From assembly GCF_000006405.1 (NCBI RefSeq), contig NW_003206658.1:342118-406117 (forward strand): a stretch of DNA of 64,000 bases. The letters are read 5' to 3'. Every line of letters begins with the position of its first letter. Within the stretch, counting starts at the first letter, position 1. The position numbers were made by a program, and so were the translations under genes. The notes under the pieces were generated by a model, which saw only the letters and a program-made list of their open reading frames with translations, did no database searches and had not been told where the DNA came from. Positions 1 through 64,000 of this stretch are shown in pieces. Source of the DNA: Perkinsus marinus ATCC 50983. Its lineage: Eukaryota > Perkinsozoa > Perkinsida > Perkinsidae.

Positions 1-1096
1 GCAGGCGATGCTAAAAAGGAGACTGCTGGGGTGGCTCGGGCGATCAGTTCGTTTATATCGCATTCATTGTGTTGGGAAAATCTGTCGAGAATTACGGCAA
101 TAGTGAAGGACAAGGCGGATGCTCGTGGGAGGAGGATGGACGTTTTCTTGAAGGGAATTCACTCACGTAAGTGGTTGAAATATAGGGCGTATTGGAATGC
201 TTGTGGTTTAGCTGTTGACGCTGTACGGGCATATGGTGAACGGAATCAGTTGGGAATTCGCGGAATTGTGGTATCGAACCATGGAGCACGACAGGTCGAT
301 ACTGTGAAAAGCGGCGTGCAGATGCTGTATGAGTGCACGCGTGCTCTCAAGAAGGTGAGGGGAGTATTACAGGGGTAGTCGATCCGTGGGAGAAATAATA
401 AAGGCACTTGAGAGTTTACAGTTGTTCGCCTTCTGGAACGACACTGGAGGCACTAGTATGTATATAGTAAGAAATCACTGACTGATTTTTCTGATATTTT
501 CTCGGCGTGTGTGAGTATCAAATAATGAGCTCGTCGAGAGTTTCAAAGGCTCAATATTGTCACTCGCCACGAAATTCAATAAGTGGGGTCTTTTTTTCCG
601 CAGCATTCGGTGGGGAATCCCAGCGGTTGTAATTGATCTCGCGCTGAACATGGAATTTGATGAGAATGGGTTTACTCCACTCAAATCAAACTTTGATTAT
701 CAAAGATTGATCAATATCTTATCGAATTATGGTATGTCTGTGTTAGGAAAAATTTTTCTCTGCAGGACGACTTTTCTTCTGTGTCAGGCTGGTTGGCGCG
801 GTCGTATCGATCCGGAATTCTCAGTGTTCGTGGATGGTGGTGTGAGGCGTGGTACCGATATCATCAAGTGTATTGCTCTCGGGGCGAGCGCGGTTGGTAT
901 TGGGCGGCCCTTCATGACAGCTATGGCGGCCTTTGGGGAGGCGGGCATGGTCCGGCTGGCAGCTCTGTTGAAGGAGGAGATACTCGTTAATATGCGGCTG
1001 TTGGGTTGCCGAAGTCTTGAGGAGTTGAGTGAAGAATTTTTGGATGCGCGAGCGATGGAACAACCGCCACCTGGGAAGGTCCGGGCACGGTATTAA
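1..1096 (+). CDS. FMN-dependent alpha-hydroxy-acid oxidase/dehydrogenase, 3' part
   Basis: Family enzymes oxidise L-2-hydroxy acids (glycolate, lactate) with FMN. The gene enters from the left edge, so the N-terminus is missing. Three exons fit: 1-166, 212-354 and 788-1096, with introns of 45 and 433 nt, giving about 205 residues. Seen motifs are FISHSLCWENL, LKGI, GIRGIVVSNHGARQVDT (the His and Arg of the active-site SNHGxRQ motif), then VFVDGGVRRGTDIIK and ALGASAVGIGRPF, which bind FMN phosphate. The protein ends MRLLGCRSLEEL followed by a short tail. Intron 2 carries a copy of the 18-bp intronic motif at 559-576. Family assignment is secure; substrate cannot be told. Confidence 0.88.
559..576 (+). 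repeat. 18-bp intronic motif (GTCACTCGCCACGAAATT)
   Basis: One-base variant of the window-wide motif GTCACGCGCCACGAAATT, inside intron 2 of the hydroxy-acid oxidase gene and antisense to it. Confidence 0.7.
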
Positions 1097-1888
1097 AAAT
1101 TTTCATAATAATACTACGACGTATTGTTTCTGAGAGCTCTTGAAGATGTTTTTTTTCTGGAATGCTGTTGTTGGGTTGTTAGCTGAGTGTAGATAGTATG
1201 CAGGATTTGACAGAAAGATGGTATGAAATTGTGGGCGATGCTGTGTATGCATCGCATCAGTATAAGAGAGCTTTCATGGATGCTGCTGATGGGGTTGGGG
1301 ATGTGATATCTCGAAACTAGACGGCATCAATGACCTCTTGGTGCGGTGCTGCTTCTTGCTGAATACCCGCCCGCTCTACATCCACAGCGATAGTGACCAG
1401 ACTTTGATAATACCCGTCGCCCTAGCGTATGGGTGATATATGAGTTGATTCATCAATGTTCCTAGTGAGTGTTGATACTGGACTTACTGTACCTTACTAA
1501 CTACAAGTGCTCTTGGGTGATTATTGGGCTTCTCGTATGTGCTGTTTTTGTTAAGAAGTCGGAAGGTCAATTTTACTTTGAAAATAGAGATGAGATTATC
1601 AAATAAACTAGTGTAAATTTGTATAATAACATATTATTATCCTTATAAAGAGAACGATTGTTGAGTTTAGTTGATACAGTGGGAATGAAGAAAGATGGAA
1701 GACGTGCAGAGTTTCTCATACCACTCCTCGCGCAATTCTCGATTGACGACCTCCAACAACACAATAGTATAAGAATGACAACATTTTGCTAAGACACTTT
1801 TCATGCAGCCGGGCGTATAAGGGGACGACGACGAGAAGGAGGAATCGTCCGTCCGTAATTAAAGCAATGAATTTCCTTCAAGGAACAT

Positions 1889-2962
1889 TCAAGAAGCATC
1901 GATGCTACGACGGTCACGGATTGTCTCGTTGCTGCCGTGAGGGTCGCTATAGTAGCACGGTACGCCTGCATGAGGAGGAGGAGGAAGTGACGACCTAGAG
2001 TGCTGACCCAGCGCCTGCAATTTCATGGCGAATCCAATCGAAAAGCAAGGAAACTTACTTTCTTGAAAGCCCCCCAGGTCCTCGCGGTCAACGGTGCTTT
2101 CTTATCGGCTGAATTCCTGGGGGAAAGACATAGTAGATTCACAGTGTTGGAGGAATATATGTTCTCTTTCCTGAGCTGAGCTCGGGAGTTTCCGTACGAA
2201 CTAGAGTAGAAGTGTTCAGAGACCAAGAAAATTTCCCGTATTTCCTATTGTAATCAACACATAGATGACCATGGGCATATTATTATTCCACACTGGCGAT
2301 TCACCTTACCTTCGACATTTGCTGGCGGAAGGCTCTTGGCAAGTGATCGCACTTGAATCTGAACGACGCTGGCGATGATCGGCAACTCTCTCGAGGAAAT
2401 TTACAACTAATACTGTAAACTGCTATCATTGGAGTTTCACCCGTGATATGAAAACGCAAATAAGTACATTAATATTCAAATACTAAATCAACCTGGAAAT
2501 GCTGTAGTGACAAACTTATTTCGCAAATCACTGCATATCACCGCGAATATCGGGCGTTTTCACAGAGTGTTACGCCATTTCACGTAAAGCTACATCATAT
2601 CTTTATAAATTTTTCATCATATTAATACTAGATAGCATTAAATCACCATTATTTATAAACATGTATTAATATTCCCTTTTACTCCTTACCTTCATCATCT
2701 CGCTTTTCCCTAAAGGACGCGAGCTGTGTTTTACACTTAACGAGATCGTCGATAATGCGTCTGAGGGAATCCATCGGGTTAGGGTAAGAGATGGACGTAC
2801 TTGTTTTCACTCTTCATTTTTTCTAACTCAATACAAGCTTGCTGGTGATTCTTTATTGTTCTCTCATGGGTTGCCAGCAGGTCTCGATATCTATAGTAAC
2901 AGTAGCAGTGTTGTTGTTGTTGTTGGTGATGTTGTTATGATAGTAATAGTGGCATTTGCAGC

Positions 2963-2997
<35 letters not shown>

Positions 2998-4278
2998 CTA
3001 GTAGAAGTAGTATATATACTAGTAGTAGATATATGGATCATATAAATGAAGTTGATAGGTTACTATTGAGTATTCTCTACCAGTGAGAGAACACACAAGA
3101 TGAACAACAACAATCGTACATATACATTTGCAGTCAAAATGAGAAACGGTTAATAGTATATTCCAGTTATTAGTAATACACAATTAGTAATAGTGATAGC
3201 AGTAGTAAGGGTAGCGATAGTGGCACTGGTAGCTCGACGAGTTTACAGAGTGTGGACATAGTGCTGATGGTGATAGTGATAGCAGCAGTAGTGGAAATAG
3301 TGATGGAGGTGAGAATAAGCACGTTATCGTTACCCTGTAGTCTCGGTCTTCTTGAGGTCGTCTGAGGCCTTCTTAGCTTCATATTCTTGACATATCGCAT
3401 GGTCTCTCTCAGCCGTCAACTGTCATGACCACCACCAAGTATTGCCCTTCTTGCCGTATGTGCTCACCCGCTCATTGTCTCTGCGTATATCTCGCAATGC
3501 ACACTTGAGGTTCTCAGTTTCCTCACGCCAGTGTCTGAGTTCAAAAACATTGGTTCGCTTTCCTCAGCTGAGCTCGGGAGCTTCCTCACTAGTATACGAA
3601 CTAGAATGGAAGTGTACAGAAACCAATAATAATTCCCCGAATCTTCATATTGTCACCGACTCATGTAGTTGACCATGTGCGTACGTACGCCTCCCTTACT
3701 TTGCCTCCTCCGCCACTTCACTGTGTGCACGTTTAACTGCAGCTAACTCATCTTGCAAAAGTCCGATGAGACCCTCAGCTTCCTTTAGTTTATAACTAGT
3801 ATCTTCAATTTGATACATATCATTATTCATAATAACACCGCGGGAAAAGAGCATTTTCCCGTGGATTTCACCTGCGTTGTCGTGGCGTTGTGTAACACAG
3901 CCTTCGTCGTGGTAAGTGAGTTTTCGTGCTATAAGCTTGGCTAGATGATCATCGCTTTTCGAGAGGTTCTCTGCTTTGAAGCGTCTGAGCATTGATCGCC
4001 GTTAAAGTGGATGACCCCAGAGAGCCCTACTGGCACAGTTCTGCCTCGACCCTATCTAGGGTCTGCCTTCTCCGACGCCCTCGAGTGCTGGTCACCCTCA
4101 CTCCAGTAGAGCTGCTGGTTCGAGCTGAGTCGGCCAGTAGCAATTCTGGTATGTCGGGTTTGTCCATTTTCTGTCCATTATCACGACCGAATTTCGGGCG
4201 CGCGCGTTTGAATATGCGCTGTCGTGCAAAGCAAGAGTGCAAGAAGGGACCATCTTGGCGTTCCTCTACCCGTTTCAT
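1889..4278 (-). CDS. coiled-coil protein, multi-exon
   Basis: About ten exons join in frame on the minus strand. The first starts at 4278 (MKRVEERQDG) and continues through QRFKAENLSKSDDHLAKL, KLKEAEGLIGLLQDELAAVK, HWREETENLKCALRDIRRD, LTAERDHAICQEYEAKK, ACIELEKMKSENK and RIIDDLVKCKTQLASFREK to a Ser/Pro tail ending DRRSIDAS at the TGA at 1889. The middle is charged and heptad-like, as in structural coiled coils. The introns hold two repeat A copies (2144-2285, 3551-3681), a repeat B copy (2430-2600) and trinucleotide repeats. No family is recognised. It is divergently arranged with the HMG-box genes 70 bp away. The start codon is the first in-frame ATG seen. Confidence 0.6.
2144..2285 (+). 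repeat. repeat A, copy 1 (MITE-like)
   Basis: Starts GTGTTGGAGGAATATATG, has the CTGAGCTGAGCTCGGGAG core and ends near GACCATGGGCATATT. It lies in an intron of the coiled-coil gene. Confidence 0.75.
2430..2600 (+). repeat. repeat B, copy 1 (degenerate MITE-like)
   Basis: Begins TGGAGTTTCACCCGTGATATG and shares CACTGCATATCACCGCGAATATC and the ACGCCATTTCACGTAAA end with the other repeat B copies. Internally expanded; in an intron of the coiled-coil gene. Confidence 0.7.
2897..3330. repeat. trinucleotide-rich low-complexity tract
   Basis: Contains a nearly pure AGT/GTA run at about 2961-3000 flanked by degenerate GTT, AGT and GAT triplets. It lies in an intron of the minus-strand coiled-coil gene, so the two open frames through it are unlikely to be coding. 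Confidence 0.8.
3551..3681 (+). repeat. repeat A, copy 2
   Basis: Shows TTCGCTTTCCTCAGCTGAGC, the middle GTGTACAGAAACCAA and the end TAGTTGACCATGTGC. In an intron of the coiled-coil gene. Confidence 0.75.
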
Positions 4279-4351
4279 TGTGGTAGTCGTGGCTCGCCTT
4301 GAAGGAGAAGCAGATCAACTTAGTATTGCTACTTAGGCTTTTGGTTCTCAT

Positions 4352-4754
4352 ATGGCTGCTATTAAGAAGTCCACGAAAGCTGGTGCTTCCCCAGTGAAGG
4401 TAAAGAAAACGACTAAGGGCAAGAAGGACGATGGCAAGCCTAAGGTTAAGCGTGCCTTGAGCGCGTAAGTCGAGTTACTGTGGAGGAGATGTGTTATCGG
4501 TGTGGTATCAGGTACTTCATCTTCATGCAGAAGAACCGTCAGAAGATCATGGAGGAGAACGGCCTGCAGCCTAAAGACATCGGCGACATCGCTAAGAAGA
4601 CTGGCGAGATGTGGAAGGGGGTACGTCTAGAATGCTCCTGTCTTCGTCGAGTAGTTGTTATCAGATGAGTGAGGCAGAGAAGACTCCCTACAACAAGATG
4701 GCCGATGAAGATAAGCAGCGTTATGAACGCGAGAAGGCAGCTGTTGGTGTATAA
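4352..4754 (+). CDS. HMG-box protein A (NHP6/HMGB-like)
   Basis: Three exons with introns of about 47 nt give a 103-residue protein. A basic Lys-rich tail (residues 1-34) precedes one HMG box (about 34-100): RALSAYFIFMQKNRQKIMEE, then DIGDIAKKTGEMWKG and YNKMADEDKQRYEREK. The conserved aromatic and Trp core positions of the box are present. Single-box HMGB proteins of this size bind and bend DNA without sequence specificity in chromatin. The start is an ATG preceded by a short pyrimidine-rich AG-ending leader. It is followed in tandem by a paralogue. Confidence 0.92.
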
Positions 4755-4936
4755 AACGGTGCATGCATAGTCTAGTAACGTGCCTAGATGATAACGTAGC
4801 TCCAGTGGAGTAACCCGTAGTGGTTCCCATCACTTCACGTCTCTAATTCGAAGGCAGTTACTGATCTCGCAAGGTGTTTGTTTATTGGTGTTGACAATGG
4901 TTACTTCTTCTTAGTGCTTAGTTCGCTTTTGAACTT

Positions 4937-5346
4937 ATGGTTGCCGCGAATAAGACTTCCCCTAAGAAGTCAACACCAACTAAGGTGAAGAAGGCGTCCA
5001 AGAGTAAGAAGGACGATGGCAAACCGAAGATCAAGAGAGGTCTGAGCGCGTAAGGCGAGTGTTCTATACTACTCCGTTTGAGATCGCTTTCAACCTCAGA
5101 TACTTTTTCTTCATGCAGAAGAATAGGGAGAGGATAATGAAAGAGACCGGCCTCCAGAGTAAGGATATTGGCGAGCTCGGGAGGAAGATGGGAGAGGCCT
5201 GGAAGGCAGTAGGTTGAAGCTTGTTGGGTCCGCCTGTGATGGTTATCTCCGCGTAGTTGGGGGAGAAGGAGAAGGCGCCGTATGAGAAGTTAGCCGCTGA
5301 TGATAAGAAACGTTACGAGCGTGAGAAGAAGGCCGCCGGCCTGTAA
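4937..5346 (+). CDS. HMG-box protein B, tandem paralogue
   Basis: Same three-exon structure, intron positions and length (103 residues) as the gene 180 bp upstream: Lys-rich start MVAANKTSPKKS, then RGLSAYFFFMQKNRERIMKE, DIGELGRKMGEAWKA and YEKLAADDKKRYEREKK. The short intergenic spacer contains TTCTTCTTAG just ahead of the start, a plausible 3' acceptor for spliced-leader addition (inferred). The pair is a clear local duplication. Confidence 0.92.
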
Positions 5347-6198
5347 ATTTTGTCAAGTATTGCGTTGCAGCAAACATTATGTAATCTGCTTCTGTCGTAC
5401 GTACCTATCTCGGTCTAGTACCTGAGATGTGATTAATGAGCAGTTACAATTGACCCATGTCTTGTGTTCTACTGTGGGTGATCAGGTCGGTGATTATGTG
5501 GTGATAGCGACGTATTTCATTATAGTAGTGAATAGTAAATACTTTCATACTCCACACTAGATAGATGTTGTACTCCACGAGCGACGTTTGCACGCTATAC
5601 TCCGCATAGTAAATATTTTCCATGTTGGACATCCCTCAATTCGGATGTAACTCATGGTCTTGAGGGTTCCATGATGCAAGTGTTAGGAGTGTAATCAATG
5701 TGAGACTTTGTTCGTTACCTGTGTTTCAAGATGTATGAGGGTTAAAGTTGGGTAGGCCTGCAGCAATTAGTAGTTCGTGGTTAGAAGCGAATTAGAAAAT
5801 GATCATTCGAGTAATTAAGGAGCCCCAGTGGGGAAATGAATGTTTGTTTAGAGCGACGTGTATTAAGTTTGTACACAACAAAGTAAGTTCGAAGAAAAGT
5901 ATATTTCATGGAACGTGGTGATGGAAACTATCAATCAAATCTACACGTGTTGAAGGCTACTATTAGGAAATGTGAATTGCCCGGTGTTATCCGGGCAGTT
6001 GGCTATATAACGGAAGTGTCGACAGACCTTGCGGAAGCTGCCAGATCTTCACGGACTCTCAAACGGTGCTCAATGTCACGCCTGATGACCAGCCGTGATA
6101 GTCTACTCGCTCGCCCTGGAGAAACGCTCCGACGCCGTGATGATTCGTTATTTATTGGGTATTGAGTATTATTGCTAATTCAGTGACTACATGTACAC
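5347..6198. other. intergenic region, no supported gene
   Basis: Contains several short open frames, including one at 5908-6165 on the plus strand, but none has recognisable motifs or splice-consistent neighbours. Confidence 0.4.
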
Positions 6199-6219
6199 TC
6201 CGTAGCCAATTGGCTCAAG
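6199..6219 (+). other. spliced-leader relict
   Basis: TCCGTAGCCAATTGGCTCAAG matches the dinoflagellate/Perkinsus spliced leader (NCCGTAGCCATTTTGGCTCAAG, from memory of the published consensus) except for the middle, where ATTTTG is replaced by AATTG. The full 5' CCGTAGCCA and 3' TTGGCTCAAG blocks are intact. Embedded relicts like this are known in dinoflagellates to mark genes re-inserted from trans-spliced mRNA. Confidence 0.75.
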
Positions 6220-6810
6220 TATTCACTTTGCTTGTTTATACGATGGCGAGTAGCGTTCGGCAGTCTGAGCACGCGAAAAGCTCACGGACCAACGTGCCAC
6301 AACACAAGGCCCTGTCGTCATTCGGCGTCCTCGAAGTGGGACAGAGCAGATTACCCTGCTCTTAGCCGAACTTGCGGAGAGGGTGACCCTTACATCGGTC
6401 ACGGGATATAGCGATATGATTGTCAATGACCGGGGTGGCGATTTGGCGGCCCGTGTAGATATCTCATCGGCGACTACGATAAGCACAAGGACCATGCTGA
6501 GATTGCCCACGGAATGGTGGTCAGAGGGCACTATTGGGCACGTCTGACAATCACTTCTTCTACTGCGCGTCGTTGTGGGCCAGCGGGGAGGTGGCACGGG
6601 CAGCCAATGCAATTTGGAAGGGCCCCCTCGACCCTGTCTCACAGATTCACATTAAGGGCAACTGTGGTCCCGCTGTATGGGACGTTCGACGCGGCTGAAG
6701 AGAAGGCCCCAGACGGCGTTACTTTTACTTTATACCGGGTTGTCGTGCAATCAGCTGTGACTTGCTGGCATACAGTACACAGTGGTAGGCAAATCGGGCG
6801 TTCGCCCTGA
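6220..6810 (+). pseudogene. probable processed pseudogene behind the spliced-leader relict
   Basis: Starting 22 bp after the relict, ATG at 6242 opens MASSVRQSEHAKSSRTNVPQ, but the plausible protein then moves between frames at least three times: RRPRSGTEQITLLLAELAER, then DNHFFYCASLWASGEVARAA, then TFDAAEEKAPDGVTFTLYR. Each block is well composed but separated by stops or frame changes, and no GT-AG introns are needed to join them. This fits an intronless cDNA copy that has decayed. The parent protein is not recognised. Confidence 0.5.
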
Positions 6811-7654
6811 AGCCCAGGTTCACTGGCTTCCCAGGAAGGCCCATGTGCCCCTTAGTAGCCACATGATTACTCCTAGAGTAGTAGGGCCTCGAATAACCGA
6901 AAATACAGACCACGGCACTGCATGCATAGACGCAAGTGCCCCCCCCGACCGTAATTTGATGTATGCTTTGTATTCTTCACTACGTCAAGGCTGCGCTCGA
7001 AACCGTTCAAGACCTCCGATCAGGGGCCGTATGCGGATCCTGATTCATGAATCTGAGTCCATAATTCAACTCACGCTCTGATCCTGATTCATGATTCAAG
7101 TCACACCTTGATTCGAGAGAACTGATTCAGATTCTTAGCTCAGGAGAAAGAGTCGAGATTTCTGAGTATGAGTACTTGAGACAGAGTCAGATTTTCGTAA
7201 TCATGAGCAAGATCCTTGATCCTTGATTTTAATCAGCCGCTGAATCCGATTCCTGATCCTTAATCACGATTCAAGATTCAAATCTATACTCAATGGCTGA
7301 TTCAGAGTTTTTGGTACTGAGTCAGAGTATTTCATAAACTCGAGATTAAATACTCAGAGTTGGGATTTTTACTCGTGATTCGAGATTAATTCTCACGAGT
7401 CGAGATTCCTTTACTCAACCTCAAAGCTGCTCAGATTCAAGATCGCAATCTCACCTTGAGCATGATCCGGAATCATACTCATGATGCACAAGCTCGCAGT
7501 TTAACACGGGGATTAATCTTGATTCTGTACCAGGGGTCCGGATCCCCGGTACCAAACCCTGATTCTGATTCTCGACCTTGATTCACGACTGCAGCGCGCG
7601 CCACGGTAGACCTTCTCAGCTACTCGCGAGTACTACTCGCCGAGTAGGTTCTTA

Positions 7655-7920
7655 GAATGACCGTACCGGGGGATAGAACCTCGGCTTCGACCAAGGGAAA
7701 GCATACCCTTAACCAGTTGAGCTGCGAGATTATAAGTTACAAGACGGTGCAAGGAGGTATAGCTCACGTAGTACATGCAGGGTATCAGTATAACACTGCC
7801 CGGGAATAGAACCCCGGCTTCAAGCACATGAAAATTTCACCTTAACCAGTTCAGCTATGAGGTCATACGATACAAAACGGTGTATGGAGGTATAGTTCAT
7901 GTAGTACATGCAACCACACG
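7655..7920 (-). repeat. tandem pair of tRNA-like (SINE-like) units
   Basis: On the minus strand two units of about 136 bp each have an A-box-like AGCTCAACTGGTTAAGG / AGCTGAACTGGTTAAGG and, about 35-40 nt later, a B-box-like GGTTCTATCCC / GGTTCTATTCC. Each is followed by a conserved non-tRNA part containing GTACTACNTGARCTATACCTCC. Clover-leaf pairing is poor, so they look like tRNA-derived repeats, not functional tRNAs. Confidence 0.5.
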
Positions 7921-8038
7921 GTGTGAACTACGCATTCCGTAATTCGATTAATTGTTCATAAAAACAGTAAATGCCCTTCGTCGATCCTCTTGCGGGATTG
8001 TCCGATAACGACACCCGATCACGCTACCGGTTCTCAAA

Positions 8039-8092
8039 GGAAGCTCTAGAAGCTCTAGAAGGAAGCTCTAGAAGCTCTAGATGGAAGCTCTC
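8039..8092. repeat. short tandem repeat, GAAGCTCTA unit
   Basis: About five imperfect copies of GAAGCTCTA in a row, inside the 1.65-kb inverted-repeat element. Confidence 0.75.
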
Positions 8093-8820
8093 GCGCTGAG
8101 CTTCCTCTTAAAACTTCTGCGTTAGAACCCCAGAGTTAGTTGATTCCGAGTGAACATATTGAAAAGTTTGAAGTACGGATGTGTACAAGTGCGACAAAAG
8201 ATCTTCTTCCGAAATTTTATCATTGCTGTAACGTAACGGGAAATGTGCATGCATTCGGGACGAATCTACCAGGTTCTACCCTCGTAGAGTGACGTTTCCT
8301 TCCTTTCTTGAAATTGTCACTTTCGGTTGTGGGGCGTAGCGACTATAATCTTCGTCTTGTCAAAAATGTCTAATTCAAACTCCGATTCCCTGATTCTCGA
8401 AAATACTCAGATTCAATGGAATCACCCGAAAAATCAGCCTCATGAGCAAGGCATATTGAGTAAGAGTATTAATCAGCCAAAAAATCAACTTTAGATTCTC
8501 GAATCAGCCCAGAGATCCACATGTCCTCGCGATGATCCTGATTTCTCGCTCCAGAGTAAAAAATCAGTGAATCAGGGGTTAATACTCACCATCTGATTTT
8601 TTCATCTGATTTTTTCATCTGAGTAAATACTCTGACTCACCTGTTGCATCAGGATCCGCATACGGCCCCAGCAGATGGCGTGAAACCAGCACCTTTCGAG
8701 TCGATGAACGTGTCTCTGCACTTACTCGTTATAAAAAGAGTTTCAATCGATGCTGCGCTTGCGTTCAGTTCCCTTCCCTAGTGAATAGCGCGCGCCCATC
8801 CAATCGATTACAACTGCACC

Positions 8821-10285
8821 ATGTCGAAAAGGGAAAGGTAGTGAGGGTCGGACACTATCGCCCATATCGGCCGATCAAGGACTCGATTGTCGTTTGGATC
8901 TTTACCCTGACCGTCTCTGGCTGCTGGCTTCCAGCGTGGTCGATTTTGTGGCGAAAAATGACGACGAATGGTCGTATGAACTCCCTTTTCTGTGTCTCAG
9001 GCCTGAGGATAGCAAGACCGACACTGCTGCTATGCCTAAGCCTGCTTGGGTAGGCCCTCCTCTGTAGTTGGTCGGGGTACTCCTGTTCTAGGTGGATGAG
9101 GATGACGACGCGTCCACCTCGACGGCTGAGGTGGACCTGACCAGCCACAATCGTCTCAAGAAGCTCCGCTCTAGTCGCGATGAGAAGAAGATTTCCGTCC
9201 GGGAATACGAGTCCAGACTTCGAGACAGATTTACTCAAATGAGTGGCCGACAGAACTGGGCAGAGACCAAGGCTGGAGAGGAGGAGGAGACGGTTGACTC
9301 TGAAGATGAGTTCATCCCTAGTCTCAATAAGGCCGCGGACCCGTCCAAGCTGGCGATCAGACGGGTCGCCAATGTCTCTGCTGGTCGAGGGCCGGCCGGG
9401 TATAGCCCTGTGACGGTCCTGGCTTGGCATCCCAGGGAGGACCTGCTGTTATCAGCCCATCGTAATGGTGATTCCTTCCGACTCAACAAGGTCGATGGTA
9501 AGAATAACAAAGAAGTTTATGCGGCTAAGTTGAAGGACTTCCAGATCGAGTCAACGGCATTCCTGAACTCCCATGAAGTGGCCGCCGTGGGCCCGCAAGG
9601 CACCGTTTGCTTATTCGACCTGAATCAGCAGTCTGTGACCGCGATGAAGGGAGCGTGTGGTACGAATAGGAAAGACAGGAAATTGTGGAGCATCTCAGCA
9701 TTGGGCAACGACAAGTCCTTCGCGATGGCCACTCAAGGAGGGGAGGTCCTCGTCACCGACACCAGGAGCCGTAAGCTAGCAGCTAAGTTCCAACTGGGAG
9801 CCCCCGCCAGTGTCGTGGCCTGGGACCAAGACAGGGAGCATCTGGTCTGTGCTGACACTAGGGCGAACGTGTACCTGTGGGACGTAGGAAGCAGACGATG
9901 CGTCGCGAAAGCTCATGATGACCTCGCGGTCTCTATTACGTGTGGGGCTATGTTCGACCATGGGTTGGCCTTAGGCACGTCTAGTGGCACTTTGGATGTG
10001 GTTGATTTGAAGGGCGATGGCAGTCTTGGGGACTTCAGGACGGTGTGTGAGTCTTTGGTGAACCCTCTTACTACGGTATGCTCACTACGAGGGGAGGTCC
10101 TCTTCGGAGGGACCAATGCTAAGAACTCGGCCGTTCGAGCCACCAATGCTACCACTGGGCAGACCTATTCCAACTGGCCTACACGCATCAGTAACTTGGG
10201 TAGAGTTGAATCTATGGCGGCTAAGGACGACTGGTTGGCTATGGGCAACTCTCGAGGGCAGGTCTTGTTGTTCACCGTCAGTTGA
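8821..10285 (+). CDS. UTP18: U3 snoRNP-associated WD40 protein UTP18
   Basis: UTP18 belongs to the small-subunit processome that matures 18S rRNA in the nucleolus. The diagnostic parts are KPAWVDEDDD in the N-terminal region, the EYESRLRDRFTQM segment, and then WD-type blades (SPVTVLAWHPREDLLLSAH, VVAWDQDREHLVCADTRANV) to the end. Proposed exons are 8821-8837, 9001-9049 and 9092-10285 (about 419 residues, starting MSKRERPEDSK). The 42-nt second intron is clear. The first (8838-9000) is less certain: part of it is an open frame, but joining at CTTTTCTGTGTCTCAG restores a sensible start. Confidence 0.85.
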
Positions 10286-10413
10286 GTAGTTCCCATTCCC
10301 CCTATAATCGACGTATTGTATCTATCCAAAGACATTCTTCCTGACGTAGAGCCTTGGAGTGGTGTTTGGGGAGGGGGGTAGGGGCTGCCACTGACTTGAA
10401 GTTTTTGTCATTC

Positions 10414-11701
10414 ATGGTCCCGAGTGGTAGGAGTCGGCAGACGCCAGTCACTGAGGTGAATTTGAACGGCCGTGATGTACACTTATGGACGTGAGTTGGG
10501 TGGGTTTGGTGTTCCTGAGAATACCATAATTTCTTGAACTTATCGGAGATTTGTAGGTACGACCAGCTGGAGGGTCTCACTAGTTCGGCGTTGCTGCAGA
10601 GGTGTCGAGACCTTAGGGATCGGCTTGGCCCTTCTTTTTCCTGCCCAAGGATTCCCCGGCAGACCGACACTATGTTGAAGTAGGGCCTCTGCTGGAGGGC
10701 CCTTAAGGAGGTGTTTTGTGTAGGTGGATCATTGGAGTACAGTGCGAGGTGTCCGGCCAAGAGCCAGCGGATTTCGGGTGCCCTAGGACGATCTACGATA
10801 AGCCTCAGCCATGTAGGGTGCAGTCGGGGCTGCTGCCGGTAGCTGGGGAGGTAATTTCGTGGCGCGCGGGAATTTCATGTACGTTAGGGCCCTAAGGCGA
10901 AGTGTCCGTCATCAAGTACAGAGGAAGGGCCGCCTTATGCTGGCGATGATCTCGAGAGGTGTTTCGAGTGGTCGTGGCAGCAGCCTACAGACCATGTACG
11001 TGGGGAGGTGAGACATTCGACCGCTTGCTCCAAGTGCTTACCCAGACTTGTCACTATTTTAGGTGGTGAAAAAGAGGGGTGTTGATGTGTTTAAGGAGGG
11101 GAAGAGACACGCCCGACCGTCGGTGGAAGGCTGGAGGGACCACATCTTTGGTAATACTAGTGTACAGGACCCTGGGCCTTGGGGGAGGCGGTTGGGGTCT
11201 CCTGAGGAGGAGGGCTGGAGGGACCATTTCGAAAACGATGGAGTTGGGAATGTTGATGATGTTGTCCATGGCATGAAGCACGCTGATGCGATCACTGAGG
11301 GCTGGGCGGACCATATTCAAGCTGGGACTGTTGGTGAGGGTTCGTCAGCTGTCGAGGATCAGCCCAGGGGAAGGGCCCATAGGGGAGAGTATGAGGCCTG
11401 GAGTAAGGACCATATGCTGGTCGCTGGGGAGGGGATGGAGGACCCACGCCCCCAGGGGAGAAGGGGGCCAGATCGCGAGGCGGACTTTGTAAGGGACCAC
11501 GTGGAAGGAGGCACTACTACTGTTGAGGAGGAGAGGGGAAGGGGAAGGGAACATGTTGGTCCGACGGAGGAAGACCATATTGTGGGGTGGACCGCAGTAG
11601 AGGGTGCTCCTGAGGGGGGCCATGGTCGGAAGCATGGGACGCCGATGGAGGAGGGCTGGAAGGATCATCTTGGGGGTATGCTACCGCCGATGGGGACATA
11701 A
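10414..11701 (+). CDS. SAP-like protein with GWxDH-repeat tail
   Basis: Five exons (10414-10490, 10557-10679, 10724-10850, 10888-11007, 11063-11701) join without a stop into about 361 residues starting MVPSGRSRQTPVTEVNLNG. Residues about 26-65 (YDQLEGLTSSALLQRCRDLR, then PRIPRQTDTMLKWI) resemble a SAP-type helical DNA-binding motif. The C-terminal half repeats an EGWRDHI-type motif about seven times with Gly/Arg/Glu-rich spacers. Intron 3 is only 37 nt and opens with the intronic motif. Function unknown; the long minus-strand frames here are shadows. Confidence 0.6.
10853..10868 (-). repeat. intronic motif copy (AATTTCGTGGCGCG on the plus strand)
   Basis: Sits directly after the GT of a 37-nt intron, sense to the host gene. 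Confidence 0.65.
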
Positions 11702-12044
11702 AGGTGGGGGGTCGCCTTCATCATGTCAAGGAATGAAAGTTGATGATATTATTATTGTTGTGCATGCGTGCTAACCGCTAACTGATGTCACCGAGGTGGG
11801 AGTGTTGGGTTGAAAGATTCATATCGTGCCCAGTGGCCACCCGGCAGATGAGATTGTCTTGCGCTCCGTATTGCGGCATTTTCCAACAGTGTTGCGTACT
11901 ATAGTTTGGTGGTAGATAGAGAGGCGGAGAAGGTTCTTTGTGGAACCAAAGTTGGTTTCTGCCGCGAGTTTGAGTTTTCCCACCGACAACGATCGATGAT
12001 GCTGTCAAGGGTGTACCCTGCCTTTGTTGAATGTGTGTGAGTTT

Positions 12045-12160
12045 AAAGTCCAACGCCTACTACGACAACACGGCTGAGTTAGACTCGCATCGATGCACAT
12101 TGGCTCACGAGGGATCAGTTTTAGCCTTTTAAATGTCTACTTTCATCATGCCAATGAGTT
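12045..12160 (+). repeat. repeat D, copy 1
   Basis: Shares AAAGTCCAACGCC, GCATCGATGCACATT and ATGTCTACTTTCATCATG, in order and spacing, with the inverted copy at 41690-41830. Confidence 0.75.
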
Positions 12161-12653
12161 TTGTCCACAGGGCGAGATAACCTCGCCTTTGTTGAGTAAT
12201 CAGAGGTTAACCCGGGGGAGTGTCTTTGAGTTCAACAGTTGGGGAGGGGTGGTTGGAAAGACTCTGTAAATCACAGTGGCAACCTGAGTGCTAAACGCGG
12301 GGCGTTATTGTTGTTGTAACGGAAAGGTGATGAAGTTGTGTGTAGTTCGTATCGATCGAACTAGTAAGTGTGTATATAAATACATTCCGGGTCTATGGTA
12401 CCTATACAACAGAGAAACCAATTAAACGAATATGGCCGTTGTGTCCGCGGACTAGAGTTCTCCGCTTTCGCTCGATATCAAACCTTGAATATGGAGCGCC
12501 CAAGGTAGGATTGCATTGATATACTCCATTGGACACTTTGCTGATGTACATAGTAGCGATTAATAAGTGATAGAACGACAGGTCTGCTCGGCTATATCAT
12601 CTGTATTATTCAGAAGTGTCTTCGGCTTACATCCCCTAGGCCACTGTTTTAAC

Positions 12654-12710
12654 ACCAAGGGCATCTACTTCGAGCTTGGGTCACCCGAGCTCCAAGTAAA
12701 TGCCCTTGGT
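12654..12710. repeat. 57-bp near-perfect palindrome
   Basis: The left arm ACCAAGGGCATCTACTTCGA... pairs with ...TCCAAGTAAATGCCCTTGGT; about 27 bp per arm with three mismatches and almost no loop. Not in any recognised gene. Confidence 0.85.
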
Positions 12711-13301
12711 ATAAACCCGAGTCGGGTGTGACATGATCGTCATATAAAAAATCATCTTCAAAAAAATCATCTAAAAAATCAGCGCTTCAAATAGTGACAT
12801 TAATTTCGTCTATAAAAACGCGGTACCAATCTCGCAGAGTGCAACTCACGAGGACATCGCGCGTGGGTGACGCAATTCTGGCAGATGATTCGAGAATCGC
12901 ACGGATGAGTCCGCTTCACACACCGTTTGAGTCCAAAGTTCGACAACGACACCAAGGCGTAGTTGACACCTACACTTCCCAAACTGTAGACGAACTTCAC
13001 ATGAACGTCAATTGAGTTATAAACCATCATAGGGTCAGTCCCACACTGTCTCAGCTTGAGTGATCGCTCATCGGTCCAAATTCAGAACCCGTGTGTGTGA
13101 GTTCAGAGTACAGCGGCGGCTATACAACTTCGAATAGCACAATGTTTTCACTCGGTTGTCAATATGCTCGACAACGCAATAAAAAGAGGATACGAAACGT
13201 GGCATTGAGTAACAGCATGGGAGCATCAATCAGAGCCGGCGGCGGCAGCTTGGGCGTAGATTCTGAACGGATAGTTGGACGGGTCTCCGATGAGGTTGGG
13301 T

Positions 13302-14398
13302 TTACTGTAGGATGTTGAGGGCAGCAAGGAAGGTCTCTCGGGCCTGCTGAGATGATTCTAGTAGACCCACTGTTTCGATGTCCTCGAGGCCGTGATGGTA
13401 TACCTAGGGGCAAGAGAGGAACCTTTAGGGTCGGTTGGGGGGCTACCTGGAGGAGGATCAAACGGCTCATGTCGGAGGGCGGGAGGGCATCTTGAAGGGC
13501 CGGGTACTCCTGTGAAGGGGGAAGGATGAGGGGCAGAAGAGGGAATAACCTACTAGGGTGACAAGAGACTCCTCGGCCCTGAGGATGTCTACTATGTCGG
13601 CAACATCACAAGATACCTACAATAGGGGGTAGAATCTACCCGGTAGATGATGATCATGTGGACCTGTCACCTGTGGGCATGCGCGTACAGGTTGATCTGT
13701 AGCAAGGATGAACCGTCTGAGGTCTCTATCGAGTTGGTACCTGGAAAGATGGTCGTCTTGAATCAGAAGCCACTGTGTTATTAAGTCGGAGAGGCTTACA
13801 TGGCGTTGTGGAAAGCCCCACTGTGGAGGTCCACCTGCCAGCAGTCAACGCCGCGCATTGCCCTCGCTGTGAACTCTCGGACTAGACTCTGCTACTCGAG
13901 ATAGAGGCTATGATGGTGATGATTTGAATACCCTTAGTCGACGCTTGTCGTTAGCAGTCGTGGACGGATCTCGAGGGCTTTCAGCACGAGTGGACCCGTC
14001 AAAGGAATCCCCAGCTGAGAGGGGCTCTATGAGCGTAGCAGGCAGGTGTACTCACCGCAGTAGCTCTGGTTACGGCCGTGATAGCTGGGGCTTGAGGACG
14101 CTGTGTCGAATCGAGGGACGCTGAGGAGATTCTTAGGTCACCTTGTGTTACATGCGGATCTCACATGAGATCGTTCCACTCGGGAACGCCATCACTGGCA
14201 ACATCTTCGCTCACGGGCTGATACTCGTCCACTGAAAGTTACGGATGGTGTGGTATGGGAAATCCATGCACCACCTTCATCCTCGCTAGGGCTAGGAGGG
14301 TTCCTTCCCCCACAGGCCGCCGTGAAAGACTGTAACCCAGCAGCGTCGCAAGCTCCCCCGTTACAGCCATTGGTGAGATACCGAATCAGATTTTGCAT
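13302..14398 (-). CDS. PH-like domain protein (IMC sub-compartment protein-like)
   Basis: Eight short exons join in frame from ATG at 14398 (MQNLIRYLTNGCNGGACDAA) to TAA at 13302, about 250 residues. The N-terminal half is Ser/Asp-rich. The C-terminal half, LRQSLVREFTARAMRGVDCW, NAMYQLDRDLRRFILA, VADIVDILRAEE, LVTL, and a closing amphipathic helix ARETFLAALNIL, has the strand pattern and closing helix of PH folds. It resembles the fixed-length PH-like proteins of the apicomplexan inner membrane complex. That comparison is an inference from memory. The Ser/Pro-rich gene starts divergently 336 bp away. Confidence 0.5.
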
Positions 14399-14734
14399 TA
14401 CTACTGGTGATCATCAGACTATTGCCTTCGTATTAGTGAAAACAAAGTATTCAAATTTCAGTCGAATTGTATCCTCCATCGCTTGCAATCATATTCGATG
14501 TTGTAGGGAGTAGTGTTGCTGAGACCCTCTAGAGGCTCTGCTTCTACTCGTATAAATGTACATGTGAATTTATACTCAGAATGGGGTCAGATGTATGCGA
14601 AATCGTTGTCTTAGCAACAGATCGACATGAACCGGTTCAGTTCCGATGGGGAGTCCTTCATCATCTGTGTTCACGATGATCAGTGCACTGCTATCACGAC
14701 ACTGGTTGATTCCTGGGCGCGCGATAGTCAGGAT

Positions 14735-15558
14735 ATGTCCGTTTTGAAACGCATGCCTCCGTCGTCGAGTCATCAGCATTCCCCAACCTCTTCCCACACG
14801 ATGCAGCCAACTCCATTTCACAGCACGACTATCTCTCCCTACTTGAGCCCTATACCTCCCAATACGTCGAGGAGAGATTCCCTCACAAGGTAGCCCACCT
14901 CAACGCTCATCTACTCGTAAAATTCGTGCTTTCAGGTCGTCTATAGTATTCCCAATGGCCCGTCAGCGTCGAAGCTCTATCGCCTTTCCGAGTCCTACTG
15001 TTGTGGGTCGACGCAGCTCGTTCATAAGAAGTAACCGCCACCAGCCTCTCCTCCCCGTCTCTACCCTCCCACAGGCACGCTGGTGTCACCATCGCCTTCT
15101 AGTGTGTCACAAGTGTTACTACCTACCTACTCCGCCATACCGGTACCCCCGTCGAATCCCTTTGCCTCGGTAAGGACCCCTTTCTGACCACTCTCATTCC
15201 CCTCTACTCCTCAGGGTATGTCTAGGAGCTCATTCGTGCCTCGAGGCCGTCGTTCTTCACTGGGGAGTACTAGTTTCCTCGTAATGCGGCAGTTGCATTC
15301 CAGCGTTGAGTGTCTTCCTGTAGGCCAATTCCGTCGATATGATATACACCTCATCGCCACCCGCCAGAATAGCCCGCGTTGTTACTCGTGTCCACAGTCC
15401 TCACGGCAGAAGTCCGCCCAAGGAGTTCACTACCGTCTACCCTACAGGTAGGTTGGTTGGTCCGTCTGGTCTGAATGCTCGTCATTGCAGGTAGTCCGCC
15501 ATCGCCGATGCCACAGTCATCATCGAAGCCTCCATCTACAATGTTCATTACTCCTTGA
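14735..15558 (+). CDS. Ser/Pro-rich protein with RRSS repeats
   Basis: Six exons join from MSVLKRMPPSSSHQHSPTSS to FITP and TGA at 15558, about 215 residues. The protein is low-complexity, rich in Ser, Pro and Thr, with repeated basic-serine motifs (SRRDSL, RQRRSS, GRRSSF, GRRSSL) that fit basophilic kinase sites such as RRxS. No fold is expected. All introns are GT-AG and about 40-50 nt. Divergent to the PH-like gene, with a shared 336-bp upstream region. Confidence 0.55.
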
Positions 15559-16317
15559 TTATCGTCGTCAATTCACTAAGCATGTATATTGCATCGGCAT
15601 GCTCCTGCTGCCCCTGCGGCAGCGTTATTGCCAGTGTTTCTTTGAGGTCTGTCGAGTAATGAGTGAATTTGGTGGGATTATCGTTGTACACGGAGAATGA
15701 GTTTATGAAAACTCTCGCAAATGCGACGAACCTTTCACGGAATTGTGCGAAGCTGCAATGTCATGTTTTGCAGTGTGTTCCTGAGGAGTTGAAAGATAGT
15801 ATACCTGATTGCTTCTTCTCAAATACGCAATGAATAGCGTAAAGATATAGTAAGTCTATAGGCTGGGAGGTTGAGGAGAGAGAATAAGTAGCGACAGCCA
15901 AATTTCACCAAATTGATACTAAAGTTGAATCGGAGGATATAGATCGACACTATGCGAAACATACCACTCGTCGATATCTCGGATTCAAACAATCTGTGAC
16001 AATGGGTCTGTAACAGTTCAGGAATTGTCTTCAAATCCTTAGATATTGTGCTCATACATGAACGCCATAGGGTGATGGAGTCGAGCATGCACATATTATG
16101 TGCACCTCTACACATATTATATGTGTATACTGTATGGCGTTAGGAAGTACTCGGATGATAATGACAGAAGGCAATAAGAGTTACTTACATATCAGCGGTA
16201 GAAAAGTATTCCGACTATTACCAAGAATGTGTAACCAGCGCGCAGTGTAGGTTACCCTGATATTGACTGCTGCATAAGTCGTCTTCTTGCGACGTCCGGT
16301 TTGATCAGGCCAGTAGG

Positions 16318-16423
16318 ATTCAAAATCGATTCCAGCATCGTATTAAACGCGTACTAAGCGATTCTGGAATCGATTATAAGTTTCAGGATCGGTTGATTGA
16401 ACGACCCCGGCGTGACTTGAAGT
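16318..16423 (+). repeat. repeat E, copy 1 (fold-back)
   Basis: AATCGATTCCAGCATCG is answered 30 bp later by CGATTCTGGAATCGATT. The same unit, with ATTAAACG and TTGAACGACCCC, occurs at 46908-47003. Confidence 0.75.
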
Positions 16424-16704
16424 CTATCATCAACAAGAACATGGCTAGACTAGTGTGTTAGTTAGGGAGTTTGCACGCTTCGTGTTGCCAACATGAACAT
16501 TTATCAATATACAAGAAGACGCCCCCCCTGGCAATTTCACAGCACGTGTGAATACCAGACAAACTCGGGTACCATTTGGAAGCTCTCGACGAGCTCTTTT
16601 TAATTGTATTCAAATCACTTCCATACTTCAAGTTCATCCGGTACTCCCATACGCTGAAAAATTACGAGTAGTGGACCTATTATTGCATCACCCTGTTAGT
16701 GACC

Positions 16705-16850
16705 CATCTAGCTTCGAGAAATAACATTCCCCAGGGTTTGATCACAATGAGGAAAATGTTCCTAATGTGATGACATTTACATGGGAAACTGATTGAAGTA
16801 TGTGTTCCTAGCCATAGGTATAAAATTCAAAATGAGTTCTTCCCCCGGGA
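16705..16850 (+). repeat. repeat C, copy 1
   Basis: Shares CCCAGGGTTTGAT, TAATGTGATGACATTTACAT, GGGAAACTGATTGAAG and TGTTCCTAGCCATAGGT with the inverted copy at 60245-60395. Confidence 0.8.
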
Positions 16851-17047
16851 ACATTATAGGTTTCTGGATAATTCTCTGTCCCCTGTATGTGAGATCGAGT
16901 GTAATACGCCGTCATAACTACGAACGCAAACTATATGCTGCGAGTAGTATAATCTCCAATGAACTAGTCGATGAGCAATGAAACAAACAAACGACAGTTA
17001 TCAAATAGGTGCAATCAAAGATGACGACGACGACAACAACACAGTAG

Positions 17048-18760
17048 TTAGCTTGCAGTAGTCGAGTCGACTCTTGTCCACACGCCGCCTATGTTGCCGC
17101 TTCTCGATTTCCACACGATTTCACAAAGAGATGGTAGGCCTTCCGTCTCTACCAACTGTTCCGACGACGACGGATATTCAAACGAATACAATCCAGAGGT
17201 ACCCCATTTCACTATCACCTGAAGAAATATTGAGAAAATCACCGCTAAAATTCCCGGAAAAACACTCACTGTGTCAGAATCCCCTGTCTTGGTAGTAACG
17301 ACCAAGGGCTTCGACACGCCCTTCGCCCCAGTCTCGGCGTCAATCGCAAAAGAGTCTTTCCCTTCAATGAAATACTGCTTCCCTTTTTTATCAACATAAA
17401 GTCCCTATCAAATCGATCAGTATAATTACAACAAAAATCTCCCCTACCTGGAGGGAAGCCAACACTGTTTCAATGACGCCTTCATCTACAGCTAGACCCG
17501 ACTCTACCGACTGCGTCCCTGTGACGTCCGTAGACCTCTAAACTTGCCAATGGGATAAAAACAACAGCGGTTTCTATTCCCCTTACCTGAGGTGAGCTCT
17601 TCCTCCGTTGGCGAGAGGTCACCACTGCTGCTGTTGTTGTCTTATTATCGCCCTTTGCAATGATACCACCCTCGGGCTGAGCGTACCGACCAGTACCAAT
17701 AACAGCGCCATAGAGAGCCTCCTCGTCGTCCGTCCCTCTGAGGACATTCCTGACCACAACGTTGCTTCACGATCGAGCTCATCCAGCCGTGCTTGGTAAC
17801 GGATATAACTTTTTTCAATTCGTCACGATCTCTTCTCAGCAGCGTCATCCTTCTCGAATCGAGGTGGGAAAATACAAGAGGTTCAGATTAAGAATTCCAA
17901 TCTCAAATTCGACGAACCAGAACTTGTTTCTGCCCGAAAGCCGAAAAACTGGTCAAATTCAAAATAAAAGTTTTATCTTCGTACCTTTACCGGTTTTAAG
18001 TGAAGTGGCGTGAAACTCGGTGAAAAACGCGATATTCACCGTGAAACATCTTTTTCACTAGTGATTTCGATATGGACCTCCAATGGTCAGTGATAATCCC
18101 AAGCCTACTTTCCCCGAAGAGATTCCTCCTTTTCGATCTCTCTCGCTATCGTCTCTGCCTTCGACCTCTGCGCACTGCTGAGGTTCTTCGGCACATCCGT
18201 AGTATACAATTTCCAATTAAAGCTCGTATGAACTCTGAAGAAGATTCACAATAAGTCCATATGTACAGGATGCTGCAAAAAGGGCACACAAAGGGCGAGA
18301 GAAAATACGGCAGAGTGCTGACAGAGTTTCCGGCTATAGAAGGTCCAACGCTTCGCAGTACTCGCAGAAGCCCTTGATATAACCCGCTAGACAAAGCCTT
18401 GTATAGATCACCCTGTAGTATTAGCAGTAAAACCCAACTCTGATACCACTCCATCCACAACTTCCAACCCGGTCACTACCCAAACCGTTCCTCGTTCACT
18501 CTGAACTGGTCCCATTCAAGGCTATCAGTCGCGGATAAATCCGCAGTAGCCGCCTGACAAATCAGACCATACACGAAGACCACTGAGGGGAATGAGCCCA
18601 ATCGTACCGTGTCTGCATCTAACCACGCCTCGTCCACTCGTCGCAAGGCATGTGTCGAGGCAGCGTCATCGTCGTCAGCTGGTCGGTTACAAAGGTGGGC
18701 AAGGATCTCATGGTCCGTTCCTGATGGAACAACGAAAAATTGACGCTGGGAAAGTTGCAT
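17048..18760 (-). CDS. multi-exon protein of unknown function
   Basis: Minus-strand exons chain from MQLSQRQFFVVPSGTDHEIL (ATG at 18760) through TDSLEWDQFRVNEERFG, NWKLYTTDVPKNLSSAQRSK plus ETIAREIEKEESLRGK, then GTDDEEALYGAVIGTGRYAQ, GLAVDEGVIETVLASLQ, GLYVDKKGKQYFIEGKDSFA and VIVKWGTSGLYSFEY to a TAA at 17048. The last four exons join cleanly. The junctions around 17760-17850 and 18250-18470 are uncertain. A repeat B copy lies in one intron. No family is recognised. Confidence 0.45.
17985..18085 (-). repeat. repeat B, copy 2
   Basis: Inverted copy: AGTGAAGTGGCGTGAAACTC, GGTGAAAAACGCGATATTCA and TTTTTCACTAGTG. In an intron of the 17.0-18.8 kb gene. Confidence 0.7.
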
Positions 18761-19190
18761 AAAAACACAAACGATAAATCCACGGCATGTTATTACGGAA
18801 CACACTGCCCTTGGAACGCCGGTCCGCCAAGTGAACGTAGTTGGTCACACTAGACGGGAGCTTCCACCATGTCGTGACCTAACACATGCGTAAACTCAAT
18901 AGGTGAGAATCGATCGGAGAGCTATGATGCTATATCAGCAAATGGACACTTCACGGACCTATTCTGAATCTTACGCGCTGTATGCTAAGATACTTCTCAT
19001 GAGCGTGTATATAAATGTCCAAGTGAAATCAATGCCTATATCAACTACATGAGACGTGAAACTACTGCTTTCCACGATCTCCCACTGAATCTTACGCAAT
19101 ATATACGACGACCTATCCCATTGTATCGAGTCCAACAGTAGAGTACAGAGAAGCCTAGCAATGCTCAGTGTTGTAGTATATGTTATAGCT

Positions 19191-19345
19191 TTCCTCAGCT
19201 GAGCTCAGTAGATTTCTCACTCATCATAGGAATCGTCTGCACACGATTCCGGGTAGAAATACTCAAAAACCAACAAGAATTTCCAAAAATTTCCTCAGAA
19301 TTATCATATTAACACCAACAGATGTTGGTGAGCATGTGAATATTT
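19191..19345 (+). repeat. repeat A, copy 3
   Basis: GCTTTCCTCAGCTGAGCTCA, CAAAAACCAACAAGAATTTC, and the end GTGAATATTTTTCCACATTG. Confidence 0.75.
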
Positions 19346-20044
19346 TTCCACATTGGCATAGCTTCTGCACCACGTAAAATTCGACAACTGCGAACTTTCC
19401 CCCCCATCAAATATGTAGACTCGCACATATTCGAATACATATTCTTCACCCGATGATCGACCACACTGTATAACTCTTGCAGTTCGCAGAGAACGCAAGC
19501 TCCTATCACTCGAACTTTCTTACAGCCGAGGTGGAAGCAATAATTTTAGTACACCGACAGTTGCTCTATACGCTCGAGGACTCAATCGGTCAACACGATA
19601 AGACCCCCTTCCCCCTCACTTCTTTTCTCATAGGCTTTATATGAACATGTACATAATTAGTTCTCGCGCTTGGCAGTAGATACCAACGCTTTCGACCTTC
19701 GATCTCTGCTAAATCCTGAAAACAACGACGCGAACTCGTCTGAACGAGGAGAGGGGCGAACCGGTCGAATCAATCAACCACAGCACAGATTTTCAGTAGG
19801 AAAATATTCAACTTTAGAGATGATCCGAAGAGTGTCAGAGAAATTCCTTCAAAATGATCCTCCTGGAGTTACAAAAACTCATGTGACCAGACCCTAGCTC
19901 CATCCACTACAACACTAATGCGCCGTTTGCGGAAATGTCAGGTAAACGATCTATTCCCACAGGCATGGGCTTGGGGAACTACGATATCTATAACATTTCT
20001 AGACACACGTGCGACACGACCTGCTCACTCATAAAAACGTCGTG

Positions 20045-20089
20045 ATGAGCTGAAACCTCTTCAATGGTATAGAAGAGGTGTCAGCTCAT
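20045..20089. repeat. hairpin, 18-bp arms with 9-nt loop
   Basis: ATGAGCTGAAACCTCTTC (20045-20062) faces GAAGAGGTGTCAGCTCAT (20072-20089), with one mismatch. Not assigned to a gene. Confidence 0.85.
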
Positions 20090-20280
20090 GGCGACAGTAT
20101 AGAATGTATACTGTTCAGCAGCAACTGTTGAATTTTCACAACATGAAAACCTCATTCTTCCCCGTATTACATTCATCTTGACGAACTTCGGAGAAACCGT
20201 TTCGAGGTCAGGTCGCACAGCCGCTTCCCCGGTGCGGCTATCTGATTGGCGCTCCCAGCAGAAAGAGGACGACCCCTGCT

Positions 20281-20296
20281 TCGCGCGCCACGAAAC
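20281..20296 (+). repeat. intronic-motif-like sequence
   Basis: CGCGCGCCACGAAACT; differs from the consensus at one 3' base. Host gene not identified. Confidence 0.4.
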
Positions 20297-21820
20297 TCGT
20301 CCCTCGGCGAACTCGGAGCCTAAGGCACAGTGCGACGGGTTGCTGGTCGAAGTTAGTATTACTATCGAGAATATATCTTCCGGTACTGCCCCAGTAAATG
20401 GTACCTGATGAGAGAATTCCACGCCGTGCCGTCTTAGAGGGAAAGAAGAGAAGAAACTTCCACTGTTCCATCATCTTTTCAAATTTTCCTTTCCTCCTAT
20501 CCCTGTCAGGATCATACTCTCAGTAGACACGACACAATTCTCTAGTGCTAGAGGACCGTAAAAGTACAACTACAAGACTGCTCAGACCCCACAGATTCTC
20601 TTGTTTCCCCAGTCGCATTTATCTCGACCATATTGAGCACGCGCTGTCTAACACGAGGCGTGACACGTCACTTGTCCGAGGTCCACCGCGGATTATTCGA
20701 TGTGGGGTCATTTCCAGTAAACAGTCTACTGCCTGAGGGTCCCTCTTCCTTATCATCTCGTGGAATCAAAGCGTCACTGACCGAGACAGACCCCGCACCA
20801 ACATACATACACACTCCGCAGGATATCCGCTACGACGAAATACCAGGTTCCTCAGCCCGGATACGGACGGCACGAGCCGCGAGCTCCAGCGACTGATACT
20901 AAGCATCGAGCTGTCTTAACAACGTCGCTGACTGAGTGTTAGTCAGGGGGCTCTGAATCTTGACAATAGGCTGACAGACGCTTGATGATTGTCTCCGCGA
21001 ATCACCCTGACCGAATCTAGTAAGCCGACTAAGGCCCTTCTGTTATCGCCACATCCGCTTGCTCGTCGCGAGCACTGGTCTATGATTCTGTCGGCTGGTG
21101 AGGCCCAGCGGCCTAGATGGCCCATGCTCTGCTCAGCAAGCCAGACTGGCTGTCCCTGGACGAGTGCAGAGAACCATAGGAGACTAAGGTATTCCTTATA
21201 CGGAGCCATTCCAGGTCAGCCATATCCGATGGCAACTTCTTCAACTGAGTGCCGGTCTGGACTCCCTCTGCTGACGCTCAGCTTAGAGGCAGCGTGTTCG
21301 TCACAATACCGCCCCGCTGACTGCCCTACTCGTTCCTCTGTCAACAACAGCTTTCCCATTCCAGCTTTAACGCCCCTCTCTCCGGGAGGGACTATCCCAC
21401 CAAGTCGCTGATCGGGCAAGCAGCACTCAGAAGTTCTGAATCAGAACCCTCCAATGCGCTACGAGCTCGTCAACTACTGCGATGAGATGATATATAGGGC
21501 TCTGAGAGCTCGCATGAAAGCCCATGAGATGCACATTGGAGCGCGCGGTCCATATCGGAAGAGCATACCCGCCCTCCAACTCCTGTCCTACCTTGGTGGA
21601 GAGATGAGCAATTGCATCATCATTTCAACGCTCCTCGTTAATGTGTCTCATCGATTTAAACTCGACCCTTCCCTCTGACTCTTTCGTATCGCGAAATGGA
21701 GCAACCCGGACGAAACTCTTCCCGAGCCACTTCATTTCTCACAGTCTCATGTAAATTTCGCTTGCATGCCTCATCATAAAATCGATCGAACCGAGGATGA
21801 GCCCTGCCATAATACCTTCC

Positions 21821-22105
21821 TTATGCTGCAATAACTTGTCGTACGTCCGCAAAGGGACACCGTCCTTCGACACATGGACACTTCTTCCCTGGACCTGACA
21901 CGAACGATGATACAAGCTGCCGCCAGGAGGTCTCTATTACCTTATAGACCTTGTGGTCCTCTCTACCGTGCCACTCTCCCTGTAACCTCGCCAGGGGATC
22001 GTTTTCTAAGACTGACGCAAAAAGCATATCCAGAGGAGTAGATCCATTGGATGGTAGAGGCAGCCCTGATGTTGCCTCTATGCTTGTCCCGCTCGGACCG
22101 AGCAT
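21821..22105 (-). CDS. small hypothetical protein
   Basis: A 94-residue frame, MLGPSGTSIEATSGLPLPSN, then EWHGREDHKVYKVIETSW and a Cys-containing tail (GKKCPCVEGRCPF). It lies immediately downstream of, and on the same strand as, the LRR gene, separated by about 170 bp. No family is recognised and it could be one exon of a larger gene. Confidence 0.35.
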   Translation of the reverse strand: MLGPSGTSIEATSGLPLPSNGSTPLDMLFASVLENDPLARLQGEWHGREDHKVYKVIETSWRQLVSSFVSGPGKKCPCVEGRCPFADVRQVIAA

Positions 22106-22147
22106 AGTAATTTAACCGAGACAAAAAAATGCTAAGTGAGGACCCAC

Positions 22148-22167
22148 CGTCACTGCGCCACGGAATT
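22148..22167 (+). repeat. intronic-motif variant with one extra base
   Basis: CGTCACTGCGCCACGGAATT. It shares with 52885-52904 the reverse-strand form GGCGCAGTGACG, one base longer than the main form. Confidence 0.45.
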
Positions 22168-22279
22168 CATAACAAAACTCCCACCCTACTACTTTCAAAC
22201 ACAACACGCTCTTTTTTAAGAGGCCTTTTTCTTGATAATGATCAAGACGTCTCTCGCACTGAATTTAGCATGCAGTCAA

Positions 22280-22936
22280 CTATCTCACTACCCCTTCATC
22301 ACCACCGCCCAACACTACCGCTACACTCCCCTGACTCATCCACGATACCCCCAAGTTTGGTCTCAACGCCAACAGCGTCGCCACAGACTCATCCTGGACT
22401 GACGTGCCTCTCAAATCCACCCACTGTAGGGCTTTCCCATGGGTCACGATAGTGTCCAAAGCTGCATCGGACACTCCCATGTTAGCAGCTACATCCAGTG
22501 CCCTCAAACAAGGACACCCCTCGATGAGCACCACCAGCCCGAGTCCGTCACCATGTCCGAGCAACGTATACTCCTGAACGCTCTGGGATACCCTACTTCT
22601 GCTAATAGTCGCCAACACCTCATCCTTGCAGTCCGAGACGCCGCTCAAGTTCAAATACTGCAAATTGCAGACACGAGACGAGCCCAACCAATCACATAAT
22701 GCTCGACAACTAAGTTGGTCCAGACCTCGAAGATTCACATGCTCAAGACGAGGAGCTCGACGAAGGACCTCCACCGAGGAAAGCGAGGAGCAGTCGAAGA
22801 GATCCAGATGGGTGAGCACTTCTTGACAGAGGCATACGATTTGGCTGAGTTCCAGATCGGATAACATAGTACAACCATAAAAATTAACCCGCTGGGCCGG
22901 ACCGCGGATCGCACATCGCTGGAGCATAGCCTCCAA
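22280..22936 (-). CDS. leucine-rich-repeat protein (AMN1/F-box-LRR type)
   Basis: 218 residues of cysteine-type LRRs: RVNFYGCTMLSDLELSQIVC, LTHLDLFDCSSLSSVEVLR, LEHVNLRGLDQLSCRALCDW, LQYLNLSGVSDCKDEVLATI, LRALDVAANMGVSDAALDTI and LQWVDLRGTSVQDESVATLL. Such repeats build substrate-binding curves in F-box and AMN1 proteins. No F-box is seen here. The frame stays open upstream to about 23000 (PLDPFDRAFAHRQALEAM), so the true start lies further up in another exon. Confidence 0.75.
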   Translation of the reverse strand: MEAMLQRCAIRGPAQRVNFYGCTMLSDLELSQIVCLCQEVLTHLDLFDCSSLSSVEVLRRAPRLEHVNLRGLDQLSCRALCDWLGSSRVCNLQYLNLSGVSDCKDEVLATISRSRVSQSVQEYTLLGHGDGLGLVVLIEGCPCLRALDVAANMGVSDAALDTIVTHGKALQWVDLRGTSVQDESVATLLALRPNLGVSWMSQGSVAVVLGGGDEGVVR

Positions 22937-23009
22937 GGCCTGACGATGAGCGAAAGCTCGATCGAATGGGTCTAAGGGAACACACAGCGACTGTGGGGAC
23001 GAGGTAGTA

Positions 23010-24236
23010 GACGGACTCTGCTACTACCCCCGCTGGAACAGCAAAAGCGGTTGTGGACCGGACGGTCAGCGGATACCTACGAAATGGTGGTCGATCCGGG
23101 TTTTAATACACATATGGCGACGAACCGACTCTACTTCCCACTACAAGCGACTCCATTTCGAGCTAACAACCATTTCCATGATCACGCTCCTTGGCAGATA
23201 CCCTGTATTGAGGTCTCCTTCCCCTTATGATCAGTAGAGCCACCGGGTACCGAGTTGACACAAGCGCAGTAGAAGTATCGTTACTTGCGTGCCACTCCAT
23301 GTGCTGGAGGTAGGGCTATAGTCCTCCTCTCCACTACTGTCACTTTTCAGGAACGGACAGGTAAATTCACCTAAAGTAGCCAGCAAAACTCCAAAAGAAT
23401 CTTAGGTTGACACTGGCAAGATACGGGATAGGTCCAACAGTCAGTACTATTTTCCTTATCATAACTGCCGTGAATCCTTGACCGCCCCAATCCCTTTGAT
23501 CGCCTCATACGTGAGGAAGAGTGTGCCTTGGTGATAGCCAAGTCGGAGTAAAACATAGCGCACGCTGTGGGCCGTCGAGAATACCGAAAAAGGTGCTCCG
23601 AGAAGTACCTGCTATCCACAGTAGGCTCGTATATCACGAGGCCGCCAAGGAGATTGAGAACGAAGAGATACATTCAGAGTCGCTATAAAAGACAATGTCC
23701 CTCTAAGAAAAGGTCCTCCGTTGGGGTTGGAACATATAGAACTATAGGGCGCTCACAAAAGTATCTTCGTCGTAAAGATACAAATAAGGTCCGCTGTCGA
23801 CCTCGATGTTTACCACGATTACCCCTCAGCACCTTGATACCCTACAAAGGGTGTTGGCCTGGGCTGCTGATCTGCTCGCTGCTATCTGGTGGTCGTAGTA
23901 GTTCCATCGGAAACGGTTATTGAGATAAGACCTCGGCACGGCTAGAAAAGAGAGTATCTATTAACGCACGCGTGCAGAGTAGTTCAATGACTGCCAGAAC
24001 ATGCCTTGTCTTCTATCTCGACCCATCCCCCTATGTAGACCGCCCAGAGGTCCTCCTTGGTACCTTCCTCGCTGCTACCGACGGTCATCGGACGAAAGCA
24101 GGAACGCAACGTTCAACATCGCGATGGAGCTGATTTTGTCGCGCGCCACGAAATTCAGCGACGAATCCGCAGTGCACCGAATCTTACATACCCTTTCCTT
24201 GCCAGGGCTTTCTCTATCGCTTGATCAGTGAAGCGC
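23010..24236. other. region without confident genes
   Basis: Several modest open frames on both strands; the best is a minus-strand segment near 23610-23673 (MYLFVLNLLGGLVIYEPTVD). It also holds an intronic-motif copy at 24138-24155. Confidence 0.35.
24138..24155 (+). repeat. intronic motif copy (GTCGCGCGCCACGAAATT)
   Basis: One-base variant, 82 bp upstream of the start codon of the carrier-like gene. An intron around it is not demonstrated. Confidence 0.55.
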
Positions 24237-25480
24237 ATGCCCAGCGCGGGGCGGCCCTCCCCGCATAGCACTGAGTCAGCCCACAACAGTCCTCCCATCT
24301 GGAAGCAGTACGTACCTGATACCGCCCTGTTGGTATCAGGTAGTAGTAGCAGCTACACTGTGCTTAGAATAAGCAGTTCATAGGTTCCTTGGGAGGTCCC
24401 TTCGTTATTTTCACCCTCACCCCACTACGAAATGGCTTGACGTTGGCCGCCCAGGACCGGGTAGACGCTGGAGTCGGCTCTGGTATTTCACGAGTCTTGC
24501 AGGTGTCGACGATGGCAGGTCTCTATCGGCGCTGCTTCACTCATGGCTTTCGAAGTGGGTGGGTCGGCGGTCTCTGGCCGAGCATTCCTGCCATACCACA
24601 ATTCTGCGTAATCCTCGCCTCATCGTCTGTCTCCCCCCCCTTGTACGCCTTCCCCCAGGTGCTAGGGCCTATGTACCATCTTTACGCCAGCTTCCTCGGT
24701 CAACAGGGCGCTCTGGTCTGCACTGGTAAGCCGCTGCCGACTCCCTGTTGAGTCTCAGCTCACCTCAGCTGTCACTGAGACTGCTATCACATACGGCGCC
24801 AATACGAGGAACGCGGAAGTTGCCTACAACCAGTACGTTCCTCGGAAGGATCGTCTCACTAACCTCACGCCAGCCTACAAGCCCATCGGTCCCGGCGCTT
24901 TTGTAAGGAGCGGATATTTACGATGGTTGACTTCAGCTTGTTGCTTTAGATGCACGCGACACGGAACGCTCTGGGAATGTGCGGTATGCGTGTTTTTGCA
25001 GCGCCATTGGATGAACATATGTGCAAAGTTGTCCGCAACCCCCAGGCTTCTCGCATGCTGTCGGATTTTATGGCATCATGTCTTAGTGGTAAGTTGTACG
25101 TTTTTGAGTCGTAAGGTCGTCGATTCAAATCCTCGTTGAATCTTTAGGTGCCATATCGATGCCATTCAATCAAGTTTATAATTTTTTCGTCACATCAAAG
25201 GAGGCTCGACAGGCCACCCGTATACAGCGAGTCGCCCTCGCGACAACCTACCTCCGACGACAGTACCTCACTACTACACCGGACGGCTCGTAAGATCTAC
25301 CTTCGTCCAAGTTGGAGATCTCACATGGTCCTTTTCAGGGTGCGACCCAGTAGGATCATGCTCCGAGATATGGGCATGCGATGTCTGTATGCTGGTACAC
25401 TATTTTGCATTTACGCTACCATTGAGAGGAATCTTGTAGAGAACTGGCCTTACCTCACTGAACGATTATCTCCCTCATGA
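24237..25480 (+). CDS. divergent mitochondrial-carrier-like membrane protein
   Basis: Eight exons join from MPSAGRPSPHSTESAHNSPP to LVENWPYLTERLSPS and TGA at 25480, about 330 residues. It has carrier-like blocks: SLGGPFVIFTLTPLRNGLTL, GLWPSIPAIPQFCV, MRVFAAPLDEHMCKVVRNP, GAISMPFNQVYNFFVTS and MGMRCLYAGTLFCIYATIER. These hydrophobic segments with proline-based motifs repeat about three times, as in SLC25 carriers, but the PxD/ExxK signatures are eroded. Intron 1 starts inside an 11-bp hairpin; another intron contains a tRNA-like B box by chance. Confidence 0.5.
24313..24342. repeat. hairpin overlapping a 5' splice site
   Basis: TACCTGATACC and GGTATCAGGTA form a perfect 11-bp stem with an 8-nt loop. 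The first base pairs cover the proposed GTACCTG donor of intron 1 of the carrier-like gene. Confidence 0.75.
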
Positions 25481-25699
25481 TGCTGCCAATAGTCTTATCG
25501 AAGACAACAGCCTTTAATGAGGCAACCTTCATGTCTGTGTTGTTGTGTTTACTAAGAAGTGGTGAAAAGCTTCCTTACTAGGACCAACAGGACCAATCTG
25601 ATCAATCGGAGGTCAATTTCAGTAAAATGGAACTGAGAGATGGTGCGTCAAGAGTCTTCCTGAAAGAATATTCTCCTATTTTAAACACAATGCGCATTG

Positions 25700-26098
25700 G
25701 CCGTTACAGACTCGTTAGCCGTGTCGGGAGAGTTGTCCAGATCATCGTTCAACACACCCTTAGGAGAGAGATCAAACCTTAACCTTGCTCAATTGATCAT
25801 GCTGCTACGAGATAGTATAGAGCAAAACGGTCGGGCGGGCGAGGACCAAAGATATGAGGATAACATACAGACTTTTACGTGATAAAATACCAGGAATGTG
25901 CCTCTGTACGGCATACCCTCAACTCAGAATGGCAGGTCCAAAAACCACCTCACTATTAGCGCCTCACGAGATGCTGTCACTCCGTGGTTCAGCAGCATCA
26001 ATATCAACACTTGTGAGTGATGTATTGAGAGCGCTACGGAGTGACTACCATCTACGAGATGAGGCATCCGTCCCTCATGGACCTCTGGAGAGCAGATA
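25700..26098 (+). CDS. possible small gene, hypothetical
   Basis: A first segment after a CAG (SVSGELSRSSFNTPLGE-like, then NLAQLIMLLRDSIEQNG) and a second after GGCAG (PKTTSLLAPHEMLSLRG, then SDVLRALRSDYHLRDEA) are both well composed. The joining phase is ambiguous. No family is recognised. Confidence 0.25.
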
Positions 26099-26449
26099 GT
26101 TGGCAAAACTCTTATCTATAGTATTTAACGAGGTCTCTCCAGGAGCCTAGCAGTGAGGATCTTATCGGAGGTTCAAATGTGGAATTTTATAACCGCTCGT
26201 TCCTGTGTTACTGAGCTGTGTTTGGTCGCGTCCAACATAAACAATACGGCGTAGTCGAGTTTGCATCGATGGTTGTGATCTAAGCAGTTGAACGTAGACT
26301 CACTTCGAATACCCTTGAAGACCAAGATAGTCTAAGTGATCGACACCTTTCCATATCGACGTTTACAGCAGTTTATGAGGATACTATATATGCTACTGCA
26401 TGGCGCTGTGTATGCCGTATTCATACCCTATTGTTCCGAACAGTTTTGG

Positions 26450-26612
26450 AATAAATGTTCGTATCAGCTGAGTCCAAAAGTTCCCTCGCTAACTATGAAA
26501 GTTTACATACAAATTCGGGTGAAAGCGTACAGGAACCAATGATAATTTCCTCAAAATTTCCACAAATGCCACCTACACATGTAGTTGACTACGTGCATAT
26601 TTTCCCACACCG
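26450..26612 (+). repeat. repeat A, copy 4
   Basis: ATCAGCTGAGTCCAAAAGTT, ATTCGGGTGAAAGCGTACAG and the end GTGCATATTTTCCCACACC. Confidence 0.75.
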
Positions 26613-26794
26613 AATTCGAATCAACAACTGCCAACGCAAAAGTAGCATACTATAAAAGTAACTTAGCGGCGTGGGTGGAAACCCAACCTAAATGCTACTT
26701 CACTTCTCCAACAAGAATAATCCTGCAAAACCGTAAGCAAAATACACCATAAAGGATGATTCTTTCCCTCATCATTCTAAAAATCCAGAGGGTA

Positions 26795-27904
26795 CTATTC
26801 TATATATTTCATCTCCTCATCATCCTCTTTATCTTCAACATCATAAGCGGGCATTTTCTTTCGCCCTCGTATTTGGAAGTACGCCATCGTTACAACAGTC
26901 AGACCGAAAAGTACAGAGATAGCAAACTTGATCCACCAAGTTTGGTAATTCTTAGGGGCATCCCATACAGCTGACCACCCGATAAACCTGTTGCCTGGGA
27001 CCCTCTCAAGAGACGTTGCGGTGCTTGCAAGACTCCTCTCTACTACAGTCACCATTTGAAGCCTCTGTGGGACCAGTGCGTTGTAATAAACGGATAAATA
27101 TGTTCGCATGAGTGGGAAAATATCCTCTCTCCTCATACACCTTTCTGGGTGCAGATCAAGACAAGATAGAGGCCCAATGCTTGGGTCCTTCAAGGGACGA
27201 CAATCACATCTTCCTGGGTGCTGCGTTGAGTGGGAAAACATTGAAATATTCCCCCAACACTTAGCCACTCCAGAATTATAGTGAATGTTAATCCCCGACA
27301 AATCGCAACCACGGACGTCTCCGACTTTCTCAACGGTACCATTATTGATCGGAAAAATATCAAATCCCGGCGGGAGCACCGACTGAAGGGCCTCAACAAA
27401 ACTTTTCATACTGCTGTTCTTAGTGTGCATCTCAGCGAACGCCGACTCACACTGACTCCGGTCCATCCCAGCCTCAGCAAAGTTCACCCACGGGGGCAAT
27501 TCTCCAAAATGAAAATACCAACTTGCCAAAGACATTCCAGTCATGAAAGGATCTACCCCGAGCTTCCGCATGGTCAGAGTAGCCCCATTGATAAGCTCAC
27601 CGAGGCAGTCTCGATGGTCACCAGCCATGATAGTTCCTACAGGGTATTTAAAGGTATCGTTGTAGGTCATACAGCGTGAGTCGTCAGGGATGGTGACGGA
27701 ATCAACGGGCCAATTAGTGGCGTTGCGAGCGGTCTCGACCATGTCTGTGGGACAGAGTAGTATCTTGTCAAGTTTGATACGATGAAGGAAGTAACTATCC
27801 GAGGAGATCGTGATGGGCTTGGCGGAGTTGAGTGAGAATAGACCGGTGAGAATGAGCAATGATAGGGACGAGGAAGCCGCTCGACCATGGATAGCGAACA
27901 TCAT
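26795..27904 (-). CDS. type I membrane protein with signal peptide, function unknown
   Basis: An intronless 369-residue frame. Residues 1-28 (SSLSLLILTGLFSLNSAKP) look like a signal peptide. A long extracellular-type region has many cysteines (RCDCRPLK, SCLDLHPERCM) and several N-glycosylation sites (NAT, NDT, NSS, NGT, NIS). One transmembrane helix near residues 325-346 (FAISVLFGLTVVTMAYF) precedes a short acidic cytoplasmic tail with the basic stop-transfer RGRKK. No family recognised; a surface or secretory-pathway protein is inferred. Confidence 0.75.
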   Translation of the reverse strand: MMFAIHGRAASSSLSLLILTGLFSLNSAKPITISSDSYFLHRIKLDKILLCPTDMVETARNATNWPVDSVTIPDDSRCMTYNDTFKYPVGTIMAGDHRDCLGELINGATLTMRKLGVDPFMTGMSLASWYFHFGELPPWVNFAEAGMDRSQCESAFAEMHTKNSSMKSFVEALQSVLPPGFDIFPINNGTVEKVGDVRGCDLSGINIHYNSGVAKCWGNISMFSHSTQHPGRCDCRPLKDPSIGPLSCLDLHPERCMRREDIFPLMRTYLSVYYNALVPQRLQMVTVVERSLASTATSLERVPGNRFIGWSAVWDAPKNYQTWWIKFAISVLFGLTVVTMAYFQIRGRKKMPAYDVEDKEDDEEMKYIE

Positions 27905-29084
27905 AGTTTAAAACGCTGGAGGGATAGGGATCACCTCACAAGATGTCCTCTGCCAACACAACACAGTCATTGTCAAAGCCTCGGTGAAACGATGGTAGTT
28001 GATTAGTGCTGCAGCATTTGTAATACCGTAATTCTTTCTGTTCGACGGAGATCTTGGTCAACCCATAACGTGCCTTCCAATAAGAGGATCAGTGGTCGGG
28101 GCAACCTTGTATACTCTCGAGATTGCAGATGGGCGGTTTCGCGCCGTCGGCCTCAGGAACCGGACGTCTCTGCCTCATGACTACCCTCAAGGGACCTACA
28201 AGAGCCGTGACGCGACGTGAGATGCCAAAGCCAAGCTTGGCCAACTCGATAAGTGTGGTCTAGCTACTTCACGGCGTAAAGTTTACGTTAGTTCACATAT
28301 ATGTAGGCTTCAATGAGGTGAGAACCCCTCCCGCCAGAGAGTAAGACTAGTCAGGAACAATATCACGGCCGCTAACGGCGTTTCGCCGAACCGTCAAACG
28401 CGCTCGCCTATACGCAGAAACAAACATGTGCGGACTACTGGTGAAGCCTGTTTTTTGTGGAAACAGAATGATGCACTGACGACTGGTGAAGGCTTCACCG
28501 TGAAGCCCGTTGACAGTGTCCTGTTAGGCGGAGGCATAACAATTGGCGAGGGTCCGTCAAGTCCGCCTTCGCTGGGTTTGTGGGACGGAATGAATCCACC
28601 GGTTATATGGGGAGTTATACGTGAATACATAGGCAATCCCTATATGTTCACATATATGAATTGCATATCAGGCATGTATAACTGGATTACAATGGAAGTA
28701 CGTCATCCCTTCATAAATTTCTGGTTACTCGCTCGTGTGAGAGTAGATAAGGACTATACACTCGAGCATGGTCGCTCATGAGTTTTTGATAAGTTCTGTG
28801 ACGTGGAGCGCCGAGTTCGGAATAGTTGACATTTTTCTTGTTTCAATGAGCTGGGCGATGGGCCAGACGCGAGTTGTCGGTGACTTACTGATGTAGTACT
28901 AGCTGATCGGACACCTGGCCCGAGATTTTGGCGGCATGTGGCTACGTGCAAGTCCTAGGCCCTTTCCACATCCTTTAGTCGACTGGCTCGATGATGTGCT
29001 ATTACTGATATGTACTTGTTTGGTTGCAGGGGAGGAGGATCACTAGAACCAGAGCTGATCTATCTCGTGTTCCTGGAAATTGAT
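27905..29084. other. intergenic region, no supported gene
   Basis: A plus-strand frame at 28428-28781 is open but shows internal GGTGAAG repeats and no domain; I do not call it. Confidence 0.35.
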
Positions 29085-29340
29085 AGAACTGAGACATATC
29101 TTGGAGCTGTGGCATAGGTGCCCCAAAAAAAGGAAAAAACGGTTGTACGCAGGGATCGTGGGACGGTGGCATAGTCGCCCCAAGAGAGATTGATTGTACT
29201 GAGACATATACTGGGGCACAGCCGTCCCCCAAGGGAACTTGATTGCACTGAGATATATCTTGGGGCTGTGGCATAGCTGCCCCAAGATAAATCGTTTCTA
29301 CTGAGACGTCTTGAGGCTGTGGCATAGCCGCCCCTCCCCC
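29085..29340 (-). repeat. about 51-bp tandem repeat, five copies
   Basis: Units share ACTGAGAYRTATCTTGGGGC, TGTGGCATAG and GCCCCAAG. All five stay open on the minus strand, translating to GAAMPQPQDIS-type repeats, just 3' of the small basic-protein gene. Confidence 0.8.
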
Positions 29341-29344
29341 AGAC

Positions 29345-29752
29345 TTAGGAAGTATACCCTCGAAAGGTCCGTTGGATGACTTCATCCGTCCTAATTACTC
29401 CCTCGAAGTCCCTTTTGGTCACATGTCGATCCCCTTCATTATGACCATAATGCCTCTCGCTGTGCTCTCTCGGTCTCTTTTGGAAGTCTCTTATGACTCC
29501 CTTCACTCTTCCTCTGTACAAGCTGATATTCTCCAAGCTGTCATTGGACAGGGTAGGCGGTTTTGAGTGGATTTTGGGCGAAATTGAAATTCCGAGGAAT
29601 TCTCGAAGTCTGACAGCATCAATTCGAGAGAGGTCGTCCGCATCCACCCCTAGGCGTCTCAGGGTTCTTCGTAGCGGCCTGGATGATCTTTCTTCAACAG
29701 GTATACTCGCAATCAAGTCTTTACCGCCATCCTTCACCGAGGCGCAATCCAT
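29345..29752 (-). CDS. small basic hypothetical protein
   Basis: A 135-residue intronless frame starting MDCASVKDGGKDLIASIPVE, with RPLRRTLRRLGVDADDLSRI and LREFLGISISP, then a charged Arg/His-rich tail ending RTFRGYTS. Its stop falls just before the tandem repeat, which is open in another minus-strand frame, so a frameshift or splice could join them. No family recognised; the plus-strand frame here looks like its shadow. Confidence 0.4.
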   Translation of the reverse strand: MDCASVKDGGKDLIASIPVEERSSRPLRRTLRRLGVDADDLSRIDAVRLREFLGISISPKIHSKPPTLSNDSLENISLYRGRVKGVIRDFQKRPREHSERHYGHNEGDRHVTKRDFEGVIRTDEVIQRTFRGYTS

Positions 29753-30197
29753 TCTAGCCGAGGCGCTCCCTCTGTGCAGTGGTGGTCGAGAGGATGTTAT
29801 GGGAGACGGAACGATTCGAACTACTCTCGCTCAAGGTAGTGGAGAATTCTTATGGTGGTTTTTCTGTGTCCTCCGACGCGAACTGAAGGGCACGCTATTG
29901 GGATTTTTGAGGCGTATCGACGTTCATTGAGCATCATCGTTGTGATTAACTCCGCATAACGATGGTAGAAGTACTACTAATGTAGTAGTGGTGATTGCTT
30001 TCAGTTTCGGCCGATGAGAGTCCGGCTTTCCTCCGCAATAGGGCGTGCCCAGTGTCCACCGTCCAGGCGAGGCGGGATGTACACACCACCCTTGACCACG
30101 TCGGTCAGAGAGTAGCGGGAGCTATGGATCGGGTTGGTACTGCCAAGGAAGCTCTTACGCAGTGGACTACCTTAGGGTCTCCATATAGAGCATCCAG

Positions 30198-31038
30198 TTG
30201 GTGAGGCCGATACTGTTAAGAAGCTTATCGAGCTCGGCAGAAGCAGTCATCTCGATCATTATCATATATATAGGCGCTCTCAAAAAGACGTTGCGGAGAC
30301 GAGTGTAGTAACGGGGATCTCGTGGCGCACGGGAAAAGCATGGAGGTGGAACTCCTACCTCAAGGCTCATCCGGATTGTGGTAGTTATCGTGGAAGTGGT
30401 AGTTACCTACAACTTCCTGGATTTTCTGGCACTCGACATAGTCTCCACTGCCGGAATCCGTCCCAAAATTTCCCAAAAAGTTATCGCGATGGAAGCGACA
30501 CTGTATTCTGTACTCAGTTGAACCATACTGCGCCCCTGCATGTTGACCAAGGCTTATTTCTTCTCTTGGTGTTACCTCCTGGCGACTCGAGCTTTCACTT
30601 CATTGATTTAGAGACGGATGAGGAGGTCCTCACTAACGTTTGCGTCGCTGGAAAGACGATGTGCTAGGTCCCGCTTCATATACCGGCCCACGGTGGTGTT
30701 CGGATCGTCGTTTTCTTCGGAAATACTCTGGCGAAGTTTACTGGTGAGTGCGCATAGGATGGCATGGTTTCAACGTCACACTGCTAGGGACGACTCCTCG
30801 AGTTCGCCCCCTGCCCCACAGTGTAAAGATGACACACGGCCCGGCGACCAGAGTGGTCATTGGCCGTATGTTCCTACTACCACCCGATGCTGTCAGCAAT
30901 AGCCTGTCACCATCGATGACGTATTCACAGTGGAACAAGGAAGTGGTGACGCCTAGATCCACCGACACCGAGGAGGTGGTCGAAGCTAAAAGGCGATTGG
31001 GTAGGGCTCACGGGAGAATTTTTCGCTATCGGAAATAG
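30198..31038 (+). CDS. 2-oxoglutarate/Fe(II)-dependent dioxygenase-like protein (isopenicillin-N-synthase type)
   Basis: A long exon (about 30198-30640: VKKLIELGRSSHLDHYHIYR, GISWRTGKAWRWNSYLKAHP) leads to QLNHTAPLHVDQGLFLLLVL, whose HVD fits the HxD iron site. After a short intron come VPLHIPAHGGVRIVVFFGNT, then LAKFTG, PHSVKM (distal His) and TRVVIGRMFLLPPD (the Arg that binds 2-oxoglutarate), ending RRLGRAHGRIFRYRK. These are the ordered HxD...H...R elements of the double-stranded beta-helix. The 5' exons (perhaps from 29995) are not resolved. Substrate unknown. Confidence 0.6.
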
Positions 31039-31249
31039 GGCAACTATCACCAGTTGGCGTTAGTATGGTTATTGGTTATCATGTAGGAAGTTATAATTAG
31101 TATTTTTGTGTTTTAAAATGATTATTATAGAATCTAGTATCGCTTGATCGGACTCGATACAACAGGTCCTGAGCATGGGTCTTGATAAGCTACATTTGAG
31201 TGGATTCTTCCATATCTAGACCAGTTGTAAGTCAGTATTGATCGTTTGT

Positions 31250-31957
31250 ATGTCAGTGACGGCCTGTGGTGATGGCGAGATATACTGTTGGATGCAGTGT
31301 ATGGCAGCCGAGTGTAGTGCAGGTCTCCGCCCAGTCTGTTTCGACCCGTCGAGCGACCACTCCTGTGACCCCAGTGTTATGGACCGTCAATGTCGTGTGG
31401 AGTGCCAGGCCCAGCAGGCGCCAACCCCCACTGTGAATCCTAGTGCTTTTTGCTCGGGGTCAACGGCGATGTTCATGACTGGTTTCACATGGTCCGGAGA
31501 TGCTCGGAAACCTTGCGTGATATTGTTGATCCCTTCCTGGGTTTTGGATACGCCCGGTAAATTTGCTGCCGGCTGTATTGCTTCAGTCGTATTGGGAATT
31601 CTGATTGAAGGCCTCCTCGCAGCTCGTCGACGATTCTTAAGTTATATAAGGAGGTCCCTGTTGAGAGGCCTGGTGGGTGCCTTGGGCTTTGGGCTCTCAG
31701 TTGCTGTGGCTTATCTCGCCATGCTAATTATCATGACGTACAGCTGTGAGCTGTTCATATGTGTTTGTATCGGTCTTGTGATCGGTCATTTCGCATTCGG
31801 CAATGTTCGGCAAAGTGTAGGAGAGAGTGCTGATCCGTGTTGTGGGGATACTACAGTGACAAGACCCACTGAGTGTCCGAACGCGTGCCACAAAGTTATA
31901 GACGAAGGCACTGACTCTTCGAGGGACATCCCTGTAACGTCGGGGGAGCGAGTTTAG
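31250..31957 (+). CDS. Ctr-family copper transporter
   Basis: About 235 residues. A Cys/Met-containing N-terminus (YCWMQCMAAECSA, MFMTGFTWSG) is followed by three membrane segments. TM2 has the copper-gating MxxxM as AMLIIMTYSC; TM3 has the GxxxG packing motif as GLVIGHFAFG; the linker after TM1 is LIEGLLAARRRFL. Ctr trimers import Cu(I) at the plasma or vacuolar membrane. The ATG at 31250 is the first in frame, but a donor-acceptor pair around it (GTAAGT...GTCAG) suggests an upstream exon, possibly with a signal peptide. Confidence 0.8.
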   Translation: MSVTACGDGEIYCWMQCMAAECSAGLRPVCFDPSSDHSCDPSVMDRQCRVECQAQQAPTPTVNPSAFCSGSTAMFMTGFTWSGDARKPCVILLIPSWVLDTPGKFAAGCIASVVLGILIEGLLAARRRFLSYIRRSLLRGLVGALGFGLSVAVAYLAMLIIMTYSCELFICVCIGLVIGHFAFGNVRQSVGESADPCCGDTTVTRPTECPNACHKVIDEGTDSSRDIPVTSGERV

Positions 31958-32199
31958 TTTTTTTTGTACGTAAAAGCAGTGGACCCTATTTATCTCATCG
32001 TTGAGATGCTACCATGGTACTCGCCTGTCTCGTCACACTGCAAGAGCGCATGTCGATATATTTGATTCCTGAAGCCTCATTGGTAGTTTTCATTTTGGAT
32101 CCCTTTTCTACCATCATTGATCATAGTTGGGTTCGTAGCGATATCAATGCTGAGTCAATAACTGTTTCGCTCCGCTCAGGGGAAGGATCGTTTCTCATC

Positions 32200-33093
32200 A
32201 TGGGTCGTCTTGTGAGAGCCTTAGAGAACTACGGTTTGACGCCTCAAGACGCTGCTGGAGTCGCCGGCACCTTCCTCGTGGTGAAGTATGCAACGCTGGC
32301 CGCCTTCGTCCCAGCTTGCCACTATGTGCAGCCTATTAGACGTCTTTTCTGGCACCCTTCTCGGGAGCTTGCAGGGAGGATGCTGGAACAATATAGGCTG
32401 CGCAGTAAAGTGCGAGGACATGGTCGGAGTGGTGCTGCTGTTAGTGGTGGCGGCTTCAGTGGTGGGCTTGGGCTAGTGCCTCAGACGGCTAGACTCAAGC
32501 TAGCGGCGACGCGAGCTCGTCAACGAGCGTGGCTTGAGCGACAGAAGGAAATGGTGGCGTTGCGGAAAGCGGGTTGGAAGGGCCGCTTTAGGGGCTTCAA
32601 GGAACAGCAGTCGAGTTCTACATGGGGGAGGAAGGTGTTCGAGTAGGCGGAGCGAAGCGATTTTTGTATCGTGACGTTTTAGAGATATGGATCGAAAATT
32701 TTCACATTTTAGGACGAGAGAGCGTTTTGCATCGATTTTACGATTTTTGTTAGAAATTTCGCCATGTTTCTGTTCAGGTGGAGCGACAAGTTCGCGGAAC
32801 GAGCTTCGCAGGCTTGGGTGTGGCGCAGTGTAGCCAGAATGTTCCGTATACCTCCCAAAGTCCTTGCCTGGGACGTGGCTGAGGCCTTTGTCACCTACAA
32901 GCTCACATTCATCTTCCATGCTCCTCTCGAGCTGTATATCATCGTTAAGTGGTTCAAAGCGCGTCGGGCGAATTTGGATGAATTTATGGAGGAATCGCCG
33001 AAACTGTTGGAGATAGTGGAGGAGGAAGAGCCCTTGTCGAATGCGACGACGCGGTCTCGGTGGTGGCCACCTCAGTTGACTCAACAACACTGA
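32200..33093 (+). CDS. DUF1279/FAM210-like membrane protein
   Basis: Two exons join with GA|GTAGGC...TTCAG|G near 32643-32778. The first holds MGRLVRALENYGLTPQDAAG and LVVKYATLAAFVPACHYV; the second KVLAWDVAEAFVTYKLTFIF and APLELYIIVKWFKARR, then an acidic tail. A YG start, an AY-K helix and a following Pro before the last helix are the pattern of DUF1279 (FAM210) mitochondrial proteins. That family call is from memory and moderate. The open frame extends upstream to 32014, but MGRLVRAL is the better start. Confidence 0.5.
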
Positions 33094-33249
33094 TAGATAC
33101 CAATCGTTTGCTCAACGTTATATTTTCGCTTGTAAGCTGACATCTTGGCTCGTGTTGACTGAAGTAAATATTTTACTTTGATCAACGGCTGACATGAGTG
33201 AGGAATTATATCTAAATCCTATTACTTCTTTCCAGTTCTCGCCCCCCAG

Positions 33250-36200
33250 ATGACCAAACTCAAATACATCTGTACAGCGTTAGCAGTTGCGCTATTGGCC
33301 GTGAGCGTATCATTCTTACTGTGAGTCAGTCGTGATCTCGTTTGCATCTGCGAGTGACTCCACGCTAAGGTTCGTAGCAGACGTAACGTGGAAGCCCATG
33401 TTCTACTATCGTCCTTTGTGCGACCTCCGCCCGGGTGGCTCCGATGGCAGCGTCCGACCCGAATGCTTCTTTTCGGAAAAGTAAGGACCATGTACATGCT
33501 GCTAATGAGTTGTGCTCGGAATCGGTTCCGGTCGGCTGTATGTCTTCGGAGATCAGTGTTGGGATATATGCATATGATCAACTACATGTGTTGGTGACAG
33601 TAACTTATGTCGACATTTTTATAGTGGATTCGAAGATTTTGAGGCAATTTCGGGAAATTCTTGATGGTTTTAGTTTTTTTTTCTAACCTAAGTTCTATCG
33701 ATAGTGAGGGAACCCCCGAGCTCGGCCGAGGAAATCGAACATATATTGCAGCACTTTCGGTAACCAGTTACTATGAAGCTCGAGCGAGGTTTAGGAGACT
33801 GGCGCGTGATGCCGGCTTCGAGCTGAAGACATTTGAAATAATTCCTTCCAGCAAATATGGTGAAGAGTACACAATGGATGTGGCGATTCTACGGGTGGAA
33901 GGAGCGAGTAGTGGAAGCGTTGTCCACACGTCTGGAATTCACGGTGTGGAGGGATATGCTGGTTCTGGTATACAATGCTATCTACTAGACCAAATTAGGA
34001 GGGCCAGGGGTGAGGGACGCTTGGAGACAATGAATAAAACTTTGGTGAGATAGGCTTGGCTAATCTGGCTAGCCGGTTTATTTATTTTCCTTGTTGGTAG
34101 AAAGATGCTGAATTTCCTTTGATCGCAGACTGTTGTTCATCAACGATGTAACTACTCCAAAGAACCTCCTTGAGGAAGCTTCTTGCATGGTCCCGCCTCT
34201 CACTGGGCAATGGCCAGCTTTACTAGGGCCTAGTTACTAAGCCATAGACATTGGTGATACCTGCAATACCATTTGTAATACCTGCACTAGACTAGTGCCA
34301 CTAGTAATACCTGAGAGTATTGCTGTTCCACTTCTACCTCTAGACCGAAAAAAAGACCAATTCTGAGGGTATCCGGAATGTCTCGGCATGCATCTCATGG
34401 ATTGGTAAGTGAGTTATCGTCAATACCATTGTGACGGCGGCCTTTGCGCTGTACTCTGAAGGCACAAATTTTGTACTACAAAATTACTGCTTTTTTATCC
34501 TTGTTATCACTGCTTTGTTATCACACTGGTTGCAGCGACGAAGTCAGCCACCTCCGAGAGGAGCTTCAGTACCATCAAAAAGGATATGAGGCCCATGCGT
34601 CAGTCTACCACATCAGGGCATTCATCTGACCCCAGTGTCATGACTAGAGGACTAGACTCTGACGATCATGAAGCAGTGCTCGAGCTGACCCGTGAGGTGG
34701 CGGCGCAACGACTAATCTTGTGTTATCTACTGAAAGGTCAAGGTGTGTATATGTGTAAGCGACATCAGTGAGTCACTGACAGTGGCAAAGGAACATCTGA
34801 ATGATCGTGTCACCCGTAAGACTATCACGCGATGCCGCCCCAGTAATGATGTTATTCTCTCATGATCAATAACTTGTCAAATCAGGGGCGCTCGACTGGA
34901 GTTTTTGGCATAGTCTGTGGCGAGAGGCTTATCACAGGACTCAGTTCTCTGTGAGAATAACATTCAAAAAGTCTGAAACTTCTCTGACTCAACTACAATA
35001 GAGCTATAAGAGGTCGCCTAGTCTATGGATCGTAACTCTTGCTCTCCTCAGGTATTCATTCACGCCATGAATCCCTATGGAATGGCTCATTATAGGAGAT
35101 TCAACGAGGAGAATGTCGACCTCAACAGGAATGGTCTTGACGCTCATGAATTTCATTATCTCATCAACGAGCGAGATCCGAATGTTGCCGGGTATGGTTT
35201 CAGGGTTAGTTGCTCCGACCACGGATTTCTCTGAAAATTAGGTACATCGATTTGGATCCAATATTGAACCCACACGACATGTCTTTGTTATCTCTCCTAT
35301 ATAATAGCATTTTATTCCTTGGAAAGTGAGACCACGTGACTCGAGTTACTGCCGCTGAATAGAATTCCTTCTGCTGTCGTTATGGATGAGTTCGTTCAGG
35401 TACGGTATCAGCCACGTGAAGCGGGCGGTGGTTAGTGCACAGTATACGAAACCTTCCGGACTGTTTTATGGCGGTCAGAAGCTGCAAAGATCATACGAAA
35501 TAATGACTGAAGTAAACTTGGTTAGCTTATGCATCGCTTCCAGATTGCCATTGTCGCAGGTCTTGACAGATGTGGGAGTATTCGATGGACACACTACGAT
35601 GATCGACGTGCACACTGGGCTTGGCCCGAGTGGAATCGATACACTTATAACGAGCGATCTGATTCGGTGAGTACGGGAACATTTCCTCCACCAGTTTGAT
35701 GTCGTTTCAGTTGGATTATTTCACGACGTTGTTGAAGTCTCGCGAGCCGGTGAATGCTTCCCCTGTGGAGTGCGCAGCAGTCAACTGCGTTTATGAGCAT
35801 GACCAGTCGGGCTTCGGCGCGGATGTGATCCAGGGATATGATAAAGTTCAAGGCGACGCTGGCAGTTATTGGAGACGAAAAAGGTGAGGCTCAAGAATTG
35901 ATGCCACGATGTTCAGAGCTCACTTGCTGAGATCTGAACATCGTAGCGTCGTTTCTCGTTCAAGGTCGGTTTGCCTCAGTTCGAGTCGTCTCCTTTCTGT
36001 TACGCAAGAATTCGGTACGCACAGTATCATATTGGCGCTGCCCATCATGATAATGGAAAACATGGCGTGAGTTTATATCACTGTGGCGGTCTTCCTTCAT
36101 CGCATCTCTATGAATCTTACTATACGGGATTAGTGCATAGTGTTTTAGTTGCTGGCTAGCAGTGGTGTCGCATTGACTAGGTTTTTACGTGATGATCGTT

Positions 36201-36689
36201 GAGGCTTATGACCCACAATTTGATGAGAAATTAATCACTACAAGTGGTCGTATGTATACAGCAAGATTTAATCTGGCGAGGAATCCGGGTTTTTGGAGGA
36301 GTTGAACATAGTGTTATGGTCATTGGCCGCATGTGTGGAAAAACGATGGCTGAATTTGACTGTCTGATTCTGTATAAGTAAATGAGTACATGCTGGGAAA
36401 AATCTTACAGTGAACACAATGATGTCCCATACAATCGTGCTCATTGCGAGAATATTGTCATCAAAATTATTCATTGTGATTGAAATTCGTCCGTAGCACA
36501 CATCTCAGAGACGTGGTCCGCTCAAACTTTCCTGAGGAAGTCGAGCGCAGTTTACATTTATATGATGATTTCATCTTTCCACGCAGGTTCAACCATAAGC
36601 CTGATGACCATTCCCGATGGTCACAGTATAATCGTGACTACTTTTATGTCAGGACTCCTGAATGGAAGAGCAGCCTTATTGACAGGTGA
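33250..36689 (+). CDS. secreted DUF2817 (M14-like metallopeptidase-fold) protein
   Basis: The first exon (33250, MTKLKYICTALAVALLAVSV) is a signal peptide. Later exons give NYYEARARFRRLARDAGFEL, VVHTSGIHGVEGYAGSGIQC (the HGxEG zinc-type motif), VFIHAMNPYGMAHYRRFNEE plus NVDLNRNG, YTKPSGLFYGGQKLQRSYEI, MIDVHTGLGPSG and VTQEFGTHSI. These are the ordered DUF2817 motifs, with the H-x-x-E, NPYG..R and DxHTGLG zinc/substrate positions kept. Introns are long (up to 1 kb); one holds repeat A copy 5, another a 12-bp hairpin. The last exon ends at 36689. Confidence 0.75.
33555..33745 (-). repeat. repeat A, copy 5
   Basis: Inverted: CAACTACATGTGTTGGTGAC at one end and CGAGCTCGGCCGAGGAAATC then GAACATATATT at the other. 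It fills the 3' part of intron 2 of the DUF2817 gene. Confidence 0.7.
35906..35944. repeat. hairpin in an intron, 12-bp arms
   Basis: ACGATGTTCAGA and TCTGAACATCGT, perfectly paired with a 15-nt loop, inside a 79-nt intron of the DUF2817 gene. Confidence 0.8.
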
Positions 36690-37678
36690 GTCCTTCCCAT
36701 CGGCGGAATCGATAATGCTCATGAATCGGCGGATGACCATTGCTCGTTGGGCGAATTGATAGAGTCAAATAAGCGATGGATTCCGTTATATATGATTCTC
36801 TCGGTACATGAGGCAGTCAACTCGAGAACTTGGCAATTGTGTGTGTCCGATCTAATACTGTAATTCAGAGGTTCACGTCTTTTCTGGGAGGTCCTCGAGA
36901 GTACCACATAAGTTGATCTGAATACAGCAGTGCTATTTGGAGGCGTATTCACTCGTTCATGGCAATGGATTTTCCGAGAAGTTTCTAAGTAGAATGCACC
37001 GCATTTGAGTTGGTATTTCTTGCAATACTGCTAATGCTGAATTGCCATTTTTACTTGAAAGTCTTCGACTAGCGAATTAGTGATTGCTCGATATCTTTCT
37101 CTCCTGGCGTCGATGTCTTGTGGCACCATATACTATCAATGACAGCTGATCGGAAAGAAGGCGGTGTTATCGCTCTAACAGGGGCGAGCAGACAGATAGT
37201 CTAAACGCATAAAGTATACCCAACACGTGGCACGAGAAGATCTAGTTTTATCCACAGTGCGTTCGATGAACACCGCATCGACCCGGTACGCATATTTTCA
37301 AAAAATGAAGACCCCCCCCACTGTTTGCCATTGAATAAGTACTAAGCAAGAACACTATGCTGTAGACACTACAGTGGACCTTCATGTCAACAAATTGCTA
37401 TCACATTCAACCGTCAATCTCCTTCTGATGCTGCTGTTTCTGAAAAGCTCAATATTGTAGTTACATCTGTTGGAATTGATGTTGTAAGAATAAAAAAATA
37501 TCTCTCGAGGGAAACTTGATGACTTTTTAGATCTCAGTTTCCGGCTTACTTTGCGAAGACCTTACATTTACATGAGAAATTACGTCAAGTCCGGCAGAAG
37601 ATTTGTGAAAAAGTTCGTTTTGATTTAAAGTTTCAACTCACGCCTTCCCATTTTTCGTAGTAATTCCCAAATTTGCTA
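36690..37678. other. intergenic region, no supported gene
   Basis: AT-rich with short frames only; nothing recognisable. Confidence 0.4.
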
Positions 37679-37827
37679 CTATTTCAATTGAATGATTATG
37701 AAACTTAAAATTGATTTTTCGAACCGCAAATTCCTCCGCGGTGGAATAAATTTCCGAATCGCTTCTGTTATACAATTATTTGATTGAATACCCCTGTTAT
37801 GACTAAAGGCGAACCGAATGAGCTCAC

Positions 37828-38930
37828 CAGTGACCATTTCTCCATCCAGGGTCTTCACTTCAGGGAAGTGCTTCAGCACCATCGGCCGAACACTCTTACG
37901 GGTGAATCCCTGACCGGTCAGTTTGGCCATCGAACGACCCCGGTTCGATTCCCGCTCACCTCATAAATCGGATTTCCGACTAAACATACGTTAGTCAACT
38001 CTGGCAAGGAGGACAGTTTTCTGAAGAATATCTTTCAACCCGTCGGATCCCCGACACGACTTACGATATTTCATCCCAAGAAGCTATCGCGTTGTTGGAG
38101 ATATAAAGTGTATGCAGCTTCACGCAGGGCGTCAGTCCGTCCTGAAATCGATCATCGAAGTTTCGAAAAAAATGATAAAAAGGAATCTTCAGGTCGACTC
38201 TTACCAACGACGATATTTGATTGTAGGAAATCCACAGCTGTTGCAAGGTGGCTCCAACCTGACAGAAAACTATCTTCTGGAGCTCCAACGAACTGTGGGG
38301 GAATACTTCAACTGAGAGTCGTTGAATTTCGCCACTTCTCCATCGAATTGTGGCATCGATGTCGATTGGATCGATCGTTTCAGCGAATTTTATTGATTTT
38401 TTGAGGAAAGTTTTTTGAAATTTTTCGAAATTTTGTGAAATTTTTTGGCCTAAAATTATTGTGATAATATTTGTCACCTCTTCCAAGCACATGATCTTCT
38501 TAATCTGATTTCTCCCAAGGGAGAGAATCTGCAGATTCTTTAGTCCAGGAAGAGGAATCATTTTGTCTATACAATTAGTCGAGAGCGATAGGTGTTTAAC
38601 CTGCACATCCAAAGGTCCCTGGTTCGGTCCATGGCGAGGGTATTTTACGTTGACTAAAGTATTGAGGGCGCTATCTAGCTTCTCGATCGGTGGGATCAGA
38701 CACATCAGCTTGATCACTTCCGCCTCCTCAGGGTTCGCATCCTAGGGTTGAGCACAAAAGATACAAAGTAGGTCCGGTTGATGACCATCGCACGTTGACA
38801 TGTACTTTTCAAAATGGAAATGCGTCAGCGATCGCTCACATCGTCGAAACGCAAAACTTTCACACCAACGTTTTACCTCGTGTTTCTCCTGCCAAAGTTG
38901 AAGGGCCTTCGCGCAAGTTGTAGGGGGCAT
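37828..38930 (-). CDS. DNAL1: axonemal dynein light chain 1 (LRR)
   Basis: LC1 tethers an outer-arm dynein motor domain to the axoneme, so this implies a flagellum. Exons chain from [18 protein letters not shown] (38930) through [103 protein letters not shown] and [16 protein letters not shown]. This matches the family's IPPIEKx[15 protein letters not shown] and LWISYN signatures. The final exon is uncertain: reading on without splicing reaches a stop at 37679. An intronic-motif copy lies 29 bp upstream of the ATG. Confidence 0.9.
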
Positions 38931-38958
38931 TGAAGGATGCAATGTGAGCTACAGAAAA

Positions 38959-38978
38959 CGTCACGCGCCACGAAATTA
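38959..38978 (+). repeat. intronic-type motif copy (CGTCACGCGCCACGAAATTA)
   Basis: Exact consensus, 29 bp upstream of the DNAL1 start and sense to that gene on its reverse strand, followed by an acceptor-like TTCTGTAG; possibly a 5' UTR intron. Confidence 0.75.
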
Positions 38979-39138
38979 AACACAAAAAATTGCGAAAAAT
39001 TCTAGGATTTATTTTATTCGATCTCGACGTAATTTTTGGTCCTAAATCACTATTGGAGTGCAGCTGAGACGTATCTTGAGGTTGACGTGAAGTCGGACAG
39101 ATAGAAAGATTCCCCATCAACTCAAATCAGTAGCTTGG

Positions 39139-39775
39139 CTAATCGAACCCGTTGGGAAACTGAGGCCCTCCCCTACGTGTTGTAGATGAGCCCACAACGT
39201 AACTATCGCAAGTATTCCGTACCACACCTTCTCCAACTTCTGATTCTCGATCAATTATAACTTCTGGACGAATCATTTGGCGGCCAATTTGACCGATCCA
39301 CGACTCTCTTTCTGCTGGGGTGTCGGCGATAAGGTAAAACACTCTGGTCGACGAGTCCACTCTGGAGAAAAAATTTGGAAAAATTTTTTCCTGTCCTCGC
39401 TACTTGAAGGAATTCGCTTGTCCGGTTTCCTCATCTGCTGACTTCACAGAAGAGCATGATCGCAATAGTAGAGCTTCGGTTGGATATGCTAAGGCACCTG
39501 ATAGAGGAAATCTTCGCTGTGCGGTAACGACGTATCTTGAGGTTGAGATGGTAAGATACGAAGTAGGTCGGGTGGAAAAGATCCTCCCCACTACCTTTGG
39601 TCGAGAAACTGCAAAGCAGGTCTTTGGTGAGCACCAACCAGCGCCTTTTCCACTGTAGTAGATGCTTGCTTTGCTTCATCACGAATCCTGCCTTCACTAC
39701 GTCAGCAGGACTGAGCACGACACTTCGTGGGTCGATGTGGTCCCTCGTGGAAGAGGTCAAGGAGAAATTGAACAT
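39139..39775 (-). CDS. PH-domain protein
   Basis: Three exons. The start MFNFSLTSSTRDHIDPRSVV is followed by VVKAGFVMKQSKHLLQWKRR and WLVLTKDLLCSFSTKG, then PTEALLLRSCSSVKSADEE and TGQANSFK, then VFYLIADTPAERESWIGQIG. This is a complete PH domain with the closing helix Trp (ESW). PH domains of this type bind phosphoinositides or proteins at membranes. The gene is 20 bp from an intronic-motif copy at its 5' end. Confidence 0.8.
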
Positions 39776-39819
39776 GAAAAACTATGGAAATTGGTCGAGT
39801 GACAACGTGATGGTGCGTT

Positions 39820-39838
39820 GTCGCGCGCCATGAAATTA
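39820..39838 (+). repeat. intronic-type motif copy (GTCGCGCGCCATGAAATTA)
   Basis: Two-base variant just upstream of the PH-domain gene start, followed by a second GCGCGCGCC. Confidence 0.6.
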
Positions 39839-40240
39839 AGCGCGCGCCCTGGAATATGTATTCGATGTCGGTTCGTGTGTGTAGTTGAGACATGAAGGAA
39901 CGGAAGCTAAGCCACTTCAATAGGAGGGGGGAAGAGGAAGCTGAAAAGCTATGGAAAGAGAAATGTAGTATTTTGAATCGATTATGGAAATTTTTTTACA
40001 ATTTTTTTTAATGTTTGGTTTTTTTACGGAAAAAATGCGGAATTTTGCGAAAATTTTTGAAAAAAATGAACTTCTACTAGGATCTGCCAGTGACAACATT
40101 GTGGTGAACCTTGTCAGGCTCGGCAGAGGCGTCGAGAGAAGCTGCTAGACGTTACTTGAAGTCTTCAGTTCGTGTTGGGGGTATGCACAGTGGAAAAGTT
40201 GATTATGAAGACAACGAAAGAGTAATAATAATACTATAAT

Positions 40241-40357
40241 GGACTTTCACCTGTTTTATGTGAATTGGCGTAATACTCTGTGAAAAAATCCGGTAGTCGC
40301 GGAATATGTTTTTTACTAGTGTTTTTCATATCACTAGGGTGAAACTCCAATTTTGTC
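40241..40357 (-). repeat. repeat B, copy 3
   Basis: Inverted: TGGACTTTCACCTGTTTTAT at the left, TTTTTACTAGTGTTTTTCAT and GGGTGAAACTCCA at the right. Confidence 0.85.
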
Positions 40358-40436
40358 ACTTTTGTTGGAAATATTTCGGTGATTTCCATTATTATCATCA
40401 TACCATCTTTCTTTCACATCATGGCAACATGCTCAG

Positions 40437-43400
40437 GTATTCTCTCCAGTGAATGTCCCGTCTACGGTGTTAGCCTCTAGACGCGCCGTCCTCGACAGTG
40501 TTAGACCTAAGATACTCGATCACTCGCCGAAGTCGTGGAATATCAGTAAGATTGTTGATATTCTTTATAACGTGATGAAGCGGCTGAGCTCCGTTGGTGT
40601 ATATCTATTCATTAGAGTGAAAATAATGAGCTTAAAATGTCTAACGCTGTGGACATTGGCAGTGTGGGAGAATATGAATACGCTCAACCACATGTGTTGG
40701 TGACAATATGAAAATTCTGAGGGAATTCTCGTTGCTTTCTGAGTTTTTCTACTCCAATCCGTGTGTAAATTGTATAGTTAGTGAGGAAACTCCCCCACAC
40801 ACCGTAGCATAGCGTAATGAAGCGGTTAGTCTACATCTGATGATCGGACTGAAAATGATAAAATAAGACTGAAATTGACCACGCTGTGGAGATAAGATTT
40901 TCGAAATTGATCTTTTTGTTTGAAATTATAAATCACGAAGTTTTAGGAATCAGGATTGTTACTTATTAGTTTTCAGAGTTTTATGGTTGTACTTTCTCCG
41001 TTTCTTTGGAATAATTTCGTGGCGCGTGACGGTGTTGAAATGGGGAGTGAATTTGCAGTTTGCTTGGCATTAGGTGTGAAGACGGATGAGAAGCCTGTTA
41101 GGAAAGATTTGAGAAAGCAGTTGTTGATGGTTCGAGCGGGGCTCATGGACCAACCAGTGGTAGGTAATGGACCTCATCTGAATCTTACCGCGGGGGCAGG
41201 ATTTGTATCTTTTTGGTCCAGGATCGATTTGTGTTAATATGTCCGGTTTTTCCCGCAAAAAAATTGCGAGAATTATTTTTTCCCTTTGTAGTGGAAAACG
41301 AATTCGAACGACAAGGAGATTTCAGTCGCCGATTTCCCCTCAACTTTTTCACGAAAAGAGCGGAATATAATTCGACACGTCGGTATGGTCACTGGAAAGG
41401 GACCAGTGGGGAGTCTCACGAAGCGATGGTTCAACTTGGTGGATGAGAAAGGTAGGGGAGGGGAATAATGAGAAAAAATTTCGACATTTTTTTTGAGGAA
41501 AAATTTTTTCGGCCGCTTTTTTGAATAGTGTGGGAGAATATGCACATGGTCAACCGCATATTGGAATTTCGAGGAAAATTTTGGAAAATTTTCCTGATTA
41601 TTCTTGCACGTTTTTACCCGGATTCGTATGTAGACTTTCATAGCTAGTGAGGGCGATGTTGGGTCTCGGGTGAACACCGATGTGCAAGGCATCTGCCCTT
41701 TTTGCTTCATAGAGTGGACATGATGAAAGTAGACATGTGAAAGGCTGAAGCTGATCACTCGATAGTTAATGTGCATCGATGCAAGTCTGACTAGGCCGTG
41801 CTGTCGTAGTGGGCGTTGGACTTTCAAAGTGTTCAAATTTTTTCAAGAAATGCCACCGTGAATCGCAAAGGGTGAATCCAGTTTGGTATGTAAATGTGGG
41901 TTTTATATTCCGGGAGTGATGATAGTGAAAACTAGTCTCGAAAGGTTACTTTTATCACATCACATTTTCATAACAATGTTTATAATATTCATGCGATATA
42001 GTTTCAGATCGATTCTCATTTTGCATATCAAATTGACAAGCACTGTATACTGCTATATTTGATGCATGGTGACCATCTATAGAGACTAGAAGTGTGAATA
42101 GATTCTTTTCACGATTTGATACTGACGAGTGGGGGCGCGAAATCGAATACTAGGCATAATTCGTGACGAAGGGGCGAAGCTCGTATCTTTTGATTGAGCT
42201 GTTGGGAAATGATGATCGTTGTGGAGATGTGATGAGCAAAATTGATTTTCAATTGCGCTGGTCGTGGTCATTTGAAAGTCATAGATCTCGGATCGCTCAT
42301 CAAACTCTACCCTGGAATTAGTATCCTCTTGCTGCGCTCGCTCCGGTATCTGGTTTTAGTGGTGGAATTTTCCATTTTGCATTTATGGCAGTGACGTGTT
42401 ATGTTGTGGTAATATAGGGTTGTACCACTTAATGTCGGTGGAGTTCAGCAAGGAGTGGTATGAGTGTCGGTCTCCTCAGGTGCCAGTCGCCACAGTGCGA
42501 ACCCTGAGAATGACTTCATCGGATCGTGGGATATCTCCTCTAGCACGTGTCAGCCTGCTGACGTTGATGCTCGATTGAAGGCGTTTGTGAAGGCTGAGAA
42601 GAGGAGGATTAGAATGAATGGTGATGTCGATGTTCATGTTAATAGTGAAACGTATAGGAGGTAGTAGTGGGTGGAAATCTTGAAATCTTGCGCTCTCTTG
42701 CTATTTCTCAACGGTGAGTGATATGTGGGGGCAGTGTTGGAATATATGTTCGCTTTCCTCAGCTGAGCTCAGAAGTGAGGTTCCTCACTAGTTTTTATAC
42801 GAATTCGGGTAGAAGTGCCCAGACACGAACAGGATTTTTCCCGGAATTTCCTCGAAATTTTCGTATTGTTACCAACACATATCAACACAAGTTGACCATG
42901 TTCATATTTTTCACACACGAACTGTGTAAGGGTTCTCATTTTTAACATTTTTTGCAATCGATTTTGGAGTAAGTGTGTTGAGAGTTGAATCTTGGGTATC
43001 TTGCTCTCACTTGCATTTCCTCAACGCTGTTCAGTCCTGAAGAACAAGTGGTGGAGTTGCAGGAATTGGTTAGGGAGAAAAAACGGCAGTATGCTGATCT
43101 TAGGGGGGAGTTCATAAGAGAGCTCAGGAGGGAGGTGGGATATGATGTAATTTTTCGCGCGCCACGAAATTATTGATCAGTTCCCTCATGCGTCGTTGAT
43201 GAGGCTGGAGGCGATGGCGAGGCGGCTATTGGATGAGAAACTGCTGTCTGATGAGAAGGTGGGTTTGTGATGTAAAAAGCGCGCGCCATTCTGATCGATT
43301 TGGGTTTTCGTGAAGGAGATCGACTGTAGGGCTCACAGTTTTGTCCATGTTCAGAATCGGCGATATCCGATCGCACGCGAGAGCTTCCGCCCGAATCTCT

Positions 43401-43694
43401 CATTGACAACGCAGGATAGGAGGTAGGTCAGCATTTGTGATGGGGAAATTTTGCGGAAATTTTCCGAGAATTTTCGGGAAAATTTCAATCGAGGTATCGC
43501 GAGCATCACCATCCGGGAACGTTTGGTATGATGGAGATGGAGGGAAGGGAGGCGTGGTCGTGTTGTTTGAATTACGACCAGGCGAGTCGAGGATGCGAGT
43601 GAGTGACTTCTGGTGAATTTCGTGGCGCGTGACGGAGTTCTGTGGTAGGTATAGGGTTGTTAACCCAGATGCTTGGTGTTTGTTGGGATTTTGA
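40437..43694 (+). CDS. coiled-coil protein with C-terminal His/Cys cluster
   Basis: About nine exons on the plus strand: VPSTVLASRRAVLDSVRPKI, TDEKPVRKDLRKQLLMVRAG, RHVGMVTGKGPVGSLTKRWF, ARLKAFVKAEKRRIRMNGD, EEQVVELQELVREKKRQYAD, FPHASLMRLEAMARRLLDEK, EIDCRAHSFVHVQNRRYPIA, YREHHHPGTFGMMEMEGREA plus WSCC, and YRVVNPDAWCLLGF. The middle is coiled coil; the end has an HHPG...WSCC...GC cluster that looks zinc-binding. Introns carry repeats A and D and three intronic motifs. The start exon is not found, and no family is recognised. Confidence 0.5.
40656..40795 (-). repeat. repeat A, copy 6
   Basis: GTGTGGGAGAATATGAATAC, ACCACATGTGTTGGTGACA and TAGTTAGTGAGGAAACTCCC. In an intron of the His/Cys-cluster gene. 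Confidence 0.75.
41011..41033 (-). repeat. intronic motif copy, identical over 23 bp to that at 63533-63555
   Basis: Plus strand reads AATTTCGTGGCGCGTGAC between ATA and GGT. It lies in the intron ending at the TTAG before 41074, sense to the host gene. Confidence 0.85.
41527..41660 (-). repeat. repeat A, copy 7
   Basis: AGTGTGGGAGAATATGCACA, TGGTCAACCGCAT, and TAGCTAGTGAGGG at the other end. In an intron of the His/Cys-cluster gene. Confidence 0.75.
41690..41830 (-). repeat. repeat D, copy 2
   Basis: Inverted match to 12045-12160; lies in an intron. The long minus-strand frame here (41273-41836) is only repeat sequence. Confidence 0.75.
42740..42920 (+). repeat. repeat A, copy 8
   Basis: CTTTCCTCAGCTGAGCTCAG, AGTTTTTATACGAATTCGGG-like middle, and GACCATGTTCATATTTTTCA. 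In an intron. Confidence 0.8.
43156..43173 (+). repeat. intronic motif copy filling a 46-nt intron
   Basis: CGCGCGCCACGAAATTAT inside the intron between RELRRE and FPHASL; antisense to the host gene. Confidence 0.85.
43616..43635 (-). repeat. intronic motif copy
   Basis: Plus strand AATTTCGTGGCGCGTGACGG, 18 nt after the GT of the last intron of the His/Cys-cluster gene, sense orientation. Confidence 0.85.
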
Positions 43695-43817
43695 GGAAAT
43701 GTAAGTATAGTAAGATTGGCAAGATTCGGTCATGTAACACTAGTGGTGTGAGTGAATGAGAAATGTTGAGTTTTAGTGCCTTCATGGAAATGGTTGTTTT
43801 TGAGTTTCCTTTTCGCG

Positions 43818-46800
43818 ATGTCTTCGACTGCGAATACGGGGGGAGATGCGGGCGATCTCGCGTATTATCAAGAGCAGCTGTCGCAGGTGAAGAGTCTGCT
43901 GGATCAGGACCCTGAAAATGCCGAGATTAAAGAGGTGAGTAGGTTAGGGTTCAGGGTTAGTGTGGGGGAGGTAGGGCGTTCTATTCTTGGTGATCGTTTT
44001 TGTGGTTTATCTACTTTTTGGGGGAAAGAATGTCGTATTTGAGAGCTGCGGAAGATTGGCGCGACGACGATTGGGAATTGAAGTTTACGACTGCATCATT
44101 TTGAATTTCGATAAATTCGTCTATGATGGTTTTTCAAATTGGCTAGTTGGCGATCGAGGAGCTTACATGGCTCGTTTGTCAGATATATGAACAGCTTAAG
44201 GACACAGTGAACATTTTGGAGGAGAGTGAGAAGCAGAAAGAAAGTAAAATCGGCTATGCTTGGGATGTGGCTCGTTATGGGCCTGTTTTGTATCTTTCTG
44301 GCGGGGTGAGGAAGATACCCCGAATGGTGAAGGTTTGATGGCGTGGGGTTACTAGGGGAGTTCGACAGTGTTGAGGCGGTGTTGACCACTCTGAAATTCT
44401 TTAGGGGTGAAATATTTCTCATGGATGATTACCGAGTGTGACTAGAAGTCAAAGGCTATGTCGTCATCATCAATTCTGCGCGTCGTGTCGATTTCCGTAC
44501 ATGGCAAAAAATAAAGTGAAAATTATCGTGAAATTTTTCAAATTTTTCGCATTTTTATGCTTGGACTCATTGACCATCTTTCCTTAGCCGTGTTGGCGAT
44601 GGGTGCTGAGATTGAGAAGGAGAGGTTGGCTGCAGCCGCGGCCTTGGAGGCTGAGAAGAACAAGGCGGCGGCTGAGGGCCCCCCGGCAGTGGGGACTGTG
44701 GGGCAAGCTGCGGCGAGGAGCCATCTAGTGGGGCGCACCTGTGAGGTCTTTTATGAGAACAAATGGTGATATGGGGGGAATCTTAGGTTGATGGTGAAAA
44801 GATACGGAATAGGTCATCAGCCTGTGATATGAAGTGTTATTGAATTTGGGCTCTTCGTAGGAGACGTTATTGGGAGAAATAGTCCGGATTCGGAGATTTT
44901 TACAACGTTTATGGTTGTCGGATGTATCGCAACGTTGAAGGGAAGCTTCTCCGTGATGGGGGGGAGTATCGTTCACTAATTGTAGAAGTTTACAGAGATT
45001 CTCAAAAATTTCATATCTTCACCAACACATGAATAGTTGACCATGTGCATATTCCCCCACACTGTGAGCGACAATACTTCTGAGTGTTGACGCAAGGACG
45101 TTATGAAGATGCATATAATAGCGGGGAGCGAAGGAGCGATGTTTATCAGCGTTATTATCATTCATGGAAATTTTTGTGCTCGAAATTTCAGGTTCAACGC
45201 TGAGATAACTGGTGTTCGAATTGACGAGTTGGGCACTGAACGGTAGGCTGGAGGGGATGGGCGGAGCGTGCTGTTAGTCTGTGGGATAATGTTGGAGGAA
45301 TATATGTTCGCTTCCCTCAGCTGAGCTCAGGAAATTCCGAAGCTGATTATAGAAGTTTGGGGTAGCAGCGTATAGTGACCAACATTACTTTCCCAAAATT
45401 CCTTTGGAGTTTTCATATTGTTACCAACACACGTGTAGTTGACCATGTGCATATTTTTTCATGCTGCCCTGGGAAATGGCTGATGATGATTTGCTGTCGT
45501 CATCAGAAGCGACGTGAGCAACTAGGGAACCTAATCCGTATCATGCAAGGGTGAACCTAAGATACCCGCGAGTGATCAGGTGCGCGGTCCGGTTCATTGG
45601 CTTTGATCAACGTCGAGAATACAAAGTTCAAGATGTGGCTCTGCTGAAGCCCCCACGACCGCAGGAGGCCCCTGTGGGGTCTGTCATACAAGCGATATGG
45701 GCTCAGGATGGCCTTTGGTGAGATAATCGATCATCGGGGCGAGCGCTAAGTGTACTACGTGTATGGGTGAGGTACCAGTGTACGGTTTTGGAGCATACAG
45801 TGAAGGGATATAAGGTTTTGTTCGAGGACGATCCTGGACAGTCTCCTGAGGAGGTCAATATTGATCAAATTCGGTGAGGAGAGGTTGCGGGTTCGATCCG
45901 AGGGGAGGGCATTTTGCTGGTAATTTTTAGGCTCATCGCGAGAGAGGCCCAGGCCAAGAAGGCTGCTGTTGGAGAGAAGGAGTGAGTGGGGTTGTTGTGA
46001 TGGGACGATCCCTGCAAGGTGCATTTTAATGTAGGTATATTACTCCGGCTGGTTATCGCATTCCTGAGAAGTATAAGGTGGATCCTAAGGTCGACTCTGA
46101 GGCATCGATTGGTGAGGAAAGGAATCTTCCAGCGTATCTTCTCACGTTAAAATCTTCCGAGTGCGCTATTGAGTGTGGGAAGATTTGTGTCAGATGCAAA
46201 ACGAAGGAAGATCCATCAGTTGAAGACTCAACAGAGGGAAGAGATGAAGGACAAGGAATCGAAGTGAGAATCTTTGTTGGCGTCAAAATTTTCGCGGTGC
46301 GTATTGTTTTCAACATATATGTATTAATGTAGTCTCACCCGTGATATGGAAAACACTGTTGAAAAATATGTATTTAACGACTACTGCATATCACCGCGAA
46401 TATCGTGTTTTTCACCGAGTTTTACGCCACTTCGCGTAAAACGGGCGAAACTCCAATATTATGTGACATATTATTTTTTATATCATATATGAACATGTGT
46501 AATAAACGTATGAAATTTATGCTTTTCTTGTATGGATTTGAACGGTTTTATGAGAAGCAGTTGACAGAAATTACGAGGGAATTTCAGTGAGTGTAGTTTG
46601 TGCTACCAAGTATGATACCAAATTTGGTAGATTTTTTGTGAGGAGTTTTAACCGAGTATTAGTTTTACGCCGATATGAGTTGTAGTTTGTATAATCGTTG
46701 AAAAAAGTTAGAATCGCATATCGTGAACTCTGGGTCTGTCGGAATTGACTGTTCCCCTGTATTGTTCCCACTGCTGACTTGAACTTGTTGGGTATTCTAT

Positions 46801-47153
46801 AGACATCTCCTGGGTTTCAACAGCGATCCCAGGATTGCGTTTCACATGTCGAATCCAATTCTAAGTTCAGGAGAGGTTTACCCTATGTTCATTGAATCAA
46901 TTGTGGGTGAATTCAGAATCGATTCTAGCATCGTATTAAACGTGTAATAAGCAATTCTGGAAACGATTATGAGTTCAAAATCGGTTTATTGAACGACCCC
47001 TTAATGAACGTTATGGTGGGCGAGCGAGATTTTCGTTTTGTATTCAGGCAGTCGCAGATGTCGTGGCAGAAGTTTGCGAAGAAGCAGTCACATCGGGCGC
47101 ATAAGCACAATTATATACAGACTTCTAACGTTCGTAAACCACTGGGAAAGTGA
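43818..47153 (+). CDS. SPF30/SMNDC1-like splicing factor with two Tudor segments
   Basis: SPF30 helps recruit the tri-snRNP to the spliceosome. Ten exons join with matching phases: MSSTANTGGDAGDLAYYQEQ and LSQVKSLLDQDPENAEIKE; LAIEELTWLVCQIYEQLKDT; an Ala/Glu-rich linker; a Tudor segment (LVGRTCEVFYENKWFNAEI, CAVRFIGFDQRREYKVQDVA); a second Tudor-like segment (PVGSVIQAIWAQDGLWYQCT, GYKVLFEDDPGQSPEEVNID); PAGYRIPEKYKVDPKVDSEA; AKRRKIHQLKTQQREEMKD; and WQKFAKKQSHRAHKH to TSNVRKPLGK. The order is the SPF30 order. Introns hold repeats A, B and E. Confidence 0.8.
44990..45062 (+). repeat. repeat A, copy 9 (half copy)
   Basis: Only the distal half is present: CTTCACCAACACATG, TAGTTGACCATGTGCATATT, CCCCCACACTG. 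In an intron of the SPF30-like gene. Confidence 0.7.
45290..45465 (+). repeat. repeat A, copy 10
   Basis: ATGTTGGAGGAATATATG, TCAGCTGAGCTCAGGA and GTTGACCATGTGCATATTT. In an intron of the SPF30-like gene. Confidence 0.85.
46332..46456 (+). repeat. repeat B, copy 4
   Basis: TCTCACCCGTGATATGGAAA at the left, CTACTGCATATCACCGCGAA inside, AAACGGGCGAAACTCCA at the right. In an intron of the SPF30-like gene. Confidence 0.9.
46908..47003 (+). repeat. repeat E, copy 2
   Basis: AATCGATTCTAGCATCGTAT, AATTCTGGAAACGATTATGA and TTGAACGACCCC match 16318-16423. In the last intron of the SPF30-like gene. Confidence 0.75.
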
Positions 47154-47337
47154 TGAGAAAGTATCATACGGTATCTTGGGTTACTCTGTGTTGGATTATC
47201 CAACTTGGATACGAAGTAGGTTCGAAAATGTGTCATGGTGCGATGGGGGGATTAGTCGTGGGGAAAGTAGGCCGTGAGATCCGATCCTTTTGTATGGGGC
47301 TAATCGTGTCTTGATGATGCGACTTATAGGTTTCGTT

Positions 47338-47508
47338 TCGTGGGAAAATATGCACATGGTCGGCGATAATATGAAAAGCGTGAGGAAATTTTGGAGAATT
47401 CTCATGGGTTTCTGTGCACTTCTACCTCAAGTCGTGTGCAAACTCCTATAATTAGTGAGGAAACTCCTGAGATCAGTTGAGGAAAGCGGGCGTATATTCC
47501 TCCAACAC
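47338..47508 (-). repeat. repeat A, copy 11
   Basis: GTGGGAAAATATGCACATGG at one end, GGCGTATATTCCTCCAACAC at the other: both imperfect terminal inverted repeats are visible. Confidence 0.85.
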
Positions 47509-48006
47509 TGGAAGGGGGAGTGCGCATCCGAAAGATTTGCGGGGTCTAGAACATATTCTGAGCCGTTTCATCCTCCCAGAATTTATAATAGGGAGGAACT
47601 AAGTTCAGAAACTTCGCTGTGTTGTATCCCGATGGTGGATATTAAATGGCGGGCGGAAGCCGTTTCGGGCTAGATTTGAATCTTTCGAGGTGGAAGGTAA
47701 GATATTTTACTATGCCGTGATATTCTACTAGTAGGAGCTGTTTGTTGTGGGTGGGATTTTTTTCCGAAGTTTCAAGTTTGGCTTTTCGCGTCGATTTCAT
47801 CATCCAGCCGTGATTGTCTATCATCATGATGCAGAGACATATGTGGAGTTTTGAGGGGAGATACGCCCCGCCCCCTAGAGTAGGTCACCAAGGTCGAATC
47901 TGAAGAGGATCTTATGTATGTGTGTTAGGTTGTGAGCTCACAGAGTGTGCCATTTCGTGGTACGTTGTTGAAGCGCACAGCGAAGAATATCTTTCGGAGT
48001 ATCTTG

Positions 48007-49747
48007 ATGTCAGGTACGGAGACGGAGAGTAGTTCGACACCTTCGCAAGGTGACAGAATTCGAGCTGAGGTTGCGGGCAACCGGAGTGAGTTAAAGTTCT
48101 TTTTGCAAGAATTTTGATGGATCATCGTATAGGCAACTTTGATGTCGATTTGATGCCTATTGAGGATCTCGCGGCGTGTGCGAGCATCGAGACATTGCAG
48201 AAGTGGAATTCCGTTATTAATTATGAGCTTTCGGCCCGGGCAGAAGCTCTCGCTAAGGAGCGCCAAGAGACTGAAGAGTGCATCAAGGCGACGCAGGAGA
48301 TGACTGACGAGGGAAAGGAGGCGACAGTAGGGGAGGACGACGAAGGAGGAGGGGGAGGAGCACCATGTGCAGGAGTGCAACTGCAGAAATGGGACTTCTC
48401 GCTTCAGTACCTATAAGGACAGGAAAAGTATGATGGGAGCAACGATGGTGTAGATACTGTCTACTGGGTGCTAGTGGTGTCGGCAAGACAGCTCTGTTCG
48501 AGAGGATGGTGGAAGACTCTTTCCATAGTGATTATCGTCCAACGACGGCCATTAGTAGCGGGAAAGTCCTGCTTGATGTACGAGATATCTTTTTTAGTGC
48601 GTGTAGTTGTGTGAAACGGTGGCGATTTTAGGGCGAGCGAAATTTGAGTATTCTGTCGGTAGGCTCATCGATTCCTCATTATAGTATCGAAATTTGGCGA
48701 GATGGTATGGTATGACCGTCGGCTTAACCAGAATCATTAGGATGGTCGGTGACAGTAATTGTGAGATTTCATCAGAAAATCGATAGTGATCTTGCAATCT
48801 TGTTCACTCTTGGATTTCCTCAATGGCGGTGTCTTAACCAGATACAACAGTCGAGACTCCAGCTGTGCATCTTTGATACCTACTATTCCCAGTTCGCATA
48901 TACCTACGCTAATGTGTCTGCAGTGGTTCTACTCGTGTATGACGTCACTGATCGCAGAGTAAGGGGTCTGCGCTTGTATTAGGTCGAGAGTTGAGGTTGC
49001 CGTTCGATAGCTGCAGGCGAGATTAATGATGGCAATAGCTTGATTTGTTTCTGATTGTTATAGCCTTCTGCACGCAACGCCGCTTTGACCGAGTGCAATG
49101 CTCCTCTTTGGGAACGGAATTTTCATCGTCGCGGTTCATGAGTTTCATGTCTTGCTGATCCTGGTTGCAAATGTCGATAAGTGGAATTTTTTCGTCCTTT
49201 GTAGCTAATGAATATGTGACTCCTTCTAGTGCGAGCAAAAGCGATAGTTTTCGTTTAGCGTCTTCTTGTGGAAGCACTTTCTTTTTCATAGAATTGTGAA
49301 GGAGTTCGGACGCGTGGAAGTCAAGGGGAATTTAGGCTGCACTCAACCTAAGCTACAGGCTTGTATGGATCTGTTCACCTCAGTCGTTCGAGAGTCTGCT
49401 CGAGTTTATTGATCGTGCAAAGTCGCAAACATCCCAGTCTGACGAGGCCACGAGGACTTGGCGAAACTCTGCGACTTCCATTGTACTTGTCGCTAACAAA
49501 TGCGATATGAATCCAGAGACGTGGCAAGTTAGCTCAGAGGAAGGCCGCAAATTTGGTATGGCCAATAGGTTTTTGTATGTCGAGGTAAAAATCGATCGAT
49601 TGGGCGAGCGCGTGAGTCGTTATGAAACTATCTCCGCAGGTATCGGCGAAAACGGGAAGCGGCGTGGAGGATATGTTCATCAACTGCAGCCGACAAGTGA
49701 TGCTCATAATGCAAATGGGAGGTCAGCATTCCTGGGCCGAGAGATGA
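48007..49747 (+). CDS. Rab-like small GTPase with N-terminal extension and altered G3
   Basis: Seven or so exons. An N-terminal extension (MSGTETESSSTPSQGDRIRA, FDVDLMPIEDLAACASIETL, then a Glu/Lys-rich helix) precedes the GTPase core: LLGASGVGKTALFERMVED (G1 P-loop), RPTTAISSGK (G2 Thr), LCIFDTYYSQFAYTYANVSA plus VVLLVYDVTD, VLVANKCDM (G4 NKxD) and VSAKTGSGVEDMF (G5). The G3 motif DTAGQ is replaced by DTYYSQ, so the catalytic Gly is missing. C-terminal prenyl cysteines are not seen (ends HSWAER). Exon junctions between 48320 and 48470 are uncertain. Confidence 0.7.
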
Positions 49748-49888
49748 GTTCTGAGATTTGCCTCGTATTCGCCACTGTGAGACCAAAGCCTATTCACTTG
49801 ATTCGGTGTATCATTGGATCTATGTGAATCCTCGGAATAGGTCTCCAACGATCTTTCTATCACTTTTTCAGGTCAATTCCTGAGTAAC

Positions 49889-52800
49889 ATGTCGGCAAGT
49901 ATTGTCGGTGTCAAGGCTGCTAGTTCGCACAGTAATGACTCGAACGACATAATGCTAGTGTCTTCGCGAGGAGCGAACCTCCTCAGGGATCCAGTACGGG
50001 CTCTTGAGTATCTTACTAGTAGTCGTTTTTTATCAACAGGTTCTTAATAAAGGAACCCAGTTCAGTGAAATTGAGCGTGATGAGCTGTCACTGCGTGGTC
50101 TGATTCCGGTTCGTCAGTGCACCATCGAGATGCAGATGTCACGGAATATGGAGCGATTACGCATGAGGGACACCGACCTTTCTCGGTTTCTGGATCTACA
50201 AGGTGGGCGCTATCCTGACGATTTCCACTTCTCTCAATCCAGTGGTATTATCATCGGCTCGTTTTGGCTTCTGCTGCTGATCAAAGCTATCATACCTGTA
50301 GACGTGATTTCTGTTTGAGTAGATAGAATTGCACTCAAAAGTGAATCTCAAAGTTATTGTGAAGTAAAACTTTCCGCTTTCCGTTGTTTATTCAATTTCG
50401 GCGATCTCCTTTCTCAGCTATATTCGACCGCAACGAGACCCTGTACTACCGGCTGTTGGTCGATAATTTGGAGGAGCTCCATCGGATTGTTTTTATTCCC
50501 ACTGTTGGTGATGTGTAAGTCGGTTTCGGTTTTTCCCCTTGCACGAGTTCAAGATTCGACTCGGACACCCAGCGCGGGGCATTTTGAGGAATCACCACCC
50601 TTGCTTTCGGCTTGCTCGGATCGTCTCGAAGTCACAGTCTGTGAGTCACAGACGCAAATTCATTTTCAGAGTTTTACTGAGTTCACCATGAACTTCATAG
50701 TATGAAGTCTATCGAAAAGGTTGTTAGTATTTTTCGGCCTGGAAATACCGGAGCGATTCCACTGTATGTGACCCTTCAGTGCCAAACAACGTTCGTTTCC
50801 CAGTCGGGCTGGGAAACAAGGCCTGGTTGACAAGCCTGAGAGATTGAGTGGCTCTTTATCTCGGGAACATCCTGTAGGCCGGAACGATTGAGCCTGGCTC
50901 ACCTGCACAACGCTATCGCAACCAATTGGCCAACTATTAGGTGGATGAACTTACCGTTATTCTGGAAAATGGCCGATAAAGCGTAAACATGTCGAGAAGA
51001 AGATGAGCCCTTGAGACTCTACGATACAATCTGTATCCTGCGTACCACGGAGCGCGGACGGTCCATATTCGCTTCAGCAGAAGATTTCTGATCTTTATGT
51101 TTGCTTCACGTTACTATGAACATTATGTTACACTCCGTTATAGAATGATGACAAACTACGTCAAGGCCTGTCAAATGGCTATGGATTGCACATTCAACCT
51201 CGTGTAGCTGGGCTGTGCCATCATAACTATTTTGGCGTTCACCACTGGCGGATCGACGAAGCCAGTGATACTTGGTCTCGTGTGTTTGGAGAGCGGCAGT
51301 TATTGCAAATTGCGTAGCCGTTCATCATCATTAAGCTGATTTGGTTCGAATTTCGGTCAACAATGGCTTTAAGTAGTCGTCACAAACCTGATAGGGAATA
51401 ATCCCTAGGCCTCAGATTAAGCATATCTGAGTCGGCTATTCTATGGACGAGTACTCGTGAATTATGATACGGATCTGATGAGGTGCCTTGGCGGTACACC
51501 CAGGGTCAGCACATGCAAGATCAACGCGATGAATACGGAGTGCCTCGATCATTGCGTGGAATTGAGACCGCTGTACATGTGTGTTGGATCATCCAGCTTG
51601 GATGCCACGGTCACTTTTCTCACTCAGTGTGGCTCACTGAAGAACCTTCTTGTGTTATAGGATTCCTTCTGTGAGCGCATTGAACGCTTAGGTCGTCTCT
51701 CTCGAGGAGCACAGAGACACTCGCTGAGAGAGCTCATATATGGTTCTCGTGAAATTGTTTTTTACAAAGCTCGTTGAGGGATTCACATCGAACCGTTCGA
51801 CAGTTCCTCAATAATGATGGAGTGTCAAGACGTTGTATTCGTTTACAGAAAGTCCGTAATTGTGTACACATTCGTTCGGTTGTTCTATCATCTACTCTTG
51901 TCCAGGTGCAAACAGTTCGGTAGTGTCTGGCGTTTCCCTAGAGGCCTGTATTTCACTTACAGCGATAAGGGCCATTTTCAGGAAGTTGTTTATAACTGTC
52001 CCAACGAGGACGTCGACCTTGTGGTGGGAAGCTTTCGTTACACGCGTATCTTTGAATCTCGTATTTGACCAGGTCGTCACCGATGGTAGTCGTATTTTGA
52101 GTCTTGGCGACCTCGGCGCTAACGGCATGGGTGTTTCTGTCGGGAAAATATCGCTGTACGTTGCGTGCGCCGGCCTGAACCCCGGTCGAGTCCTGCCGTG
52201 CATCCTCGATATTGGTACTGACAACGAGGATCTCCTCAATGATCCGCGGTACATTGGAGAACATACTAGGAGATTGAAGGGCAACGATTACTTTGCTATG
52301 GTCGACGAGTTTGTGTCCGCGGTGCTCACACGGTGGCCAAACGCGGTTATTCAATGGGAAGATTTCAGCTACCCTAATGCCTTCATGATACTGGATAATT
52401 ATAGCAACTCAATACGTAAGATGCCGGGATCGAACCGGGGTCGATGGGATGATAGAGGACACCTTGTACCGTACGAGCTGCTCATCAGGCACATTCAACG
52501 ATGATGTCCAAGGAACGGCTGGTGTGGTGCTCGCAGCTATCTTAGCGGGTCTGAAGGTGAGCATGATATGAAGGTCTCGCTCTTCACTAATGGTATTTGC
52601 TTTCTGCTTGGTGAATTTCACCGCAGCAACATGAGATTACCTCAGACACGAGCATATCTCCAGTCCAAGAAGAGCAATGCAAATCAGCCTAGGCTCACGA
52701 AGAAGCGTTACTCACTGGACGGTCAGCGCTTCGTGAGTTTTCTTCACTCCGTTGGTGTGGGTAAGTGCGATCCTCGCAGGTCTTTGCTGGTGCTGGTGGC

Positions 52801-54536
52801 GCAGCTGTTGGTATCGTACGGCTGATCTGCGAGGCATTGGTACAGGAAGGCGTACCATTTGAGGAAGCGAGTGGGACGATTGCGAATTTTGTGGCGCAGT
52901 GACGTTATTCCCTCTACAGAGTCTCGAATTTGGCTGATAGACTCCAAGGGTCTGGTCAGTACGGATCGCCAGACGAGTATGAAATTGCGAAGGGCAGAGC
53001 AAAGTGAGTCTGGAAGCGAGTTGCCCTTCGCTCCGCTGAGATATTTCTTCGAATTTAGATACCGTGTGAACTATGTGCAGCCACCAATGAAATGTGGCAA
53101 GAACGATCTCCTCTCGGTGTGAAGGAGGTCAAACTACAGTGTTGATCGGGTAGGAATATCCTCATGTTGAGCGAGAAAGATACAAAATAGGCTAGGATTG
53201 AGCACTTTCTTTCAGGGTATCAGCCCAGAGCGGATTGTTTTCCTCTGAAGTTCTTCAAGCGATGAATGCCAACTGCGAGTACCCCATCGTGTTCAGTCTG
53301 TCCAACCCGACCAATTGCTGTGAGTGCACTGCTGAGGAGGCCTATAGGGCCACTGACGGCAAGTGCTTGTTCGCCTCTGGAAGCCCCATGCCGGCCTATC
53401 GTAATCATCACACGCTGGTGTCATTGTTGTTGTTGTGACTCAACACCCTCAGACGTGCCCACGCAGAACTCCTACAAGCTGAGCTCGCGTGTGTTCCCCG
53501 AAACTGATGAGCATTTCATTCCGGCGCAAGCTAGCAACATGTACGATAATCCATTTAACTACTCATACTTGGATGATGTTCGGTTTTGGATTGATGAATA
53601 CCTGCGAGTCAGGTACGTGTTCCCTGGCATCGGCTTGGCAGCGTCAACAGGGAATCTCGCTACTATACCGAACCAGCTCTTTTACATCGCTGCAAGTGAG
53701 TGGAAGACCTCTCATGATTCGCCTTCAAATGAGCTGTGGGTATTTTTCTCTTCGTTACTACTGCGAAGTGATAACTGGTTTCAACATGAGGAGCTTGATC
53801 TTCGTACTGTCCTTTGATAAGCATACCATTATTCGGCTATCAAAGGCAACTTGGGAAGGAAACGCCGATGGTGTTTTGCCATGACTTTTGGTCTCATCTC
53901 AGGAACGATCGCGTCGATGGTCACAGTGGAGGAGATGAAGACGAGGACGCTTCTGCCGCCTATGTCAAAGCTGAGGGAGACTGCCTGTAAAGTGGCCGCC
54001 CAATGCATCATATACGGGTCCAAGAAGTAGCGAGCTTCAAAATGTCGCGCGCCACGAAATTGTAGTTCACTGTTACTCGCTCTTCAGGGGGTTGACGAGA
54101 ATCCAAACGCCTTTGGATGCTGAAGTGTTTGTCAAGTCCAAGATGTGGTATCCCGAGTGAGTTATTCCCTTGGCTTTAGCGTTCTAGGCTGCATCCTGTC
54201 AGATACAAGCATTATCTTCCGACAGCACCAGTGCATGCTCATCATGAGGTGGATAATCAAAAGGTCCCGGGATCGATCCGATGTTCCGTGTTTCTCCAGA
54301 TATTACCATCTAGTGGGACTGCCTTCACCGACTCCTCCAATTTAGCGCACCGAGCATCTTCTCATCGCCAGAGGATCCATAGGATGCCTCAGAAGGCTGC
54401 CGAGGCGACCATTCCTGCCTGGGAGAGTACCGCGCAAACAGCCAGAATGTCATTGATGCAGTCCAGCGAGTCGTCGTTAGAATGTGAGGGAAAGGGCTTA
54501 TGTTTCCTCCTGGAATTCCATGCCGACCTCAGGTGA
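49889..54536 (+). CDS. malic enzyme (NAD(P)-dependent, decarboxylating)
   Basis: Converts malate to pyruvate and CO2. From [20 protein letters not shown] (49889) exons give [192 protein letters not shown] and [14 protein letters not shown]. The metal (EDF, NDD) and dinucleotide (GAGxA) sites are kept. The junctions at 53010-53130 do not keep one frame. The last open stretch to TGA at 54536 is longer than usual. Two introns hold the intronic motif. Confidence 0.9.
50514..51905 (+). other. 1.4-kb intron of malic enzyme
   Basis: Between ...IPTVGDV and CKQFGSVW. Far longer than the other introns of this gene. I see no repeat A or B copy and no gene inside it. Confidence 0.6.
52885..52904 (-). 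repeat. intronic motif variant in a 48-nt malic enzyme intron
   Basis: Plus strand AATTTTGTGGCGCAGTGACG: consensus with one substitution and one inserted A. Sense to the gene; the intron is that between FEEA and KSRIWLI. Confidence 0.75.
54044..54061 (+). repeat. intronic motif copy in a 67-nt malic enzyme intron
   Basis: GTCGCGCGCCACGAAATT between GGTCCAAGAA|GTAG and CTCTTCAG|G; antisense to the gene. Confidence 0.85.
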
Positions 54537-54830
54537 CCGGGAATCTATACTGTCTGATAGCGATGATGCCAGCTATTGAAGCGCTCTGGTTGACCACCCA
54601 GCTTCACACTGACTTCGGGTAGATCCGTCGGCTTTCTTTCCAATCGTTGGAGTTCATATTTGTTGATTTTCTAAGTCTAACATTTCGTTACTATGCTATC
54701 ACAACTTCACCAAGCTGGAAGGCCTTTGTTGTTAATTCACGGCGAATTGATAGTGTAGTCGTTAGAATGTCCGATTGTAGTGGTATAGGGTGTAAGTTCG
54801 AGTATTTCATCCGACACTTTTATCATACTC

Positions 54831-56063
54831 ATGAGTCGACTCCCCTCTTCATTGTCTTCCCTTTCTATTCTAGAGCATGAGCTCGAGGAGGAACTCAAAA
54901 ACCTGACCGTACCTCTATCAAAGCAGATGGCGCAGTCAAAGATACCCCAACCTCGCGCTAGGATCCCGACTTTGCGCACGCGGAAAGATATTCCACCTGT
55001 CGGTCTGTCATCAGAAAAGCCTCGCGATGACGATCAGTTTTTGAGCGCCCTAGGGCGATACGCTGAAAAGGGGAAGATCCCCATAAAGCTCCGACAAGAC
55101 GGTCGCTTCCAGCGAGTATATGAAAGACTTGTCGCAAGTGCCAAATCAGTTATCAACTACGAGCACCCACGTCGAGATCATACGCTCTCCTCTGATCGCC
55201 TTATCGAGGCCTTGAATAAAATGGATTTAGCTCATCTGAGAGTTCCTCCCGCTGTTTCGAAGGGCCGACCGTTGTTCTTTTGTGAGTCTCCAACCTCGAG
55301 TTTGGCCTCGCTTAGCAAACTCGATAAAACTGTTGAAGTCGTGATAGAGGGTGTTGACGTTAATTTGAAAGGGGTCACCAGTCTTGCATTGCTAGTGACT
55401 CGCGATGGTGAGGACTATCGTGAGGCAGCTACACTCCCTTCAAGATTGTCACAGCGGGTCGTACCAGGCGACACCACGAAGACGTATCGTATGACCTGTG
55501 ATGAAGCTGAGTGGTATCGTATTGTTATACTAGATCGCGGAGCTTTAGTGGCAATGAGTGGAGCTCTCAGCGGAGATAGACGCGTCAAATTCACAGACAA
55601 TTCGGAGAATACAGTGGGGTACGCAACAGTTAGAGTATTGAAAGGGCGAACGAGTTATTGGCTATCTGTAACAGTGCTAGCGATGAGTCTTCATAGGAAG
55701 AATTTCGCTCCGCTGGGAGATTTGTGGCCGCTCCTTTGCGTGAACGGTGAAGATCCTGTGGATGTCATGAAGAGTGGAACGAGTGGTCGTCGTGTTTCGA
55801 TGTCTCGGGTAGCCAACTCTGCCGAGTTACGGTCAAAAGCAGTGGAAATAGAGTCCCGAGATCCCTTCACGAGTTTTGCAATTTTCGCGATCACTAATGA
55901 TGAAGAAGTTATTGGAGGGACCGAGGAACTGCTCATCGACGATGATGATTACAATTGTGATGAAAGAACAGTCGAGGTTTATTTATTCGATAATGCATGC
56001 GAGGGAAGGATCGGACTCGCGTCGCTACGTGTCAAGATCGAGAAGCGGCTGAATGGTCCATAA
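54831..56063 (+). CDS. C2-like protein, function unknown
   Basis: An intronless 410-residue frame. The N-terminus (SSLSSLSILEHELEEELKNL) is helical, followed by a basic linker (RARIPTLRTRKDIPP). The rest is strand-rich, with TVEVVIEGVDVNLKGVTSLA and later RTVEVYLFDNACEGRIGLAS plus LRVKIEKR; the last block has the VxVYxxD...GxxxLR form of C2 domains. I suspect two C2-like sandwiches, as in ciliary RPGRIP/C2CD proteins, but this is an inference from pattern alone. Confidence 0.45.
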   Translation: MSRLPSSLSSLSILEHELEEELKNLTVPLSKQMAQSKIPQPRARIPTLRTRKDIPPVGLSSEKPRDDDQFLSALGRYAEKGKIPIKLRQDGRFQRVYERLVASAKSVINYEHPRRDHTLSSDRLIEALNKMDLAHLRVPPAVSKGRPLFFCESPTSSLASLSKLDKTVEVVIEGVDVNLKGVTSLALLVTRDGEDYREAATLPSRLSQRVVPGDTTKTYRMTCDEAEWYRIVILDRGALVAMSGALSGDRRVKFTDNSENTVGYATVRVLKGRTSYWLSVTVLAMSLHRKNFAPLGDLWPLLCVNGEDPVDVMKSGTSGRRVSMSRVANSAELRSKAVEIESRDPFTSFAIFAITNDEEVIGGTEELLIDDDDYNCDERTVEVYLFDNACEGRIGLASLRVKIEKRLNGP

Positions 56064-56621
56064 GTGAGGCACATCGTTTCCACTGGTATTCTCATTGAGA
56101 ACGTACTTGTGTTCGAGTTATAGCGACCAAGCCTTGGGAAACTAACCTGCTGCGGAGGCGTTACTGATACGACACAGCTCAATACTGATAACATCGGGCA
56201 ATTCTTTCCCAATCGTAACAGGTGGGGTTGCAATTGTTTCTAGACCATCAGCAAACGTCGCTACATGTGAGGGTGTGTGCTCGAAATTTTAGCAAATTAT
56301 CCCGCTAATCCGGATAGCTCACAGAAGCAACAAAACAGTTGATGTCATGGCCGCGAGACACACGTCGAGGTATCTTATCCAGACATACATTACCTTCGCG
56401 GTCACTATGAGGGATGCCCCCAGGAGGGATCTTCCCAATAGTTACATAGAAACTCAGTGCGTAGAACATCTCAAGCCACTTCGAACACAAAATCACATCC
56501 ATCCTCAGAAACGCGACTCCCAACACATGTCTGTCAACTTACACTGTCGTTACCATAGCGGATTGCCATTACAACAGCGAAGGGCACACGATAGTGACAT
56601 CCCACTCTCTTCTCGAGCTTT
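56064..56621. other. intergenic region, no supported gene
   Basis: Lies between convergent genes; only short shadow frames are present. Confidence 0.5.
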
Positions 56622-57560
56622 CTAATCATAGAGCATGAACTTAGCCTCGTCATACAAGACCAAGACCAATGCACCACCAAGCCCTCGGAGTATAGTAGAG
56701 AACGAGCCTCTGAAGAAACCCTTGAAACCTTCATTTCGGAAGATATGCTTCCAGCACTGCCAAGATGTACTCAACTGCTCCGATTGAAACCCCGTCTGCC
56801 GTGCGTTGGCCATCATTTTCCTCCTCACCGTGTCGAAGGGATATGATACCACCCCTGCTGCTGTCGTTGAGACCTGGGCCATGACCCATCGCCAGAACAC
56901 GCTTTCTGTTCGTTCATCGTCCATAAACCGGCCCTTCATGGTATCGTACAATCCGAAATACAACGCTCTGTAAATCGCAATACCTTGGATGGAGTTTCCA
57001 AAGCCACTATAGAGGGAACCGAGACCGCCTCTCTTGATCGTTTGGTTCACACATGATAGACGATTTTTGTACATCCTATCGCGTCCCCTGCTGAGGTCAC
57101 TACTATACTTAGTATTAATGACATCAGCAGGGTACATAATCACCAGTGATGCTGTGCCCGCCAACGCCCCCGCCAAAAAGCAACTCTGACTGTGAAGCCA
57201 CAAATTTTTCTTCCGATCGTATTGAGGTAGCACCGACTTGAACGCCTCGCGAAACGAAAAGTTGAATGCCTGGCTGGGAGCATAGCGCGTTACGTTTTTC
57301 AAATTGCCTTTCCATAACGCAGTGAAACCCTCTTCTTTACATACTCTAGAAAAGCAGTCCCAAATGCCCGTGTATCGATTCATTTTTCCCGACTTGATCT
57401 CAACTAGATGATCTTGATTTGCGAGAAGCCATCTGATCCGTTCGGTAGGGGCAATAATTGTTCTCGAAAACCCCGCAACGCCCATCGCCACCGCCCAGGA
57501 GGTACAGAACGGGTACTTTTCAGGAAGAGTCGGCTCCTCGTGGTAGGGGTGGTAGGACAT
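56622..57560 (-). CDS. mitochondrial ADP/ATP carrier-like (SLC25)
   Basis: An intronless 312-residue member with three carrier repeats, each with its Px[DE] motif: APTERIRWLLANQ, MYPADVINTKYSSD and SYPFDTVRRKMMANA. Similarity to ADP/ATP translocases is strong throughout (SRTIIAPTERIRWLLANQ, ALWKGNLKNVTRYAPSQAFN, YRALYFGLYDTMKG, GAFFRG-like FKGFFRGSFSTILRGLGGAL). The ADP/ATP signature RRRMMM reads RRKMMA here. Sited in the mitochondrial inner membrane by family. The start (MSYHPYHEEP) is the first ATG. Confidence 0.88.
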   Translation of the reverse strand: MSYHPYHEEPTLPEKYPFCTSWAVAMGVAGFSRTIIAPTERIRWLLANQDHLVEIKSGKMNRYTGIWDCFSRVCKEEGFTALWKGNLKNVTRYAPSQAFNFSFREAFKSVLPQYDRKKNLWLHSQSCFLAGALAGTASLVIMYPADVINTKYSSDLSRGRDRMYKNRLSCVNQTIKRGGLGSLYSGFGNSIQGIAIYRALYFGLYDTMKGRFMDDERTESVFWRWVMAQVSTTAAGVVSYPFDTVRRKMMANARQTGFQSEQLSTSWQCWKHIFRNEGFKGFFRGSFSTILRGLGGALVLVLYDEAKFMLYD

Positions 57561-57588
57561 TAATACGTGATTCCGATGCTACTAGGAT

Positions 57589-57601
57589 GATTTCGTGGCG
57601 C
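57589..57601 (-). repeat. partial intronic-type motif upstream of the ADP/ATP carrier
   Basis: Plus strand GATTTCGTGGCGC then diverges. Only the AT-rich half of the motif is kept; 29 bp upstream of the carrier start. Confidence 0.4.
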
Positions 57602-57619
57602 TGGAAGTTATGTTTATAA

Positions 57620-57735
57620 TGGAGTTTCACCCTAGTGATATGAAAAACTATATTTCACGACTACTGCATATCACCGCGAATATCGCGTTTTTCACCAAGT
57701 TTTACACCACTTCACGTAGAACGGATGAAACTCTA
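57620..57735 (+). repeat. repeat B, copy 5
   Basis: TGGAGTTTCACCCTAGTGAT, CTACTGCATATCACCGCGAA and the terminal ACGGATGAAACTCT: near-complete, with 15-bp terminal inverted repeats. Confidence 0.9.
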
Positions 57736-58031
57736 ATAAATAACACAAGCATTGTCCAGTACTATCATCTGTGTGCGTTATTCTTTCGCTTACCGTTAGA
57801 CACAACGAAAGATATGAATAGCGCAAAAAACAAATCTCTCTATTTTTATATGCTATTAATATTTACATTTACATCCATATTATATAGGCATTAATGATGA
57901 ACCACAATAGTATAATGTACTATTGCTGGAGGACATTTTCTACCCTACTCTTTCGACCCTGAGGGTAATTCTCAGCAACACAGTAAAATGTGCCCAAAGA
58001 AACATACTAATTCGTAGCATGGTGTAATCGA

Positions 58032-60991
58032 TCAGACTGCTGTCCTCCTATACAATACTGAGAGACCGCCATCCCTATACTCCTCACGAGTCAACCATAC
58101 TCGCTTGAATGAGCTCAGACTTGATACCACACTTCCGCCAACCCACGCTGAGAGCTTCCCTGAACCTCGACTACGTCACGCGCCACGAAATTACCCCCAA
58201 TGCGACTCACGCTCTGGAGGGGCGCAGATTTTAATTCTTGCATCCTTCGGAACCAACTTGCGCATTTCCGACAAAAGCCTCTCGCCGAACCTTCAGCACA
58301 ATCACGTACAGTACGCGACATGTAAAACGCGTAATTCTTATCATACCGGTTTTTCCCGAACCACATCTACTTTTGAGCTAATTTCTCCACCGAGCATTTC
58401 AGATATACATAACCTTTGCAAAAAGTGTTTCAGAATCTCGTGAGAGTGAAACTCAATTTTGAGTGAGAATTCCGGAATCAAATCTTGCACAAGTACGGTT
58501 AACATCATCAATAATCAGTAGGTCAAAATTGACCAGTGGAGCCTGGAGAAAAATATGACGGTTTTAGACACTCACGGTGTGGGGCTACAATTTTTTGAGA
58601 GAAGTGCAGCCCGCGAGGTTTCGAAACAGCCTCTATACCGAAATCTAAGTATCAAACCCCTTTCCTGACTCACCCTGGGAATAACGTACTGCCACCAGCG
58701 AGAACCTACAACACGGAAAATTCAAATCTTGCGAAACGCTCTAGAATTTCGGTAACTTCACATTATCTATTTTCATATCGGGACACGCGTTAAAGAACTC
58801 GTCGATCTTCACCAGACTGCCTTACTCGATCACATCCCACTTAAAGGCAATGTTGGAGGAATATATGTTCCCTTTCCTCAGCTGAGCTCTGGTAAGAGTG
58901 TACAGAAACCACCAAAAATTTTGTCAAATTTCCTCATAATTTTCTTATTATCACCAACACACACACTTGACCATGTGCATATTCCGACTCCTACTTCAAA
59001 ACTCTTACCACATTTTGCAGCAGCGTTCGCCTTAGATCCATATCGCTCTTCTGTATGGCCTCATCCAGTAGCAGATGCACACCCTGGTCCGCCGAGGCCG
59101 CCATTGCTGAGGACATATCTACCCTATATACCACAGAAAAGGAGGAGGGGACACCCACTGGGATTGAATATTATCTCCGGGGCTTGGAAACGCTCAAGGC
59201 CGATGTTGATTATAGAACCATCTGGGAGTTCATACTGAACATGAGAAGATTTGGCACTCATACGCGACCAAAACATTTTTCATTTTTTCGGTCACCAAAT
59301 TGAACAATATAGTTTCGCCCGTTTCACGTAATACTCTGTGAAAAACGCGATATTCGTGGTGATATGTAGTAGTCGTGGAATATATTTTTCACTAGTGTTT
59401 CTCATATCACTAGGGTGGAACTCCATTGTGTTCAAAAGTGCGCAAAAATATTCTTTTCGAAAATCCAGTCCGTGGCACATTTAAAGAGTAAAACCATTTT
59501 CAGGGAATTCCAATCATTCGCAGTGGTTTTGATTGCCACGTAAATTTGGATCTCCACATTACACGTAGTGTATATTCTGCGAAAACCGTTTCAACAACCT
59601 CACACATTTCTCTGGTATAAACAAAAGAATAAGATCAATTCTCGCTGTAACAACTGAGCAGTCGAGCCCACCGTGTGATCCAATGTTTGCTTAGTGCCAG
59701 CCCTCCTGGGGTCCCTGTCGAACTCCCACTCAGTGCCACCGCGCCATGCCCTTTGCACGGCTGGATGCAGGGATACGGCACAACAATCTTCCTTCATAGT
59801 GCGGACTATCTAAGGTTGCTATCATCAAGATTCAGAATAGGCCCAAAAATGACCCACCTCTCGATCCGCCGTAGATAGCAAATGCACTCCACACTGCCTT
59901 TTGAGCGACAACTGCAGCCACTCAGTAACGCTCCTGACCATGCAAGGCTACACAGATGAGGACAGAGGCTCGAGCACCTCCCAGCTGATTCACCACGAGT
60001 GGCCGCATGCCCTACTGCATACCCCTCATAGACAGGCATAACCTAAATCGGTGAATGTATGTAGATGATATTCAGAACGTGATGGGAAGACCTGTGCTAC
60101 GCCGTCACCGATGTCCAGCACCACTCCAGTAGTCCGACCAGATGCATACAGAGAAAGAACAGGAGAGCAGGCGATGTGGATGGCTGGTACCTGCACACTG
60201 CTGCTAACCGAAAAGTCGTGGGTTCGAATCGGAGGGGAATCATCCAGCAAACTCGACCCATTTTGAATTTTCCACCTATGGCTAGGAACACATTCTTCAA
60301 TCAGTTTCCCATGTAAATGTCATCACATTAGAAACATTCTCACGTTGTTATCAAACCCTGGGGACGTTATTTCGCAAAGCCAGATGGGTCCCCGGCAAGT
60401 TACCTTAAAGACTTCGAAGAGACATTCTGCCAGCTTCTCACGGTGAATCATGGGATTCAACGGCGGCTCGCTTATCAGTACCTACCACGCCAGCAGCAAT
60501 TCTTTTGTAGCTGTAATAGTTGCATAAACCAAAGCTCTACCGGATGCTCCTGAGACCTGCACTTTAGCCCTTCACTGAACACATGTCGCCATATGTGTTC
60601 CATGCCCTCCCAATCAGTAACACTGCCATGCGTAATAGGATACTGTATATCCAACAACCCTCGGGAACTGGTCTCGAGTCGACTTCCTACTACTGCCACC
60701 ACCTGCTCGGGTACGTCAACTATGCAAGATTATAAGGCTCACCTTATTCCCAACAGAACCGCCAATTTTGCTGCCCTTAGTCGGCTTGGTCACTTCCGAT
60801 GGCCCCTCAACACCCTCCATCACTTTACGGTACTTAGGGTAGCCCACAGCTGAGAGTATTTGGACCTAATCCGTGCATGTCACTGGGGGCACGAAATGAA
60901 TCTTTGCCACCTGGGGTGAATTCTCCCCCGAAAATCCAGCCTTAATACACCCGCTGCCATTGTCGATCACTACTGGCTGATTGCCAAGCAT
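58032..60991 (-). CDS. divergent actin / actin-related protein
   Basis: About eleven exons from [20 protein letters not shown] (60991): [35 protein letters not shown] plus [48 protein letters not shown] plus [121 protein letters not shown] and [19 protein letters not shown], ending at TGA 58032. Both phosphate loops and the hinge are present, but identity to actin is modest. There is an extra charged insert ([17 protein letters not shown]). Introns hold repeats A, B, C and one intronic motif. Confidence 0.88.
58174..58193 (+). repeat. intronic motif copy in a 51-nt intron of the actin-like gene
   Basis: CGTCACGCGCCACGAAATTA, exact consensus; sense to the minus-strand host, in the last intron, between KICAPPE and RKLSAWVGG. 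Confidence 0.9.
58853..58990 (+). repeat. repeat A, copy 12
   Basis: ATGTTGGAGGAATATATG, TTTCCTCAGCTGAGCTCTGG and TTGACCATGTGCATATT. In an intron of the actin-like gene. Confidence 0.85.
59309..59425 (-). repeat. repeat B, copy 6
   Basis: AGTTTCGCCCGTTTCACGTA at the left, TCACTAGTGTTTCTCATATC and GGGTGGAACTCCA at the right. In an intron of the actin-like gene. Confidence 0.88.
60245..60395 (-). repeat. repeat C, copy 2
   Basis: Inverted match to 16705-16850; fills most of the intron between LFEVFK and VPAIHIA of the actin-like gene. Confidence 0.8.
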
Positions 60992-61150
60992 CACAAGAAT
61001 AATCCAATGCACTACGCGCGCGCCCGATTGATCGATTGTTGACAACTCAATACCGGCCGGCTCGAAACACTTAGAAACGTATTGATAGAGTCACATATTC
61101 TACAAAATGGTTTTCCAGAAAAATAAGAAAATTATTCGAAATGCGATCGT

Positions 61151-62252
61151 TCACCAAAGGGCACTGTGCGCTCGGAAGATTTTCCACTCGGTGGTTTGCG
61201 TATCTTGATCGATCAAAGGGCTCTGTGGATCCATCTTGGGAAGGATGTAGCGGAAGTAAACCGGTACCATCAAGCCGAAATTCATGGCACTTGTGAGTAT
61301 CCGAAGACCCCTGAAAATGGTAAAAACACCTTTCCGGCTCTGCAAGCCGAACGAACGTGAATACAGTCCGCCTTCAACACTTTATGTCAAGTGTAAACTT
61401 TTGATGCCAAATCGCATGCATCTGTACTTGGTTTAGTCAACTCCATGGTACGAGCATTTTCACTTCTCACGGAAGTCCATAGCAAATCGTAGCATGCACC
61501 ACGTTGAATGCATCAAATGTCCACAAGGAAGCACCTACCACTTGTTGGTGTTCCAATTCTCATCCTCACAAAGGCGAACGATTCTTCACAATTTTGTACG
61601 ACGCGATAAAAGGCTTGTATAAATCATCGAAGTGGTCAAGAGGCGCTATCAGCATTTGTAGTTGGCAAACCAAGCACTCACCATCTATCTGTGTCCATCA
61701 CAGCATTCTGAGCTTCTGTGAATACAAGCTTCCAAGAGTACCCAATGAGTAGGGATGTAGCCCATACAAATCCTTCGATAATCATAGGTGCTACATGGAA
61801 CCTACATTCACTCACTCCTACTACTACCACTAACCTGAATAGTGCGTGCAAACGTAAAAAATAAGCGTTTTTCCCGAGGTTAGAAACCATCGCATTTGCA
61901 TATCAAGTTGGTATCAAACACCGTAGTCCTACTTAATGATTCCGAGACTTCCCCTCTGCTCGCCACGAGAATATAAACAACTTGACACCCCCAGTAGATT
62001 CACGAATTTCATCACGACCACATAAACTACGCACCTGAGCTCAGCTTCTGATAGCACCCACAAAGCCACTATCGATGCTATAGAGTATACAATCGAATTC
62101 GTCAAGGCCCACACAGACTCCGACGTGCCTGGGTCGTAAAGCTGAGCCAACAACCAATAACTCGCCAGGAGCAGCGACCAAGCCAAACACAAGTGAATAA
62201 ATCTGAATACATTGAAGTGATCGATAACAACACCATCGATGCGATAGATATT
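61151..62252 (-). CDS. multi-pass membrane protein, 5' incomplete
   Basis: Minus-strand exons: YRIDGVVIDHFNVFRFIHLC, LAWSLLLASYWLLAQLYD and ALTNSIVYSIASIVALWVLS; FHVAPMIIEGFVWATSLLIG and YSWKLVFTEAQNA; and FRGLRILTSAMNFGLMVPVY ending TEWKIFRAHSALW with TGA at 61151. At least four hydrophobic helices are seen. The upstream start exon is not located. No family recognised. Confidence 0.5.
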
Positions 62253-63399
62253 CCTAATGTTCGTATTTTTTGGTATACTACAGAGTGCCCCAAATACAAT
62301 GCGCTATTGCCTGTAACATGCAGAATTTCCCACTGAGAGATAGCTCATTAGGAAGATTTTGGCGAGCACTTTTCAATGGTATCTTTGAATTCCAAACATG
62401 CTTGGTGCCATATCGCGTTCATTTACCATGAAAAGTTCGGCCTCAACTTTTTCGCACGGATTTTGAGCGATTTTGGGTAACCTAATTATGCATAGCACGG
62501 TAGGGCCAAAGCATTTTTGGAATTACCATTGCAAAGTGCTCGCCAAGATCTCTCTAATCAGCCATCCCTCACTGGGAAACAGTCTCGAGGCAATAACACA
62601 TAGTATTCGCGACATCTGTATTTTCTCCTAGGTTCTACTTCACTACGTATAGTTCCTCTTCCCCAAAGTTGTCATTATAAGTATTCAACAAACTACTAGC
62701 ACCCGTGTAAAGGCGAAGTACCGATCAGTCGTTATCATAGGAAGCATCGACAAAGACCGATTATTGAGATCACAAGGATGGAGGTGATGCCGGGCCCGAA
62801 GGGAAAGAAAGCATCGGCGTCATTAGGCGCAGAATTCACCCCTATTCCATAGTATCACTGAATACTCCTATCACTAGTAGTAACCACCGCTGACTCCCTA
62901 TTGCTCGGTAGTCCCCAAAGAAATGTGACGACTCATCACTAGGTCTTCGTGACGAAGGGGCGGAGTTCACTTAGTCCACGTCTATTGATTATATCAATGA
63001 ATTTGACCTAGGTCCCCGGTTAAGCTAGAATAATTCTGCACGCACGTACGCACAATGCGAAAGTGCCTGCTGTTGTGGTATATGCTCCGCTCGCTCCGCA
63101 ACATTTCTGCAGTGGAGTTGATCTATTCATCACTGATGAGTGGATCAACTCCACTGCAGGTCTAGACCATGCAGTATCTAGCAAGGTTGCCCTTGAACGG
63201 AAAGTTTGGAATCACTTCATAGTGACCATAATAAGAGCAGTGGCTGCTGGTCACCCCTTCAATGGCAACTTCTCCCCTATGGTCTTCCTATCACTCTAGG
63301 AGCAACCATCACTCCTTCAGAGCTTTCATAAGTTCATCATAATAACGACAATTGGAACTCCTATTATGAATTTCCCACAATACATATTTCAAAACTCTA
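62253..63399. other. intergenic region with a long hairpin
   Basis: No supported gene. Holds a 53-bp palindrome (63107-63159) and a 17-bp word shared with 42160-42176. Confidence 0.4.
63107..63159. repeat. 53-bp palindrome
   Basis: CTGCAGTGGAGTTGATC (63107-63123) and GATCAACTCCACTGCAG (63143-63159) pair perfectly; the loop contains a further inner palindrome TCATCACTGATGA. Confidence 0.92.
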
Positions 63400-63625
63400 T
63401 TACTTGTGCACTGCATCGAAACAAATTTCCCCGGGCCAAGTGCCCCGTGTCAAGAAGTGCTTCGCAGATTGGTTCGCAGCAATCACATTGACGACCAACA
63501 CTGACGCTGCTGAGCAACTCACCTGCAGTGAAACCGTCACGCGCCACGAAATTATCATGCCCTGTTACTCACCACCAGCCACATATAAAGCTCAGCAACC
63601 ACTTTCTCGCGCGGAGGCTTTAGTG
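63400..63625 (-). CDS. C-terminal exons of an unidentified gene
   Basis: Minus strand: KPPREKVVAELYMWLV, a 51-nt GT-AG intron holding an exact intronic motif, then VSCSAASVLVVNVIAANQSA and KHFLTRGTWPGEICFDAVHK with TAA at 63400. Too short to assign. The plus-strand frame here reads through the motif and is probably a shadow. Confidence 0.4.
63533..63555 (+). repeat. intronic motif copy, longest exact match
   Basis: GTCACGCGCCACGAAATT plus flanking bases, 23 of 23 identical to the reverse strand of 41011-41033. Sense to the minus-strand exons on either side. Confidence 0.9.
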
Positions 63626-63924
63626 TAACACCGGGGTATTCACCGTAGATGAGAAACGTACATGCCTGTATCGTTATGAAGGCCATCGTACCTCAGCGTT
63701 GGAGGAATATACAGTGCGTGTCAATTTGATACGCGAATGTGCGTTATTTCGAACGAGGTTAATGAGAATCAATGCGAAACTATATCGCATATCTAATGTA
63801 ACGATGGTTATGAACATGTGTTGTGATGAAAGTACCCGTTTGGGACTGTGATAGCGACAACTTGTTCACTAAAATTTATCCTCTAAAATAACACACACTT
63901 GCATATCAAACTAACACGTACTGT

Positions 63925-64000
63925 ATCTTTGCTTTCCTCAGCTGAGCTCAAGAGTTCCCTCACTAACTATCAAAGTTTCTACACGAAATGTACAAAAACA
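63925..64000 (+). repeat. repeat A, copy 13, cut by the window end
   Basis: CTTTCCTCAGCTGAGCTCAA, CCCTCACTAACTATCAAAG, and TGTACAAAAACA at the edge. A detached GTTGGAGGAATATA lies at 63701. Confidence 0.8.

What the first reader, a model, noticed from the sequence alone, without database searches (positions are those of the whole stretch)
559..63555. A conserved 18-20 bp motif, GTCACGCGCCACGAAATT, recurs about 15 times and is mostly intronic
Copies at 559, 10853, 20281, 22148, 24138, 38959, 39820, 41011, 43156, 43616, 52885, 54044, 57589 (partial), 58174 and 63533. Two are identical over 23 bp, and the flanks are otherwise unrelated. At least nine (559, 10853, 41011, 43156, 43616, 52885, 54044, 58174, 63533) fall inside introns I could reconstruct from coding phase in seven genes. 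Both orientations occur (six sense, three antisense). By chance a word this long should not appear even once. It could be a splicing or enhancer element, a protein-binding site (it contains GGCGCG and TGACG cores), or the trace of an inserted mobile sequence. I know of no described equivalent.
Basis: partly seen in the sequence, partly recalled or inferred. Interest (0 to 1): 0.88.

Follow-up and report, generated by a model that had tools for sequence, protein, structure and literature searches.

The report
Conserved 18-bp DNA motif in introns
A nearly unchanging 18-letter DNA sequence sits, in either direction, in hundreds of places of a Perkinsus genome, mostly in short introns where this was checked, and it stays the same while the sequence around it changes, which points to a docking site for an unidentified protein rather than to a jumping-DNA remnant.

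Summary
The motif is real. The window holds 12 copies within 3 mismatches against 0.04 expected. The genome (54.46 Mb; a Perkinsus by protein hits) holds 291 exact copies and 1,238 within 3 mismatches, against 10 for the reversed control. Flanks are unrelated and no target-site duplication stands out. In sampled stretches 29 of 37 copies fall in predicted introns (GC-matched background 0.376), 15 sense and 14 antisense. Protein homology supports motif introns in malic enzyme (two in the window), PRP16 and LSm2. In two paralogous gene pairs, four copies keep their place with 2 differences in 72 bases, while flanks differ at 166 of 680; corrected for how copies were picked, P is 0.004, or 0.018 at a lower rate. 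Substitutions spare positions 7-10 and concentrate at 12. Six of six copies checked are in both haplotypes. I read it as a constrained, strand-symmetric DNA element, most likely the site of a sequence-specific DNA-binding protein. An RNA splicing element and a recent mobile insertion fit less well. Protein and effect are unknown.

The parts
559..576 (+). motif copy (1 mismatch), in a predicted intron (456-603) of an FMN-dependent dehydrogenase gene
   Evidence: intron from gene finder only
10853..10870 (-). motif copy (3 mismatches)
   Evidence: intron by gene finder only
20280..20297 (+). motif copy (3 mismatches)
   Evidence: gene finder calls it exonic
22149..22167 (+). insertion-form copy GTCAC-T-GCGCCACGGAATT
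24138..24155 (+). motif copy (1 mismatch)
   Evidence: predicted intron
38960..38977 (+). exact motif copy, just upstream of the predicted start of an LRR protein gene on the minus strand (resembles dynein light chain 1, recalled)
39820..39837 (+). motif copy (2 mismatches), predicted intergenic, followed by AAGCGCGCGCC
41013..41030 (-). exact motif copy
   Evidence: intron not confirmed (gene finder puts it in an exon)
43154..43171 (+). motif copy (2 mismatches) in a predicted intron
43616..43633 (-). exact motif copy in a predicted 50-bp intron 43599-43648
52871..52919 (+). 49-bp intron of the malic enzyme gene
   Evidence: the spliced protein aligns without a gap across the junction to NADP-dependent malic enzyme 7x11_A
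52885..52903 (-). insertion-form motif copy, antisense, inside the 49-bp intron
54027..54087 (+). 61-bp intron of the malic enzyme gene
   Evidence: only a weak second HMMER domain spans the junction
54044..54061 (+). motif copy (1 mismatch), sense, inside the 61-bp intron
57589..57602 (-). partial copy (AGCGCCACGAAATC) just upstream of the mitochondrial carrier ORF, beside a MITE-like end
58175..58192 (+). exact motif copy, predicted intron of a minus-strand gene
63536..63553 (+). exact motif copy in a predicted 50-bp intron 63523-63572 of a minus-strand gene

Best explanation
The motif (by eye roughly [GTA][TC]C[AG]C, an optional inserted T or C, then GCGCCA[CT]GAAATT) is a double-stranded DNA element under purifying selection, most likely the recognition site of one sequence-specific DNA-binding protein with an unusually long site. 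Shown: abundance far above chance, unrelated flanks, both orientations about equally, location mainly in short predicted introns (some homology-supported), position-specific tolerance with a near-invariant CGCC at positions 7-10, and retention at the same places in diverged paralogs. Inferred: introns hold the sites because binding inside genes is wanted or tolerated and an 18-bp fixed sequence would disturb coding exons; the bound protein acts on gene-body transcription, chromatin or chromosome organisation. The one-base spacing variants and the weak mirrored left arm (AATTNC opposite GAAATT) fit a bipartite or multi-domain binder. The protein itself was not looked for or found.
For: 291 exact, 925 (<=2 mm) and 1,238 (<=3 mm) genome copies; reversed control 0, 0 and 10. 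15 sense, 14 antisense. Introns: 29 of 37 versus 0.376 for 1,735 GC-matched random 18-mers. Homology-supported introns: malic enzyme x2, PRP16-like helicase, LSm2; a WD40 gene in L010 has a 55-bp motif intron with consensus GTAAGT...TTCAG ends (its likeness to NLE1 is recalled). Paralogs C40/C60 and C13/C197: four sites kept, 2 differences in 72 bases and no gaps versus 166 of 680 in the flanks 16-100 bp away; P 0.004 after allowing for selection of copies, 0.018 with a 20% rate. Of the 100 listed rows (353 matches in all), 82 are exact, 2 unrelated and 16 variants with substitutions at positions 7-12 of 0, 0, 1, 0, 3, 14 (my count), so the CpG at 7-8 is untouched while C12 varies (chi-square P 1e-9). 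Six of six copies present in both haplotypes.
Against: No binding protein, expression, chromatin or mutational data. Only two paralog pairs and four sites; pair 1 was noticed because both members carried the motif, and three of the four sites had at least one copy picked for being exact; that the paralog sites are introns is my reading of GT...AG ends and the gene finder. Intron enrichment and strand counts rest on a home-made gene finder that% of bases intronic and 2% intergenic, so introns and intergenic DNA are not well separated. Alternative haplotypes in the assembly inflate copy counts. Copies in the window touch genes of unrelated function, so no regulon is evident. Six of 37 copies are called exonic, one in an apparently real coding repeat (L021:7709).
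Confidence: 0.62

Rival explanations
1. Mobile trace: a tiny element or the end of a transposon or introner was copied into many places and survives mainly in introns.
For: Hundreds of near-identical copies in both orientations; motif-bearing tandem arrays with 33-64 bp units at C95, C104, C126 and C281; close neighbours in excess (13 gaps under 2 kb versus 3.3 simulated for 72 copies on 18 contigs, a test that could not allow for stretches reading N); relatives of Perkinsus have introners (PMC7789003, passages read).
Against: No shared sequence beyond about 24 bp; no standout target-site duplication among 575 offset pairs per word length in 77 copies (best for 4-mers 3 versus 0.16 expected); retention at the same sites in diverged paralogs with almost no change; no presence/absence among 6 haplotype-checked copies while a repeat near them is polymorphic; non-uniform substitution spectrum.
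Confidence: 0.17
2. RNA-level intronic splicing element (enhancer, branch-point helper or structured RNA).
For: Sits in short introns; 17 of 29 predicted introns have it within 20 nt of the predicted donor.
Against: Sense and antisense copies equal (15:14); no unusual RNA folding in four introns; no Rfam match in the window and one sub-threshold match in 9 loci; many introns lack it.
Confidence: 0.07
3. A DNA-level chromosome-maintenance site (replication origin, meiotic pairing or recombination site, domain boundary) rather than a gene-regulatory site; still protein-bound.
For: Host genes in the window have unrelated functions; uneven density between contigs.
Against: The density test is confounded because a supposed desert reads N (11,478 of 12,002 bases); no direct evidence.
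Confidence: 0.14

Closest known systems
Introner elements of Amoebophrya (PMC7789003, passages read)
   Same: Repeated sequence inside introns of a related alveolate, with inverted-repeat character.
   Different: There repeated introns form families, with 8-20 nt inverted repeats pairing the two intron ends and 3-5 nt direct repeats; here only about 18-24 bp repeat, inside the intron, with no standout direct repeats.
Long-site DNA-binding factors such as CTCF or yeast general regulatory factors (recalled)
   Same: Many strand-independent sites, long fixed core, tolerated spacing variants, sites inside introns.
   Different: No binding protein known here; the host lineage is unrelated.
C. elegans pairing-centre or dosage-compensation motifs (recalled)
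   Same: A short fixed word repeated many times with unrelated flanks.
   Different: Chromosome-specific clustering is not shown here and the density test is confounded.
Tetrahymena chromosome breakage sequence (recalled)
   Same: A fixed word of about 15 bp in hundreds of copies in an alveolate.
   Different: No DNA elimination known or seen here; copies lie inside genes.

Membership tests
Introner element | Whole introns similar in sequence across genes | tested here: not met
   Flanks unrelated outside about 24 bp
Introner element | Direct repeats (target-site duplication) at the insertion edges | tested here: not met
   No standout among 575 offset pairs per word length, 77 copies; no formal correction was made
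Introner element | Recent spread: copies absent from alleles or paralogs | tested here: not met
   6 of 6 haplotype-checked and 4 of 4 paralog sites retained; pair 1 was noticed because both copies had the motif
MITE / TIR transposon | Paired terminal inverted repeats around a shared body | tested here: not met
   Single copies without a shared body; MITE-like families of this genome look different
Sequence-specific DNA-binding site (cis element) | Occurs in both orientations | tested here: met
   15 sense, 14 antisense by gene-finder strands
Sequence-specific DNA-binding site (cis element) | Conserved against a diverging background | tested here: met
   2 of 72 versus 166 of 680; P 0.004 or 0.018 after allowing for picking; few sites
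Sequence-specific DNA-binding site (cis element) | Position-specific tolerance | tested here: met
   from capped lists of 100 rows each
Sequence-specific DNA-binding site (cis element) | A protein binds it and an output depends on it | not testable with these tools
   needs biochemistry
Intronic splicing element (RNA) | Fixed orientation relative to the transcript | tested here: not met

The most novel reading that the evidence does not exclude
Perkinsus has a genome-wide system in which one DNA-binding protein with an exceptionally long (about 18 bp), nearly invariant site docks in the short introns of hundreds of genes regardless of their function, using introns as protected landing pads to organise chromatin or transcription in a lineage next to the dinoflagellates, whose chromatin is aberrant (recalled).
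Probability: 0.28. Interest if true: 0.85.

Novelty: new variant of a known kind. Interest (0 to 1): 0.6.

Why it matters
[quoted passage not shown] the capped listings I saw (15 of 92 papers, 12 of 1,554) and a text search for the core showed no such motif. A fixed, long, intron-embedded element with hundreds of copies gives a direct handle for finding its binding protein, and raises the question why short introns carry a site about a third of their length.

Tried and rejected
Rfam scan of the window: nothing; of nine loci at a permissive threshold: one sub-threshold match. tRNA scan of the window: none. Exact scans of viral contigs (0 hits) and prokaryote genomes (8 hits, about 7 expected by my hand estimate): no sign of the motif there beyond chance. 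Splice-site counts around copies without gene models were inconclusive. RNA folding of four introns was unremarkable. A second dispersed word, GCGGAGCGAAGC, does not clearly co-occur with this motif (5 found near 93 copies, 3.6 expected). The density test over contigs is not used as evidence because a sampled 'desert' reads N (11,478 of 12,002 bases). Motif-bearing tandem arrays may be ordinary minisatellites: 10 rows at 7 places with 25-100 bp units in 240 kb. The first coding model took in N runs and was replaced. The paralog blast was faulty (its database held only the window) and is not used. One search failed on an empty list and was repeated. Literature: PMC7789003 and PMC3101222 seen as passages only; all other papers as search listings with abstract starts; two searches found none.

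Full report
Observation. The 18-mer GTCACGCGCCACGAAATT occurs 12 times in the window within 3 mismatches, against 0.04 expected from shuffles. For one window ORF the only named hits are Perkinsus olseni (56%) and P. chesapeaki (46%), so the host is a Perkinsus. In its 54.46-Mb assembly there are 291 exact copies, 925 within 2 mismatches and 1,238 within 3; the reversed control gives 0, 0 and 10. Strands are balanced (454 and 471). Two things bias these counts in opposite directions: some stretches read N, and some small contigs are second haplotypes.

Shape of the element. Aligned copies (62) share the 18 bases, mostly a C or T just before and an A or C just after; nothing else stands out strongly. 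Positions -6 to -1 resemble AATTTC, the mirror of GAAATT: 21 of 77 copies match at 4 or more of 6 positions, against about 3.6 expected. The right 13 bases GCGCCACGAAATT are commoner (708 copies) than the left 13 (334 copies). Left-side variants are few and discrete: of the first 100 of 266 copies with C before, GTCAC dominates and TTCAC is the commonest other; 135 places match GTCAC-six bases-ACGAAATT, and of the 100 listed, 96 have an inserted T or C, 3 a G and 1 is unrelated. In one search (100 of 353 matches listed: 82 exact, 2 unrelated, 16 variants) substitutions at positions 7 to 12 are 0, 0, 1, 0, 3 and 14 by my count, mostly C12 to T. CpG decay alone would also hit the CpG at 7-8, which is untouched there. 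The pattern fixed positions 1-6 and 13-18, so it tests positions 7-12 only.

Where it sits. No gene annotation was on hand, so I trained a simple gene finder on 239 kb from the window and 20 fetched stretches, each picked because it holds an exact copy. It puts 29 of 37 copies (<=2 mismatches) in introns, 6 in exons and 2 between genes, while 37.6% of 1,735 GC-matched random 18-mers fall in introns. The finder over-predicts introns (46% of bases) and hardly calls intergenic DNA (2%), so I checked cases by homology: malic enzyme with two motif introns of 49 and 61 bp (the second junction is spanned only by a weak HMMER domain), a PRP16-like helicase and LSm2 (there the true acceptor lies further downstream than the finder's). 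A WD40 gene (L010) has a 55-bp motif intron with consensus ends. Published Perkinsus introns are mostly under 100 bp (PMC3101222, passage read). By the finder's strands sense and antisense copies are 15 and 14.

Test of mobility against constraint. Genes on C40 and C60, about 70% identical, each carry two motif copies at matching places. A C13 gene and its C197 paralog (76% identical) do too. The sites look like introns by GT...AG ends (my reading) and, for C13, by the gene finder. Over the four sites the motif differs at 2 of 72 bases with no gaps, the flanks 16-100 bp away at 166 of 680 and the nearest 15 bases at 30 of 120. The naive P is 5e-7, but three of the four sites had at least one copy picked because it was exact. 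Dropping the site picked on both sides and halving the rate where one side was picked gives P 0.004, or 0.018 at a 20% rate. Between haplotypes (C24/C345, C13/C79; 96-98% identical over the compared stretches) all six copies examined are present in both, with one substitution, while a repeat of about 175 bp in the same stretch is missing from C345 (query 5937 to 6137 is bridged by 17 bases). No target-site duplication stands out.

Interpretation. A strand-symmetric, position-specifically constrained word in gene bodies is best explained as a DNA-binding site. Introns are where such a word can stay without altering proteins; at the median of 59 bp for the 29 motif introns (from the lengths) it fills about a third. 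RNA roles are disfavoured by orientation and folding; a mobile trace by conservation. Which protein binds, and to what effect, is unknown; gene-body regulation and chromosome organisation both remain open.

Relation to known things. The nearest lead in print is the introner class of Amoebophrya (PMC7789003), but its defining features (families of similar introns, inverted repeats pairing the intron ends, direct repeats) were tested here as far as possible and not met. The comparison with long-site factors such as CTCF is an analogy from memory, not a membership claim. No paper holds the 14-mer core as text, and the 12 papers listed of 1,554 describe no Perkinsus cis motif in title or abstract start.

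Noticed in passing
window 32646 and 53025; 31 copies of the 12-mer within 1 mismatch in 240 kb of fetched DNA: A second dispersed short word, (A/G)GCGGAGCGAAGC, with unrelated flanks: 917 exact 12-mer copies genome-wide against 1 for the reversed control; 19 of 31 (13-mer, 1 mismatch) in predicted introns.
   Followed up: partly
L049, L050, L051, L087: Tandem arrays whose 33-64 bp units each contain the motif, e.g. a 44-bp unit repeated at least 12 times on C281 with the T-insertion form.
   Followed up: partly
window 33568, 41540, 42753, 45311, 46384, 47350, 57664, 58872 and others: At least two MITE-like families (by eye roughly 160-200 bp): one with CAGTGTTGG-like ends, one with GGAGTTTCAC/GTGAAACTCC ends; a repeat of the first kind in C24 is missing from C345.
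   Followed up: partly
window 52416-52488 and 54249-54299: Malic enzyme introns contain tRNA T-arm-like words (GGGATCGAACC, GGGATCGATCC); GGGATCGAAC is in excess in 240 kb (9 seen, 0.41 expected), yet no tRNA gene is found in the window.
   Followed up: no
window 39838-39848 and 43277-43287: Half-like word AAGCGCGCGCC near motif copies; AGCGCGCGCC 8 seen, 0.3 expected in 240 kb.
   Followed up: no
C24 versus C345, C13 versus C79: These small contigs look like alternative haplotypes of larger ones (92-98% identity over long stretches), so genome counts are partly duplicated.
   Followed up: partly
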